Shown here piece after piece: positions 1 through 53,813 of a stretch of 53,813 bases of DNA. Each line of letters starts with the position of its first letter. Within the stretch, counting starts at the first letter, position 1. The notes beneath the pieces are model-generated. The model saw only the letters and a list, made by a program, of their open reading frames with translations, was not told the DNA's origin and did not search any database. This DNA is from a virus: the IMG/VR virus record IMGVR_UViG_3300010885_072082, positions 1-53,813 of that record; one strand, given 5' to 3'. Position numbers and translations under genes: made by a program.

Positions 1-1
1 A

Positions 2-1147
2 GGCAGGCTTACTGGTGTCATTAAAAATATTTTTGAAGATTTTGGTAAAGGGGTTGAAAATCTCTTTTCAGAAGACGGTGCATTAGGTAAGCTGTATAAA
101 TTTATCAGCGATACTTTTGGTAATATAGGATCAAGTATAGAGAAATTACTATCACCTGATGGTGCAATAGGAAAGACTGTTAGCTTCATTTCAGATATGT
201 TTACCAGTGACGGTATTTTTGGTAAACTTTTTTCAGCTTTTTTAAAGCTCGGACCACTAATGGATGGTTTTATAAATTTTCTCGACAAAGCGATAAATCT
301 TATGCTTAAAATACCAGGACTCGGTACTATTGGTAAAATTGCTAAATTCGCGGGAAGTGAAGTAGGGATGGTAGCTACAAAAACAATAGGAAACGTCAAG
401 GATTCATATCAATATCTCAAAGAACAGAAAGATCTTTCTACTGGTGAAAAGGTAGGAGCAGGAGCTGCAGCTTTAGCAGGCACAGGTGCTGATATAGTGC
501 AAGATGTAACGAAATTACCTTTTCAACTTTGGAATCTTATTAAAGGTAAAGATATTAATAAGAATGTATTTCAGGAGCAAGTTTTAAATAAGTCGCAAAT
601 AGCGGGTTACGGTAAGGGTACAGATCAATTTCTCCGTAAATCCGCAGTAAACGCAATTCGTGAATCAAGAGGTGGTAAGATAGAAGATTTACTCGTAGGC
701 TTAGGTCTCAAAAAATCACAATCTGAAAAAACAGCAGATGAAATGGAGCAACGGTTAAAAAGTAGACAAAACTCGATACAACCTACAATACAGGGTGATA
801 CAGGAGATAATATCAAACCACAAGACACCACATCGCTACCTATACAACCAGCAGATACACAAGCAGTACCTCCTGATTTTAAGGCATCACAAGATAGTTT
901 ATCTTCTGATGAGCAAAAGGAATTACTTAAAGCACAACTTGAGCAAGCTAAAAAGAGTTTTGATCAACTAGGTAAGCAATTTCAGCTTATGTATGATTCA
1001 AATAAGAAACAAGATGAATTATTGAAAGCTTTTAGAGAATTTAAAGCTGGTGGTAACGTTAATATCAACGCTGTCAGTAGCCCAACGTCGTTCATATCAA
1101 ACCCTACTACAAGTACAGGATTTCGCGGAAGTTTACTGGGACAGTAA
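2..1147 (+). CDS. Tape-measure-like tail protein, C-terminal part (5' end outside window)
   Basis: The reading frame is open from base 2, so the gene begins upstream; the ATG at 197 is internal. The visible 381 residues contain three spaced copies of a D-G-x-x-G-K motif (near residues 25, 52 and 69), then an Ala/Gly-rich helical stretch, a Gln/Thr/Pro-rich linker and a final helix likely to form a coiled coil. Repetitive helices ahead of tail-tube-cap and baseplate genes fit the end of a tape measure protein, which sets tail length inside the tube. That identity is inferred mainly from position; another large tail protein is possible. Confidence 0.5.
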   Translation, partial: GRLTGVIKNIFEDFGKGVENLFSEDGALGKLYKFISDTFGNIGSSIEKLLSPDGAIGKTVSFISDMFTSDGIFGKLFSAFLKLGPLMDGFINFLDKAINLMLKIPGLGTIGKIAKFAGSEVGMVATKTIGNVKDSYQYLKEQKDLSTGEKVGAGAAALAGTGADIVQDVTKLPFQLWNLIKGKDINKNVFQEQVLNKSQIAGYGKGTDQFLRKSAVNAIRESRGGKIEDLLVGLGLKKSQSEKTADEMEQRLKSRQNSIQPTIQGDTGDNIKPQDTTSLPIQPADTQAVPPDFKASQDSLSSDEQKELLKAQLEQAKKSFDQLGKQFQLMYDSNKKQDELLKAFREFKAGGNVNINAVSSPTSFISNPTTSTGFRGSLLGQ

Positions 1148-1153
1148 TTGTTA

Positions 1154-1161
1154 ATTAAATA
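1154..1161 (+). promoter_or_regulatory. Late-promoter octamer for the tail-tube-cap gene
   Basis: ATTAAATA, a T4-type late promoter match, ends exactly 5 nt before the ATG at 1167. With T4 late-promoter geometry transcription would start on the A of the start codon. Confidence 0.6.
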
Positions 1162-1166
1162 CTTTT

Positions 1167-2498
1167 ATGGGTAACTTTTTATGGAGCTTTACAAATGGTA
1201 ATAATAACCAGGGCCTCGGCTATATAGGATCTGGTACTACATTACTACCAGGCATAGTTCCAGCGGGACTTTTTTCTCTTAATTCTATACTTGCTAATGG
1301 ATCTAATTATAATACCCCCCATACAATCGATGTAGTTAAGGATTTTTATTGGACATATTCAAAACCAGGTGATATAAGCAGATCTGAAGTACCATATATT
1401 CTTTTAACCGAACGAAAATTAAAGAGTAATGCATTGATAGCTCAATTGAAATATTCCTACGGTAGAGCGTATAGTAGCGGTACTGAGACATTAAACAACT
1501 TATTAGGAACGACTGGTACACTTGGAACAGCTATCGGTAACGATATTAATGGCGCTTCACCTTCACTAGCACAACTTATTAAATCTTCTATTACAGCCAC
1601 CGCAAACGGGATAGGTCTTGCAGCACAAGGTACAGCAAATTTGCTTGGAGGAGCCGGTACCGCTATAGCAAATGCTATTCCACGGACTACAAAAGAGATT
1701 AGTAAGTACGGTGCTGCTGTTGTTGATGCTGCAATAAACGCTACATCAGATAATAATACAACAGTTAATAGTAGTCCATATCTTGAACCATACAGAGATT
1801 TGTACATAACAGACGTTACAGGGTGGAAATATAAATTACCTTATTTTGATAACAATCAAGCTAATCAAGGTAATAGTTTTTCCGAAAACGGTAAAGTCGG
1901 TGGATTAGGTGAATTATTTGGTATTGCACCAGCTGTTGCTGAATTCGGTACAGCAGCTGCTGAAATCGTCTCGTCGATCAATTCACCGACAGAAATTACA
2001 TATATTGAACGTACTAAATTTTATAATTATCCGACAGAAGGTGAAGATATTAATATAGAATTTCCCTTAATTAATACCGGAGAAGTTACTTATGACGATG
2101 TTGTTAGAAATTGGCAATTTTTATTTTTATTAGTTTATCAAAATAGACCGGCAAAAACATCGAGAAACACAGTAGATCAACCTGTAATTTATCAAGCTGA
2201 GATACCCGGTATTAAATTTTTTCCATTTTGTTATATGACTTCTATTAATATAGAATTTGTTGGTTCAAGACGTGAGATGTCTCTTAGTATACCATCAGGA
2301 ATAACATCTAATACAAGTAACGGTACTGCAGGTGATACTGTATCTAATCAAGTACAATTTTCTAATGTTAATGCTATTATTCCAGACGCATATAGGGTTA
2401 GATTATCGTTAAAGAGCATGACTGCTAATTCTAGAAACTTTATGCAGCATATGGTATCTACACATAATTTAATTGAAACAGGTACCGTAGGCGGTTAA
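1167..2498 (+). CDS. Baseplate tail-tube cap/initiator protein (gp48/gp54-like)
   Basis: 443 residues. The N-terminal part holds a P-Y-I-L-L-T-E-R-K stretch. The middle (about residues 105-190) is rich in Gly, Ala and Thr. The C-terminal third carries an I-P-D-A-Y-R-V element followed by L-K-S-M-T-A-N-S-R-N-F, which resembles the conserved end of T4 gp48/gp54 proteins that sit between baseplate hub and tail tube. Its place between a tape-measure-like gene and gp53/hub genes supports this. No Shine-Dalgarno sequence is seen; a late-promoter octamer sits 5 nt before the start. The assignment rests on motif memory and synteny, not on a search. Confidence 0.55.
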   Translation: MGNFLWSFTNGNNNQGLGYIGSGTTLLPGIVPAGLFSLNSILANGSNYNTPHTIDVVKDFYWTYSKPGDISRSEVPYILLTERKLKSNALIAQLKYSYGRAYSSGTETLNNLLGTTGTLGTAIGNDINGASPSLAQLIKSSITATANGIGLAAQGTANLLGGAGTAIANAIPRTTKEISKYGAAVVDAAINATSDNNTTVNSSPYLEPYRDLYITDVTGWKYKLPYFDNNQANQGNSFSENGKVGGLGELFGIAPAVAEFGTAAAEIVSSINSPTEITYIERTKFYNYPTEGEDINIEFPLINTGEVTYDDVVRNWQFLFLLVYQNRPAKTSRNTVDQPVIYQAEIPGIKFFPFCYMTSINIEFVGSRREMSLSIPSGITSNTSNGTAGDTVSNQVQFSNVNAIIPDAYRVRLSLKSMTANSRNFMQHMVSTHNLIETGTVGG

Positions 2499-2529
2499 AC
2501 ACATTATACTTACATTCTTAGAATATAAG

Positions 2530-2537
2530 AGTAAATA
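2530..2537 (+). promoter_or_regulatory. Late-promoter-like octamer before the gp53-like gene
   Basis: AGTAAATA lies 6 nt before the ATG at 2544. It matches the TAAATA core seen at the other late genes, with a G in the second position. Confidence 0.45.
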
Positions 2538-2543
2538 TATTAT

Positions 2544-2912
2544 ATGGTTACCGGGCAGTACCAAAAACAAATTTCAGCTTTACCTACCTTAAATAGCTAT
2601 CGGTATGAAAACATTTTAAAGATGTATCAAACCGATAAAGGTAATCAATATTATTATAATTTACTACAATCTATTTTTTTACCAGATAATTTAGACAAAC
2701 GTGCACTTACTAATATGGTTATTCGTGCAAATCAACCATGGACTACTGTAAGTTTTAACGCATATGGTACTATCGAGCTTTGGTGGTTAATTTTATTAAC
2801 AAATAAAATTTATAATCCTTTTGAAACACCAAAACCTAATACAGTAATAAAAATTATTAGACCAGAATATATACCAGATATTCTTAAAGAGATATCAGCA
2901 AGATTGCAATAG
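2544..2912 (+). CDS. 53: Baseplate wedge protein, gp53-like
   Basis: 122 residues. The second half reads like the gp53 family: a Y-G-T-I-E-L-W-W-L-I-L-L segment near residues 74-85, then N-P-F and a V-I-K-I-I-R-P-E-Y-I ending. gp53 is a baseplate wedge component that locks neighbouring wedges together in T4. The protein is shorter than T4 gp53 (about 196 residues), as in many T4 relatives that keep only the core domain. The next gene starts 2 nt after its stop, so translation is probably coupled with the hub gene. Confidence 0.7.
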   Translation: MVTGQYQKQISALPTLNSYRYENILKMYQTDKGNQYYYNLLQSIFLPDNLDKRALTNMVIRANQPWTTVSFNAYGTIELWWLILLTNKIYNPFETPKPNTVIKIIRPEYIPDILKEISARLQ

Positions 2913-2914
2913 CT

Positions 2915-4567
2915 ATGGAAGACGTCATACAAGATCCATACTCGCATAAAATAAATAACAATTATTACTTTTTTAAAGTAACACTTGTGAGTATTGCTGG
3001 TGATCAATCTAGGGCACAGGACATCAAGCCTTCTGCTATTAAATCATTTGTTATTAATGATAATTTTACAAATTTTTATCAAAATGGATATATTGTTATT
3101 AATAACTCCTACGATGCTCTAGAGCGCGATACATATCAATATGATGATGTAAACTACTATAATAATGCTGGTAATGTAACTAGTAATCAAGATGCAGGAT
3201 TTGTATTTCGAGGTGATGCAAGAGATATTTTACATGTAGAAATTATGCCTAGATTAGATGATACAGGTACTGATATCACAGGATCAAAGTTAGCACAGGG
3301 ATTTTTTAGAATGAGTTATGATTTTGCAATTTATAATTCCGAAGAAATACCAGGTGATTCACCAGAAAGAAAATTTAAAAAATTATATTTTTGGGATTTA
3401 TATTACCAGTTATTAACCGAAAAAAATACTTTCTTTTCAACAGCATTACTACCCGGTGTTTCTGGAACTACAACAAACCTTGATGATAAAAACCGTGCTG
3501 TTAGCACAGGAGTTGCAATTAAAGAATTATTAAAAGCAGCGTTCCCCGACAACGATGGTTACCCTATCTATTTTTCTGAAAATTCTGCAGGTATAAATAT
3601 TACAAATTATACACAAGATCAAATTGATAATGCTAATATTGATTGGGACATAGGTGGTACGAATATTTTCTTTTCATCACCTGCTAACTATAAGGCAATA
3701 GACAGTTTAAATTATCTTCTATCTCGTCATGTATCAAATGCAGCAAGCAATTTTGATCAGTGTTTTTTACGACTTGATAGATATCCTAGACAATTTAAAC
3801 TGAATAGTCTTGAGCAATATTTTAAACAAGCTTATAATCCTTCAAACGACACTACAGGTAATTATTATCTCGAGACATTAAGATTAGGTGGACTTACTGA
3901 TGCAGATGGTAAGAGTAAGACGGATAATTATTTTACACCTAAAGATGGTCTATATTTTGAACGCATAGGTACAATAAAGAGTTTCTCTTTTGATAATATG
4001 CCCGGTGTCTATTCTCAGCAAAAAATCAATACTCGCGCCGTACACAGCTACGATTATGAAAATAAGCTCTTTAATATTGAATTAGTAAGAAATGGTGTTG
4101 AGCAGGCTATGAAGACATTTCAAGCCAATTATGTTAATCAACTCAATAGTGGTGGAGCTGAACCGTCATTTCCTAATTTTGCCCCCGGTCAATTAAGATA
4201 TAGTAATAAGAATATTCATCATGAATTTTCTGTTGTTAGTCAAGATTCCGATCAACGTCTTGCTTTTGGAAGAAATAAATTTTTATACGCTAGTGTTTTT
4301 AGCAATAATTTAATAACATTTAGATTACCTGGATCTACCCATCGTCAGGCAGGGTTTTTTATTGGTATTGATCGTGATGGTGCTATACCGGCTAGTAAAT
4401 TTGATAATAAATTATTAGGTATATATCTTATTATACAAGCTAATCATATCTTCAGCGGTGGTGAATACTACAATGACCTCCATTGTATTAAAACATATAA
4501 TTTCAGGCAATTAGATAATACATATAACGATGCAGATAATAAAGGCCTGATCTCTTACGGACCATAA
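2915..4567 (+). CDS. Baseplate hub protein (gp27-like)
   Basis: 550 residues. It starts with a basic beta-rich region containing K-S-F-V-I-N-D-N-F and G-Y-I-V-I-N-N, followed by a region with F-W-D-L-Y-Y-Q-L and a long C-terminal beta domain. This pattern, with its size and position between gp53 and a lysozyme-like gene, fits the gp27 hub family whose trimer forms the base of the tail tube and carries the spike. No Shine-Dalgarno sequence precedes the ATG, which lies 2 nt after the gp53 stop. Family assignment is by context and general resemblance; a structure prediction would show whether the two gp27 tube domains are present. Confidence 0.5.
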   Translation: MEDVIQDPYSHKINNNYYFFKVTLVSIAGDQSRAQDIKPSAIKSFVINDNFTNFYQNGYIVINNSYDALERDTYQYDDVNYYNNAGNVTSNQDAGFVFRGDARDILHVEIMPRLDDTGTDITGSKLAQGFFRMSYDFAIYNSEEIPGDSPERKFKKLYFWDLYYQLLTEKNTFFSTALLPGVSGTTTNLDDKNRAVSTGVAIKELLKAAFPDNDGYPIYFSENSAGINITNYTQDQIDNANIDWDIGGTNIFFSSPANYKAIDSLNYLLSRHVSNAASNFDQCFLRLDRYPRQFKLNSLEQYFKQAYNPSNDTTGNYYLETLRLGGLTDADGKSKTDNYFTPKDGLYFERIGTIKSFSFDNMPGVYSQQKINTRAVHSYDYENKLFNIELVRNGVEQAMKTFQANYVNQLNSGGAEPSFPNFAPGQLRYSNKNIHHEFSVVSQDSDQRLAFGRNKFLYASVFSNNLITFRLPGSTHRQAGFFIGIDRDGAIPASKFDNKLLGIYLIIQANHIFSGGEYYNDLHCIKTYNFRQLDNTYNDADNKGLISYGP

Positions 4568-4570
4568 AAA

Positions 4571-6349
4571 ATGCGACAACCCGATACAAACGAAATTACA
4601 ATAGCACCTAGTCTTACAGATATCGATTTAATCAATCGAATGTCGGGATTAGGTGCTACGGTTACATCTAGTACAAGTGCTGGTGATATATCTACATTAT
4701 TAGGTAATACGTCTGTACCGCCAATAAGCGGACTCATACCAGGCGGGGATGTAAATGCATTTACAACATTACGTCAAGTTTTTCCTAAAGAGGTTATTTC
4801 GGATACTGAAATACAAGCTGCTATTGAATATAGAAATGCTTTTAAACAAGGCGATATAATATTAGCTTATAACAACTTTATTGTCAATTTAAAAGATAGA
4901 TTTACACATCCCGATTTTTCTATTGAAAATATTTTGTATTGGTTTAACAAATACAAATACAGTCATAAAGAATTTATAAGTTATCTCTCTAATAAGTCAT
5001 TCAATCAACACACCGTTCTTGTTAATCAATTACCTGGAGCTGCAAAATTTACACAAGATGTCTATAATAACTCTACATATTCAACAGAAGATTATTTTTC
5101 CAATATAAGTGATAGTATTGGTACAATTGTTAATACAAAATATATACAACTTGATTCTACACAACCTATTTTTGATATGGGTCAAACTGTCTATGGTGTA
5201 CCCATTACTTTTTCTGCTTCTCTTGAAAATAAAATAAGTGCTACTACAAGAAACGTTACATATGCGTTGAGTAAAAATACAACTGCTTTAATGAGACGTA
5301 ATCTTTTAGGTGTCAGTATTACCAACACTATAACAAAATCAAATTATTCAGCTGATGCCAGTACACCTCATGGGTTGAATCTAATCAATGATTTACCTAC
5401 ATTTATTTATTTAAATTCTTCACTACACTCTCTTAAAGAGGCGCTTTTAAAAAACTATAAACAAGCTAAACTAACAGGTATTATAAACTACCTAAATAAC
5501 ATTGGAAACAGCACTGGTATAAATTTAAGAGATATATTCCCTGTTCAAGCTAGTGATCAGGATTTTAACGTTATGTCGCCTGCAGCAGGATCCGCAGCCG
5601 CACAGGCTGTTATTGATCAAGAAGTTGCTGATGCTGCAGCTGAACAAGCGCTCTTTGCTCAAGCAGCTTCAATTGATATTAATTCGACAACCGCTCTATC
5701 ACAAGCTGGTGCAGCAGGCTTAGGTGAATACGACGTCAATGCACCTTCTTCAGCTCAAATTGCAGCTGCTAATAGCGCAGCTCAACAACGTAATGCAGAC
5801 TTTCTTGCAGCACATCCTGATCTTGCAATTTCTGTTAATCAAAGCGGTGTCATGGATGAAACTTCATTTAAATCATCAGTTGTCACATTCATCCAAGGTG
5901 ACGGTACAAACCCATCACCACTTCTCAGTATACCTGCTAATGAAGCTAATGCTAAATACGGAATCACAAATCCATCAGATCCTAATCAATGGGCTGATTT
6001 CTTCTGGAGAACGGCAAATTATGAAAATGATTATAAGGTATATCAAAATGCACAAGGTGTTTATGATGGTTATCTAGCGGATGGCGGTGGTTCATATGGT
6101 TGGGGATCTGTTAGCCCTACTCACGCTCGAGCTGCAGGCCTACAAGGTTCAAACCAGGATCTATTTAATCAACTGCAAAATCCTGTTACAAATATGATTG
6201 TAACAGTATCAGAAACAGAGCGAGAAATAACAAAAGCTGGCGGTCAGATGGACGGACTGTGGGCAAGGAACGGCGGTCAGTTTGCTGGTCTTACAATGAC
6301 TAAACTATCAAATGGCGTAGGACCGTCAAGAATAAACAAACAATCATAA
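4571..6349 (+). CDS. Tail-associated lysozyme/transglycosylase-like protein (functional gp5 analogue)
   Basis: 592 residues. The first two thirds are structural, with an Ala/Gln-rich stretch around residues 335-425. The last part, about residues 455-570, resembles a lysozyme-fold muralytic domain: F-F-W-R-T-A-N-Y-E-N-D-Y near residue 477 offers a glutamate in a plausible catalytic helix, followed by a glycine-rich G-G-G-S-Y-G-W-G-S-V-S-P-T-H-A-R segment typical of the active-site cleft. It follows the hub gene directly (3 nt gap), the position gp5 holds functionally. It probably degrades peptidoglycan during injection. Catalysis is inferred, not proven. Confidence 0.5.
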   Translation: MRQPDTNEITIAPSLTDIDLINRMSGLGATVTSSTSAGDISTLLGNTSVPPISGLIPGGDVNAFTTLRQVFPKEVISDTEIQAAIEYRNAFKQGDIILAYNNFIVNLKDRFTHPDFSIENILYWFNKYKYSHKEFISYLSNKSFNQHTVLVNQLPGAAKFTQDVYNNSTYSTEDYFSNISDSIGTIVNTKYIQLDSTQPIFDMGQTVYGVPITFSASLENKISATTRNVTYALSKNTTALMRRNLLGVSITNTITKSNYSADASTPHGLNLINDLPTFIYLNSSLHSLKEALLKNYKQAKLTGIINYLNNIGNSTGINLRDIFPVQASDQDFNVMSPAAGSAAAQAVIDQEVADAAAEQALFAQAASIDINSTTALSQAGAAGLGEYDVNAPSSAQIAAANSAAQQRNADFLAAHPDLAISVNQSGVMDETSFKSSVVTFIQGDGTNPSPLLSIPANEANAKYGITNPSDPNQWADFFWRTANYENDYKVYQNAQGVYDGYLADGGGSYGWGSVSPTHARAAGLQGSNQDLFNQLQNPVTNMIVTVSETEREITKAGGQMDGLWARNGGQFAGLTMTKLSNGVGPSRINKQS

Positions 6350-6353
6350 TCAT

Positions 6354-8198
6354 ATGGCTGATAACTTTCCTACAACTTTAGATCCGACATACGGTCAGTT
6401 TAAGTATTCCTATGCACCATCTCCTGCTGCTTCTTTATTAACTATACCAACTAATGCACCAGCTAATGTATTTACCAGTACATCCGTTCAATTATCACAA
6501 AATCTAATTTCTGGTACAATACCCAATCCATCTAGTCAACCAACAACTGTTGATCAGACAATAGCAACTAACCCCTCGACACAACCGTCACAAACTGGTT
6601 CAGATGCCCTACAAGCAAAAGCCACCAGTCCTTATAGTAATAAACAATTTATAGCACCATTTAGATTTGCTATAAACGTAGAAGGTACCATGGTTGTGGT
6701 TGATAATTCTGGTAAAAGAATTAATACAAATCCAAAACAACCATATAGAGCAATAGTATCCCTATCAGCAAGTAATTTACCTTCTTCTATTATACATGAT
6801 CCTTTCTTACTATCCAATCAACATATAACCAAAAGTGTTAACCCGAGAAACGGTGCAAGTATTGTTAATATACCACAAGGAACATTAGGATCCGCTACAC
6901 AAAGCACTGCAGCTCAAATATTTAACACAGGAGCCGGTGGTATATTTCAAAACACATCTAATCGCTTTTTACAATTTACACAATCCTCTCCGCAATCTCT
7001 CCTTCAATCAGGGTCTAATTTACTTAGCAATTTACAGAACACATTAAAGACAACTGGTAATATTCTTACTATTGGAGGTAATACTCTCAATACAGGACAA
7101 ATTGTTGGCGGTGCGTTAAATATAGCAAATACCATAACAGGTAACCCCGCAGCTGCGATTAATCAACAAGTAACTCAATACATAGCAAAGGTACCAGGAC
7201 TGACATTAGGTCTTAATGCTTTAGGACAAATACCAGGTGGATCAAGTATAACACAAGCATTGAATAACCCTGTAGGTGCTGCAGGTAGTTTACTTGCCTT
7301 TGCTGCATCAAAAGCAGTCGATATTCAAGCCACCCTACCTTCATTAACCGTACAAGCGCAAGGTGAAATAAGCATCGGTGTTCAAGGTGTAACAGGTTTA
7401 GCTAATACACTCGGTAATGCTTACGGATTAGCACAAGACATTTTCCACAATGGACCACCTACCAGTATTCAAGGTATATTTGCCCTTGAACAACGTATAA
7501 AAGCACTTGTCTGTCAATTTGAAGCCGAACTTCAGTTACTCATAACATTTATAAATCAATTTGATCAATTACAGGCTATATTTAACGGATTCACAGCTAC
7601 TATTAAAACACTTGATGCTAAAGGTCTACTCAAAAAGCTTAAGAAATTAATTGAAGATGAAATTAAAAATATCTTAAAGCAATTTAATATTCAGGAAATT
7701 CTTAGACAGATTAGAGAAGCCCTTATTAAGGCTCTTAATGACTTACTCGCTTTACTTTTTGACTGTAATTACGGTTCTTCAAGCTCCACAGACAGCTCAG
7801 GTACAACAGCTACTGCAGGCGGTGCTGGTAAAGATGCAGAATCAACACCTACAAGTCCTGAAACAGCAGCTACATTTGATAGTAGCCTTACAACAGCCAA
7901 CCCTTATCAGACAGCTTCAACTATAGGAACATACGGTGTAATGAATCAGGAAAACCCGATCGTAATGGATACAAGTTATGTATCTCTTTACAATTCTATG
8001 CAGCAATACGGAGGAACACCTACACCACCACCACAACCCACTACCGGGCAATTAACTATAGGAGGAGGCACAGGCGCGTTTAATAATATAACACCACCAC
8101 AAGTACCTACATCTGTTGTACCTCTTTCACAACCTCAGAACAATACAGGCACTGGAGTAAATACAAGCACTACAATAACATATAATGCAAAGCCATAA
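6354..8198 (+). CDS. Low-complexity structural protein of the tail module
   Basis: 614 residues, not recognised. The N-terminal 100 residues are rich in Thr, Ser, Gln and Pro. A short ordered beta segment follows (about 105-150, containing P-Y-R-A-I-V-S-L-S). Then come long Gly/Asn/Ala-rich stretches and a strongly helical charged segment near residues 420-465 with many Lys, Leu and Ile. The C-terminus returns to Thr/Pro/Gly-rich sequence. It is the last gene of the plus-strand tail operon, 4 nt after the lysozyme-like gene, so a baseplate or tail-tip role is likely, but no function can be assigned. Confidence 0.6.
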   Translation: MADNFPTTLDPTYGQFKYSYAPSPAASLLTIPTNAPANVFTSTSVQLSQNLISGTIPNPSSQPTTVDQTIATNPSTQPSQTGSDALQAKATSPYSNKQFIAPFRFAINVEGTMVVVDNSGKRINTNPKQPYRAIVSLSASNLPSSIIHDPFLLSNQHITKSVNPRNGASIVNIPQGTLGSATQSTAAQIFNTGAGGIFQNTSNRFLQFTQSSPQSLLQSGSNLLSNLQNTLKTTGNILTIGGNTLNTGQIVGGALNIANTITGNPAAAINQQVTQYIAKVPGLTLGLNALGQIPGGSSITQALNNPVGAAGSLLAFAASKAVDIQATLPSLTVQAQGEISIGVQGVTGLANTLGNAYGLAQDIFHNGPPTSIQGIFALEQRIKALVCQFEAELQLLITFINQFDQLQAIFNGFTATIKTLDAKGLLKKLKKLIEDEIKNILKQFNIQEILRQIREALIKALNDLLALLFDCNYGSSSSTDSSGTTATAGGAGKDAESTPTSPETAATFDSSLTTANPYQTASTIGTYGVMNQENPIVMDTSYVSLYNSMQQYGGTPTPPPQPTTGQLTIGGGTGAFNNITPPQVPTSVVPLSQPQNNTGTGVNTSTTITYNAKP

Positions 8199-8200
8199 AA

Positions 8201-8226
8201 TAACTGTATAGTTAATCTAGTTTTTT
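8201..8226 (+). terminator. Weak candidate terminator at the end of the tail operon
   Basis: A 5-bp stem TAACT/AGTTA with a GTAT loop is followed, after six bases, by TTTTTT. It lies between two convergent genes and overlaps the end of the minus-strand gene. The stem is short and AT-rich, so this is a low-confidence call. Confidence 0.25.
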
Positions 8227-8679
8227 ATTTTCTATAATTTCTGCCTCTACAGGCTTTGTTCTATCTAATAAGGCTTTAAAAGCTTCCTCTCGGGTTAATA
8301 ATACTTTAACGTTATTATCAATTTCTTGCATTTGTCGCTTAGCATCTAATTCCATTGTTTTCAATTTTACTGATGTATCGGATTTTTTATTTTGAAGATT
8401 AATTTTATTGAGGTTATCTATAGCAGATGATGTTGCGTTAATAAGATCTGCAAAAGCAGATATATCTTCACTATTTGGTGCCGATACAATAAAGTCACGC
8501 ATATTTTGAACCATTTCTAAAGCATCCTCTACAAGATATCCGCTTTTATGAATTACAAAATCTTCTAAATCTTCTCTCTTAAGAGGCTCTTTCTCTTCTC
8601 TAGCTTTTTTTGCAACACCATCTGTATCCTTAAGTTGATCTACCAAAGAACCTACTATATTTTTTATTTCATCTTCCAT
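8212..8679 (-). CDS. Candidate small terminase subunit (gp16-like)
   Basis: 155 residues, almost entirely helical and highly charged. A central stretch (about residues 55-120) with M-V-Q-N-M-R-D-F-I, S-A-F-A-D-L-I and a following Asn/Lys-rich helix resembles the central coiled-coil region of T4 gp16 and cyanophage small terminases, which form rings that recognise DNA and stimulate the large terminase. The gene is on the strand opposite to its neighbours, convergent with the tail operon and divergent from dUTPase. Low sequence conservation in this family limits certainty; a generic coiled-coil protein is the alternative. Confidence 0.4.
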   Translation of the reverse strand: MEDEIKNIVGSLVDQLKDTDGVAKKAREEKEPLKREDLEDFVIHKSGYLVEDALEMVQNMRDFIVSAPNSEDISAFADLINATSSAIDNLNKINLQNKKSDTSVKLKTMELDAKRQMQEIDNNVKVLLTREEAFKALLDRTKPVEAEIIENKKLD

Positions 8680-8738
8680 GAATACTCAAATACTTATGAT
8701 TGAGTTGATTTCTTTTCAAGAGTTATTATTATAGGTAT

Positions 8739-9194
8739 ATGTCAGAAATTGATCCAAATCTCATTTATATGCCAATCTTAAAATTTGAAAAGACACATGA
8801 TCTTGCTAAGCTACCAACCAAAAACCACGAATCAGATACTGGTTATGATGTATATAGTATCGAAGACAAAATAATTCCTGCTAGAGGTAGTGCTGTTGTA
8901 GGTGTAGGTTTAAAGTTTGCTTCTATTCCTGATGGTTATTGGGTTAAGGTTGAAGCACGTAGTGGACTAGGTTTTAAGAGCGGCATTCAACCACATCCTG
9001 GTATTATTGATAATGCCTACCGCGGTGATGCAGGTATTAAACTTTACAATTTTACAGATGTTGATTACCAGGTAAAGGTTGGTGATCGTATAGCGCAATT
9101 TGCTATTTATATGAATATTCATATGGCAGTTGATTGGGGTAAGGTTGAAACTACAGATAGAGGTGAAAAGGGATTTGGGAGCTCAGGCAAATAA
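8739..9194 (+). CDS. dut: dUTP diphosphatase (dUTPase)
   Basis: 151 residues with all five trimeric dUTPase motifs in order: motif I D-T-G-Y-D (33-37), motif II A-R-S-G-L (73-77), motif III G-I-I-D-N-A-Y-R-G-D (88-97), motif IV V-G-D-R-I-A-Q-F (114-121) and motif V R-G-E-K-G-F-G-S-S-G (141-150). Motif III supplies the usual uracil-pocket Tyr and metal-site Asp, and motif V the Phe that stacks on the base. The enzyme hydrolyses dUTP to dUMP and pyrophosphate, keeping uracil out of phage DNA and feeding dTMP synthesis. Its stop codon overlaps the start of the clamp-loader gene by one base, so the two form an operon. Confidence 0.95.
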   Translation: MSEIDPNLIYMPILKFEKTHDLAKLPTKNHESDTGYDVYSIEDKIIPARGSAVVGVGLKFASIPDGYWVKVEARSGLGFKSGIQPHPGIIDNAYRGDAGIKLYNFTDVDYQVKVGDRIAQFAIYMNIHMAVDWGKVETTDRGEKGFGSSGK

Positions 9195-10126
9195 TGTCTT
9201 ACGATTTTCAAAGCCTCTGGGTGGAGCGGTATAGACCTAAAACTTTATCTGATTTTATTTGTACAGAAGAAGTAAAGAATTTTATTATAAGCTTTAAACA
9301 GAAAGAAGAAATACCAAATTTACTTTTTATAGGAAACCCGGGTATTGGTAAGTCTTCGCTAGCAAAAATCATTGTTAATGATGTTTTAGGTTGTCAATAT
9401 CTCTATATTAATGCTTCTGATGAGAACGGTATTGATACAATAAGAACTAAGGTTACTCATTTTGCACAAACTAAAAGTATTGACGGTAAGATTAAAGTAA
9501 TTATTCTTGATGAGTTCTGTGGGGTCTCGCTCGAAGGTCAGCGCGCTTTGAGAAATACTATGGAGGAATATGCTGGTATTACAAGATTTATTTTAACAGC
9601 TAATTACAAATACAAAGTCATACCCGCTATTCAGAGTAGATGTCAAGGTATTGATCTTACACCTCCTCAAGACTTAGTTATAAGAAAGTGTGCAAGTATT
9701 CTTAAGCAAGAAAGAGTTGCTGTTGATGATAGTCAAAAAGTATCGTTAGTTAAACTTATAAAGTCGCTTTATCCAGATCTTAGAAAGTGTATTAATGAAC
9801 TACAGAAGTGTTCTACCTCTGGTAAGCTGGTATTATCTGCTATTGACAACAACGAAGTGCTTTCTTTGATTTATACTGAAGTAAAAAATAAAAATATCGA
9901 GGTTATACGTAAGGCTATTATTGAATCTGAACAGACGTTTAATGCTGATTACATCAATCTTCTTAGACAGCTCTTTAACTATATAGATAGTAACGAAACA
10001 AATACAGAACTTAAGAAGATGTACTTACTAACAGTAGCTGAATATCTGTATAGAGGTCAGTTTGTCCCTGATCAAGAAATTAATTGCTATGCCTGTCTTT
10101 TATCCCTAGCCGATATTAAGCTTTAA
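9194..10126 (+). CDS. 44: Sliding-clamp loader large subunit (gp44-like AAA+ ATPase)
   Basis: 310 residues, close to T4 gp44 (319). The N-terminus has the clamp-loader signature W-V-E-R-Y-R-P-K (9-16). Walker A is G-N-P-G-I-G-K-S-S (47-55), Walker B V-I-I-L-D-E-F-C (102-109), sensor 1 I-L-T-A-N-Y (133-138), and the S-R-C motif with its arginine finger is at 148-150. In T4 a gp44 tetramer with one gp62 loads the gp45 clamp onto primer-template junctions, and gp45 also activates late transcription. No gp62 or gp45 gene is visible here. The ATG overlaps the dUTPase stop codon. Confidence 0.92.
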   Translation: MSYDFQSLWVERYRPKTLSDFICTEEVKNFIISFKQKEEIPNLLFIGNPGIGKSSLAKIIVNDVLGCQYLYINASDENGIDTIRTKVTHFAQTKSIDGKIKVIILDEFCGVSLEGQRALRNTMEEYAGITRFILTANYKYKVIPAIQSRCQGIDLTPPQDLVIRKCASILKQERVAVDDSQKVSLVKLIKSLYPDLRKCINELQKCSTSGKLVLSAIDNNEVLSLIYTEVKNKNIEVIRKAIIESEQTFNADYINLLRQLFNYIDSNETNTELKKMYLLTVAEYLYRGQFVPDQEINCYACLLSLADIKL

Positions 10127-10722
10127 GGAAGATAATTTGCTGTATAAGAAGCAGGGTCATTATGACCTTTAGCAGGTGAAGATGGAATCACAACGTTAAC
10201 ATTATTTAATGAACGATCACCAGCTTCCATTTTACCATGCACGTCAGAACGACGTGTACCGGGTTTAGGTGAATAAAAAGGAACTTCTTCACCTTCTTCA
10301 TCCTTAACCTCTTTAGGTTTGATATTAATTTTTTCTTTTCTTTTAAATTTATCAGGAACAGGTGTAAGATTAGGATAGACATCGATTCTCGCGAGCATAT
10401 CCGGGTGAACAAGAACACCAGCTTCTTCAAAACGACCTGGAGCAATTTCACGACAAACTTCAATCATAACACCAGCTCCGGTATCATCTGTATTACCAGC
10501 ACCCATAACAGCAGGGAAGGTATTTGTAATGTTCTTAACCCTCAGTGCACATCCATCATTAATAAGATCTTTAACAAACTTTACAATTTCATCAGACGAT
10601 TTTTTAATAAAGTCATGCTTTAGGGCATTATCCTTAAATTTAACAATATCGCTAACTTCAAAGCCTCCGCGGTTTGTGCACCTCATCCAGCTTTCATAGA
10701 GTTTTAAGAACTTTTTATTCAT
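10123..10722 (-). CDS. Hypothetical phage protein, late promoter
   Basis: 199 residues, not recognised. It begins M-N-K-K-F-L-K-L-Y-E-S-W and has a globular N-terminal half, a Lys/Glu-rich linker (about residues 120-145) and a polar C-terminal tail ending in A-N-Y-L-P. It converges with the clamp loader (4-nt overlap of the 3' ends) and diverges from gp25, from which it is separated by 62 nt holding two back-to-back late-promoter octamers. Late expression suggests a structural or morphogenetic role. Confidence 0.7.
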   Translation of the reverse strand: MNKKFLKLYESWMRCTNRGGFEVSDIVKFKDNALKHDFIKKSSDEIVKFVKDLINDGCALRVKNITNTFPAVMGAGNTDDTGAGVMIEVCREIAPGRFEEAGVLVHPDMLARIDVYPNLTPVPDKFKRKEKINIKPKEVKDEEGEEVPFYSPKPGTRRSDVHGKMEAGDRSLNNVNVVIPSSPAKGHNDPASYTANYLP

Positions 10723-10729
10723 CGTTAAT

Positions 10730-10737
10730 TATTTATG
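10730..10737 (-). promoter_or_regulatory. Late-promoter octamer for the 199-aa minus gene
   Basis: Read on the minus strand, CATAAATA lies 7 nt before the ATG at 10722. It is one half of a divergent late-promoter pair with the gp25 promoter. Confidence 0.6.
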
Positions 10738-10771
10738 TCTTTGTCGATTGTTTTCAAAAGACTTTAGAAGT

Positions 10772-10779
10772 AATAAATA
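10772..10779 (+). promoter_or_regulatory. Late-promoter octamer for gp25
   Basis: AATAAATA ends exactly 5 nt before the GTG at 10785, so with T4 geometry transcription would start on the G of that codon. This also supports GTG as the true gp25 start. Confidence 0.65.
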
Positions 10780-10784
10780 CTTAT

Positions 10785-11291
10785 GTGGCAACTATCAAGT
10801 TAACTTCGCTCATTGACAGCCCTCCTAAAACCTACGATAATTGGAGGTATACAGATTTACATTTAGATTTCAACCCTGTCTATAAAAGAGCTCCATTCGG
10901 TCAATTTACGCGTAATAATGAAGTATTACGTGAAGGTGAAATAGTAGACATAGCAGTAGATCATGATTTAGGAGCAATAAAAAATTCATTAGTTAATTTA
11001 TTTTTAACTATACCTGGTCAAAAAATCTTAAACCCATATTTTGGTATTAATTTACTTAGATATCTTTTTGAGCCATGTAGTGTGAGTATAGCGGATTTAA
11101 TAGGTAATGAAATAGTAGCAGGTATTACAAAATTTGAACCGAGAGTTATTTTACAAAAAGTTCGTGTAATAGCTGACCCGGAAAACAATCAATATATAAT
11201 AACAATTATTATTTCAATTCCTACAGTAGATACTGGTAGTTTACAACTAGTGGGTAAATTAAGTACTTCAGGCTTTGTTTTTGTTTCATAA
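10785..11291 (+). CDS. 25: Baseplate wedge protein gp25-like (TssE/gp25 family)
   Basis: 168 residues from a GTG start. An in-frame start at 10674 is possible but would overlap the divergent minus-strand gene and lie upstream of the late promoter; the ATG two bases before the GTG leads into an early stop. The family signature is clear: P-Y-F-G-I-N-L-L-R-Y-L-F-E-P followed by F-E-P-R-V, containing the conserved E-P-R core motif of gp25 and T6SS TssE. gp25 links the wedge to gp53, gp6 and the sheath and helps nucleate sheath assembly. gp6 follows after 3 nt. Confidence 0.85.
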   Translation: MATIKLTSLIDSPPKTYDNWRYTDLHLDFNPVYKRAPFGQFTRNNEVLREGEIVDIAVDHDLGAIKNSLVNLFLTIPGQKILNPYFGINLLRYLFEPCSVSIADLIGNEIVAGITKFEPRVILQKVRVIADPENNQYIITIIISIPTVDTGSLQLVGKLSTSGFVFVS

Positions 11292-11294
11292 TTT

Positions 11295-13145
11295 ATGGCT
11301 AATACTACACAATATAATGATTTTAATTTACCCATAGACGGGTATGCTGCGTTTGATGCTTTAAGCCTAAAAAATTTAATAATCAAGCGCTTAAATTCAT
11401 CTAATACATATACAGATCAACGCTATGAGGGCAGCAATCTATCAGCAGTGATTGACATTATTGCTTATGCATATCATGTTCTATTGTTTTATCTAAACCG
11501 TACAAGCTCAGAAAGCACATTTACTACTGCTGAGCTTTATGAAAATGTCAATAAAATTGTTAAATTAATAGGTTACAATCCAATAGGTAAACAGACATCA
11601 ATTTTACCATTCAAAGCTACAAGCAACGGTAATCTTGAAGTAGGTACATTTACAATTCCTAGATATTCTTTCTTTAATATTAACGGTACAGTATATTCAT
11701 TTAATAATGATATTACATTTACAAATCCTAGTAGTAAGCAGGGATCTTTAATGGATCTTCAAGATAATAACTTACTCTATCAAGGTGTATATACTGAATA
11801 TCCTTCTTATTTTGCTACAGGTGCACCTAATGAAACTATAATCATGGCACTTACCGATCCTAATGGTCAAAACATTAGTATTGATCATTTTAATATAGAT
11901 GTTTATGTTAAGGATAACAGCGTAACAAACGCTAAATGGGTAAAATGGACAGCAACACAATCTTTATTTTTAGAGCGCTCAAACGCAACAAAATATGAAA
12001 TAAGACTCAATGAAAATAGTAGATATGAAATTAAATTTGGTGATAATATAGCTGGTAAGCAACTATCACTAAATTCTGAAGTTGCTATTTATTATCTACA
12101 AACTGCAGAGGCGAAAGGTGAAATCGGACTCGGCTTGCTCGATAATAAGCTACTGTATTTCTATAAGACGACAAGATATAATTCTATTCTTGCAGATACG
12201 TTCTCTGTCAATCTTACACCTCTAACACAACTTCAGTCTAAAAACATTTTGTTTACAAATACTGAGTCTTCTACACAATTTATCGATATTGAAGATGCAA
12301 ACAGTATTAAATCTAATGCACCAAAAACATTTAGAAGCCAGTTCAGACTTATAACTACCGATGACTTTATAACATATATAAGTAAAAACTATAGTAATAT
12401 TATTTCTTCTGTTAAAGTTGTTAATAATTATGATTATATCTCAGGTCATATGAAATACTTTTTTGACTTGGGTGTAACAAATCCTAATAACGAGTCACGT
12501 GTACTTTTTAATCAGGTTAAATTTTCTAATACTTGCAATTTTAATAATGTATACATTTATGCAGTACCTAAATTAATTAAAACATCATCTCTTAATACTA
12601 GAACAAATTATCTCAATAATACACAAAAGCAGTTAATTATTAACGAACTACAAAACGTAAAATTAACAACTGCAGAAATTATAGTAAATGATCCTGTATA
12701 TACTGCAGTAGATCTCGGTATAGCGGCTGTAGATGAAAAGCTTTTACCTTCTATATCTGATACCACGAATCTCGTTATAACAAGATCATTTACTTCAAAA
12801 ATAGACGAAGCACATATAAAGCAAGTAATTTCTAGCATTTTTACAAAATATTTTTCTACTACAAATGACAATCTTGGCTTAAAATTATCAATTACTGATC
12901 TGACAAATCAAATATTAGCTATCGAAGGTGTACTTAATATCAGCACTCAACGCACGATTAACGGTGTATTAAACACCGTACCTGGTATAAGTCTTATGCT
13001 TTATAATCCTGTATATTCGGATACAGATATAGTTATTATAACACAAGATATCAATTTACCGTATTTTAAGTTTCCATATCTCAATAACCAATCAAATTTT
13101 GCTAACAAGATAAAGGTTATTAATTCAAATACATTGAGTATATAA
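11295..13145 (+). CDS. 6: Baseplate wedge protein gp6-like
   Basis: 616 residues, near the 660 of T4 gp6. The N-terminus has the family pattern A-Y-A-Y-H-V-L-L-F-Y-L-N, then L-Y-E-N-V-N-K-I-V-K-L-I-G-Y-N-P, which matches the start of gp6/J-type baseplate proteins. The rest is a chain of beta-rich domains, with a conserved-looking dimerisation region near the C-terminus. gp6 forms the ring that joins the wedges around the hub. It directly follows gp25, the usual gp25-gp6 pairing of contractile injection systems. No Shine-Dalgarno sequence; 3 nt gap suggests coupled translation. Confidence 0.8.
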   Translation: MANTTQYNDFNLPIDGYAAFDALSLKNLIIKRLNSSNTYTDQRYEGSNLSAVIDIIAYAYHVLLFYLNRTSSESTFTTAELYENVNKIVKLIGYNPIGKQTSILPFKATSNGNLEVGTFTIPRYSFFNINGTVYSFNNDITFTNPSSKQGSLMDLQDNNLLYQGVYTEYPSYFATGAPNETIIMALTDPNGQNISIDHFNIDVYVKDNSVTNAKWVKWTATQSLFLERSNATKYEIRLNENSRYEIKFGDNIAGKQLSLNSEVAIYYLQTAEAKGEIGLGLLDNKLLYFYKTTRYNSILADTFSVNLTPLTQLQSKNILFTNTESSTQFIDIEDANSIKSNAPKTFRSQFRLITTDDFITYISKNYSNIISSVKVVNNYDYISGHMKYFFDLGVTNPNNESRVLFNQVKFSNTCNFNNVYIYAVPKLIKTSSLNTRTNYLNNTQKQLIINELQNVKLTTAEIIVNDPVYTAVDLGIAAVDEKLLPSISDTTNLVITRSFTSKIDEAHIKQVISSIFTKYFSTTNDNLGLKLSITDLTNQILAIEGVLNISTQRTINGVLNTVPGISLMLYNPVYSDTDIVIITQDINLPYFKFPYLNNQSNFANKIKVINSNTLSI

Positions 13146-13157
13146 TAATGTGTAACA

Positions 13158-16100
13158 ATGTCAACATATCTTAAACAAACCCATATTCTTTATAACGTTG
13201 TTGATTATACAAATCAAAATGTACTGTCTACCTATTCACTTTCTTCTACACCATTAAAATTTATTCCTGATTTTACAACATCTAATTTACTATCAGGTAC
13301 AAGAGTCTTTTCAAATAAAATATTGAGATGGGATTTCGGTGATGGTAATTTTTCAAATGAACTAACACCTATTCATTGGTATAAATGGCCTGGTCAGTAT
13401 GCTGTAGCGTTAACGGTATATGATAATTACGGTGAGGCTTACGATAGTACCTATAACACTACTATTAATGTCTATGATTTTATATCTACAAAAATTGACT
13501 ATATTGATACCGGTAAAATAATTTTTGATATACCTGCAGGTCAATTATCAGACCCTATAGATATCAATACCTACAGTAGCTGGCAGAATACAAAATATAT
13601 AACAAAAAATGGATTTACAGTAAACTTATATGCGTCTGGCGCAAGAGGTGATTATGAATATATTGATAATGTTTTAAAGGATAAATGGACACATTTACGC
13701 TCTCTTAGCAGATTTTACACACTATCGACAGTTAATAATAATGCTTCATATACACCTATCGATAAATTATATATTAATCCTATACCTGTATATGCAAATA
13801 TAGAAAACAACAATATACAAATTTGTGAACCCGATGCCCCTGGTGCCTTATTAGTAGGCTTAACAGGCACAGGGCGATTCTGGTATACTGATGATAGACC
13901 AGGACAACTTACAACAGAAGATAATCCTATTTTTATTTTTGCTACACTTGATAATAAAGGATTTAATGACAGCTTCACTATAAAGAATAATTCTTACGAT
14001 GTAATATCATACCCGCCTGCAGGATATCAAACCATAGAACCTGTAGTAATTTCAAATATTAAAATCAGATTTAACCCTGCTGCAAGACTCACCGTAACAA
14101 CAACAGGTATAGATGGAGAAGGTAATGAACCTATAACATCATTTGATATACCTGTTATTAGCTGGCAGAACACAGATATTCCATATATAGTAAAATTTAA
14201 AAATCAAAATAGTTATACAACAAAAAATTACCCCCCACTCTCTTCCTCTAGTGTCACAAACGTTGTATATGATTTAGATATACCGTATTATAATTTACAA
14301 ACCGGTATTTTATATAAAGACGAATCTGGGATATATCAACCGTTAAGCGGTGTTACATTTTATGAAGATTTTAATGAAAATTCACCTCAATCGCTAGGAG
14401 CGTTTTATAAAGGGTTTTTTATACCAACACAATCTTCTGAAAATTGCGTTCTCACGGCATCTATTACATTATTGGAACCTGTATATTATGCAAAAGATGC
14501 ACTTGTAGGTTGGATATCTGTACCGTCATATAGCTCAGCTTTTCAGATTTTAAGAAGCAGTAATTATTCAGGCTTCGATAATAGTGTATCTGTATCATTC
14601 ATAGATAATAATCCCTTTGTAAACACAGAAACTAATTTTGGTATATACGGTATAACTGTGGCACCCTCTGGAGCAACAAGTAATCTTGATTATCAAACTT
14701 GGTTTGCTGACGCCTATAATGATACTATCATAAAATATGATATATATGGTAATTTACAATCACTATATTATACAACAGATATAAACAATAATAAAACATA
14801 TTTTTATAATATACCACTATCTGCAGCACCAACTATCGTAAATAACGTTGTTACGTTCGTTGATTATAGATCACCAACACTCTCAATAGCTACACCAACA
14901 CAAATAGCACTCGACAGTTATAGTGACCTCTGGGTTTCTCTTGTAGATAGTGGTTATGTATTAAAGATTAATAATACTACAGGTTATATTGTTTGTGTTG
15001 CGGTACCAAGTGGTACTAATCTAGATCTCTCATTAAGTGGTAGCTACAATCAATATAATGGCGTCGCCGGTGATGGCTTATTTGAACCATCATCAGTAGA
15101 TACTGATTTAGATAATAATATCTGGGTATGTTATACTAATCCTGCATCCGCTATGGTGATAAAATACCGTGGTATAGGTAATTTTACGTTAAACGCTGAT
15201 ATTCTCAATACCATAACCTTTCCTACAAATATAGTACCAGATGAAGTTTTTACAGATAGAAATAGAAATGTCTGGGTAACCACAACAAATTACAGCAGCA
15301 ATAATAACACATTTGATACACGTAATGACCTCCTTTACAAATTTGATATAGAGGGTAATCTCTTACCGGGGTACCCTTTAAGCGGGTTTAAAGGCTTTGC
15401 TTATATTACAATAGACGTAAATCAAAACGCATGGATTGCACATGGCAGAAATCTAATAACAAGAGTAGATGGATTAACAAATGTAATAACTAATTATTCA
15501 CCCTTTATTGATGCAAACAATACCGATGGTAATATAACAGATTATATTTGTAGTATAGGTGGTATAACAAGTGACACAGCAAATAATCTCTGGGTAATTA
15601 ATAATTTTAGTCAAAAGCTGTGTATATTTGATATTAAAAATGCTACAGATAAAGTATTACCAATAAAAAATGTATTCGAGCTTAATTACCCTACATCTGA
15701 TATATTACCTATTAGTAGTTACAATACGCCGATAGATATATCTAATCTACCTTACAGTAGCACAGGTGTAAAAGAATTCAGAGCTTACGGTGATTGGAAT
15801 GGATTTAGATGGATAAATAAATATTCTGCACCACAGAGTACTGTAAGAACAATAACAGGTTCATCAAATCTATTCAACATTTACCCCTCAACAGGTAAAG
15901 ATAATATCTCTAAATTAAATGAAAATTGGAATGCATCTGGATACTATAACAACCTTAGATATCAAGAATCGTTAGTTGATAAAAATGTATTTTTTAATGA
16001 TTTTCTTGGTGTAATTTTAGGCAATATTTCAGCTCAACCTTATGAACTAGGCAAAACAATTTACGAAAAGATTGCTAATTTTACAGATAATAACGCTGAT

Positions 16101-16733
16101 ATTAGTAAATGTAATTTAGAAACTCTCTTAGCATTTTGTGCAGAATTATCAGTAGAATTTGAAAACTATAACTATTTATTTCCACCACAATTACGTAGAT
16201 TAATTGATCTTTATTCCATAAAACAGAGTTTATTGTGGGGGGGAATAAATAACTACTCAACAAATTTTGATAAAAGGGGTACACAGTTTGCAAACGGGTA
16301 CTATGGTATAAACCTAGGTTCAAAAATAGACATAAATACCGGTATTATTACAGTAGGGACACCTATTGTTGCTTTTGAAAAATTTTCACAAAACTATCTA
16401 TTAACAAATACAAATTTATTTGATAATATAGGTAAAAGCTTGCCGCTTTCGAGCTATAGCGTCGACTGGGGATGGAATCTTGTGGATAATAATTCTTCTG
16501 GTGTGGTAATAGGTGAATATTATGATTTTTATCAATATATACCTGTACAGAGTAATGTATATCAAGATGGTATTATAGATTGGACCAATACAGGTACAAC
16601 ACTATCACCAGTAAATAGTTCCTTTGAAAGCTGGAGCAAAACAAATGGTATAGTACAAACAGGTATAAGTTACGAATTAACAAAAGGCATGAAGTTATTT
16701 ACATCAGCTGCAAATATCGTATACAATAGCTAA
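13158..16733 (+). CDS. Giant baseplate/tail protein with PKD domain and beta-propeller
   Basis: 1191 residues. Residues about 50-105 form a PKD-like domain (W-D-F-G-D-G-N then a P-G-Q-Y-A-V-A-L-T-V-Y-D strand). Between about 510 and 840 there are six NHL/SMP-30-like propeller blades, each with a D-x-x-x-N-x-W-[VI] core (for example S-D-L-W-V-S, N-N-I-W-V-C, R-N-V-W-V-T, N-A-W-I-A). The C-terminal 250 residues are a different domain, helical then beta-rich. Position after gp6 is that of T4 gp7, the wedge core; the C-terminal domain may play that part, with the propeller as an added host- or fibre-binding module. That role is inferred. Confidence 0.6.
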   Translation: MSTYLKQTHILYNVVDYTNQNVLSTYSLSSTPLKFIPDFTTSNLLSGTRVFSNKILRWDFGDGNFSNELTPIHWYKWPGQYAVALTVYDNYGEAYDSTYNTTINVYDFISTKIDYIDTGKIIFDIPAGQLSDPIDINTYSSWQNTKYITKNGFTVNLYASGARGDYEYIDNVLKDKWTHLRSLSRFYTLSTVNNNASYTPIDKLYINPIPVYANIENNNIQICEPDAPGALLVGLTGTGRFWYTDDRPGQLTTEDNPIFIFATLDNKGFNDSFTIKNNSYDVISYPPAGYQTIEPVVISNIKIRFNPAARLTVTTTGIDGEGNEPITSFDIPVISWQNTDIPYIVKFKNQNSYTTKNYPPLSSSSVTNVVYDLDIPYYNLQTGILYKDESGIYQPLSGVTFYEDFNENSPQSLGAFYKGFFIPTQSSENCVLTASITLLEPVYYAKDALVGWISVPSYSSAFQILRSSNYSGFDNSVSVSFIDNNPFVNTETNFGIYGITVAPSGATSNLDYQTWFADAYNDTIIKYDIYGNLQSLYYTTDINNNKTYFYNIPLSAAPTIVNNVVTFVDYRSPTLSIATPTQIALDSYSDLWVSLVDSGYVLKINNTTGYIVCVAVPSGTNLDLSLSGSYNQYNGVAGDGLFEPSSVDTDLDNNIWVCYTNPASAMVIKYRGIGNFTLNADILNTITFPTNIVPDEVFTDRNRNVWVTTTNYSSNNNTFDTRNDLLYKFDIEGNLLPGYPLSGFKGFAYITIDVNQNAWIAHGRNLITRVDGLTNVITNYSPFIDANNTDGNITDYICSIGGITSDTANNLWVINNFSQKLCIFDIKNATDKVLPIKNVFELNYPTSDILPISSYNTPIDISNLPYSSTGVKEFRAYGDWNGFRWINKYSAPQSTVRTITGSSNLFNIYPSTGKDNISKLNENWNASGYYNNLRYQESLVDKNVFFNDFLGVILGNISAQPYELGKTIYEKIANFTDNNADISKCNLETLLAFCAELSVEFENYNYLFPPQLRRLIDLYSIKQSLLWGGINNYSTNFDKRGTQFANGYYGINLGSKIDINTGIITVGTPIVAFEKFSQNYLLTNTNLFDNIGKSLPLSSYSVDWGWNLVDNNSSGVVIGEYYDFYQYIPVQSNVYQDGIIDWTNTGTTLSPVNSSFESWSKTNGIVQTGISYELTKGMKLFTSAANIVYNS

Positions 16734-16741
16734 GTATTGTT

Positions 16742-19700
16742 ATGGCGGAAAATAATATTTTTATTGATGAACGGTTAGAAAACTCAATAACATCCTTGAC
16801 GCCTGTAGTTAATCCAATCGACAATACGACCCCTCTTAGCTTTACAGATTGGTTAAAGTATAATACTAAGCTATTTACCACTACACAGGAGTTTCTTACA
16901 AGATATCAATCATATCTTGTTAATTGGTATGAAGTAAAGGGTATATCACAAGATACCGCCTCAACGGATATTATTAATCTTTACACTAATTTAATTAATA
17001 CTATTATAATTGATTATTCGTCAGCTGATGAACAGAGATTTTTAAAAAATATAGATGTAACAAATAGCCGTGAACTAACAGTAGCTATACCTTTTTTCGC
17101 AAAAAAAATAAAAGATATATGCTTGTATTATAGTACATTACGCGATCAAGTACAAACCACGGCTGTACAGTATAATTTAAAGGGATCTAATACTGGTATT
17201 GATAATTTGGTCTATGTTACCATTAATAGAAGTCTCCAATCACAGGATATAGTTAATCAATTTAGTACATTAAATTTAGTATTATCTGATATAGGTGCCA
17301 ACATGTATATAGATATTGAAGATCTATATGATACATACTCACACTACTATGATTTAAGCCCTATTCTACCTGCATCATCATATGATGTAAGTGTAGGTGA
17401 TAGAGAAAAATATTTTACCTTCAATCAAGAAGATATAGATCCTTTACAGTTTATAAATAGCAATCAAAGCATTGTAAGAGCCATATTATCATATCCTTTT
17501 TATCTAATTGAATTAGGAGATAATTTTACCATCGATCCACAAGTCAATTCAAGTCAACTTAATCTTCTTAAAGACCGTGACTTTATTAGTACAATTAATA
17601 ATGGTGATAATACTAATCTAAACATTATCAATCAAGCAACACTCACACAGGAATACATGGGTGTAGATTTTTATTATATTGCTACAGGTACTACAACAAC
17701 ACAATATACATCAGGGCAGCTTTTTAATGCCACGAGCAAATTTGCAAATATTCTTAATAAAAGATATCCCTCTATTGCCGCTATACCTAGCTCTGAATTT
17801 TTAAAAACAGCAAAAGAGATCGGACTCTTTTTTAAACCCGATAAAATCGGTCTATCTCAATTTACAAATTTTAACTTTAGAGCAGAAGTGGATTTAGCTA
17901 ATCTTACACCCAATACACTCTATTACTTTCCTGACCCTACCAAATACGGTAATATTTTAGGTAATACTAAATTAGAATTTAAAACACCATTTAAATTTTT
18001 TGAAGATAACTATTTTAATAAGATAGACTTTTCAAATCAATTTTATTTTGGAGATGTTTATTCTCACCCTTTTCATCAAACACTAAGAGCATATCAAACA
18101 CGAGAACAATCTCTTGACTACTCTGATTCAGGCCTTTCAAGATATATAGATTCGCAAGATTTTTTCACAGGTACATTTGATACGATTTGGAGTCATCCGG
18201 ATATATATCCTCTTAAGTCCGTAAGTCAATATCCAATACAAGAGCGTCTAGCCAGTCTCTTAGGTACCGATAAAACATTATTTCAATATAAAACCGATGT
18301 ATACGGGAATGAATATGGTTTATATAAACCAACAAATATCAAACAACCCGTCCTGAGACCTGATAAAACAACATATATCGATTATATCTTTAATGGGTTC
18401 AATTTTACAGATTTAAATTACGGAAATGCAAACCCTTCATTAAATTATTCAGGATTAACAGCTTTTGCACCTAATAGTTTTAGTGGTTACAGTAATGTTG
18501 ACACTGTTGCTTCCTATACATTTGCTGCAAACCAAGCTACTGTAGATGCCTTTATTTCATATGATAATACAACTTATGAATGCTTAATTCGTGATGGTTT
18601 ATATTTTACAAAACCTAATAATAATCTATTACCTGACTATCCTAGTGATAGCTTTTTATATGATCCTGAAAGCGCATTACTTTATTATAATGAGTTAGTT
18701 GACGGTGCCCCTTCCTTTGTAACAAAACATCATGTATCAAATCATAGCGTATCTGCATATGCAGATTTTACTATCAACCCTACAACTATAGCAGAATATA
18801 TTGATTATGATGGAAATGCTTTTTATATAGATAGTTTAAGCGCTGAACCCTGCACACTCCAACCTTATACATTTAATTACACTGAACCTACAAATTTTTT
18901 CGATATACAGTTTCCCTACACTAACACAGAAGTTGATCTCTCTCTATCTGGAAAAAATGTAAATCGGGCTAGTTTGTATTATATGCGTAATATTGAACAC
19001 GGTGATTTGTATATAAGAAATGCTGATAGTACTATAATTGAACCTGCATCTGCTGCTCTCAGTGCACTTTTTATAAAATACCCAACAAACATACGCAACG
19101 AATTATATAATAATATTATTAATATAGATGTTTATTACGACACAATTCAAATTGAAACAGATAATTATCTAGTTTTTGATACTATTAAATACGATTATAC
19201 AACAAATAGTATTATAGGATCTGAAAAAGCATATACTGTATTATATAGAGGTATACATACAGAATTAGAAAAAATATCAAACGTTTGGTTTGATGAAAGC
19301 TTGAATCGACTATTCTATTGTAAAACAACTCTCTTTAGAGAATTTAGTGCTTCGAATGATAAAGCTATATATCCTGAAATCTATACAATAGATTTAGCAA
19401 CTAGACAAATAGTACAAATATATCCACCAAAAGTAAAAGAGAGTTTAATTTTTAATGATGTTAATCAATTTTCATTATATAATAAAATTATTGAACTGAA
19501 TATAGTGAGGGTTGAAAAGCCTGTACTCAGTTATAGTACAGAAACAGGGTTATTTACTATAACCTATCTTGGTAAGGATACAGCTAACTGTTTTTATATA
19601 GTTACAACACGCTTCCAGTATACTGGTACACAAGTTAATATAATATCATGTACATTACATACACCTTCTTCTAATGTCTACAATATTACCTTTGCAAGCC

Positions 19701-19798
19701 CTATTCATGATATATATCTCGATACCAATACTATCATTGGAACTTCAACAGGCTATGTAGATAGTAATGATAATACACTAGTATGGGGTCAGGTGTAA
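16742..19798 (+). CDS. Large baseplate/virion structural protein
   Basis: 1018 residues. The N-terminal 190 residues contain a helical region with F-L-K-N-I-D, I-P-F-F-A-K-K-I-K-D-I and a following L-K-G-S-N-T-G element. I recall this pattern from large wedge-like virion proteins of T4-type and jumbo phages. The rest is long, beta-rich and rich in Tyr, Asn and Asp. It follows the propeller protein after 8 nt and ends the plus-strand baseplate block, so a gp7/gp8-like wedge role is plausible but not shown. No signal peptide or membrane segment. Confidence 0.55.
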   Translation: MAENNIFIDERLENSITSLTPVVNPIDNTTPLSFTDWLKYNTKLFTTTQEFLTRYQSYLVNWYEVKGISQDTASTDIINLYTNLINTIIIDYSSADEQRFLKNIDVTNSRELTVAIPFFAKKIKDICLYYSTLRDQVQTTAVQYNLKGSNTGIDNLVYVTINRSLQSQDIVNQFSTLNLVLSDIGANMYIDIEDLYDTYSHYYDLSPILPASSYDVSVGDREKYFTFNQEDIDPLQFINSNQSIVRAILSYPFYLIELGDNFTIDPQVNSSQLNLLKDRDFISTINNGDNTNLNIINQATLTQEYMGVDFYYIATGTTTTQYTSGQLFNATSKFANILNKRYPSIAAIPSSEFLKTAKEIGLFFKPDKIGLSQFTNFNFRAEVDLANLTPNTLYYFPDPTKYGNILGNTKLEFKTPFKFFEDNYFNKIDFSNQFYFGDVYSHPFHQTLRAYQTREQSLDYSDSGLSRYIDSQDFFTGTFDTIWSHPDIYPLKSVSQYPIQERLASLLGTDKTLFQYKTDVYGNEYGLYKPTNIKQPVLRPDKTTYIDYIFNGFNFTDLNYGNANPSLNYSGLTAFAPNSFSGYSNVDTVASYTFAANQATVDAFISYDNTTYECLIRDGLYFTKPNNNLLPDYPSDSFLYDPESALLYYNELVDGAPSFVTKHHVSNHSVSAYADFTINPTTIAEYIDYDGNAFYIDSLSAEPCTLQPYTFNYTEPTNFFDIQFPYTNTEVDLSLSGKNVNRASLYYMRNIEHGDLYIRNADSTIIEPASAALSALFIKYPTNIRNELYNNIINIDVYYDTIQIETDNYLVFDTIKYDYTTNSIIGSEKAYTVLYRGIHTELEKISNVWFDESLNRLFYCKTTLFREFSASNDKAIYPEIYTIDLATRQIVQIYPPKVKESLIFNDVNQFSLYNKIIELNIVRVEKPVLSYSTETGLFTITYLGKDTANCFYIVTTRFQYTGTQVNIISCTLHTPSSNVYNITFASPIHDIYLDTNTIIGTSTGYVDSNDNTLVWGQV

Positions 19799-19811
19799 GA
19801 ATACAATAAAA

Positions 19812-19976
19812 TTAAGATTTATACATGTGTCGCTTAGGGATATAAGCGCCCTTACCTTCTGCAATAATTTGTGACCGTGTTTTGTAAACTGTGTCAACTT
19901 TTAGAGAAACAACATCTACTTTTTTACCGAAAAATTTATCGGCTACATTTTTAAAGGCTTTTATAAGTTCTGTCAT
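19812..19976 (-). CDS. Small basic protein, 54 aa
   Basis: An intact 54-codon frame starting M-T-E-L-I-K-A-F-K-N and ending P-K-R-H-M-Y-K-S fills the gap between the convergent 1018-aa gene and the DUF5856-like gene. It is basic, with a V-D-x-V-x-x-L-K-V-D-T-V-Y-K pattern. The fit between its ends and the neighbouring genes and its good codon pattern argue for a real gene. No function is recognised. Confidence 0.55.
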   Translation of the reverse strand: MTELIKAFKNVADKFFGKKVDVVSLKVDTVYKTRSQIIAEGKGAYIPKRHMYKS

Positions 19977-20023
19977 CGTCTCTTCAATTAATTAGTCTCT
20001 AGAGAAGATTTTTTTTAATAATT

Positions 20024-20383
20024 TTATGACAATGTTAAAAGATATTTCAATCTATTTAAAACTGTAAGCATTTCATCTCTTATATTAAGCAAATCAGAAT
20101 CCATTACACCATCTAATTCATTATTAAGGGAAATAAGATACTCTATATAACTGTCTAATGTTGTAGAATATTGATCGTCAAGATTTTCAAGTTCTATATT
20201 ATATGCAATTTTTGCACGTGATTTACCATACTTACCCATATATACCTCGATAAACTTATCTATATGACCATCTAACTGCTCATATGCCTTACCAAAAGCT
20301 TTATGTTGTGCATAGCTTTCACTCTGCCAGTGAAAAATTCTTAGCTGATTTTGAATTCTAAGAAATGGAGCGAATAGCTTCAT
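20024..20383 (-). CDS. DUF5856-like helical-bundle (Dps/ferritin-like) phage protein
   Basis: 119 residues, all helical. It carries the family pattern L-R-I-F-H-W-Q-S-E-S-Y-A-Q-H-K-A-F-G, then a helix with L-D-G-H-I-D-K-F-I-E and G-K-Y-G. This matches the DUF5856 phage family, which I recall as a four-helix, Dps-like fold; the His and Glu residues could bind metal, but this is inferred. The ATG overlaps the stop of the upstream 150-aa gene by one base, so both are made from one transcript under the late promoter at 20842-20849. Confidence 0.6.
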   Translation of the reverse strand: MKLFAPFLRIQNQLRIFHWQSESYAQHKAFGKAYEQLDGHIDKFIEVYMGKYGKSRAKIAYNIELENLDDQYSTTLDSYIEYLISLNNELDGVMDSDLLNIRDEMLTVLNRLKYLLTLS

Positions 20384-20835
20384 TAGTCGGCGTAATATAA
20401 AATAGCAGAGCAGGGATTAGATCCTGATACTGCAGTAATAGGAGCATCAATACGAACACCAGCAGGCAATGAAATACCCTTTAAGATGTCGTTTTGTGTA
20501 TATTGTGCTGTAATACCAGCTAATGTAGTTGTCGTGAGTGGTAAAATTGCACTAAAATTACCTACAAGATAACCTCCAGCTGAAAGATAGGCAAACCCCC
20601 CGCTACCTAGAGTATTTGTTTCATAGGTAAGTACAGCATATTTAGGATATACATCAATAGACGTAAGTGGAGGTACACCTACATTATCCTTAAATGCATT
20701 TGACGCGTCAAGATAGTCAGGATTTATTACTGAAATTGCAGGAAATCTTGTATCCCCATCAAGTCGAACAAACTTACCATATTCAATAAGCTGTGGGTTA
20801 GCAACAACATTAGACACACTTGTAGGAGAAGACAT
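20383..20835 (-). CDS. Putative virion protein, beta-rich, 150 aa
   Basis: 150 residues, rich in Thr, Ala, Val and Gly with few charges, predicted mostly beta. Features include F-V-R-L-D-G-D-T-R-F-P, D-V-Y-P-K-Y-A-V-L-T-Y and A-V-S-G-S-N-P-C-S-A-I-L-Y near the end. The composition suggests a capsid decoration or other surface structural protein, and it has its own late promoter 6 nt before the ATG. No family is recognised. Confidence 0.6.
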   Translation of the reverse strand: MSSPTSVSNVVANPQLIEYGKFVRLDGDTRFPAISVINPDYLDASNAFKDNVGVPPLTSIDVYPKYAVLTYETNTLGSGGFAYLSAGGYLVGNFSAILPLTTTTLAGITAQYTQNDILKGISLPAGVRIDAPITAVSGSNPCSAILYYAD

Positions 20836-20840
20836 ATAAA

Positions 20841-21104
20841 TTATTTATTGCTCACGACAATAGATCCCCACTTTTTTAATGGGCATTCCGTCGTAATCAT
20901 CTTTAATTTAACCTCAAGAGAACACCCACAAATTCTACAACCACCAGTGTTTAAATATACATTTTTATCGTATCCCTCTTCACATTTTTCACATAGTGCC
21001 ATTCTCTCCTTAAACTGCTCGGCTGTAGTCAAACCAAAATCATTCCTCACCCATTCCGCTATATCTTCTGTAACGGTCTTAATTTTATTGAACAGAGAAG
21101 GCAT
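20841..21104 (-). CDS. Small zinc-ribbon-like phage protein
   Basis: 87 residues. Cysteines are arranged as C-E-K-C, then G-G-C-R-I-C-G-C, then E-C-P-L-K-K-W, giving seven cysteines including two C-x-x-C pairs. The G-C-x-x-C-G-C...C-P-x-x-K-W layout is one I associate with small phage zinc-binding proteins of the DUF6171 type. It probably binds one or two zinc ions; the target is unknown. Its start overlaps the end of the 157-aa gene by 20 nt. Confidence 0.6.
   Translation of the reverse strand: MPSLFNKIKTVTEDIAEWVRNDFGLTTAEQFKERMALCEKCEEGYDKNVYLNTGGCRICGCSLEVKLKMITTECPLKKWGSIVVSNK
20842..20849 (-). promoter_or_regulatory. Late-promoter octamer for the 150-aa structural gene
   Basis: Minus-strand AATAAATA lies 6 nt before the ATG at 20835. 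It overlaps the last codons of the upstream zinc-ribbon gene, so promoter and coding sequence share bases. Confidence 0.6.
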
Positions 21105-21558
21105 AACAGAGTAAAGCTACCGGATCATTTTGTGTAACAGAAGGAGATTCTACAGCTACACTGTTTTCGTAATCACCATAAGGATCATTACTCACTGTCT
21201 GTGGTATTTGAGAAACCTGTTGTTCAATTATAGCATAGGGAGAACGTTTAATTTTTTCTAAAATTAATGTCAATAATTGGTTTGCTACGATATCTGACAT
21301 ACCAAAATTAACAAACTCAATAATATCTTGTTTTGTAAATTTACCCTTTAATACTTCGAATGGATTAGCATAAGAACCAAAGACAAAATGAGGTAAATAC
21401 TTGTTAGCTAATGCAGCACAGTCTTTAATTACATGAAAAGCGGCAGGTGTTTTAATAGTTATTCCAGTCTCAGGAGATTCAGATGCCTTTTTAGAAGGAC
21501 CGTACAGCTTAGCTTCTTTTATCTGACTATTTTGTATAATTATTTCGATGAATTTCAT
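21085..21558 (-). CDS. Hypothetical protein, 157 aa
   Basis: 157 residues, not recognised. The N-terminal 110 residues look globular and helical, with F-G-S-Y-A-N-P-F-E-V-L and I-I-E-F-V-N-F-G-M; the last 45 residues are polar and probably disordered. It overlaps the PD-(D/E)XK nuclease gene by 32 nt upstream and the zinc-ribbon gene by 20 nt downstream, so it is part of a tightly packed minus-strand operon. Confidence 0.6.
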   Translation of the reverse strand: MKFIEIIIQNSQIKEAKLYGPSKKASESPETGITIKTPAAFHVIKDCAALANKYLPHFVFGSYANPFEVLKGKFTKQDIIEFVNFGMSDIVANQLLTLILEKIKRSPYAIIEQQVSQIPQTVSNDPYGDYENSVAVESPSVTQNDPVALLCYAFSVQ

Positions 21559-22234
21559 AGTGTTTAAGCATAGTTAAAATTTCATATTTCATAAACGACA
21601 TTGGATAGTAATAAAACTTCTCAGTATTTCTATCATAATGCATAACTCCGAGTGTATTTAACCTACGACCTGTAATATTTTGAAACATAAAGGCATATAG
21701 AGATAATTGAAGACTATAGATAGAGTATTCACTGGCTGTTAAATGGTCTAAAGGATATAAGAGGTATTCATTATATTGATTAAAGAATGAAAACTTCTTA
21801 TTGGTTTTAAGATCGAAGATGCTAAATCCACCGTTTTTGTCAATTCTTATTAAATCTGCAGTACCTGCTAGCCTATGTTCATGTGAATATACTTGATGTT
21901 CTATAAGAAGTTCGTTTTTTCGCCTATCAATAACGTCTAAATCTAGATAAGCTTGAACAAAAGTCGTGTATTCCGGTTTAAATGTACCGGTTTTTAGATA
22001 CGTCTCTATTACTGAATGTAATTCTGTACCGTAATCCTTACTCTTATCATTATCTTTTTTCCACCTCTCCTGCACTTCTTCCTTTGTTGTCCCCTCTCTT
22101 TCAGCTATTCTTCGAGCAGCAGAGTCAGAATCAAAAGGCTTCTTAAACTTATGTATTAAAGATGTAGCAGACGTATAGACCTCACCTGTAAATTCATTTT
22201 TATAGGAATGTAATATAGGATCAAAAACAAGCAT
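21527..22234 (-). CDS. PD-(D/E)XK nuclease, RecB/Cas4-like
   Basis: 235 residues. Motifs of the RecB-type nuclease fold appear in order: G-T-E-L-H (69-73, the GxxxH motif), a Glu-containing strand I-E-H-Q-V (111-115), G-T-A-D-L (124-128) with catalytic Asp127, F-D-L-K-T-N-K (140-146) giving D141-x-K143, and Y-S-L-Q-L-S-L-Y (163-170) with the QxxxY motif. It is probably a DNA exonuclease or recombination nuclease acting in phage DNA processing. No Fe-S cysteine cluster is present. Short overlaps tie it to the two genes downstream. Confidence 0.75.
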   Translation of the reverse strand: MLVFDPILHSYKNEFTGEVYTSATSLIHKFKKPFDSDSAARRIAEREGTTKEEVQERWKKDNDKSKDYGTELHSVIETYLKTGTFKPEYTTFVQAYLDLDVIDRRKNELLIEHQVYSHEHRLAGTADLIRIDKNGGFSIFDLKTNKKFSFFNQYNEYLLYPLDHLTASEYSIYSLQLSLYAFMFQNITGRRLNTLGVMHYDRNTEKFYYYPMSFMKYEILTMLKHYEIHRNNYTK

Positions 22235-22265
22235 TAACTTATGTTAATGTAATTATACTGTAAAA

Positions 22266-22526
22266 TCAAATTTTTTTCTTCTTTGCCTTTGGTTTAGATG
22301 TTTTAGGCTTTATATCTTCTTGTTCATTTAAAATATATGTACAGGTATAGCCTGTTTTAATCTCTGTTTTATGTACAAGGTTAAATTGTAGACTCAGTAA
22401 ACGCTTGTTTAAAGCTGAAAACCATTGTTTCTTAACATTTATGATAACACTATTCTTACTATGATCAACAAGAATAGCGTCAGTAAATTCTTCACAAATT
22501 GCCGAAACGATATCGATAATATGCAT
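22266..22526 (-). CDS. Hypothetical protein with Lys-rich tail, 86 aa
   Basis: 86 residues: a compact alpha/beta N-terminal domain of about 65 residues (I-V-S-A-I-C, S-V-I-I-N-V-K) and a strongly basic C-terminus rich in Lys, Pro and Thr that could bind nucleic acid. It has a late-promoter octamer exactly 5 nt before its ATG. No family recognised. Confidence 0.6.
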   Translation of the reverse strand: MHIIDIVSAICEEFTDAILVDHSKNSVIINVKKQWFSALNKRLLSLQFNLVHKTEIKTGYTCTYILNEQEDIKPKTSKPKAKKKKI

Positions 22527-22531
22527 ACATA

Positions 22532-22539
22532 TATTTAAT
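22532..22539 (-). promoter_or_regulatory. Late-promoter octamer for the 86-aa gene
   Basis: Minus-strand ATTAAATA ends 5 nt before the ATG at 22526, one of the exact-spacing cases. Confidence 0.6.
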
Positions 22540-22576
22540 CATTCTATAGGTACACTATATCATTAAACCCCACATA

Positions 22577-22768
22577 TCATGTAGGTCTATCTGTGTTCTT
22601 TACAGTTTCTAAATTAGCAGATAATTTTTCATAAAGAGATGTAATAGACTCTCTATTTTTTTCATCTAAGTTAAAAACACTTAAAAAAGTTTTTGTCAAA
22701 GTTACGAGATTTTCAAGATCTATAATTGAAAGTTCAATTGTTGAATCTACACTTGTATTTTCGCTCAT
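22577..22768 (-). CDS. Small acidic helical protein, 63 aa
   Basis: 63 residues, Ser/Thr-rich at the N-terminus and then two amphipathic helices (L-E-N-L-V-T-L-T-K-T-F and I-T-S-L-Y-E-K-L). It is divergent from the HEXXH gene, with only 36 nt between the start codons. A TATAAT box lies 7 nt before its ATG. Function unknown. Confidence 0.55.
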   Translation of the reverse strand: MSENTSVDSTIELSIIDLENLVTLTKTFLSVFNLDEKNRESITSLYEKLSANLETVKNTDRPT

Positions 22769-22775
22769 ATATATT

Positions 22776-22781
22776 ATTATA
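22776..22781 (-). promoter_or_regulatory. Sigma70-like -10 box 7 nt before the 63-aa gene
   Basis: Minus-strand TATAAT is a perfect -10 consensus. No good -35 is seen at the right distance, so activity may need an activator or an AT-rich UP region. The start site would fall at or next to the ATG at 22768. Confidence 0.4.
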
Positions 22782-22804
22782 TATCTGTAACATTCTAGAA
22801 AGCC

Positions 22805-23272
22805 ATGTATATTTTTAATATAAAACCAACTCCGAAGTCGATCGATTGGTTTAAAGATAACGATTACGACGTAAAGGCTATAGGTGCTGCATTGTCTCTT
22901 CTTTATTCAGAATTAGAACCTAGTATACAGAACAGAAAGATTACTTTAACTATACAAGTTGTAGAAGGAGCTGAGAAAAGTACATATATGTTTACAACAA
23001 ACAAGATATGGCTATGCGATGAACCAGAAATCAATGCAAAATCCTCTAAACAAAAAACAATAGCAGTTTTTTCTCATTTTTTACATGAGTTCCGCCACTG
23101 GATGCAAAGTAGAGTGTATAAAATAAGTGGAACTAAGCTTTCCTATAATGAGGAAGATGTAGAACGTAATACTAATGCCTATTTTAAAAATAAATACGAA
23201 GTTGATGCACGTAGATTTTCAAAACAATATATTTCTAAATTTTATAAATACTATAAAGCATTTAAACACTGA
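22805..23272 (+). CDS. Putative zinc metallopeptidase-like protein (HEXXH)
   Basis: 155 residues. The helix F-S-H-F-L-H-E-F-R-H-W-M-Q contains H-E-F-R-H (94-98), the HEXXH zinc-binding and catalytic motif. Downstream, N-A-Y-F-K-N-K-Y-E-V-D-A-R-R-F (about 124-138) supplies a Glu (132) that could be the third zinc ligand, as in gluzincin-type or SprT/ImmA-like folds. The basic, Tyr-rich C-terminus may contact DNA or RNA. It is the only plus-strand gene in a minus-strand block. The substrate is unknown; proteolysis itself is inferred. Confidence 0.6.
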   Translation: MYIFNIKPTPKSIDWFKDNDYDVKAIGAALSLLYSELEPSIQNRKITLTIQVVEGAEKSTYMFTTNKIWLCDEPEINAKSSKQKTIAVFSHFLHEFRHWMQSRVYKISGTKLSYNEEDVERNTNAYFKNKYEVDARRFSKQYISKFYKYYKAFKH

Positions 23273-23465
23273 TAAAGGAGCTCATATAGGCACTCCATAT
23301 TTTTTCAAGAAATTTTATCCTTAGTTTTGCTAAATCACACTTCTTACATCCCGAATCCACTAAATTTTTTTCTTCTGATTGATATTCAATACGTAATTGC
23401 ATGCAGTTCTTTATCGATTCAGGACACGGTTTACTAGAATCAAAAAATTCATCATACAAGGACAT
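23262..23465 (-). CDS. Small four-cysteine protein, 67 aa
   Basis: 67 residues with C-P-E-S-I-K-N-C near the N-terminus and C-K-K-C-D in the middle, spaced to bind one zinc ion. The 3' end overlaps the convergent HEXXH gene by 11 nt, and its start lies 1 nt after the endolysin stop, so it can be co-expressed from the lysis-gene transcript. Function unknown. Confidence 0.5.
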   Translation of the reverse strand: MSLYDEFFDSSKPCPESIKNCMQLRIEYQSEEKNLVDSGCKKCDLAKLRIKFLEKIWSAYMSSFISV

Positions 23466-23466
23466 A

Positions 23467-24078
23467 TTATATACAGGTTTCTACTAATTTAGCTTCAGCT
23501 TCCCTTCTTTCAATGAGACCATCCAACCCTTTACCTTGCCATATTCTTTTCATTTTTCTAAGCTCTTCAGCTATACCTTTATAATCTTTTTTAGGGATTA
23601 AATTTCGAATATTGCGCATTTCTAATCTACTATCACCCTTTATACTACTTCCGCGATTAAAAATCAGTGAAACAATTGCACCGTATGCATTGTTACAAAG
23701 CTTATCTAATCCTGGAAATGTTTTTTCTGCTAAATTTGCAAACTTAGGCCAAGTCAGGGTTTCAAATATTTCTCTCGCCTGTTCCCAGGAAACAATTATA
23801 CCTGCCTCTCTTAATGTTTTTGTGTATTCTTTGCCTGTGGTACCTGTTTTTCCGCTTGCCCCTTGTATCAAGTTAATCTGATCGGCTGGTAAGAAATGAA
23901 ATATATTTGATAATTCATCTTTTGTATAATATCCACAATCTACACCGATGCCTACTGTCGGTCCTGATGCACCACCGGGCCAGGTAAATTTTGAGAGGTA
24001 CTTGTCGTAGTATGTTTTACCTCCACCTACTTCATAATCAAACAATAATTTTAATGTCTCTGGAGATGGTGTTTTCAT
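23467..24078 (-). CDS. Endolysin, GH24/T4-lysozyme-like
   Basis: 203 residues. The N-terminal active site resembles T4 lysozyme: F-D-Y-E-V-G-G-G with candidate catalytic E16, followed by P-T-V-G-I-G-V-D-C-G-Y (40-50), aligning with the T-I-G-I-G-H segment that holds T26 of T4 lysozyme. Later A-I-V-S-L-I-F-N-R-G (134-143) and G-L-I-E-R-R-E-A-E (187-195) are typical of GH24 enzymes. It should cleave the glycan backbone of peptidoglycan at lysis. No signal peptide is seen, so export depends on a holin. Its ATG overlaps the stop of the holin-like gene by 4 nt. Confidence 0.82.
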   Translation of the reverse strand: MKTPSPETLKLLFDYEVGGGKTYYDKYLSKFTWPGGASGPTVGIGVDCGYYTKDELSNIFHFLPADQINLIQGASGKTGTTGKEYTKTLREAGIIVSWEQAREIFETLTWPKFANLAEKTFPGLDKLCNNAYGAIVSLIFNRGSSIKGDSRLEMRNIRNLIPKKDYKGIAEELRKMKRIWQGKGLDGLIERREAEAKLVETCI

Positions 24079-24500
24079 TGTATTATATAATCATCTTCTT
24101 TTGCATTGTGAGTAAGGTTTTCAACAACCTCTTCTTTCATTACTTCTGTAACACCTTCAATACTAGCATCAGAAGAGCTATTATATCTCAAATCCACAGC
24201 AGCTTGTACTCCGAGATATGAAGCAATAATAATTGCAAATATTTCTATTGTTTTAGAAAAGATAGTTACAAATGCTGAAACATGTTCTGTTGTTTGTATA
24301 TTTAATAAAATAGCAACACTTGAATAGTATAGAATACCAAGCATTAAAACTGATGTAAAGATAATAAAAAACTTTTTAGAAGAAAGATGATTCGTCTCTT
24401 CCATTTTTTTCTTTAAATACGCAGGTGTATTAGGTGGAGCCTTACCGTTTTGTAGAAATGCACTAGCAGATTGAACTATATTGACAACATTCTGCCACAT
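24075..24500 (-). CDS. Holin-like membrane protein, two transmembrane segments
   Basis: 141 residues. A cytoplasmic-type amphipathic N-terminus is followed by two hydrophobic segments, about 43-67 (F-F-I-I-F-T-S-V-L-M-L-G) and 78-97 (V-T-I-F-S-K-T-I-E-I-F-A-I-I-I-A), and a charged acidic tail. The 4-nt overlap with the endolysin gene and the nearby u-spanin-like gene make holin the best guess. The octamer at 24506-24513 sits exactly 5 nt before its ATG, giving late expression. Another phage membrane protein cannot be excluded. Confidence 0.6.
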   Translation of the reverse strand: MWQNVVNIVQSASAFLQNGKAPPNTPAYLKKKMEETNHLSSKKFFIIFTSVLMLGILYYSSVAILLNIQTTEHVSAFVTIFSKTIEIFAIIIASYLGVQAAVDLRYNSSSDASIEGVTEVMKEEVVENLTHNAKEDDYIIQ

Positions 24501-24505
24501 ATAGA

Positions 24506-24513
24506 TATTTATT
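24506..24513 (-). promoter_or_regulatory. Late-promoter octamer for the holin-endolysin genes
   Basis: Minus-strand AATAAATA ends exactly 5 nt before the ATG at 24500. It overlaps the stop codon of the 36-aa mini membrane gene. Confidence 0.65.
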
Positions 24514-24622
24514 ATCTAAGATGAAATAGTAAACACTTTCCAACCATTAAGCCTAATAATAGACTCCAAAGATAGATAGCGCGTTGAAGATAGATAGCAC
24601 GTGTACGTTCGTCGTCAATCAT
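24512..24622 (-). CDS. Mini membrane protein, 36 aa
   Basis: An intact 36-codon frame: a charged head with M-I-D-D-E-R-T-R, then one hydrophobic helix (Y-L-W-S-L-L-L-G-L-M-V-G) and a short end. It sits between the 42-aa membrane gene and the holin-like gene, leaving almost no unused sequence. It could be an antiholin, a second holin or a lysis regulator; none of these can be shown. Confidence 0.45.
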   Translation of the reverse strand: MIDDERTRAIYLQRAIYLWSLLLGLMVGKCLLFHLR

Positions 24623-24633
24623 AACAATATACC

Positions 24634-24762
24634 CTAAAATAGGATACCAATGAGAAAGCCTAGTATGAATATAGCAATCGCAATTGCAGTCTTTGGATTA
24701 TTAGATATCCAAAGTGTTGTATTATTAATACTGCTGGAAATAAATTGTAAAATTTTATCCAT
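24634..24762 (-). CDS. Mini membrane protein, 42 aa
   Basis: A 42-residue frame beginning M-D-K-I-L-Q-F-I-S-S with one strong hydrophobic segment at the C-terminus (T-A-I-A-I-A-I-F-I-L-G-F-L-I-G-I-L-F). A late-promoter octamer lies exactly 5 nt before its ATG, which strongly supports it as a real late gene despite its size. Its location in the lysis block suggests a pinholin- or antiholin-like role. Confidence 0.6.
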   Translation of the reverse strand: MDKILQFISSSINNTTLWISNNPKTAIAIAIFILGFLIGILF

Positions 24763-24767
24763 GTATA

Positions 24768-24775
24768 TATTTAAT
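24768..24775 (-). promoter_or_regulatory. Late-promoter octamer for the 42-aa membrane gene
   Basis: Minus-strand ATTAAATA ends 5 nt before the ATG at 24762, the same exact spacing as at larger late genes. Confidence 0.6.
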
Positions 24776-24794
24776 CAAAAAACTATCAAAAATT

Positions 24795-25379
24795 TTAAAA
24801 TAATGCAAACCTGCTGATTTTCAACCAGATATATCCAACAATACCTACAAGCAAGACACCAATAGCCAGGGCTTCTTTAAAGATAATAGCATCTTTCTTA
24901 TAAATTTCAGATTGAAGATGATTAAGATCTTTCACCATCTTATCATGCATTTCATTTTGCTTGGCTAATTCCTTATTATTTGTATCAAGCTGTTTAACCA
25001 TATTCTTATTATCTTGTTCAAGCAGCTTTTTAATTTCTCTATCCTTCAATAAGCTCTGATATTCCGTAGATCCGACAACGATTACTTTATTATCCTTATA
25101 TTGCTCAGGTACAATAACAACCCTCGTCTTTCCTGCTGTTTTTGCTGTTTTAATTACATCATCAGCCTGATAGACAGCACTTATTTTAATAGGATGCTTT
25201 GGAGGGTTGATAAACTTCGTTGTTTCGTTAGAATAAAAATAAGCTAAATCAACTCTTGCGTTATTTAAGGAGTCGTTTGTCGCGTATACGTTTTGTTTTA
25301 TAGCCTCAGATTGCTTTTCTGTATAGAGAATACAACTAGGAAGCAAAAACAATAATGCAAGTAAAGATATATACTTCAT
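24795..25379 (-). CDS. Putative unimolecular spanin (u-spanin-like lipoprotein)
   Basis: 194 residues from the ATG at 25379. A longer frame from 25409 would add ten residues ahead of the signal peptide and is less likely. The N-terminus is a lipoprotein signal peptide: M-K-Y, a Leu-rich core and the lipobox L-L-P-S-C with lipidated Cys16. A long charged region follows, with a coiled coil around 110-160, and the C-terminus has one membrane helix (A-L-A-I-G-V-L-L-V-G-I-V-G-Y-I-W-L). Outer-membrane lipid at one end and inner-membrane helix at the other is the layout of a u-spanin such as T1 gp11, which fuses the two membranes at the end of lysis. Context supports this. Confidence 0.65.
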   Translation of the reverse strand: MKYISLLALLFLLPSCILYTEKQSEAIKQNVYATNDSLNNARVDLAYFYSNETTKFINPPKHPIKISAVYQADDVIKTAKTAGKTRVVIVPEQYKDNKVIVVGSTEYQSLLKDREIKKLLEQDNKNMVKQLDTNNKELAKQNEMHDKMVKDLNHLQSEIYKKDAIIFKEALAIGVLLVGIVGYIWLKISRFALF

Positions 25380-25444
25380 ATTATTAATTATATTCAAATA
25401 TAGGTACAATCAACTCTTTTATATTAACCTGTTACGCTCTATAA

Positions 25445-26617
25445 TTAGTATCCTATTGCAAACCAATAAAACCCCCAAATACCGTTGTTCACACCGGCGC
25501 CACCATAATCCACGTAAAAGTTTAAGGTTGTGGCATTAAAGTTTATTATTTCTAAAATACACTGACCCTTCGTTGATGCTTGGGTTGGATTACTCAACGT
25601 ACAACTTACGTTTAGACAAGCAGTTGGAAACGGTACCGGAAAAGTATAGGTTTGTGCTGTATCTCCAGATGCATATCCTGTATTATTGAATCCCCATTGC
25701 ATTATTATACCACCAGGTAGTTGCTGGTAACCATTAGTTGTTTTCGAGGACTGAAATTGATTATTTAAACTAGTAAAAAGATTGAGTAATGTTTGCGTAT
25801 CAACAGCGTTTTGTGATATAGTCTGTATTAAAGCATATTTAATACAGGGAAGAAGTGCGACGTTTTTTGGTCGTGTTTCAATGTCACCTGTTGAATTGAG
25901 ATTAGCATAACCTGTGGCTATAGATACAGTACCATCATCTTCACTGGCAGCAAAATAATTGTGCCCGCCTCCTGTTACTTGTTTTTGAGAGGTTCTTAAC
26001 GTAGCCGTAGTCGTAGAATTGGGATGTCCGTGACCACTATCTGTATGGGTATGGCTTTTGAAGCTATCTTCTTGATATGTGCCAAATGCTCTACCGTAAT
26101 CAGCTTGTCTACCATTAGACCAACCTCTTATAAATTTACCAAGTAAATCAGGTAGCATAAAAGAATTTACACCATCACCTCCAAATCTAGTACCTATAAC
26201 ATTAAAGAGATCTGTATATGGAGCAGCAATTTGTAATGTTCTACCGTCACATATAAACCATCCCTCTGGCGCAGTAGGAGCTGCAAACCATGCAACAGTA
26301 CCTAAAGGTACATTGTCAACAGGTGTCACTGTAGGTACACTTATTGTTATTGAATTACCGGTGGATGATATACTAACGTTATTACCAGCTTTAAGATTAA
26401 TTGCTGTTAAACCTGATGTACCAGTATTACCTAGAAATTGATTAGGCCCTGGAATCAAAAGACCAGTGAGACCAACACTAGTTGATCCAGGATTACATAC
26501 TACCTGATTTATATTAATAATGTTATCAGTAGGATCCCCAGCACTGTCTGTAAAATTTCCTTTAATTGAATTTTTAGGTACAGTAATGAGCTCAGCGTTA
26601 ATTACCTTAGTTGCCAT
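25445..26617 (-). CDS. Tail fibre protein with collar domain and gp53-like tip
   Basis: 390 residues. After a Thr/Ser/Gly-rich N-terminal region, residues about 103-260 form a phage tail-collar domain (V-A-W-F-A-A-P-T-A-P-E-G-W-F-I-C-D-G-R, later P-D-L-L-G-K-F-I-R-G and H-T-H-T-D-S-G-H-G-H, the metal-binding histidines seen in T4 gp12-type fibres). The C-terminal 90 residues (I-I-M-Q-W-G-F-N-N-T-G ... F-Y-W-F-A-I-G-Y) match the receptor-binding tip domain known from tail-fibre gp53-like proteins. It probably contacts the host surface. It is the last gene of the 20-kb fibre block. Confidence 0.8.
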   Translation of the reverse strand: MATKVINAELITVPKNSIKGNFTDSAGDPTDNIININQVVCNPGSTSVGLTGLLIPGPNQFLGNTGTSGLTAINLKAGNNVSISSTGNSITISVPTVTPVDNVPLGTVAWFAAPTAPEGWFICDGRTLQIAAPYTDLFNVIGTRFGGDGVNSFMLPDLLGKFIRGWSNGRQADYGRAFGTYQEDSFKSHTHTDSGHGHPNSTTTATLRTSQKQVTGGGHNYFAASEDDGTVSIATGYANLNSTGDIETRPKNVALLPCIKYALIQTISQNAVDTQTLLNLFTSLNNQFQSSKTTNGYQQLPGGIIMQWGFNNTGYASGDTAQTYTFPVPFPTACLNVSCTLSNPTQASTKGQCILEIINFNATTLNFYVDYGGAGVNNGIWGFYWFAIGY

Positions 26618-26626
26618 TTGTAATAT

Positions 26627-26634
26627 TATTTATT
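26627..26634 (-). promoter_or_regulatory. Late-promoter octamer for the collar-domain fibre
   Basis: Minus-strand AATAAATA lies 9 nt before the ATG at 26617. Confidence 0.55.
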
Positions 26635-26636
26635 GT

Positions 26637-29600
26637 CTAAGCCCCGGAGAGAGTATCTACAATTAAGGGATCATGATCCACTTTCACACCTAACAAAAGA
26701 ACGTTATTTTTGAAGGAATCAATATTATTGTTATAAACATCTGTTGCACCGGGTCTCTGAATAAAGAACCTACATAAATTTCCACGACTAATGCCTTGAA
26801 ACAAGTCTGACAGTGACGGGAATAAGGTTGTGTTAACAATATCAGGGGATGTTATAACATCACTTACTGAGACAGTAAGCGTTGTATCTATTTCCATTGT
26901 GCCACCATCGCCGAGAACAGTACCAGCTATTTCAAAATTTACACCACTGAGTGCATTAATCGCAGGGGATTCAGCAAACCCTGCTATACGCGCAAGATTA
27001 TACCTAATATTACCATTAACATTAGTAAATGCGTCAGCTATAAGAACACCAGATAGTGGATTTGTATACGGGATTCTTAATAGTTGATTATTAGAAGTAA
27101 AATTCGTATTAACACGTGGAAGCCACTCTGATAATACGTTATCTTGCCCGACACTATTAGCTTTTGAAAGTGCTGCTAAGTTATAAACCTGCTTATTGTT
27201 AATTGTTCTAAATTTACCCGAAACATACACGGCAGAAAGACCCGGTGTTACACTATTATGCATTTCAATATCAGAAACATAACGACCACCACCGCGAACA
27301 TCGAGATCCCAGGTAGTGACTAGAGGGGGTGATTGTGTGCTTATCGATAGATTAAACGCAGCAAGTGTCGATTTACGGGTTGGTGTACCTGCTCCTGCTA
27401 CTTTAAAATAATTAAATCTACCACCGGTATACAGTATGAGTTGATCGGGTGCTGAATCAACTTTAACTTTGTAAACATAATCATCAAAAATAGGCTGCCA
27501 ATCAGTTAGAGTACCTGGTGAGGTATCTGTACGGTGTGCTGTAGCATATTGTCTTGTTCTTGTCGTTTTTGTCGCTCCAACAAGATGTCTCCCACCTGCA
27601 AATAAAACATTATTATAATAATCTAATGTATAGATTCTATACCTCCCCCCTCCATACGTTATACTATTATTTACATTTGTTGTAAATGTAGTATCAATTG
27701 CATTACCAGAATCAAGAGCAGACATGTCTATACGCGTTAAACCTTTCATGGAATAAGACGTTCCACCTGTTCCCTGTTTACCGGAAGTCATAGATCCACC
27801 GACGTAGAGATACTTACCAGCGGATAGGAGATCACGAACCGTTTCATTTCGTTCAGAGAAAAAGAAGGGATAATAGTTATTCGTACCATTAAGATTCGAC
27901 ATATCTATAATTGTAAGCCCGCTACCGTAGGTAGGATGTGTAAACTCTCCACCAATACATAGATATGTCTTTGAACCATATACAAACTGCTGTATGGCCC
28001 AAACGGTATTATTAAATCCATTTGTATTAAGAATATACGTACCCGTACTGGTTCCAGGAACCGATGAAAGTGCACCTAATGTACCTAACCCCCGGTTTGA
28101 GCTCGGATATGCTCCACCTTTGAGATCAATGACAGCGAATTTATTTCTTACAGTACTACCTATTTTTGAAAAATCACCCCCTACATATAAAATACTACCA
28201 TTAGCATCTAAATACTGTGAATATATAGCTCTGTTTGGTGTGATAGGACTATACGAACCAGTTTTACCTGAACTGTTTGTTGCAAAAACTGTTACCGGAG
28301 ACTGTGATAGCGATGTAACTGTCCAATACAGGGTAACAGAAGGTGTATAGCCTGTATCAGAAATCGTTTCAAAAGATACAGCAGGCTTGTTTGTTTGTGC
28401 TATATTTGTTGACGGTAAACTATACATATTTATTAATGTACCGTCAGCTGTAGGGTATACTGCAGTTTTAGTAGAACCAGAAGGCCTAAGTTGTGTATAG
28501 TCAACAAATTTTAAGGAATTGGTATTAGATATAATAGTACCACCTGTTTGTTGATCAACTGTAAGAGTTATACCGGTACCGGGTTCAAGAATTAATGACG
28601 GTGATACATCTAAGTTTAGATTATAACCATCTGATTGAAGAACGAGGTTATCGCCTGTTGTTAGGGATATAGCTGATAAGCCAAATCCTGCATTACCGAT
28701 AAAACTACTACTAGTACCTACAGTAACCGATTGTATATTACCGTTATTGTTAACGATTGCTTGATTAGTACCTAAAATTAATGACGTAAGACCGCTACCG
28801 CTATTACCTAAAATTGTATTAGCGCTTAACGTTACACCCGCTACCGTAGTACCATTTTTATTACCAAGTACTTGGTTAGCACCGAGTGCGACGCTCGTTC
28901 CTGTCGCAGTTGAAGCACCTGGATTAGCATATACACTATAAGGATTCAAGATAACATTTGCTGCATCTCTTGTAATTGGTACATATGCTAAAATAACCAC
29001 CTTACTACCAGCAGGCGGTGGTGTTGTGAACGTAATTTTATAGGGTATATTATAGGGATTAATTGTATAGTCCTTACCAGGCTCTTGTATTACACCGGTT
29101 ATATCAACACGATAATTATTAGGATCTGTTGCAAGATTGGTATACCCTTGTAACAAAAATTCATTAGCGGCACCATCTACACCGTTTGTATTATCAAATA
29201 AAAATTTAATTGGTGTCGTTAATTGTGTAAAAAAGGCTAAATTAATTAAATCATCACCACTTATTGGTACAAAAGAGCTCTTTGCCCTCTGTGCACTTAA
29301 TGTACCATAGACGTTTAATTTATTTAACCCCGTTGAATCAGCAACCCCACCAATACCCACGTCACCATTTGCATTAATAACAAAAGGAGTATTATCATTT
29401 AATACATCATCAACTCTCAATGCATCGCCTGTCCCGCGCTGAATAATATGAACAGCAGGTGTAGCTGTGTTGATATTAGCTGTTAGTGGACCAGTTATAG
29501 TAGCATTACCTGATAGCGGTACAAAATTTGTTTGTACCCAATTATTAGCTGTTAGTAGACCAGTTATAGTACCTGATAGCGGTACTATAACTGATAGCGG

Positions 29601-31115
29601 TACAAAATTTGTTTGAACCCAATTTTGTGTAGCGCCTCCGCCTGATAGCGGTACAAAATTTGTTTGAACCCAATTTTGTGTAGCGCCTCCGTTAGTGGCG
29701 CCTAATACAGCATTATCAACATATGCTTTATTAGCTAATTCAAAATTATTTTGAGGAACATTATTTGCGTATAGTCGATTGGTGTTTGCAGAAACATTAC
29801 CCGTCAATGTACCGCCTGATAGTGGTAGGAATTTACTATCAACGTATTGCTTGCTTACTGCTGCAGGGACACTAGCGATAGCTGTATCGACATATAGTTT
29901 ACTTGTTAATTCAGAATTGTTAATAGGTGTTAGATTTGAAGTATATATACTCTGTGCATTTACATTACCCGTCAATGTACCGCCTGATAGTGGTAGGAAT
30001 TTACTATCAACGTATTGCTTGCTTACTGCTGCAGGGACATTAGCGATAGCTGTATCGACATATAGTTTACTTGTTAATTCAGAATTGTCAATAGGTGTTA
30101 GATTTGAAGTATATATACTCTGTGCATTTACATTACCTATTAATGTACCACCAGATAGAGGTAAAAACTTACTATCAACATACTGCTTATTGACACCAGA
30201 TGAAAGATTGGTAAATCTTGTATCCACATAAAGTTTATTTGTTAATTCAGAATTACCTGTAGGTATACCGTTAGCAAAAAATTTATTATTACCTGCAGAT
30301 ATATTACCTGTAATGGTAGCATTACCAGAAAGTGGAACGAAATATGTTTGAACCCAATTTTGTGTAGCGCCTCCGTTAGTGGCATTTGCAACTACACTAT
30401 CAACATATTGCTTATTTGTTAATTCAGAGCTCGTAATAGGGGCATTGGTTGCGTAAATTCTATTGGTATTTGCAGAAACATTACCCGTCAACGTACCACC
30501 AGAAATAGGTAAAAACTTACTATCAACGTATTGCTTATTTGTCACATGAGTACTGTTAACCGGTGCGTTAGACGACGTAATATTACCGTTAACTGTTGTA
30601 TCACCATCAATAATAGCGGTACCGCTTACGTGTAGCTTAGCTTGTGGATTTGTTATACCGATACCAAAATTTCCATTAAGTGGATTTGAGGGTGTATTAA
30701 TTAAAGTGAGATATTGACTGTTAAACTCTAAAGCTCCTGTAGCTATACTAAAACTACTACCAATTTGTAGGTTAACAGCAACCCAACCCTCTTTGTTTGT
30801 ATATACAAAGAGACCATTAATTATCTTACCACTACCATCTTTACGCTGATACACCATATCCCCTTGAACAATACCTGATATACTACCAGTGGAAGCAGCA
30901 TCAGATAAATTTTTACCATCGATAATACCAAAATTTATATTACCTACACGTACCCCCCCTTTTGTTATACCATCTCCAACGAAAACACGGTTAGTATCTG
31001 TGGTGAGACCGAGCTCACCCTGTGATAATGTAATATTTTGCCTATCTCCGTCTAATCCTCGACGAATAATTAACTTTATTACTGTATCAGATGTAATGAG
31101 AAGAGGATTAGGCAT
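26637..31115 (-). CDS. Long tail fibre/adhesin, 1492 aa, with repeats and C-terminal beta-propeller
   Basis: Residues 1-60 (R-R-G-L-D-G-D-R, L-S-Q-G-E-L-G-L-T-T-D-T, V-F-V-G-D-G) look like the small N-terminal domain found in phage receptor-binding proteins such as the major tropism determinant. Residues about 165-560 contain many copies of P-L-S-G-G-T-L-T-G-N followed by L-Y-V-D-x-x, a fibre-shaft repeat, including two almost identical 56-residue units. From about 960 to 1375 are repeated Y-V-G-G-x-F/S/M-type blades resembling a beta-propeller. The start overlaps the upstream 139-aa gene by 8 nt. It is a likely side-fibre subunit; the receptor is unknown. Confidence 0.75.
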   Translation of the reverse strand: MPNPLLITSDTVIKLIIRRGLDGDRQNITLSQGELGLTTDTNRVFVGDGITKGGVRVGNINFGIIDGKNLSDAASTGSISGIVQGDMVYQRKDGSGKIINGLFVYTNKEGWVAVNLQIGSSFSIATGALEFNSQYLTLINTPSNPLNGNFGIGITNPQAKLHVSGTAIIDGDTTVNGNITSSNAPVNSTHVTNKQYVDSKFLPISGGTLTGNVSANTNRIYATNAPITSSELTNKQYVDSVVANATNGGATQNWVQTYFVPLSGNATITGNISAGNNKFFANGIPTGNSELTNKLYVDTRFTNLSSGVNKQYVDSKFLPLSGGTLIGNVNAQSIYTSNLTPIDNSELTSKLYVDTAIANVPAAVSKQYVDSKFLPLSGGTLTGNVNAQSIYTSNLTPINNSELTSKLYVDTAIASVPAAVSKQYVDSKFLPLSGGTLTGNVSANTNRLYANNVPQNNFELANKAYVDNAVLGATNGGATQNWVQTNFVPLSGGGATQNWVQTNFVPLSVIVPLSGTITGLLTANNWVQTNFVPLSGNATITGPLTANINTATPAVHIIQRGTGDALRVDDVLNDNTPFVINANGDVGIGGVADSTGLNKLNVYGTLSAQRAKSSFVPISGDDLINLAFFTQLTTPIKFLFDNTNGVDGAANEFLLQGYTNLATDPNNYRVDITGVIQEPGKDYTINPYNIPYKITFTTPPPAGSKVVILAYVPITRDAANVILNPYSVYANPGASTATGTSVALGANQVLGNKNGTTVAGVTLSANTILGNSGSGLTSLILGTNQAIVNNNGNIQSVTVGTSSSFIGNAGFGLSAISLTTGDNLVLQSDGYNLNLDVSPSLILEPGTGITLTVDQQTGGTIISNTNSLKFVDYTQLRPSGSTKTAVYPTADGTLINMYSLPSTNIAQTNKPAVSFETISDTGYTPSVTLYWTVTSLSQSPVTVFATNSSGKTGSYSPITPNRAIYSQYLDANGSILYVGGDFSKIGSTVRNKFAVIDLKGGAYPSSNRGLGTLGALSSVPGTSTGTYILNTNGFNNTVWAIQQFVYGSKTYLCIGGEFTHPTYGSGLTIIDMSNLNGTNNYYPFFFSERNETVRDLLSAGKYLYVGGSMTSGKQGTGGTSYSMKGLTRIDMSALDSGNAIDTTFTTNVNNSITYGGGRYRIYTLDYYNNVLFAGGRHLVGATKTTRTRQYATAHRTDTSPGTLTDWQPIFDDYVYKVKVDSAPDQLILYTGGRFNYFKVAGAGTPTRKSTLAAFNLSISTQSPPLVTTWDLDVRGGGRYVSDIEMHNSVTPGLSAVYVSGKFRTINNKQVYNLAALSKANSVGQDNVLSEWLPRVNTNFTSNNQLLRIPYTNPLSGVLIADAFTNVNGNIRYNLARIAGFAESPAINALSGVNFEIAGTVLGDGGTMEIDTTLTVSVSDVITSPDIVNTTLFPSLSDLFQGISRGNLCRFFIQRPGATDVYNNNIDSFKNNVLLLGVKVDHDPLIVDTLSGA
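29794..30129 (-). repeat. Two near-identical 168-bp tandem repeats in the 1492-aa fibre gene
   Basis: Units 29794-29961 and 29962-30129 differ at only a few bases; a more diverged third unit starts at 30130. Each encodes 56 residues of fibre shaft. The near identity suggests a recent duplication or gene conversion. Confidence 0.8.
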
Positions 31116-31527
31116 ATGTATATATTATTTTTGATGTTGGTTCTACAATCATCCATGAAACAATACTACGATCATTAATATTTGTAGAAGAAATTGTAAA
31201 ACTATTGGTTGAAGTGTTTATACCGTTTAAAACAAAAGGTACACCTGGTGCACCCATAGCATCATGTATAGATACAAAAACTAAAGCTGTTTTTGTAAGA
31301 GCTGCAGGCAGTGTTAATGTGACAAGTGCTGAAGCACCAACAGTCAATGCAGCAGAACCTGCAAATGTATAGGACACAGGAATACCACCGGGTGTAATAC
31401 TGTCACCTATAAAAACCCGTCCTGTATCTGTAGTGTATCCGAGCTCACCCTCATCTAGTGTAATTAATTTACGCTGATTATCTGTACCTCTACGAACTTT
31501 TAATTTAATTACTGATACTGTAGCCAT
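31108..31527 (-). CDS. Small fibre-associated protein with the same N-terminal domain as the 1492-aa fibre
   Basis: 139 residues. Residues 1-55 repeat the N-terminal domain of the next gene (K-V-R-R-G-T-D-N-Q-R, L-D-E-G-E-L-G-Y-T-T-D-T, R-V-F-I-G-D-S), so the two proteins are paralogous at that end. The remaining 80 residues are beta-rich and low in charge. It may be a minimal fibre, a tip adaptor or a decoy. It carries a late promoter 6 nt before its ATG and overlaps the next gene by 8 nt. Confidence 0.65.
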   Translation of the reverse strand: MATVSVIKLKVRRGTDNQRKLITLDEGELGYTTDTGRVFIGDSITPGGIPVSYTFAGSAALTVGASALVTLTLPAALTKTALVFVSIHDAMGAPGVPFVLNGINTSTNSFTISSTNINDRSIVSWMIVEPTSKIIYTYA

Positions 31528-31533
31528 CGAAAT

Positions 31534-31541
31534 TATTTATG
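31534..31541 (-). promoter_or_regulatory. Late-promoter octamer for the 139-aa and 1492-aa fibre genes
   Basis: Minus-strand CATAAATA lies 6 nt before the ATG at 31527. Confidence 0.6.
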
Positions 31542-31560
31542 TTTAAACACCGAATATCAA

Positions 31561-33189
31561 TCATCCTAATGTTATAATATATGAAGGATCAAGGTAGTTT
31601 TGTACTTCTGTGTTTAATATTTTTAAGAGATTTTTTTGTATATTAAAAATTTTTTCAAATGGTCTATTAATGATATTGTTTTGCAAAATTTCATTCATAC
31701 CTATATAATTTGATATATCCTGTTGAAATTGTACTATATTAAGCTCATCTGGTAAAAGATATCTACTACCGCTTAAAAATATACTACCGGTCCCTGCATC
31801 TTTTTTAAATAAAAATTTACTAGTAATATTATCACGAAGACGCATATGATTGATTAAAAGTTTAGAAATTGCTTTATTGAATACCCAGTTTTGAAGATAT
31901 TCTTCAGGGTGTATATTGATTTCATCACGCGAGTATACATCAATGCTATCATCAGTTAATATACTCAAAACATTTAAATTATCTTGATAAACAGAAAGCT
32001 TACCCATGCCGTTATTATTACTAAAAATAAAATTTAAATCGTTTGGTTGTCCGTTAATATTTGCAGAAATTGTAGCAAAAGCAGTTATAGTTTCATCTGT
32101 ATCAACATTAAAGCGATTAAAGAGATAAAACCCAACCGTATCTTCCGGATAATTAACAAGTTTTTTATAAACGTTTTTATTGGTTATTATATAAAATACA
32201 TTTGAATCAGATAATGAAAAAGACAATCTCTTAATTGTTTCACCTGTTTTTGCTAAATTTGAAATATCAATAACTTGCTTAGTAGTAAATTCATCATCGT
32301 ATTTATAAATGAAACCAGACAACGTGAGCAAATATATACTACCATAATTATCAGCAGTTAGTTGTACAGGGTATGATGATAATAAATCTCTAAAAAGCTG
32401 ATAATTGCTAACCCAGTTTAAATTTTTGTCATATTTTTTAACTGTACTATTACCAGAATCTAAAACATAAATTTCAGATTTATGATAAAGAATACTAGAA
32501 GGAGCATTAAATTTTAATTTTTCGTTGTAGGTACCAAATCCACCTATACTATTTTGATAGAGAAGCGTATTTTGTAAGACATTATCGTTAATTAAAAACC
32601 CTGATGCATCGTATTTTGTTACACTATTAGCGCTCACGTCTAAAACATATAGTGTATTATTTTCACCAAAAGCAAAATCGCTTACCCCCTGCCAATGTAC
32701 TCCTGAATTATCAAAAGTAAAATTCGAACTCAATGCAGTTACTATATTGGTAAAGGTATTGTTACTATTAAACACCTGTATATTAGGACCATTAGATAAA
32801 AATATAGAATAACTGCTTAATGCATTGTTATAAACAACAGAAAGAGTATTAGCTGTATCCAATTGGTATATACCTGCGCCAGTTAATTTTCTATACCGAC
32901 TTGTTTTTAAATTGCTGTACCAGTTTATATTTGTACCATTTATACCCGAGACACCCGCAGTAGCTATAGCTGCATATGGTATTATATTAGATGCTATGTG
33001 AGCTGATTTATATAGATAAAGAAAATTACTATAGAGTTTTGTTATAACATTATTAATATTAAAATTTGTAACGGTATCATTTTGTTTTATTTTAATAAAT
33101 TCAAAATCTGAATAAGGTAAATTAAGTGGTAGATCTAGATATCTATCATAGATAATTCCTTCTTGTGTTATTATTTCTTGAATATTCAT
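31561..33189 (-). CDS. Tail protein with NHL-like beta-propeller, 542 aa
   Basis: The middle (about residues 100-400) contains propeller-blade signatures: F-A-F-G-E-N-N-T-L-Y-V-L-D, S-S-I-L-Y-H-K-S-E-I-Y-V-L-D-S-G, and Q-L-T-A-D-N-Y-G-S-I-Y-L-L, each followed by a V-x-K-Y-D strand. The N-terminal 90 residues and the C-terminal 150 residues are separate, partly helical domains that may dock to the baseplate. It is related in design to the 1191-aa baseplate protein at 13158, suggesting propeller modules shared across the virion. Its start lies 1 nt after the upstream stop. Confidence 0.55.
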   Translation of the reverse strand: MNIQEIITQEGIIYDRYLDLPLNLPYSDFEFIKIKQNDTVTNFNINNVITKLYSNFLYLYKSAHIASNIIPYAAIATAGVSGINGTNINWYSNLKTSRYRKLTGAGIYQLDTANTLSVVYNNALSSYSIFLSNGPNIQVFNSNNTFTNIVTALSSNFTFDNSGVHWQGVSDFAFGENNTLYVLDVSANSVTKYDASGFLINDNVLQNTLLYQNSIGGFGTYNEKLKFNAPSSILYHKSEIYVLDSGNSTVKKYDKNLNWVSNYQLFRDLLSSYPVQLTADNYGSIYLLTLSGFIYKYDDEFTTKQVIDISNLAKTGETIKRLSFSLSDSNVFYIITNKNVYKKLVNYPEDTVGFYLFNRFNVDTDETITAFATISANINGQPNDLNFIFSNNNGMGKLSVYQDNLNVLSILTDDSIDVYSRDEINIHPEEYLQNWVFNKAISKLLINHMRLRDNITSKFLFKKDAGTGSIFLSGSRYLLPDELNIVQFQQDISNYIGMNEILQNNIINRPFEKIFNIQKNLLKILNTEVQNYLDPSYIITLG

Positions 33190-33190
33190 C

Positions 33191-36100
33191 TTAATTAATC
33201 CATTTAATAGTATTTAATTTTGAATAAATTGGTGCTGAGGCATTAACAGTAGTAATAATTCTTTGCTCTAGAGCCAACTTTAAATTAGGATCAGTAATAC
33301 CTGTATTACGTATTACAACATTAAAGAGGGTTGATTTAATACCAGGTATATTTGCTTTAAAATATCTTTCTATCTCTTCTGTATAATTTCTTTTACCACA
33401 AGGTAGATTAAGATGTATATCCTGTATATCTCTATCTTTACGACCATGCATAATAATATCGTAATCATTAAGTGGTCTATCGTAGAGATAAAAATTTTTT
33501 ATTTTTGTATTCTCTACAAGATATCTATCTTTTTGCAGGTATTGATAAAGCGGAATAGAATTATTATAACAAGATGTTCCAATAAGAAAAGGACGATAAA
33601 TTAAATTACTAAATTTATATTTTCTTGGTGTAAACTGTACTTCATTTATTAACTGCCCGTTAACAAAAAAGGACATATAACCATGATAACTGTCAAATCT
33701 TACACCGAAATGATGATACCCTGGATCTAAAGCTGAAAGATTAAAAACAATTTCATTTGTTTGTGTATCTGATGTGTTATAGACATTTGTTATGACGGAT
33801 TTTATATTTAAATTAGCTTCTGGATATTTGTCTTGAACATATTCTCTCAAATAATCACAATTAACGGTAGGTAATAGTCTTCCGCTTACAGAAGAGTAGA
33901 TGAAACTTGAAACCGGTATACCTGTTGTATCATAAACAGCAAATTGATAATCATTAAATGAGGTTAAGTTATTTGTAGAAGAGATAATCTGCTCTCCTGT
34001 TGTCGGAGTATAACCTTTATTAGATCTATAAAAAATTGCTCTTTTATTATAGTCACTATTGACAAATTCAGAAGTAAAGTCAATACCATAATTATTAAAC
34101 GTATCAATATTTTTTTGAGTTTGTATGGCATACAATATACCACTTAGTGGTGGTATCGTAAAAATTATATTATTGTTGCTTATATTATAATCAAAAATCG
34201 GCGTAAGTCTAGCATTAGATATTTTGTTTGTAACAACATAGTCGTATGGATTTTGTGTACTGCTATTGGTTAGATAAAATGTTGTTTGTGTACCATTACC
34301 TGTAACGGTAACAGATGTAGTGATAAGAGTATTGGAGGTTAATGTACCAGAGAGTATAAACTCCCGTTCAGCTGAATACTTATAGAATGTATTACCATCT
34401 AGAACTACCCATAAATAACCTTCAAAATCAATGTTGAAGTCTTGAATATATCTACCAGATGTAGACTTAAATGTTGTTAGAATAGTACTTACGGTTGTAG
34501 GATTGCTATCGTTATAAAAATTAATGTTTGTCCACGTAACAAGCGATGTATTATTATCAGTAAGATAATAAAGATTATTATTCTTTCTTCTTGTTACAGT
34601 ACCTGGGGTAAAATAGAGTTTACCCTGGTAATAGTCTACAGTTTTGGCAGTATTTAGTGCATCATTACCGGCACCTGGTGCGTAAACAGTATCTACTGTT
34701 GAAAGAATGTTAGTTATGACAGTGTTATTTGCTAGATTGAGTGAGAGTACATTATTTCCTGCTCCACGCTTATAGAGAATATAGGCAGTAGTTTCAGAAT
34801 AATTGAAAGAAATAAAATTTGACAGATAGGAACAATATGTTTGATTTAACAATACACCACTACGTGAGTATTGTCGAGAGTACCCGTCATTAAAAATAAC
34901 TGAATAATTTTCCGTATATTGTGGTCTGATAATTGCTGTTGCAGTTGCAGGGTATATAATGGAATTTAATTTTACGAAATCTGTATTTAAAATATCTACA
35001 CCTGCTAGCGTATTAACAAACAAATAAGGTGTAATTATATTCTCATTAAAAATACCAAAACCATCATTATTATAATTACCGATTATCTGATTACCGAAAG
35101 GTTTAGACCAATCATTATTGTACATATCAAATAACAATGTAAATTGACCAGAATCTTGAATTGAAGAGAGTGATGAAGTAATTGCATATCTGTTACCATC
35201 AAAAATATACTCTCTGTTATCTTTATATGTTTGATAAACGCTAGAATTATTGTTATAATAATAGTTTAAAAAGTCTTTTTCAACAAGCATACTGGTAAGC
35301 GAACCAATATAACTCTTAACATTATTTTGACCGTAGTGGTGATAGGCGTAATATGTACCGGGTTCAAAAACAAGCTCTGATGGCTTATCAAAAACAATAT
35401 CTACTGTAGGGTCTATATTAAGATTATCTATTATACCCTTAAAGGCTGTGGTATATGTAATAGCCTTATAGGGTGCAGAAGAAAGTGCTGCAAAAAATGA
35501 AATTTTTGAAGGTTGGTAATAGCGATCAACCCAGATAGGAAGTGCATTAACATCTGTATTACCTGATAACCAACTACATAAAAATGTTCCTGTAGCTTCT
35601 TCACTAACTGAACCAAAAGGTGAAGTTGCAGGTGCATTTACAAGCTTTTTAAAAATTTTATCCGACTTTATAGGATGATCACCAGCAATTGCTCCTGCTT
35701 GTATGAGACCGGAATCATTAATATTAATTTTTACATACGGATAGAGATTATATGGTACATGAAAATAGGAAATTTGATCACTTTTTAGTACAATATCTGT
35801 TGTATATGACTCGTAACCAAGTGTAATATTATCGTTACCTAATTTTTGATTTGATCCTGTAAATAATTTTTTATAGTCACGAAATTCAACTTCATTTTCT
35901 TGATAATATAATGACTTGCTAGCTTGAAACGGATTATTACGTGATTGATAATTTTCAGGTGTATTAGTAGTTTTAAGAGAAAGTGCATTAAAATTAATAC
36001 TATCACTCGTCAGTGTGGTGTATTGACTATTTAAAATTAAATTCGAATTAATTTGGTTGTATGATCGATTTTTATCGATATCTTGTGTATTGGTTTTAAA

Positions 36101-36880
36101 GTTCTTTGTATAACCGACCCATGGATCAAGGAGAATGGTGTCGTTAGGTGTCTCAGATCGCGGTATACACTTAAATACAGCTTCCGTAGGATAAGGTTCA
36201 GATGCACCAACAGAAATAGGTGCAAATGTTAAATTTGCATTTAATGGACTCGAGGGACTATAAGCAATATAATTTAGTATATCATTAAAACTCTTAAATA
36301 AGACGATGTAGTCGTTTAATGCATCGTATTCATAATAAAAAAGCTGAGGAGAGCGATCTAATAAATAATCGGTATCGAGTTTAGGGCTAAAATATAAATT
36401 ACCTGCACTATCTGCTGTAAGATATCTTGTATCATAGATACTTACGTGTTCGACATAGCATAGTTGACTATTAAAAAATTTAATAGTGAACATGTATCTA
36501 TTATCTATCTGTTCGTACATACCAGAAAAGGATATCTGCGCAGTAGAAATTAAAGATGATGGTTCTTGTGTGACTAGAAATTTTGTAATTTCAGTTATAC
36601 CATTTTGTGCATAAGCTGCAAGATATGTTGTTATATCACCGGTCTGCGGCTTGAGATTATTAATATTAAGAATAGAAGATAGCTGGGTATTTTGTGTGAG
36701 AAATAAATTAGAATAGTTATTTATAGTACTATCTTGTGGTATCTCTAGAGCTCGAGACCAAGGCAAGGTAATACCATGCTCTGTATAGTAAGAGCCCTGA
36801 ATAAAATCAGTAACCTTATCATAGCCATAATTAGCTGTTAGACCGATAAAGTTGTTAGAGCTAAGAGACACTATATCCAT
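33191..36880 (-). CDS. Giant tail/fibre protein with LamG-like lectin domain, 1229 aa
   Basis: 1229 residues, beta-rich and full of Tyr, Asn and Ser. Around residues 1050-1140 a concanavalin/LamG-like domain is seen (L-D-P-G-Y-H-H-F-G-V-R-F-D then G-Y-M-S-F-F-V-N-G-Q-L-I). The last 80 residues (E-E-I-E-R-Y-F-K, I-P-G-I-K-S, then I-T-T-V-N-A-S-A-P) form a distinct small domain that may be a baseplate anchor. It shares an operon with the 542-aa propeller protein. It is probably a large adhesin or fibre-attachment protein; no closer homologue is recognised. Confidence 0.55.
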   Translation of the reverse strand: MDIVSLSSNNFIGLTANYGYDKVTDFIQGSYYTEHGITLPWSRALEIPQDSTINNYSNLFLTQNTQLSSILNINNLKPQTGDITTYLAAYAQNGITEITKFLVTQEPSSLISTAQISFSGMYEQIDNRYMFTIKFFNSQLCYVEHVSIYDTRYLTADSAGNLYFSPKLDTDYLLDRSPQLFYYEYDALNDYIVLFKSFNDILNYIAYSPSSPLNANLTFAPISVGASEPYPTEAVFKCIPRSETPNDTILLDPWVGYTKNFKTNTQDIDKNRSYNQINSNLILNSQYTTLTSDSINFNALSLKTTNTPENYQSRNNPFQASKSLYYQENEVEFRDYKKLFTGSNQKLGNDNITLGYESYTTDIVLKSDQISYFHVPYNLYPYVKININDSGLIQAGAIAGDHPIKSDKIFKKLVNAPATSPFGSVSEEATGTFLCSWLSGNTDVNALPIWVDRYYQPSKISFFAALSSAPYKAITYTTAFKGIIDNLNIDPTVDIVFDKPSELVFEPGTYYAYHHYGQNNVKSYIGSLTSMLVEKDFLNYYYNNNSSVYQTYKDNREYIFDGNRYAITSSLSSIQDSGQFTLLFDMYNNDWSKPFGNQIIGNYNNDGFGIFNENIITPYLFVNTLAGVDILNTDFVKLNSIIYPATATAIIRPQYTENYSVIFNDGYSRQYSRSGVLLNQTYCSYLSNFISFNYSETTAYILYKRGAGNNVLSLNLANNTVITNILSTVDTVYAPGAGNDALNTAKTVDYYQGKLYFTPGTVTRRKNNNLYYLTDNNTSLVTWTNINFYNDSNPTTVSTILTTFKSTSGRYIQDFNIDFEGYLWVVLDGNTFYKYSAEREFILSGTLTSNTLITTSVTVTGNGTQTTFYLTNSSTQNPYDYVVTNKISNARLTPIFDYNISNNNIIFTIPPLSGILYAIQTQKNIDTFNNYGIDFTSEFVNSDYNKRAIFYRSNKGYTPTTGEQIISSTNNLTSFNDYQFAVYDTTGIPVSSFIYSSVSGRLLPTVNCDYLREYVQDKYPEANLNIKSVITNVYNTSDTQTNEIVFNLSALDPGYHHFGVRFDSYHGYMSFFVNGQLINEVQFTPRKYKFSNLIYRPFLIGTSCYNNSIPLYQYLQKDRYLVENTKIKNFYLYDRPLNDYDIIMHGRKDRDIQDIHLNLPCGKRNYTEEIERYFKANIPGIKSTLFNVVIRNTGITDPNLKLALEQRIITTVNASAPIYSKLNTIKWIN

Positions 36881-36900
36881 TTTTATTAATACTTAAGTTA

Positions 36901-38304
36901 TTAATTTACCTTCAACGATAAATTCCATTTTTTAACAAGATATTGTTGAAGAATAATAAGCATCTCTTGTGAAAGCGGTATATTAAATATAAGCATTTCA
37001 GAAATTTCTGTACCAATAAGTGGCTGTGAATTATTATCTTGTGGGTTATAACCAATAAAGATTGGACTATTATTTGTTGTGTATGTGTATCCTTGGTTTT
37101 TACGTTGAAGTATAGTATTGTCAAATGTTGAATAGAGATTACCGTTAGTATTGCCACCTGATAATGTAACAGTAAGCAGATTATAATTAACTAAATTTTC
37201 GGAAATATTATTAAGGTTTGTTATACCGTTACCTTGTTTTATGTTAATACCATAAGGAGCAGATAAACTTATATTGAGGTTATTACCTTTAGCAAGAATA
37301 GAGCCATTGATGGAATTCGGTTTAAGCACCATTAAGAATGTATAACCGTCAATAATAGAATTAAGTGACTGTGATGAATTAGCGGAAAGAGATATATTAT
37401 TTGTTATATTAATATTTTTTCTCAATGAAAGAGCTTGTCTAGGATATAAGAATGTTGGTTGCACATCACCGGAATAGAAATCATTGTTGAATCCGCTTTT
37501 ATCCTTCCATCTATATACATTATTATTACTGTCTTTATAAATTGTTAGTGCATCAGATGCATCTAACCAAACAACTAGACCGTCTATTGATGTCGGATCA
37601 ATGAGAGGAGGTGTATTGATTAAAGCATCTACAGTACTGAGTGACCGTGTTACTGTAAGATAATTTGGTGATTTAACTTCAAAAGTATTCTGAATATCGA
37701 AAGTATTAGCATGTTGTACATTATCTAATAAATGAATATCACCTAGATCATAAATTGATATAGGCGAGGAAGTAATAGCTATATTAAAAGTATTTCTAAC
37801 TAAACTACCGTTAAAGACAGTGACAGTTGGATTATAATATGTGGGTATATTACCATCTTTAGGGTAATAATCATGTGTCACCGGAATTAATGTTGGGCTA
37901 CCGGTAGAAAGTGATGAATAAAGCGCGTTATCTACGGGTACATTTGGTACAATATTACGATTTACAGTCTGTAATGTACCGTCACCGAAATCATACACAA
38001 TTTTTAGAATAGGAAACTGACTAAAATCAAGACCTGATGGATCAAATGTAATTCTATAAGGTCCTTTTAGTGGCCCTACTTGAATATCTGTAGTAAAATT
38101 TTGCACCACATACTTCCACGGTATAAAGTTACCATCATAAGCTGTTACTGTAGGAGATGAGGTATAACTAAAAGCATCCCCGTTGGCTGTTGTAGGATAA
38201 TACACATTATAACCTGAAACCAAATCATAAAATGTCCAATGATCTATTACACCTGGACCCTCAGATGCTTGATTACTAGTAAGATATACGGTATAACTGC
38301 GCAC
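36901..38304 (-). CDS. Fibre/adhesin with PKD-like and LamG-like lectin domains, 467 aa
   Basis: 467 residues from a GTG start that is supported by a late-promoter octamer exactly 5 nt upstream. Residues about 85-185 resemble a PKD-type domain (V-Y-D-F-G-D-G-T-L-Q). From about 235 a lectin-like domain begins with L-V-V-W-L-D-A-S-D-A-L-T and W-K-D-K-S-G-F-N-N-D, a known start of LamG/concanavalin-like jelly rolls, and it ends with M-L-I-F-N-I-P-L-S. It is a probable glycan-binding protein of the tail. Confidence 0.65.
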   Translation of the reverse strand: MRSYTVYLTSNQASEGPGVIDHWTFYDLVSGYNVYYPTTANGDAFSYTSSPTVTAYDGNFIPWKYVVQNFTTDIQVGPLKGPYRITFDPSGLDFSQFPILKIVYDFGDGTLQTVNRNIVPNVPVDNALYSSLSTGSPTLIPVTHDYYPKDGNIPTYYNPTVTVFNGSLVRNTFNIAITSSPISIYDLGDIHLLDNVQHANTFDIQNTFEVKSPNYLTVTRSLSTVDALINTPPLIDPTSIDGLVVWLDASDALTIYKDSNNNVYRWKDKSGFNNDFYSGDVQPTFLYPRQALSLRKNINITNNISLSANSSQSLNSIIDGYTFLMVLKPNSINGSILAKGNNLNISLSAPYGINIKQGNGITNLNNISENLVNYNLLTVTLSGGNTNGNLYSTFDNTILQRKNQGYTYTTNNSPIFIGYNPQDNNSQPLIGTEISEMLIFNIPLSQEMLIILQQYLVKKWNLSLKVN

Positions 38305-38309
38305 GTATA

Positions 38310-38317
38310 TATTTAAT
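38310..38317 (-). promoter_or_regulatory. Late-promoter octamer for the 467-aa adhesin
   Basis: Minus-strand ATTAAATA ends exactly 5 nt before the GTG at 38304 and so supports GTG as the start codon. Confidence 0.65.
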
Positions 38318-38341
38318 ACTTACTATAAAAAGACAACCTAA

Positions 38342-38506
38342 TTAAGTTGTTACTGGTATTTGAATCCAGTTAGTTGTAGGTTCATCCCAAACATACGCAT
38401 TATTGTCATTTGGACGCGGAATAGGTGGTTGCCATACGTAATAATTATTATCTAAAACCCAAGACGGTGATAGCCGTAATAGGCTTAATGTACGTGTTGT
38501 ATGTAT
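38342..38506 (-). pseudogene. Start-less frame of a small conserved phage protein
   Basis: A 54-codon open frame with no usable start codon ends in a well-formed sequence: P-S-W-V-L-D-N-N, W-Q-P-P-I-P-R-P, Y-V-W-D-E-P-T-T-N-W. This matches a small protein I recall near fibre genes of T4-like cyanophages (PSWxLd..., W.aP.p.P..., Y.WdE.t..W). The only ATG nearby (38510) is in another frame, and that frame stops after 20 codons. Either a frameshift destroyed the gene, translation switches frame, or a rare start codon is used. It fills most of the 269-bp gap between fibre genes. Confidence 0.45.
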
Positions 38507-38573
38507 TCATCGACGTTTATATTCCTATACCTTGACACAAAGTCAACAAATAATTTTTACTATGAACTAAAGT

Positions 38574-41500
38574 TTAGGATATCTTTGTTATTCTTCTATA
38601 GCTGCCGACTTTTATTACTTGACGTGTATCAGTATTAATACTAGTAACTCCTAATGCTACATTTACAGTATTAGCTGTCGAAACGAGACAGTTAATCGTA
38701 GAGTGTGCTGTTCTGCCAGTGCCAATGTTCTGTGACTGTGGTAGTGCTATACGGTTGCTTGTAGTACCGACACTGAGAAGGGCTCCTAAATTTCCTCCTT
38801 CATCCCAATATATAGCACGTATATCTCCTAATACTGTAAACGTATCGGTTCCTGACAAGGCAAAAGTATATTGTTTATTACTACCTGAAAAGTTGTTAAT
38901 TATAGCGCCATACTCAATATTATATAAACTATTAGCTAATAATGTATTTGTCACCCCAGAACCGAAGGAGTTAATTTCTGAGGTTGTAATTGTTGTGCTA
39001 TTATCTGCTAACAGAACATTTGTTACTGGCTGGTTGATTCCATATACTGAACCCGTAGCACTGATATCACCAACGACAGTTAATTTACTACCAGGGGTTG
39101 TGGTGCCTATGCCAACATTACCGTTGGAGGATACATAAACTGTATTTGTATTAGCAACACCACCAGTATAAAGAGCTAAATCGTCAGCTGCTCCGACACT
39201 TATTCTACCTCTGCCGGTCACATAATCAGCAACGATACCATCACTATATGTACCGTTAAAAGAACTAAGGGAATATAAACCGTTTGATGCGTAAACTCCT
39301 CCTGTAGAACTTAGTCCGGCAACAATAACGTTGCTTCCAGTTAATGCTGTTGCTGTATTATAAGCTATGTTCCAGTTAGCAGTATTTGATGTAACATTTG
39401 ATGAAATAAACCAGGAAGCACTGTTAGCTGTTAGAACTGAATAAGAAACATTCCAGTTAGCTGTATTTGATGTAACGTTAGTTGGTTCGAACCAAGAAGC
39501 ACTATTAGCTGTTAATACGGAATATGAAACATTCCAGTTAGCAGTATTTGATGTAACGTTAGTTGGTTCGAACCAAGAAGCACTATTAGCTGTTAATACG
39601 GAATATGAAACATTCCAGTTAGCAGTATTTGATGTAACATTTGATGAAATAAACCAGGAAGCTGAATTAGCTGTTAATACGGAATAAGAAGCATTCCAGT
39701 TAGCAGTATTACTTGTAACGTTAGTTGGTTCGAACCAAGAAGCACTATTAGCTGTTAATACGGAATATGAAACATTCCAGTTAGCAGTATTTGATGTAAC
39801 ATTTGATGAAATAAACCAGGAAGCACTGTTAGCTGTTAATACGGAATATGAAACATTCCAGTTAGCAGTATTTGATGTAACATTTGATGAAATAAACCAG
39901 GAAGCACTGTTAGCTGTTAGAACTGAATAAGAAGCATTCCAGTTAGCAGTATTTGATGTAACATTTGATGAAATAAACCAAGAAGCACTGTTAGCTGTTA
40001 GAACTGAATAAGAAGCATTCCAGTTAGCAGTATTTGATGTAACATTTGATGAAATAAACCAAGAAGCACTATTAGCTGTTAATACGGAATATGAAACATT
40101 CCAGTTAGCTATATTTTTTGATGAAATAAACCAGGAAGCTGAATTAGCTGTTAGAACTGAATAAGAAGCATTCCAGTTAGCAGTATTACTTGTAACGTTA
40201 GTTGGTTCGAACCAAGAAGCACTATTAGCTGTTAATACACTATAAGAAGCATTCCAGTTAGCAGTGTTACTAGTAACATTTGATGAAATAAACCAAGAAG
40301 CACTATTAGCTGTTAATACACTATAAGAAGCATTCCAGTTAGCACTGGTTGTAGCTATATTACTATTATTCCATGTTCCTGAATTACTGTAAACTGTAGA
40401 ATATGTATTTGACCAGAGCGCACTTGTACCGTAAACAGTATTAAAAGCAGAACCCCATTGACCTGTATTTGATGTAACGTTTGTAGGTAGGAACCATGAA
40501 GCTGAATTAGCTGTTAATACACTATAAGATGAATTCCAATTACCACTAGTTGTTGTAATAATAGATGGTAGTGTACCGGTAAGCTTACTACCATCTCCAT
40601 AAAATGTACCGCTTATTGAAGGTGCGCTTATAGAATTAAAGATTGTCAAATCAACAGGTGGTACGAGTTGACTATTACCATACACAGTACCGCTAGCAGA
40701 AATATCACCGACAATTGTTAACTTTGTCACTGGTGATGCTCCTACCGGTAATCCTACAGAAACATTACCGCTCTGATCTATGCGAAGACTCTCCGATACT
40801 CCGAGAGCGCATAATGAAGACTGACCGGTACCGAATGAAATACCAGCATTATTACCACCGTTAAATTGCATGTAACCCATCCAGACAGGACCTGACCCTG
40901 TGTCAGTACGCTGTTGTATGCGATATCCTGCAGACTGCCAATTTATACCACCTTGTGAGGTACGTGTATTGGTTATTTCAAGGTAATCATCGTTACCTAC
41001 ATTACTATATACACGTAAAGCAGAAGCTTGGCTATTAATAGAAGATGGTAGTTGATTACTACCTGTATTGATATTAAGTCTATACCCTGTATTAGTATTA
41101 TTGATACCAAGGTTACCTGTCATCGTACCACCTGAAAGTGACAGGAAATTATTGTATGGATTTTGTGCACTAGTTGTATTAGCGTATGTATAGGCAGCTG
41201 TCCAGAAACTTGAATTTGCAGTAACCGAGGATGTAGTAGAAAGATTTTGCGCACTCTGTGTACCAAATATAGTCGCGACACCGCCACCACTTGTCCAAGT
41301 ACCAGAATTTGCTGTTAAAACTGAATACGAAGAATTCCAATAAGATGAATTAGAAGCAACGACAGTATTATTATTATTCCAAGTACCTGAATTTGCCGTT
41401 AATGTACTATAAGAAATATTCCAATTAGATGAATTAGAAGCAACAGCTGTATTATTGTTATTCCAAGTACCGGAATTTGCTGTTAAAACAGAATACGAAG

Positions 41501-42152
41501 AATTCCAGTTGGATGAATTGGAAGCAACAGCTGTATTATTGTTATTCCAAGTACCAGAATTTGCTGTTAAAACTGAATACGAAGAATTCCAATAAGAAGA
41601 ATTTGAAACCAATAATGAGTAGGTAGCATTCCAGTTAGCACTATTGGAAAGTACTAACAAATAAACATTGCTCCATTGATTACTATTACCTTCTGTTGAA
41701 TAAATTGAAGATGTTGCTGAGAGATTATTAACAACTGTAAAGCCTGTTAAATTAGCAGTGATATTTGAACCTAAAATGAAGCTATTAGATCCAGATAATG
41801 TATTATTAGAACCTCCTAAAATACCGAGAAAACTCGCTGAAGTACTAGGTTGTACAGAATTATTACCATACAAAGGTACTATAGTAGCAGTGATACCCCT
41901 AAAAGTAGTAAATGGTATAGCAGACGTAGCATAACCAATAGTTAAAGGTACACCCCAAACACCTATTGAGGTTTGTGGACCGTATAAACGTCCCTGTTGT
42001 GTATCGATATAAAAATCACCTACAATACTATTTGCTACTACTGAAGGCACCCCTGTACCGTATAAAATAGAATTACCTCGTGGAATCGAGCCAAGGGCAA
42101 GTGCTGTGATAGCAGGGACGTTTAATGATAGTGTGGCGGCAATATTACCCAT
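38574..42152 (-). CDS. Repeat-rich tail fibre protein, 1192 aa
   Basis: 1192 residues. Residues about 165-285 contain diverged Y-S-V-L-T-A-N-S-G-T-W repeats. From about 550 to 930 there are 13 copies of Y-S-V-L-T-A-N-S-A-S-W, twelve of them tandem in a 27-residue unit that alternates F-I-S-S and F-E-P-T endings; one unit has lost three residues. The linker and C-terminal parts carry fibre-type L-S-G-G-T-M-T-G-N and V-G-I-G-T-T-P-G-S-K-L-T-V-V-G-D-I-S motifs, typical of phage fibre and peptidase-S74-type stalks. No autoproteolytic chaperone domain is seen at the end. It is a shaft protein of a long fibre. Confidence 0.75.
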   Translation of the reverse strand: MGNIAATLSLNVPAITALALGSIPRGNSILYGTGVPSVVANSIVGDFYIDTQQGRLYGPQTSIGVWGVPLTIGYATSAIPFTTFRGITATIVPLYGNNSVQPSTSASFLGILGGSNNTLSGSNSFILGSNITANLTGFTVVNNLSATSSIYSTEGNSNQWSNVYLLVLSNSANWNATYSLLVSNSSYWNSSYSVLTANSGTWNNNNTAVASNSSNWNSSYSVLTANSGTWNNNNTAVASNSSNWNISYSTLTANSGTWNNNNTVVASNSSYWNSSYSVLTANSGTWTSGGGVATIFGTQSAQNLSTTSSVTANSSFWTAAYTYANTTSAQNPYNNFLSLSGGTMTGNLGINNTNTGYRLNINTGSNQLPSSINSQASALRVYSNVGNDDYLEITNTRTSQGGINWQSAGYRIQQRTDTGSGPVWMGYMQFNGGNNAGISFGTGQSSLCALGVSESLRIDQSGNVSVGLPVGASPVTKLTIVGDISASGTVYGNSQLVPPVDLTIFNSISAPSISGTFYGDGSKLTGTLPSIITTTSGNWNSSYSVLTANSASWFLPTNVTSNTGQWGSAFNTVYGTSALWSNTYSTVYSNSGTWNNSNIATTSANWNASYSVLTANSASWFISSNVTSNTANWNASYSVLTANSASWFEPTNVTSNTANWNASYSVLTANSASWFISSKNIANWNVSYSVLTANSASWFISSNVTSNTANWNASYSVLTANSASWFISSNVTSNTANWNASYSVLTANSASWFISSNVTSNTANWNVSYSVLTANSASWFISSNVTSNTANWNVSYSVLTANSASWFEPTNVTSNTANWNASYSVLTANSASWFISSNVTSNTANWNVSYSVLTANSASWFEPTNVTSNTANWNVSYSVLTANSASWFEPTNVTSNTANWNVSYSVLTANSASWFISSNVTSNTANWNIAYNTATALTGSNVIVAGLSSTGGVYASNGLYSLSSFNGTYSDGIVADYVTGRGRISVGAADDLALYTGGVANTNTVYVSSNGNVGIGTTTPGSKLTVVGDISATGSVYGINQPVTNVLLADNSTTITTSEINSFGSGVTNTLLANSLYNIEYGAIINNFSGSNKQYTFALSGTDTFTVLGDIRAIYWDEGGNLGALLSVGTTSNRIALPQSQNIGTGRTAHSTINCLVSTANTVNVALGVTSINTDTRQVIKVGSYRRITKIS
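39371..40350 (-). repeat. 81-bp tandem repeat array inside the 1192-aa fibre gene
   Basis: About twelve in-frame units of 81 bp (27 codons) with high identity. Two alternating endings and one unit shortened by 9 bp (near 40085-40115) show past unequal recombination or slippage. Boundaries are approximate. Confidence 0.85.
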
Positions 42153-42164
42153 ATATGCTATTAT

Positions 42165-42172
42165 TATTTATT
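42165..42172 (-). promoter_or_regulatory. Late-promoter octamer for the 1192-aa fibre
   Basis: Minus-strand AATAAATA lies 12 nt before the ATG at 42152, the longest spacing of the set. Confidence 0.5.
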
Positions 42173-42201
42173 GCTTCAAGACTGTCTAAATAAGATCAGC
42201 G

Positions 42202-43164
42202 TTAGAAAGTATTAGTAATAGCAACGTAATTATCACCTGATCTATAAGGTACACCCTGAGGACCGGTGAGGGGGTTAACATTAATTAACGGGCTACCGGT
42301 AACAGCTGGTATATTATTAGTAATCGAGTACCCTGTATTAACAGCACTCAATACATCACCAACAACAAACGAAGTAATTGAAGGGTTAACAAACGCGATA
42401 GAAGCACTTAATGTTGCTGTATCAATATTATATGTAAATGCATCTGCAGCTGCACCGATAGAATTAGTAATAATACCATTAATATTAAACCCTTTTATCT
42501 TAAAAGTGGTGTTTATAGTTTGACCAGAAGAAAACCCTAAACAACAACGAACAGAAGATGGCCATATTTTCTTTTGTGTAAAAGTATAGTTAAGATAGTT
42601 CGTAAAATCGAGATCATTAATATCTTTTACATCAACAACAACGCGTTGACCGTAATCTGTAACACGAACTCTCACCCTCTTAAACGTAGGTGTTTCACCG
42701 GGTTGTATTTGTTGATATATACTATAGGGTTTTGTATAATTTGAGCGACGTAAATCATTTGTGCTCGTAATATACGGGTAATTATCACCTTGAGAACCTC
42801 TTATAACAAGAGAGTTTGGTACACCGACGCTGTTTATACCCGTAGGTGTAAATTTATTACTTCCAAAATTACCTGTAATATCAAATCCTATACCTAATTC
42901 ACCACCTACGGCACCCTGCAGAGCATTAACATCACTAACCGTGACACCAGAAATAGCTGAATATGTTAACCCGGGCCCTACACCACCGTATTGTACGGTT
43001 TCAGAAAACGTATTAGTAAAAAATACACAAAAACCCTCGCTACCTGATTCATCGTAACCATAACATGCATAATCAAACGACACAACAAAATCCTTTGTAG
43101 TGTTGAGATAATTAGATTGAAAAATAGACCCTGCAATAGCATCAGAGGGTATTATATACTCCAT
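42202..43164 (-). CDS. L-type (legume/concanavalin-like) lectin-domain tail protein
   Basis: 320 residues. The first 210 residues read as an L-type lectin jelly roll: F-V-V-S-F-D-Y-A-C-Y-G, G-F-C-V-F-F-T-N-T-F, G-G-E-L-G-I-G-F-D, L-V-I-R-G, then V-R-V-R-V-T-D-Y-G-Q-R-V-V-V-D-V. In this fold an Asp/Gly-rich loop binds sugar. The C-terminal 100 residues are another beta domain. It sits between two long fibre genes and probably binds a cell-surface or capsule glycan. A divergent octamer (AATAAGTA) is near its ATG. Confidence 0.65.
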   Translation of the reverse strand: MEYIIPSDAIAGSIFQSNYLNTTKDFVVSFDYACYGYDESGSEGFCVFFTNTFSETVQYGGVGPGLTYSAISGVTVSDVNALQGAVGGELGIGFDITGNFGSNKFTPTGINSVGVPNSLVIRGSQGDNYPYITSTNDLRRSNYTKPYSIYQQIQPGETPTFKRVRVRVTDYGQRVVVDVKDINDLDFTNYLNYTFTQKKIWPSSVRCCLGFSSGQTINTTFKIKGFNINGIITNSIGAAADAFTYNIDTATLSASIAFVNPSITSFVVGDVLSAVNTGYSITNNIPAVTGSPLINVNPLTGPQGVPYRSGDNYVAITNTF

Positions 43165-43171
43165 ACGTTAC

Positions 43172-46057
43172 TTATTGGTTATATCCAGGTAAAAAGCTTA
43201 TTATATCCCAGGAAGAATCTAATGCATTATAAACTACATTAACGACATCTGTTATTCCTGATAGTGTTGAAAATGTTAATGTAATATTTGATGGAAGACG
43301 GAAGCCTGAAAGTGTAATGGAATTATTACCTAATTCATTTTGTTTGAATCGATATATAGCTCTTGTACCATCGTAATACACCCCGATTGGTGGTGTTGCT
43401 GTAATAGGTGCCGTAACAACAGTGTTATAAATTAACGTATCCCAACGGCTACTAACTGTCGTAACAACAGTATTAATATTATTCCAGAGAATAGAACTAC
43501 CATTAGATGTACTAATAGTACCTTGAGCTGTTATACTACCTGTATTAATAATATCACCATTGACAGTAAATGTTCTATTTGCTGTCTGAGTACCGATAGT
43601 AATACCATCGTTACCGATAATTCTCATCGCCTCATTGGTTAGCGATGTGCCACCGGTATGAAAGATAATATCTTTCTGCGAAGCTGTACCCATGACAAGA
43701 TTGCTACTCTGGGAATAAATGTAGGCATCATTTGATGATGTAATGCTGTAAGCAGGAACATAATAATTACTACTATTAATACCGATGTCTAAATAATAAT
43801 TATTATCATCACCGATGTCGGAGGTTACAACGATATCCGTTGAAGCAAAACCACCATTATTGGTATTTTGATGGTTAATTTGTGCAAAGCTATTAGAGTT
43901 TGTTAAAAACTGCCCACGAAGATTACTCAATACAGGATAATAACCAACATTATGATCCTTTATCGATAAAAAGGCACCACAGATATTACTACCTTGTAGA
44001 GTTGTTGATGCATTAATATTTTCTACATAAGTTGTGTTAGGTGTTGTTGCAGTAATATTAGAACCTAAAATATAGCTGTTATCTGTCTGCAATATATTAT
44101 TACTACCACCTAAAATTCCAGAACAATTACCTGAAATTATATTACAACAACCACTATTGATAACAGAGTGATTACCGGTAACGCAATTATAGCCACCACC
44201 TGTGATTGTAGCTCCGCTACCACAGCTACAGTTACCAAACCCACCACCAATAAACGCACCTGTACCATTTACAATATTGCAGCTACCACCGCCGATGGTT
44301 GCGTAGCATCCGGATGCAGTATTATCACCGCCGCCTCCTATTACACTATAATCATTATTAATTATATTTGCATTTCCACCAAGTACAGCAGAGTGTATAC
44401 CGTATACTGCGGATGCCGTGGAATTTGTTGGTATACTTGAAGAGAGTGAAGGGTTTAAAACATATGCGTTTGTTGAGAGAGGCGCAAAGATTGATTTATT
44501 AAATTTATAATTATTTGTAGCGCTAGTACCAGATACATAGCTATTCACCGTTTGACTATAATTCCAGTTAGCGCTATTTGAAACAACAGTATTGCTCGTA
44601 TTAGTAAAGAATGCACTAGTGTTTTGAAGGTATGTATAGGCAGAATTACCACCTACCCAACCACCACTTAGATTATTAACCGATTGAAAAGCTGAATTAT
44701 AATTACCACTATTAGCAAGAAGATTTGTATAAGCAGAATTACCACCTACCCAACCGCCACTTAAACTGTTAACCGATTGAAAAGCTGAATTATAATTTCC
44801 GCTATTAGCTGCAATTACTGTATAGCTTGCAAGATTATTACCGCTATTGGCAAGAAGATTGGTGTAAGCTACATTACCACCATTCCAACTTCCACTATTA
44901 TTAATAACAGCTGTTGTAGAAGCATTCCAATTATTCGAATTACCTATAGAGTCATAAATGGTTCCCTGACTGCTTAGATTATTTACAAGTGTATACCCTG
45001 TAAGACTTGAGGATATATTTGAGCCGAGAATAAATGTATTGTTTCCTGTAATATTGTTGTTCATTCCACCTAATATTGCGGAGTTGTTTCCTGTAACATT
45101 ATTATTACCGAAAACCGGTTTAATAGAAGAAACACTATTAACAAGAAGAAATGCTTGAGAGGATAAGTTTACATATCGACTATCATTAAAACCGACAATT
45201 GAAGTAGCTGATGATGTACTCCATGATGTATAGCTGGAATTCCATTGATCGGAATTACCACCTGTTGTGTTGATAGTACCAGATACGTCGAGTTTATACT
45301 GAGGATTGGTAACACCAATTCCTACAAGCTCATTATTTTCACCGATTACAATAACTTTATTACCAAATCTTGCCTTCACTAACGGATTACTAGGATCGTA
45401 GTAATAAACTTGTAATTCTTCATTATTAATACCTGGTATTAATGGAGTCGAATTAGCTGTATGGTAAGGACGAGCTTCGTAGCGAACATTGAATGATGAT
45501 ACCTGCTGGCTGGTTGTAAGAGCAAGATCACAAACTTGTTGATCAAGGTTTGTAACATGAAAACCGTTAATAGTGCCGACGGTTCTTAAATTTGTTAGCG
45601 AGGCTCTTACGGCTCCATTTGTTGGATCCTTTGCACTCAATACGAGATGGCTTGAAAGTGAGGTTACAGAACTTGCGTAGATATTGTTGAAGTATGTAGG
45701 AAAAGTACTGAGATTGTTTGTTAAAATAGGAGATGTATTCCCATGATTTCCAAGCAGGGTAACAGGGATTGCGTAATCTTGTCCAGAGAGCTGAACAATA
45801 AGTGATTTATTAGGTATAAGACCGAGTCCTGCAGATAAATTAGGAACAGGGATGTAAATATTTGCATTACTCGTAAGTGTAGAATAATTTGTAAGAGCAC
45901 CTTGTACAATTAAATTACCATTAAGATAAAAATCACCCTGAAACGGTTCTGCGTATGAAGCAATAGGGTCTGACCCGGAATCAGGATAACCATCTGTTGG
46001 TATGGTATGATGATTTCTTCTATGATATTTGGAGTGAAACCGTGCGTTATCAGACAT
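43172..46057 (-). CDS. Long fibre/adhesin with Cys-rich beta-roll head, 961 aa
   Basis: 961 residues. The first 40 are His/Asp/Pro-rich (Y-H-R-R-N-H-H-T-I-P). A stalk region includes two near-identical 32-residue units (Y-T-N-L-L-A-N-S-G-N-Y-N-S-A-F, S-G-G-W-V-G-G). Residues about 545-675 form YadA-head-like repeats of 14-16 residues with I-x-G-G-G and N-I-[IV]-x-G patterns, unusually rich in cysteine (S-G-C-Y, G-S-C-N, N-C-S-C, N-C-V, G-C-C-N, N-C-S). The C-terminus returns to fibre-type F-T-V-N-G-D-I and I-T-L-S-G-F-R. It is likely a trimeric fibre and first gene of the fibre block. Confidence 0.7.
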   Translation of the reverse strand: MSDNARFHSKYHRRNHHTIPTDGYPDSGSDPIASYAEPFQGDFYLNGNLIVQGALTNYSTLTSNANIYIPVPNLSAGLGLIPNKSLIVQLSGQDYAIPVTLLGNHGNTSPILTNNLSTFPTYFNNIYASSVTSLSSHLVLSAKDPTNGAVRASLTNLRTVGTINGFHVTNLDQQVCDLALTTSQQVSSFNVRYEARPYHTANSTPLIPGINNEELQVYYYDPSNPLVKARFGNKVIVIGENNELVGIGVTNPQYKLDVSGTINTTGGNSDQWNSSYTSWSTSSATSIVGFNDSRYVNLSSQAFLLVNSVSSIKPVFGNNNVTGNNSAILGGMNNNITGNNTFILGSNISSSLTGYTLVNNLSSQGTIYDSIGNSNNWNASTTAVINNSGSWNGGNVAYTNLLANSGNNLASYTVIAANSGNYNSAFQSVNSLSGGWVGGNSAYTNLLANSGNYNSAFQSVNNLSGGWVGGNSAYTYLQNTSAFFTNTSNTVVSNSANWNYSQTVNSYVSGTSATNNYKFNKSIFAPLSTNAYVLNPSLSSSIPTNSTASAVYGIHSAVLGGNANIINNDYSVIGGGGDNTASGCYATIGGGSCNIVNGTGAFIGGGFGNCSCGSGATITGGGYNCVTGNHSVINSGCCNIISGNCSGILGGSNNILQTDNSYILGSNITATTPNTTYVENINASTTLQGSNICGAFLSIKDHNVGYYPVLSNLRGQFLTNSNSFAQINHQNTNNGGFASTDIVVTSDIGDDNNYYLDIGINSSNYYVPAYSITSSNDAYIYSQSSNLVMGTASQKDIIFHTGGTSLTNEAMRIIGNDGITIGTQTANRTFTVNGDIINTGSITAQGTISTSNGSSILWNNINTVVTTVSSRWDTLIYNTVVTAPITATPPIGVYYDGTRAIYRFKQNELGNNSITLSGFRLPSNITLTFSTLSGITDVVNVVYNALDSSWDIISFLPGYNQ

Positions 46058-46066
46058 GATTATAAT

Positions 46067-46074
46067 TATTTATG
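46067..46074 (-). promoter_or_regulatory. Late-promoter octamer for the 961-aa fibre
   Basis: Minus-strand CATAAATA lies 9 nt before the ATG at 46057, divergent from the octamer at 46093-46100. Confidence 0.55.
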
Positions 46075-46092
46075 GTGTAGGCTTCATAGTTC

Positions 46093-46100
46093 CCTAAATA
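46093..46100 (+). promoter_or_regulatory. Late-promoter octamer for the 376-aa membrane protein
   Basis: CCTAAATA ends exactly 5 nt before the ATG at 46106. With the minus-strand octamer it makes a compact divergent late-promoter pair in 48 bp. Confidence 0.6.
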
Positions 46101-46105
46101 CTATA

Positions 46106-47236
46106 ATGGAAGGTCTATTAAAATTTTTAGTAAAAGAAGCTATTACAGATGATAATAAATTACCTGAATATAGAACTATTTTCGGATTTACTACGTATAG
46201 CAAGGTAGCAGCAATCGCAATTGATATTGTCTATTGGTTTATTGTTTTTGTTGCGTATTGTTTTGCTTTTCATGCATTAAACAATATTCTCATTACATGG
46301 AATTGGTTTCTAGTAGGTTTAGCATGCTTTGCTGTTATAGGGTTACCATATTGTGTCAAAATTATTCTATTCGGTAGAAAGGAGTTCCCTTTCAAAGCAG
46401 CTCTTTTATGTTTATTTTTAAGTTTACTACCAACAATCTTTGATTTTACCGGTCTTTATTCAGAAACTGGACTCCAAGATAGTTTAAAGACGAGTAAAAT
46501 ACAAATAACTGATATGCTTTCATACTTTGAAGCGGAAAGTAAGAAAGCTGTACAGATACAAGAACTCAATATTCAAAATGAAGGTAGAGATAAAAAACTA
46601 GTGATTGAAAAAAATTTAAACCAAACAGTAACTGATATTAAAAAAGAGATTGAGGATGCCAACCAACAAGTACTCGATGAGAGGGAAGGTATACGAGGTA
46701 AGGCGGGTGACGGGCCAAGGGTTAAAGAATTGAAATCCGATCTTCGTAAGCTTCAAGCACAATCTGACATTGAGGTACAAAAAGCGAAGTCAGAAATTAA
46801 ACAACAATCACAAGCCATTGATCAAGAAATACAAGATAAGTTATTAGCACTCAATAATTCAACAAAACTCCTTAATGACAAACTAACAAATTGTAAGAAG
46901 AGCGTCAATAATACTAATAATTTTAGAGACCTCGAGGTTTCTGTAATTGATGCAAATAGTCTTATATCTTCTATTGCTTCAAATCTTGATATTAAATTCG
47001 TTCCTGTAAAGATTCAAGGATCTGATAACATCATTAAAGTATCTTTTGGATCTCTGGTCAATGGTGATATCACCGCGTTTGTTTGCCTATTATTATCATT
47101 TCTTATGGAAGTAGGTGATATTATTATTACATTTGTAATGAGATATGAAAAGAAGAGACCGATGTCTATCATCGAAAATAACGATAACCAAGTAATCAGT
47201 AATCGCAAATTTTCAAAAACTTACGAAGGATATTAA
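46106..47236 (+). CDS. Membrane protein with long coiled coil, 376 aa
   Basis: The start at 46106 is chosen because the late-promoter octamer lies exactly 5 nt upstream; an earlier in-frame start at 46007 would run through the divergent fibre gene. Three hydrophobic segments lie at about 33-58, 64-88 and 96-113, a long charged coiled coil spans about 125-285, and a fourth membrane segment is near 325-350 with a basic tail. The layout resembles phage inner-membrane proteins that act in lysis timing, superinfection exclusion or host-membrane remodelling, but no family is recognised. Its end overlaps the deaminase gene by 4 nt (convergent). Confidence 0.65.
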   Translation: MEGLLKFLVKEAITDDNKLPEYRTIFGFTTYSKVAAIAIDIVYWFIVFVAYCFAFHALNNILITWNWFLVGLACFAVIGLPYCVKIILFGRKEFPFKAALLCLFLSLLPTIFDFTGLYSETGLQDSLKTSKIQITDMLSYFEAESKKAVQIQELNIQNEGRDKKLVIEKNLNQTVTDIKKEIEDANQQVLDEREGIRGKAGDGPRVKELKSDLRKLQAQSDIEVQKAKSEIKQQSQAIDQEIQDKLLALNNSTKLLNDKLTNCKKSVNNTNNFRDLEVSVIDANSLISSIASNLDIKFVPVKIQGSDNIIKVSFGSLVNGDITAFVCLLLSFLMEVGDIIITFVMRYEKKRPMSIIENNDNQVISNRKFSKTYEGY

Positions 47237-47679
47237 GCTGTTTCATAATCACCGCCCTCCGTCGACCATATAACTTGCTTGAATGAATGATAGCGAAGAA
47301 GGCTTTCACAGCTCATACACGGAGCTGCAAGTGCTATATTATCGTTTCTATCATAACGAATATTAACTAAAACGCATTTCTTGGAATCAATATTAGTCAG
47401 ACGTTTAAGCTTGAGAATAGCATTGAGTTCAGAACAAGTAAACTTCTGATCTGAATAATCTACACCAGTAACTTTTGATATTTTACGGTTGATTAGGTTT
47501 AGGGGATGTGTTTTATTACAGTTTATCCCCGTAGCAATCAAGCGACCTTTATGGAGAATAAAGGAAAAATGTCGACACCGTGTATTCGACTTAGGGTCAA
47601 TGAGAGAAAACGCTACCTCCTCAAGCTTCTTGATAGGAAGTGAGCTGATTTTCAATTTCGAAGCAGTCTGTTTCATCAC
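47233..47679 (-). CDS. Cytidine/deoxycytidylate deaminase-fold protein
   Basis: 148 residues. The CDA-fold zinc motifs are present: T-C-S-E-L (81-85), where Cys82 takes the place of the His/Cys ligand and Glu84 is the proton shuttle, and P-C-M-S-C-E (120-125) with Cys121 and Cys124. The first motif is C-x-E, as in cytidine deaminases, not the H-A-E of most dCMP deaminases. It may deaminate a pyrimidine nucleotide or a modified base in nucleotide salvage, alongside dUTPase. The ATG lies 59 nt inside the upstream gene; a later TTG start at 47655 would shorten the overlap. Confidence 0.65.
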   Translation of the reverse strand: MMKQTASKLKISSLPIKKLEEVAFSLIDPKSNTRCRHFSFILHKGRLIATGINCNKTHPLNLINRKISKVTGVDYSDQKFTCSELNAILKLKRLTNIDSKKCVLVNIRYDRNDNIALAAPCMSCESLLRYHSFKQVIWSTEGGDYETA

Positions 47680-47866
47680 TATAGATCAAATCTGTGTCTA
47701 AGACGATGTATGCGTAGTGTTTTTCACCATGTGGAATGATTTCTACAGTATTATGAATGAATTCCTTATTAATGTCAAGAATTACTTTTTTTTCCCCGAT
47801 AACATCAACAGTTTGCCCGTAGTTAATATCAGAATGTCTACGGTTTATAAAAATAGCTGTTTTCAT
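47621..47866 (-). CDS. Small beta-rich hypothetical protein, 81 aa
   Basis: 81 residues with a regular beta pattern (T-V-D-V-I-G-E-K-K-V-I-L-D and H-Y-A-Y-I-V-L-D) resembling a small barrel, and an acidic C-terminus. It overlaps the deaminase gene by 59 nt and the upstream paralogue gene by 4 nt, so all three are probably co-transcribed. No function recognised. Confidence 0.5.
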   Translation of the reverse strand: MKTAIFINRRHSDINYGQTVDVIGEKKVILDINKEFIHNTVEIIPHGEKHYAYIVLDTDLIYSDETDCFEIENQLTSYQEA

Positions 47867-48456
47867 GCTTTATATTTCTTTGAAAATTGCTTAGCTGTTG
47901 ATAGACAATGTTTTGTATACTGACAGTGATCACATACGCGATCGGAATCTAGGTAGAGTTGAGGTGCAATACAGGATCCGTTCTTTGTATTATCAATAAT
48001 ATAAGCTTCTTTAGTAGAATAAGTTCGCGGCTCCTTAGGAATCCATTTAATTGATATCTGTTGCACTTCTTCAATACTTACTCTTTTTTGATTTTTTGGC
48101 TTCTTAAGAAGTTTAAGTCGTGCAAGAACCTGCTTATCAATAGAAAACGGCTTAAGATGACTTGGTCGAAGCTGTTTTTGTACCTCCTCAGGTGAAATAC
48201 GTTGTTTGAGAAGACGCTTTGCTTCATTGCTAACATAATGATCAACAAAACCATTCAAGGAGCCGAATTTCTTAATACCCTTGGCCATACCAGCCTTTGA
48301 AACGCGTCGATCAATACCAGTAACAATACAGGTCATGATTTTAGACCGCAAAGTACCGTCATTTTCCTTAACCGGCTTGGTCTTTTTTACCTTTATAGGT
48401 TTAACCTTTGTTGCCTTTACAGGCTTTTTAGGTTTTTTGATCTTCTTTCCTTTCAT
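47863..48456 (-). CDS. C-[IV]-V-T-G domain protein with C-terminal four-cysteine motif
   Basis: 197 residues. The first 30 are Lys/Pro-rich, suggesting nucleic-acid binding. Residues about 40-105 hold a domain shared with the 96-aa protein at 49396: M-T-C-I-V-T-G, then F-V-D-H-Y-V, then L-L-K-Q-R-I-S-P-E-E-V-Q-K-Q-L. The C-terminus has C-x12-C-x2-C-x5-C (about 160-183), whose C-x2-C-x5-C ending recalls the Fe-S clusters of Cas4/AddB nucleases but could equally bind zinc. It is divergent from the 87-aa gene. A DNA or RNA metabolism role is inferred. Confidence 0.6.
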   Translation of the reverse strand: MKGKKIKKPKKPVKATKVKPIKVKKTKPVKENDGTLRSKIMTCIVTGIDRRVSKAGMAKGIKKFGSLNGFVDHYVSNEAKRLLKQRISPEEVQKQLRPSHLKPFSIDKQVLARLKLLKKPKNQKRVSIEEVQQISIKWIPKEPRTYSTKEAYIIDNTKNGSCIAPQLYLDSDRVCDHCQYTKHCLSTAKQFSKKYKA

Positions 48457-48495
48457 TAGCTTCTATCTTATATAATCGGTAAATAAAATTCAAGC

Positions 48496-48523
48496 TTGAT
48501 TTCTATTTTTTTGATTTTAATCT
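48496..48523 (+). promoter_or_regulatory. Sigma70-like promoter for the DUF6899-like gene
   Basis: TTGATT and TAATCT are separated by 16 bp, and the -10 box ends 9 nt before the ATG at 48533. This predicts a leader of only a few bases. Confidence 0.4.
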
Positions 48524-48532
48524 CGAGGTATT

Positions 48533-48796
48533 ATGCCTTACGTAAAATCTGAAATCCGCTCTATGCTCGCATCAACTATAAAAGCTATTGAGCAAAATCC
48601 CCCAATCACTGTCGGTGATCTTAATTATGTTGTTACAAAGACTTGTCTGGCATTCTTGAAGAAGAATATGATTGTTAATTACCAATCTTACAATGATGTG
48701 ATTGGTGCATTAGAGTGTTGTAAGCTTGAGATGTATCGGCGCGCTGTTGCTCCGTATGAAGAGCTAAAAATAGCTGAACATTCTGATGTCTATTAA
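48533..48796 (+). CDS. Conserved small phage protein, DUF6899-like
   Basis: 87 residues beginning M-P-Y-V-K, with G-D-L-N-Y-V-V-T-K, then Y-Q-S-Y-N-D-V-I-G-A-L-E-C-C-K-L-E, then Y-R-R-A-V-A-P-Y-E-E and ending in D-V-Y. This pattern (start M-P-Y, G-x-L-N-Y, N-D-x-I-G-A-L-E, R-R-x-x-x-P-Y-E, D-V-Y end) is one I recognise from a small conserved protein of T4-like and other marine phages. Its function is unknown. It opens the plus-strand early-type block. Confidence 0.7.
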   Translation: MPYVKSEIRSMLASTIKAIEQNPPITVGDLNYVVTKTCLAFLKKNMIVNYQSYNDVIGALECCKLEMYRRAVAPYEELKIAEHSDVY

Positions 48797-48804
48797 GATT
48801 TTAG

Positions 48805-48833
48805 TTGCTTTATTTTAAATTAGCATTTACGAT
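48805..48833 (+). promoter_or_regulatory. Sigma70-like promoter for the 62-aa gene
   Basis: TTGCTT and TACGAT are spaced by 17 bp, and the -10 box ends 7 nt before the ATG at 48841, so the transcript would start at the start codon. Both boxes are imperfect. Confidence 0.35.
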
Positions 48834-48840
48834 CTACACC

Positions 48841-49029
48841 ATGTCTAAGATTTCTCCAGATAAAATTAAAAAGTTAGCCCTGCAAGGCCGCATTGTACCG
48901 GTTATTGAAGAAAGAGACGGTAAGCACTATCTCCTCGGTTATAAGCGCAAGAGTTCAAGCCGTAAGAAGGAATCCTATATGCTCCCGGTTCCTGAGGAAC
49001 TCAATGCTAATCAACAATTTTCAAAGTAA
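48841..49029 (+). CDS. Small basic protein, 62 aa
   Basis: 62 residues from the ATG at 48841; a TTG 36 nt earlier is in frame but lies in the promoter. The sequence is basic and Ser/Lys-rich (Y-K-R-K-S-S-S-R-K-K-E), with two predicted beta strands (I-V-P-V-I-E-E, H-Y-L-L-G-Y). It could be a small nucleic-acid- or host-protein-binding factor. No family recognised. Confidence 0.6.
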   Translation: MSKISPDKIKKLALQGRIVPVIEERDGKHYLLGYKRKSSSRKKESYMLPVPEELNANQQFSK

Positions 49030-49032
49030 TAG

Positions 49033-49060
49033 TTGATAATAAAAATTGCCAATCTAATAT
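49033..49060 (+). promoter_or_regulatory. Sigma70 promoter of the GC-rich 64-aa gene
   Basis: TTGATA and TAATAT with a 16-bp spacer are close to consensus. The expected start site is near 49067-49068, the ATG of a seven-codon leader frame. Confidence 0.6.
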
Positions 49061-49067
49061 GACTTTT

Positions 49068-49091
49068 ATGAAACGAAAGGAGGTGAAATAA
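49068..49091 (+). CDS. Seven-codon leader frame overlapping the Shine-Dalgarno sequence
   Basis: ATG-AAA-CGA-AAG-GAG-GTG-AAA-TAA encodes M-K-R-K-E-V-K. It starts 7 nt after the -10 box and stops 2 nt before the ATG of the 64-aa gene. The Shine-Dalgarno sequence lies inside it. It could be a leaderless leader peptide that feeds ribosomes to the next gene, or a chance frame. Confidence 0.3.
   Translation: MKRKEVK
49076..49086 (+). promoter_or_regulatory. Full-length Shine-Dalgarno sequence
   Basis: AAAGGAGGTGA matches the bacterial anti-Shine-Dalgarno over its whole length, with GGAGG ending 10 nt before the ATG at 49094. No other gene in the window has one like it. Confidence 0.8.
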
Positions 49092-49093
49092 CA

Positions 49094-49288
49094 ATGATCG
49101 ACTATACTAACAAGAATCTCCGTCCTAAGACGTTTTTCGTCAAGATGGTCCGCGAGCGTAACGGTTCCTTTACCGTTAAGCGCGCTAAGGTTCTCGAGCA
49201 GACCAACCAGTTCTCTCGTACCATCAAGCGTGTTGACGCACGTGACTTGACCTCGGCCCTGCGCCGTAACGACATCACCGTTGCCTAA
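49094..49288 (+). CDS. Highly expressed basic protein, 64 aa, host-adapted codons
   Basis: 64 residues, 15 Lys/Arg against 6 Asp/Glu (net about +9). Its GC content is about 52% by hand count, while late genes run near one third. All nine Arg codons are CGT or CGC, all six Lys codons are AAG, and Thr is mainly ACC. It has its own promoter, a full Shine-Dalgarno sequence and a strong terminator. This is what a very highly translated monocistronic gene looks like. The sequence (F-F-V-K-M-V-R-E-R-N-G-S-F-T-V-K-R-A-K) is not recognised. A nucleic-acid- or ribosome-binding host-takeover protein is the natural guess, unproven. Confidence 0.85.
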   Translation: MIDYTNKNLRPKTFFVKMVRERNGSFTVKRAKVLEQTNQFSRTIKRVDARDLTSALRRNDITVA

Positions 49289-49309
49289 TTCGGTGATTAG
49301 ATAGAAGAG

Positions 49310-49342
49310 ACCGGCTGTTACTACTTAGCAGCCGGTTTTTTT
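49310..49342 (+). terminator. Rho-independent terminator after the 64-aa gene
   Basis: ACCGGCTG and CAGCCGGT form an 8-bp GC-rich stem with an 11-nt loop, followed by seven T. Just upstream a second hairpin (ATCACCG/CGGTGAT, 49274-49297) places the stop codon in its loop and may protect the mRNA end. Confidence 0.85.
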
Positions 49343-49358
49343 CTTTCAACTTTTCTTA

Positions 49359-49387
49359 TTGCAATTTTTTTCTATATTTCCTATTAT
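49359..49387 (+). promoter_or_regulatory. Sigma70-like promoter for the 96-aa gene
   Basis: TTGCAA and TATTAT are 17 bp apart; the -10 box ends 8 nt before the ATG at 49396, again predicting almost no leader. Confidence 0.45.
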
Positions 49388-49395
49388 TATTTTTT

Positions 49396-49686
49396 ATGAT
49401 GAACGCAGCAGAAATTAACGCAAGGTTTAAAAGGAGTATCTCCAAAGATTCTTCAACTCTTACCTGTATTGTTACCGGTAAAGTACGACCTACAAACGCG
49501 GCATATCTTGAAGGAAAGGGAGACAAAGAGAAGTTCATTCAACATTACATCTGCCGTGATGTATTAACTCTTCTCAAGAAGGGATTATCTGTTATCGAAG
49601 TACGTGAAAAGCTCGGAATTCAAGGTACTATTCCTATTCCAAGCCAAGCTACAATTGATGTAGCGTTAGAAATAAACGGAAAATAA
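49396..49686 (+). CDS. C-[IV]-V-T-G domain protein, short paralogue
   Basis: 96 residues, almost only the domain shared with the 197-aa protein at 47863: L-T-C-I-V-T-G-K-V-R, F-I-Q-H-Y-I-C-R, L-L-K-K-G-L-S-V-I-E-V-R-E-K-L. The last segment looks like a helix-turn-helix-type helical pair. It lacks the Lys-rich head and the C-terminal four-cysteine motif. Two ATGs begin the frame; either may be used. Similar small proteins occur in other large phages, without known function. Confidence 0.6.
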   Translation: MMNAAEINARFKRSISKDSSTLTCIVTGKVRPTNAAYLEGKGDKEKFIQHYICRDVLTLLKKGLSVIEVREKLGIQGTIPIPSQATIDVALEINGK

Positions 49687-49688
49687 GC

Positions 49689-49717
49689 TTGTAATTCCTT
49701 CTCAATTCCATCACAAT
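49689..49717 (+). promoter_or_regulatory. Weak sigma70-like promoter for the RadA-like gene
   Basis: TTGTAA and CACAAT are 17 bp apart, with the -10 box ending 6 nt before the ATG at 49724. The -10 is poor, so this is tentative. Confidence 0.25.
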
Positions 49718-49723
49718 AATAGC

Positions 49724-50635
49724 ATGAAACTTAATCATATTGCATCCACAAGCTTTACCGCTGTCAAAGACATTCAGATTCCCTCGATCTATTATCGCCG
49801 TGTACAATCAGGAATTCCTGAAATTGATGATATGTTCGGAGGTGGTATTCTTCCTGGGTCTACCATTACTCTTTCGTCAAAGGCAGGAGTTGGTAAGAGT
49901 ACAGCGGTACTTCAGATCCTTAACGGTATGTCGAAGAGCGGTAGGAACGTTGGTTATATTAGCGCTGAGGAGTCAATTCATCAGGTTGCCTTTAGTTGCC
50001 GTCGACTCGGTATTGAGGATGTTGGGATCTGCAATGAAAGTAATTTTAAGAAAATTCTTTCCTTTATGGATGGTATGGATGTCATTGTTATTGATTCGTT
50101 TCAAGCAATGAATCGCGGTAATCTTGACGAGAAGCAAGCGATTGAGATGCTCATTCAACATGCTAAGGAGACGGAGTGCGCTGTGATTATTATCTGTCAT
50201 CTGACTAAAGGAGGAGTTATGCGCGGTAATAATCTCCTTACCTACGCCGTCGATGTAAATATGTTTGTTGAGATCGGTGAAACCCCTGGTCTCCGCCGCA
50301 TCTACTTTAGTAAGAATCGCTTTGGACCTGGAATTGATTATACCTGCTCGTTTACTGGTAGTGGTTACGACTTTACACCGATCGTTGCTACCGAGGGTGA
50401 AGAGAAGAAAGGCAAGAAGACTGAAAAGAAGGAGAAGGCAAAGGATAATATTCTTAAGCTTGAAGGGCTATTCAATGTCTCCGATGTCTGCAATCAACTA
50501 AACATTGATGCAACCCGAGCTGGTTATCTTCTTCGAGAATTGACCCTTGAAGGCCGTCTTCTTAAGAACAACAAGCGCGGGATTAAAACTAAGTGGAAGG
50601 TAAATAAGGTTGAAGCTACAATTACAAAACACTAA
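49724..50635 (+). CDS. RadA/Sms-like RecA-fold ATPase
   Basis: 303 residues. G-I-P-E-I-D-D-M-F-G-G-G (30-41) starts the RecA-like core; Walker A is S-K-A-G-V-G-K-S (52-59), Walker B V-I-V-I-D-S (120-125), and S-K-N-R-F-G-P-G (196-203) contains the K-N-R-F-G motif characteristic of RadA. The N-terminal zinc finger and C-terminal Lon-like domain of bacterial RadA are missing; instead a Lys/Glu-rich linker leads to a winged-helix-like end (about 245-295). RadA drives branch migration and loads DnaB-type helicases at recombination forks, so a role in phage recombination-dependent replication is likely. Codons are more GC-rich than in late genes. Confidence 0.75.
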   Translation: MKLNHIASTSFTAVKDIQIPSIYYRRVQSGIPEIDDMFGGGILPGSTITLSSKAGVGKSTAVLQILNGMSKSGRNVGYISAEESIHQVAFSCRRLGIEDVGICNESNFKKILSFMDGMDVIVIDSFQAMNRGNLDEKQAIEMLIQHAKETECAVIIICHLTKGGVMRGNNLLTYAVDVNMFVEIGETPGLRRIYFSKNRFGPGIDYTCSFTGSGYDFTPIVATEGEEKKGKKTEKKEKAKDNILKLEGLFNVSDVCNQLNIDATRAGYLLRELTLEGRLLKNNKRGIKTKWKVNKVEATITKH

Positions 50636-50639
50636 TCAT

Positions 50640-50780
50640 ATGAACGCTGGAAAAGGGTCAAAAGACACACGAGTCAAAGATAGAAAGAAGTATAAGGAAA
50701 ACTTCGACGCTATTAAATTTAAAAATAAAACTAACGAAGGTTTTATCAAGGTTAAGGGAAAGCTTGTAAAGAAGTATTAG
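50640..50780 (+). CDS. Small very basic protein, 46 aa
   Basis: 46 codons starting M-N-A-G-K-G-S-K-D and ending L-V-K-K-Y; about one third of residues are Lys or Arg. It begins 4 nt after the RadA-like stop and its own stop is followed by the next ATG after 1 nt, so it sits tightly in an operon. Position next to RadA and composition suggest DNA or RNA binding. Unrecognised. Confidence 0.55.
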   Translation: MNAGKGSKDTRVKDRKKYKENFDAIKFKNKTNEGFIKVKGKLVKKY

Positions 50781-50781
50781 T

Positions 50782-51429
50782 ATGACACCCGAGAAATTTG
50801 AAGCACGGAATCACAAGCTTCGCTGTGATTTTGCTGATATGGAGGCTTATGAAAAATCATTTCGCTGTAAGCTTAATGACTTCCTGTACGATAGGTTTGG
50901 TGTAAGAAAGGCCTGGCAGTTGATTCCTTTTGTTCCTCGTTGGGCTGATATTTATTATTACGAAAAGATTAAACCTATTTTCTGTCCACAGAACGCACGC
51001 TATCGTAAAATTATTCCAAGAACATGGTCTGATGTTTCCTCTCTTATTGAGACAGTAAATTTTGAATTTATTAAAGGGTTCTATGAAGGAGAATACCTTC
51101 ACGGGCATACAGATTGGGAGGGAACAGGAAAGCATGCTGTAGAGTTTGCTCGTTGGTTGGAGTCAGCTTATGACTATATTACTATTGAACGCCCACAGCT
51201 TGAAAAAGACATGGATAACGCCTATCCACCATTCCGTCCTCTTGATGAGATGTTTGTACCGTGTGAAACAGATGAAAGAGGAAAGGTAAAAATGCTAAAG
51301 ATGGTAGACGACGGTAAAACATACGAGGAAAAGTATGGTGAAGTTAATCGTCTTGAACAACTTATTCAAAATAAGGATACAGAAATTCTTTTACAATTAA
51401 TGAATTACAGGCACTTCTTTTGGTCATAA
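50782..51429 (+). CDS. Hypothetical phage protein, 215 aa
   Basis: 215 residues, alpha-helical and rich in aromatics (R-A-W-D/A-D-I-Y-Y-Y-E-type segment, W-L-E-S-A-Y-D-Y-I-T-I-E-R-P-Q-L-E-K). I have a sense of a family with Y-D-Y-I-T-x-E-R-P in other phages, with no known function. It is the fourth gene of the plus-strand operon that starts with the short C-[IV]-V-T-G gene. Confidence 0.6.
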   Translation: MTPEKFEARNHKLRCDFADMEAYEKSFRCKLNDFLYDRFGVRKAWQLIPFVPRWADIYYYEKIKPIFCPQNARYRKIIPRTWSDVSSLIETVNFEFIKGFYEGEYLHGHTDWEGTGKHAVEFARWLESAYDYITIERPQLEKDMDNAYPPFRPLDEMFVPCETDERGKVKMLKMVDDGKTYEEKYGEVNRLEQLIQNKDTEILLQLMNYRHFFWS

Positions 51430-51435
51430 AAAAAG

Positions 51436-51443
51436 ATTAAATA
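51436..51443 (+). promoter_or_regulatory. Late-promoter octamer for the 82-aa gene
   Basis: ATTAAATA lies 9 nt before the ATG at 51453 (and 4 nt before an out-of-frame ATG at 51448). Confidence 0.45.
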
Positions 51444-51452
51444 ATTCATGCC

Positions 51453-51701
51453 ATGTCACAGCTTGAAACCAATTTTATTAATCCTATACGATCACCTAAA
51501 TTTGACGGAAATACCATTAAGTGGTCAGGTTATTTCAATACATCAGAACAAGCACAAAAGCATTTAGATGAAAAAACAAAAGCTTTTGCGGGGACTGAAC
51601 ACAAACTGGTAGTTAGTGCTAAGAGTGAATTTGTTAATAGGCACTTTAAAGGGTATTTTCTCTATCGCTTTACCGTAATTATGGCTAATAGAGATAGTTA
51701 A
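51453..51701 (+). CDS. Hypothetical protein, 82 aa
   Basis: 82 residues with an alpha/beta pattern (I-K-W-S-G-Y-F-N-T-S-E-Q-A, H-K-L-V-V-S-A-K, F-L-Y-R-F-T-V-I-M). It precedes the HAD gene by 1 nt, so the two are translated together. No function recognised. Confidence 0.55.
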   Translation: MSQLETNFINPIRSPKFDGNTIKWSGYFNTSEQAQKHLDEKTKAFAGTEHKLVVSAKSEFVNRHFKGYFLYRFTVIMANRDS

Positions 51702-51702
51702 T

Positions 51703-52287
51703 ATGAATTTAACCTCCCAGCAAAACATACGCATATTCAGTGATTTAGATGGTCTCCTGACCGATCTTTTTTCAGCAATTAGTCTCAAGCTCTTTAACAA
51801 GCATTATAGAGACATTACACCGGAAGAAAAAAAAGAAGCTAAAAAGATCTGGTATGATAGAGCACACTTTATTAAAAACTTCGGAAATGTAGAAGAGTTC
51901 TTTGCTACTCTACCACCTTTTGGTAAAAACGGAGATATAACAAACGCAATCATTGATACCATTGTACAATTTGACCGTAATTATTCTGCATGTTCTCACC
52001 CTGCTGGTATTGATATCCAGGCTTGTAAAAGGGGAAAGATTACCTGGATTAGAACACACCTTCACCCTCAGCCTAAGGAGATGTTGTTTCCACAAAATAA
52101 AGCAATTTATGCTATGGGTGAAGACGGTATCCCAAATGTTCTTATTGACGATTTTCCTCCTTATATAAAATCATGGAGAGATGCCGGTGGTATTGCTATA
52201 GAAATGCGTACAGATAGCTTTAATAGCCCGGAAGAGGTAAGAGACTATCTAACAAAAGAATTAACTAAAGAGCTAAAGAACAAATAA
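51703..52287 (+). CDS. HAD-superfamily phosphatase, 5'(3')-nucleotidase-like
   Basis: 194 residues. Motif I is F-S-D-L-D-G-L-L-T-D (12-21) with nucleophile Asp14 and acid/base Asp16; the metal-binding motif is V-L-I-D-D-F (146-151), with D149 and D150. A helical cap lies between, and the end G-G-I-A-I-E-M is typical of the deoxyribonucleotidase branch of HAD enzymes. It may dephosphorylate nucleotides, adjusting pools for phage DNA synthesis together with the dUTPase and deaminase, or act on nucleic-acid ends. The exact substrate cannot be told from sequence. Confidence 0.7.
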   Translation: MNLTSQQNIRIFSDLDGLLTDLFSAISLKLFNKHYRDITPEEKKEAKKIWYDRAHFIKNFGNVEEFFATLPPFGKNGDITNAIIDTIVQFDRNYSACSHPAGIDIQACKRGKITWIRTHLHPQPKEMLFPQNKAIYAMGEDGIPNVLIDDFPPYIKSWRDAGGIAIEMRTDSFNSPEEVRDYLTKELTKELKNK

Positions 52288-52348
52288 ACAGTCCAGTAAA
52301 AGAATCATTTAGCGATTATGTGAATAAAATTCTTTCTAAATATTCTAC

Positions 52349-52376
52349 TTGACATATTAAGAAAAGATTATATATT
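52349..52376 (+). promoter_or_regulatory. Strong sigma70 promoter of tmRNA
   Basis: TTGACA (perfect) and TATATT with a 16-bp spacer. The predicted start near 52383 gives a leader of about 40 nt, including a hairpin GAGCA/TGCTC (52387-52401), before the mature tmRNA. Confidence 0.75.
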
Positions 52377-52403
52377 AAAAGAATAAGAGCAATAACTGCT
52401 CAA

Positions 52404-52416
52404 TGATCTTTGATAG
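52404..52416 (+). promoter_or_regulatory. boxA-like element in the tmRNA leader
   Basis: TGATCTTTGATAG resembles the rRNA antitermination boxA (TGYTCTTTRA type). The identical 13-mer recurs at 53565 before the terminal RNA. Confidence 0.45.
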
Positions 52417-52423
52417 ATAATTT

Positions 52424-52861
52424 GGGGGCGAATAGGATTCGACTGGTAATCGGATTTTATATTGCACGCAGTGGTTGAATACCTGGCCACTATAAAAGGT
52501 ATTTACAAACTAAACGCAGAAGATAATACTGATGCGCTCTTAGCTGAAGCTGAATACATCTTCAACCACGCAGACGAGTTCTGTATGGAAGAAGAGTATC
52601 TTCTCGCAGCCTAAAAACTAAGATTAGATCCTATTAAAGATCTTAGGAGCAAAGCAATAGGTTAGAGTGGCATCTACGACACTCGTAAAATAAGCGTAGG
52701 GGGTGGATGTGGACTCTTCACCATGTCAGGCAGACTCTAAAAGATAGGTTGGTAAGCCATGGGAGCCTTTAGTCAATCAAATCCTAAATTTACATAAGCG
52801 TGTAGAAAATATAACGAGAAGATTAGCAACACTCGGGAATCGATGCCCGACGCCTCCACCA
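52424..52861 (+). ncRNA. ssrA: tmRNA (transfer-messenger RNA)
   Basis: The 5' end GGGGGCGAATAGGATTCGAC and the 3' end with a T-arm and encoded CCA are canonical. The acceptor stem GGGGGCG/CGCCTCC contains the G3-U70 pair needed for alanine charging, with A as discriminator. The T-stem TCGGG/CCCGA encloses an 8-nt loop, one base longer than usual. The tag frame runs 52516-52614: 32 codons from GCA to TAA, starting A-E-D-N-T-D-A-L-L-A and ending E-E-E-Y-L-L-A-A, the last four matching the ClpXP degron type. It rescues stalled ribosomes with SmpB, for which no gene is seen here, so host SmpB is probably used. Confidence 0.95.
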
Positions 52862-52867
52862 CTTTTT

Positions 52868-52875
52868 AATAAATA
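52868..52875 (+). promoter_or_regulatory. Late-promoter octamer for the HNH gene
   Basis: AATAAATA begins 7 nt after the tmRNA CCA and ends exactly 5 nt before the ATG at 52881, showing the HNH gene is wired into the phage late programme. Confidence 0.65.
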
Positions 52876-52880
52876 TATGT

Positions 52881-53276
52881 ATGGCTTCAACACGTTTAGC
52901 TCATACAAGAGATATAGCACAAGGTAAGATACCTGCTGATGGACCCCAGCGATCACCTGAGTGGGCTAGGGTACGTAAAGAACACCTTAAGAATAATCCA
53001 AAATGTACAGTTTGTGAGGGCACCGATCGTTTAAATGTACATCATATTAAGCCTTTTCATCTACATCCAGAGTTAGAGCTTGACCCCACAAATTTAATTA
53101 CTCTATGCGAAAGCGCAAGTTATGGTATTATATGTCATATACTCATAGGTCATTTAGGAAATTATAAAAACATTAATCCAAATTCTGTAGAAGATGCTAA
53201 GATATGGAACGCTAAATTAAAAGAAAATAATTACGTAGATAATTTGCAAGTTCCTTTATCCGGTATTAATATATAA
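52881..53276 (+). CDS. HNH endonuclease
   Basis: 131 residues. A zinc knuckle C-T-V-C (42-45) precedes V-H-H-I-K-P-F (53-59), which holds the catalytic His; N-L-I-T-L-C-E (71-77) supplies the Asn, and C-H-I-L-I-G-H (85-91) the final His and second zinc half. The order C-x2-C, H-H, N, C/H fits HNH nucleases of the free-standing homing or packaging type. It is inserted neatly between tmRNA and the tRNA, so it may be a mobile homing endonuclease that spreads the RNA locus. Its exactly spaced late promoter shows integration into phage regulation. Confidence 0.85.
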   Translation: MASTRLAHTRDIAQGKIPADGPQRSPEWARVRKEHLKNNPKCTVCEGTDRLNVHHIKPFHLHPELELDPTNLITLCESASYGIICHILIGHLGNYKNINPNSVEDAKIWNAKLKENNYVDNLQVPLSGINI

Positions 53277-53283
53277 CAAGAAT

Positions 53284-53375
53284 GCCTTCGTGACCGGAAT
53301 TGGCTAACGGCCCCGATTTGTAATCGGGTATGGACTAATAATCCTCTGCGAGTTCAAGCCTCGCCGAAGGCTCCA
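53284..53375 (+). tRNA. tRNA with UGU (Thr) anticodon and class II-like long variable arm
   Basis: Acceptor GCCTTCG/CGAAGGC is perfect, with U73 and encoded CCA. The anticodon stem CCCGA/TCGGG has a 7-nt loop with U33 and anticodon TGT (53319-53321), reading ACA (Thr). The T-arm GCGAG/CTCGC is normal. The variable region is 19 nt (53329-53347) with a short GGA/TCC stem, and the D-arm (C-C-G...C-G-G with a long loop) looks like Ser or Leu tRNAs. G1-C72 and C2-G71 match threonine identity. The anticodon fits the ACA-rich codon use of the phage; charging identity is therefore uncertain. Confidence 0.85.
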
Positions 53376-53521
53376 TTTTTAAACAGTACTCGGCAAACCC
53401 TCTCTATAACTGTTCGAAAGGTTGTATGTATGGAACCGTGTCTTCGTGAGTCATAACAAAACTAGAACATAATCAAGGACGCTTGAGGTTTTTAGGACAA
53501 AAAGATTCGCACATTTTTTAG
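53376..53521 (+). other. Intergenic RNA spacer with terminator-like hairpin
   Basis: No gene is seen in these 146 bases. A short hairpin TCAAG/CTTGA followed by GG and five T (53473-53493) may end the tmRNA-HNH-tRNA transcript. Otherwise nothing is recognised. Confidence 0.4.
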
Positions 53522-53550
53522 TTGCCGGTTTCTAAAATAGACTATATATT
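53522..53550 (+). promoter_or_regulatory. Promoter of the terminal structured RNA
   Basis: TTGCCG and TATATT with a 17-bp spacer. From the -10 onward it parallels the tmRNA promoter (both read TATATTARAAGAATAAGA), a duplicated promoter and leader. Confidence 0.6.
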
Positions 53551-53556
53551 AGAAGA

Positions 53557-53813
53557 ATAAGAATTGATCTTTGATAGTACATTTTAAAATTTGACTAGGC
53601 GCAAGTCTGAAAGCTAAAGGACTCGCGATAGGTGATAGCGAAGCCCAGTGCACAGGGAACGTGTAGCCTATAAGATAAGTCTCCGTGAAAGCGAATGAGA
53701 TTTTCTAGTCATACAAATTAAGTTCCCGCGTTGTAGGTATAATCCGTGGGAGAGATACGTTGAGTTGTCTGTTGGTATGTTAGTAGACGTATTTTCATAG
53801 GGGGAGCCAAATA
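53557..53813 (+). ncRNA. Large structured non-coding RNA, 5' part (runs off the window)
   Basis: No open frame fits, but paired elements are dense. GACTAG (53593-53598) and CTAGTC (53705-53710) close a domain. Inside it, GCG/CGC and GTC/GAC pairs lie near the start, and TCTC-CGT-GAAA-GCG-AAT-GAGA (53680-53700) makes a GAAA-loop hairpin. After it come TCCCGCG/CGTGGGA (53724-53751) and GTCT/AGAC (53767-53788). Phages often carry large ornate RNAs of the GOLLD or ROOL type beside tRNA genes, and this could be one. RNase P RNA or group I intron core motifs are not seen. The family is undecided. Confidence 0.6.
53565..53577 (+). promoter_or_regulatory. boxA-like element before the terminal RNA
   Basis: TGATCTTTGATAG, identical to 52404-52416 in the tmRNA leader. 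Confidence 0.45.

Follow-up and report, generated by a model that had tools for sequence, protein, structure and literature searches.

Late promoters set against the start codon predict leaderless or near-leaderless late mRNAs in a freshwater clade of T4-related phages

In a whole clade of T4-related phages from freshwater, the late promoter appears to have merged with the start codon, and this placement very probably yields leaderless or near-leaderless late mRNAs. In T4, the textbook case of late transcription, the late mRNAs carry Shine-Dalgarno (SD) leaders. The stretch of DNA analysed here, termed the window, is a fragment of 53.8 kb (34% GC) from an uncultured myovirus related to T4. It encodes a gp44-like clamp loader (9194-10126), a dUTPase, gp25-like and gp6-like baseplate proteins (10785-11291 and 11295-13145), and tail-fibre and endolysin-like proteins. 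The best isolate matches to its gp44 reach only 38% identity, the relatives with 50-74% identity come from IMG/VR and are in many cases fragmentary contigs, and a tblastn search with a 1229-aa protein gave no match. In the mechanism that we propose, host RNA polymerase carrying a phage sigma factor of the gp55 family would recognise an octamer with a TAAATA core as the -10-like element of a T4-type late promoter. Where 5 nt separate the motif from the start codon (gap 5), the transcription start (+1), six bases after the motif, would coincide with the start codon's first base, and at gaps of 6-14 nt it would precede the start codon by up to about 9 nt. Late mRNAs would then begin at or just before AUG/GUG with no room for an SD sequence, and ribosomes would have to start on 5′-terminal or 5′-proximal start codons. 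What we infer from the DNA sequence is where +1 actually lies, that the motif genes lack longer transcripts, and how ribosomes enter.

The invariant part of the motif is the hexamer TAAATA, and the two bases preceding it vary. The initial annotation had placed this core exactly 5 nt before the start at eight genes on both strands, and our reading of the sequence agrees. On the plus strand, the octamers at 1154..1161, 10772..10779, 46093..46100 and 52868..52875 precede ATG 1167 (443-aa ORF; predicted +1 at the A of ATG), GTG 10785 (the gp25-like baseplate wedge), ATG 46106 (376 aa; the longest ORF runs from 46007) and ATG 52881 (131-aa HNH endonuclease). Those on the minus strand, at 22532..22539, 24506..24513, 24768..24775 and 38310..38317, precede ATG 22526 (86 aa), ATG 24500 (141 aa, upstream of the endolysin-like gene), ATG 24762 (a small ORF of 42 aa) and GTG 38304 (467 aa). 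A gap of 6 nt was likewise found at the three genes for which it had been claimed, ATG 2544 on the plus strand (2530..2537; 122 aa with a weak baseplate wedge/tail sheath match) and, on the minus strand, ATG 20835 (20842..20849; 150 aa) and ATG 31527 (31534..31541; 139 aa). Further genes do lie at 7-12 nt: ATG 10722 on the minus strand at 7 nt (10730..10737; 199 aa), three genes at 9 nt (ATG 26617, minus strand, 26627..26634, a tail fibre/collar protein of 390 aa; ATG 46057, minus strand, 46067..46074, 961 aa; ATG 51453, plus strand, 51436..51443, 82 aa) and ATG 42152 on the minus strand at 12 nt (42165..42172; 1192 aa). In total, 16 genes of the window have TAAATA 5-12 nt from their start, and the spacing is common to ATG and GTG starts, the latter at 10785 and 38304 with gap 5. 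At 46067-46106, two divergent late promoters, for 46057(-) and 46106(+), share a stretch of about 35 nt, back to back.

Coincidence, or the picking of convenient start codons in AT-rich DNA, might produce such a pattern, given that TAAATA is common at 34% GC (85 copies in the window, both strands counted). Our null model consisted of dinucleotide shuffles, with maxima for the window taken from 2000 of them, and only cores outside the longest possible ORF were counted, so that no start picking could enter. Gap 5 was found at 5 of 47 window genes against 0.12 ± 0.34 expected (maximum 3), gaps of 5-12 nt at 13 of 47 against 0.84 ± 0.93 (maximum 4), and gaps of 0-4 nt at none against 0.51 expected. 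The enrichment recurs in seven related contigs of 112-217 kb each, where gap 5 occurs 125 times against 3.6 expected and gaps of 5-12 nt 320 times against 24.8, with gaps of 0-4 nt near expectation (20 against 14.3). The pattern TAAATANNNNNATG has 382 copies in 26 relatives versus 71 for its reverse, and composition-matched hexamers have on average no such peak; hexamers overlapping the motif do peak, as expected. The shuffles exclude chance for the window, as the initial annotation had held, and for the seven contigs, and since conserved orthologue starts and both of these controls also stand against it, the probability of coincidence or start picking is practically nil.

N-termini and start codons are conserved among relatives, and the spacing can be followed gene by gene. 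Gap 5 is found at all but one of the 20 distinct sites among orthologues of gp25 (10785), though the flanks vary, and at 14 of 22 among those of 1167; the homologue of 52881 in the related contig G001 also has it. Relatives of 38304 retain GTG with gaps of 5, 5 and 6 nt, and the 42-aa ORF at 24762(-), flagged only by its promoter, has two homologues (in G006 and G010), both with gap 5. Elsewhere the distance moves by a few bases, being 6 nt in relatives of 31527, 6-7 nt in those of 24500, 8-9 nt in those of 22526, 5 and 7 nt in those of 20835 and mostly 7, 9 or 6 nt in orthologues of 10722; one relative of 46057 stands at gap 5, and the start codon at 2544 is not kept in most relatives. The suggestion that the spacing helps to pick starts thus holds for 10785, 38304 and 24762, where orthologues agree, and 46106 has no homologue aligned at its N-terminus. 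The spacing first ascribed to this phage is real here but not confined to it: short octamer-to-start distances are seen across the freshwater clade, even in contigs with gp44 identity as low as about 50%, and a smaller gap-5 set occurs in the cultured Pelagibacter phage HTVC008M.

Pooled over eight contigs, the gaps show an abrupt onset at 5 nt and decay by about 12, with 21 cases in all at 0-4 nt, then 130, 78, 36, 19, 36, 13, 9 and 12 at 5, 6, 7, 8, 9, 10, 11 and 12 nt, respectively, and background from about 13. The peaks at 6, 9 and 12 nt are partly built in because at these distances the motif's own TAA is a stop codon in frame and forces the longest ORF to start downstream. The T4 late octamer runs from -13 to -6, with A at -13 (PMC2988020), and its promoter contacts include A-12, A-9 and A-8 (PMC7892883); both sources agree with the position of about -13 to -6 assumed by the initial annotation, and a gap of 5 nt therefore puts +1 on the start codon. 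At gap-5 genes, position -12 is A in 60% and T in 28%. In motif genes with gaps of 7-14 nt, where base 6 after the core falls outside the start codon, that base is A or G in 80% of 141 genes (C in 3%; p = 2e-11), and late genes with leaders have their purine peak there too, in T4/KVP40 (75%), cyanophages (77%) and pelagiphage-like contigs (78%). At gap 5, the start codon itself supplies base 6, as A or G, and TTG is almost missing (about 1%).

The octamer-like element, a TAAATA core with mostly A/T at -12, stands before late-gene homologues but not early ones. Homologues of late genes 13, 15, 18, 19, 21 and 25 have the core at 5-10 nt, with gene 13 of G010 as the sole exception, and in gene 20 homologues its position is more variable. 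No core was found at 5-14 nt from early genes 41, 43, 44, 46, 47, 55, 61, uvsX and uvsY. Late genes 3, 4, 14 and 17 are mostly without a close core, as expected of operon-internal genes. In G001, G023 and G024, the start of gene 17 (terminase) adjoins a late-promoter core of opposite orientation, and the terminase mRNA therefore probably begins elsewhere in these three.

Could the AT-rich block be a translation signal, A-rich or Kozak-like as in SD-less bacteria, with the mRNA beginning further upstream? These genomes have no SD signal, and non-motif genes are also A/T-rich upstream with a start-anchored tendency to A-2 and T-1, both of which would suit that idea. However, T at +2 and a purine at +6 of the motif, with hardly any C at +6, follow the motif and not the start codon, and because the signal is anchored in this way we rejected the Kozak-like explanation. 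The one-sided cut-off at 5 nt suits +1, not ribosome contact; early genes lack the motif although they too need translation; and the motif agrees with the recognition sequence of gp55. A translation signal is thus highly improbable, and we hold the motif to be a T4-type late promoter, a reading well supported by these sequence comparisons, with a +1 predicted to fall within the 9 nt preceding the start codon or on the codon itself.

Even with a real late promoter, the spacing might be a by-product of a compact genome, the active +1 lying elsewhere or mostly longer read-through transcripts being translated. Many late genes do sit in co-directional clusters, and the frequency of gaps of 6-12 nt means that exact leaderlessness is not required. 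An upstream co-directional gene within 5 nt is found for 8% of motif genes versus 48% of others. Against the by-product reading, gap 5 is still the mode where at least 60 nt of intergenic space is free (33 of 90), so crowding is not the cause of the spacing, and compaction as its sole cause was rejected. The purine signature on base 6 after the core also runs against it, and we judge it very unlikely beside a late promoter that itself sets the 5′ end.

The factor expected to read such a promoter is present in the clade. A gp55 homologue (phrog_234) was found in all ten relatives searched, with E values from 7e-24 to 4e-28; within the window fragment itself gp55 was not identified. The relatives' gp55 retains the T4 promoter-reading residues L54, F86, Y97 and T99, with N13, R57 and H95 changed, and in G001, G004, G006, G010, G019, G023 and G024 it is without T4's C-terminal hydrophobic (clamp-binding) tail. 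Profile searches of seven relatives gave no credible phrog_254 match for the co-activator gp33, possibly explained by divergence of this small, fast-evolving protein, and no phrog_223 or PF02916 match for the sliding clamp gp45. The clamp loader gp44 is present in relatives where gp45 had no match, and a divergent clamp is therefore likely. Given unrecognisable gp33 and gp45 and the changes in the tail and residues of gp55, the mode of activation may depart from that of T4, with +1 possibly shifted by a base or two.

Among the 349 motif genes of the group, the predicted leader is 0 nt in 39% (136/349), 1 nt in 21% and 2-9 nt in the rest. The statement that most late structural mRNAs are leaderless was too strong, as exactly leaderless mRNAs are predicted for those 136 and for 8 of the 16 motif genes in the window. 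Operon-internal late genes are not leaderless and depend on upstream starts, and read-through from upstream promoters could also yield leadered copies of others. Nor are all motif genes structural: late homologues do carry the motif, but 52881 is an HNH endonuclease. SD sequences are indeed absent at the motif genes (0-3% SD-like), but other genes, with 4-11%, are at control level too, so their absence is not special to the motif, and translation in the host probably begins without SD sequences. In the relatives, no core lies close to the start of gp23, the major capsid gene; G001 alone has one further off, at 38 nt. The sequence upstream of this gene (L140, L141, L142, L143) is conserved, contains GGTCGAC together with a small inverted repeat (e.g., TTGAGGG...CCCTGAATAG), and may act as an mRNA-processing or stability element.

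A cultured test case is HTVC008M, whose starts were annotated independently of the motif. About ten of its genes, many of them late structural, have the core exactly 5 nt before the start, including tape measure, DNA end protector, head closure, tube cap and baseplate wedge, and no SD is possible between core and start. The 5-nt spacing occurs 14 times versus 4 for the reversed pattern, the clearest excess among 14 cultured phages scanned; the others are near control, with small excesses in T4 (10 versus 5) and a Rhizobium phage (6 versus 0). Unlike the clade, HTVC008M nearly lacks gaps of 6-12 nt and has a second late class with gaps of 13-40 nt and SD-like bases in 9 of 11. Only three such gap-5 genes are found in a related contig of 177 kb, and the habit therefore varies among pelagiphages. 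The 52 gap-5 sites in HTVC008M-like contigs were rejected as independent cases, since most seem to represent a single orthologue lying downstream of gp23, with N-termini that are mostly MT. For pelagimyophages, an earlier search for late promoters by the methods used on cyanophages reportedly failed (PMC7029224).

Ribosomal protein bS21 is encoded by at least 10 relatives (above the Pfam cut-off), among them G001 (167052-167213) and G010 (15868-16029), and by HTVC008M; the G010 gene has a late-promoter core 6 nt before its start. In freshwater phages, bS21 is expressed late and has been proposed to retune ribosomes (PMC9723584), and the HTVC008M protein enters E. coli ribosomes (PMC6375957). 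A coupled switch might be imagined, in which gp55 promoters emit leaderless structural mRNAs and late bS21 remodels host ribosomes toward 5′-terminal starts over leadered host mRNAs. We rate this switch as rather unlikely, and the link of bS21 with leaderless late mRNAs as attractive speculation. No bS21 was detected in G004 and G006, both of which show the spacing, and a requirement for it was rejected on that account, with the proviso that these contigs may be incomplete. As for the host, comparison of bS21 with PDB indicated no phylum, and bS21 and gp44 searches of genome contigs gave no match. Intergenic regions of the relatives are about six-fold enriched for TTG-N16-19-TATAAT upstream of genes, candidate early promoters, and the flavobacterial TAnnTTTG is not enriched there.

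If the prediction is true, a single sequence element fixes both transcript start and translation start for virion genes, and gene calling in freshwater phages can use the motif, as with the conserved 42-aa ORF. Large-scale leaderless translation would also become testable in SD-less bacteria and in SAR11 infected by HTVC008M.

With T4 late promoters (TATAAATA, gp55/gp33/gp45), the clade shares the -10-like element, a gp55-family sigma factor with most DNA-reading residues, and late structural genes on both strands. It differs in the distance from octamer to start, mostly about 24-28 nt with an SD between in T4 and 5-14 nt without SD in the clade, and in gp33 and gp45, which T4 has and which were not detected in the relatives. 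Cyanophage late promoters, known from S-PM2 and Syn9 (PMC2984593), likewise have the NATAAATA element, gp55 and a +1 purine at the same base, but the octamer lies mostly 18-30 nt from the start codon; in our scan, the distance is mostly 15-35 nt in Syn9, DSL-LC03, P-SSM2 and KVP40. The bS21-encoding phages described earlier (PMC9723584) are freshwater myoviruses like the clade, and the main text of that report does not treat promoters or leaderless mRNA. The late TATG promoters of phiKZ were rejected as a leaderless precedent, as transcription from them is reported to start on the G. No report of leaderless late mRNAs in T4-related phages was found in the open-licence literature, outside which most subscription journals and preprints lie. 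In bacteria with leaderless mRNAs, TA-like signals precede the start codon by about 10 bp (PMC3160421), and such mRNAs can be a small minority, as in Flavobacterium psychrophilum with only 5.5% of mRNAs (PMC9723704). These mRNAs and those of lambda phage share with the clade a -10 element some 10 bp upstream of the start and the lack of an SD; they use host sigma factors, whereas in the clade a phage late sigma would place a whole temporal class. T4-type late promoters and leaderless mRNAs are each already known.
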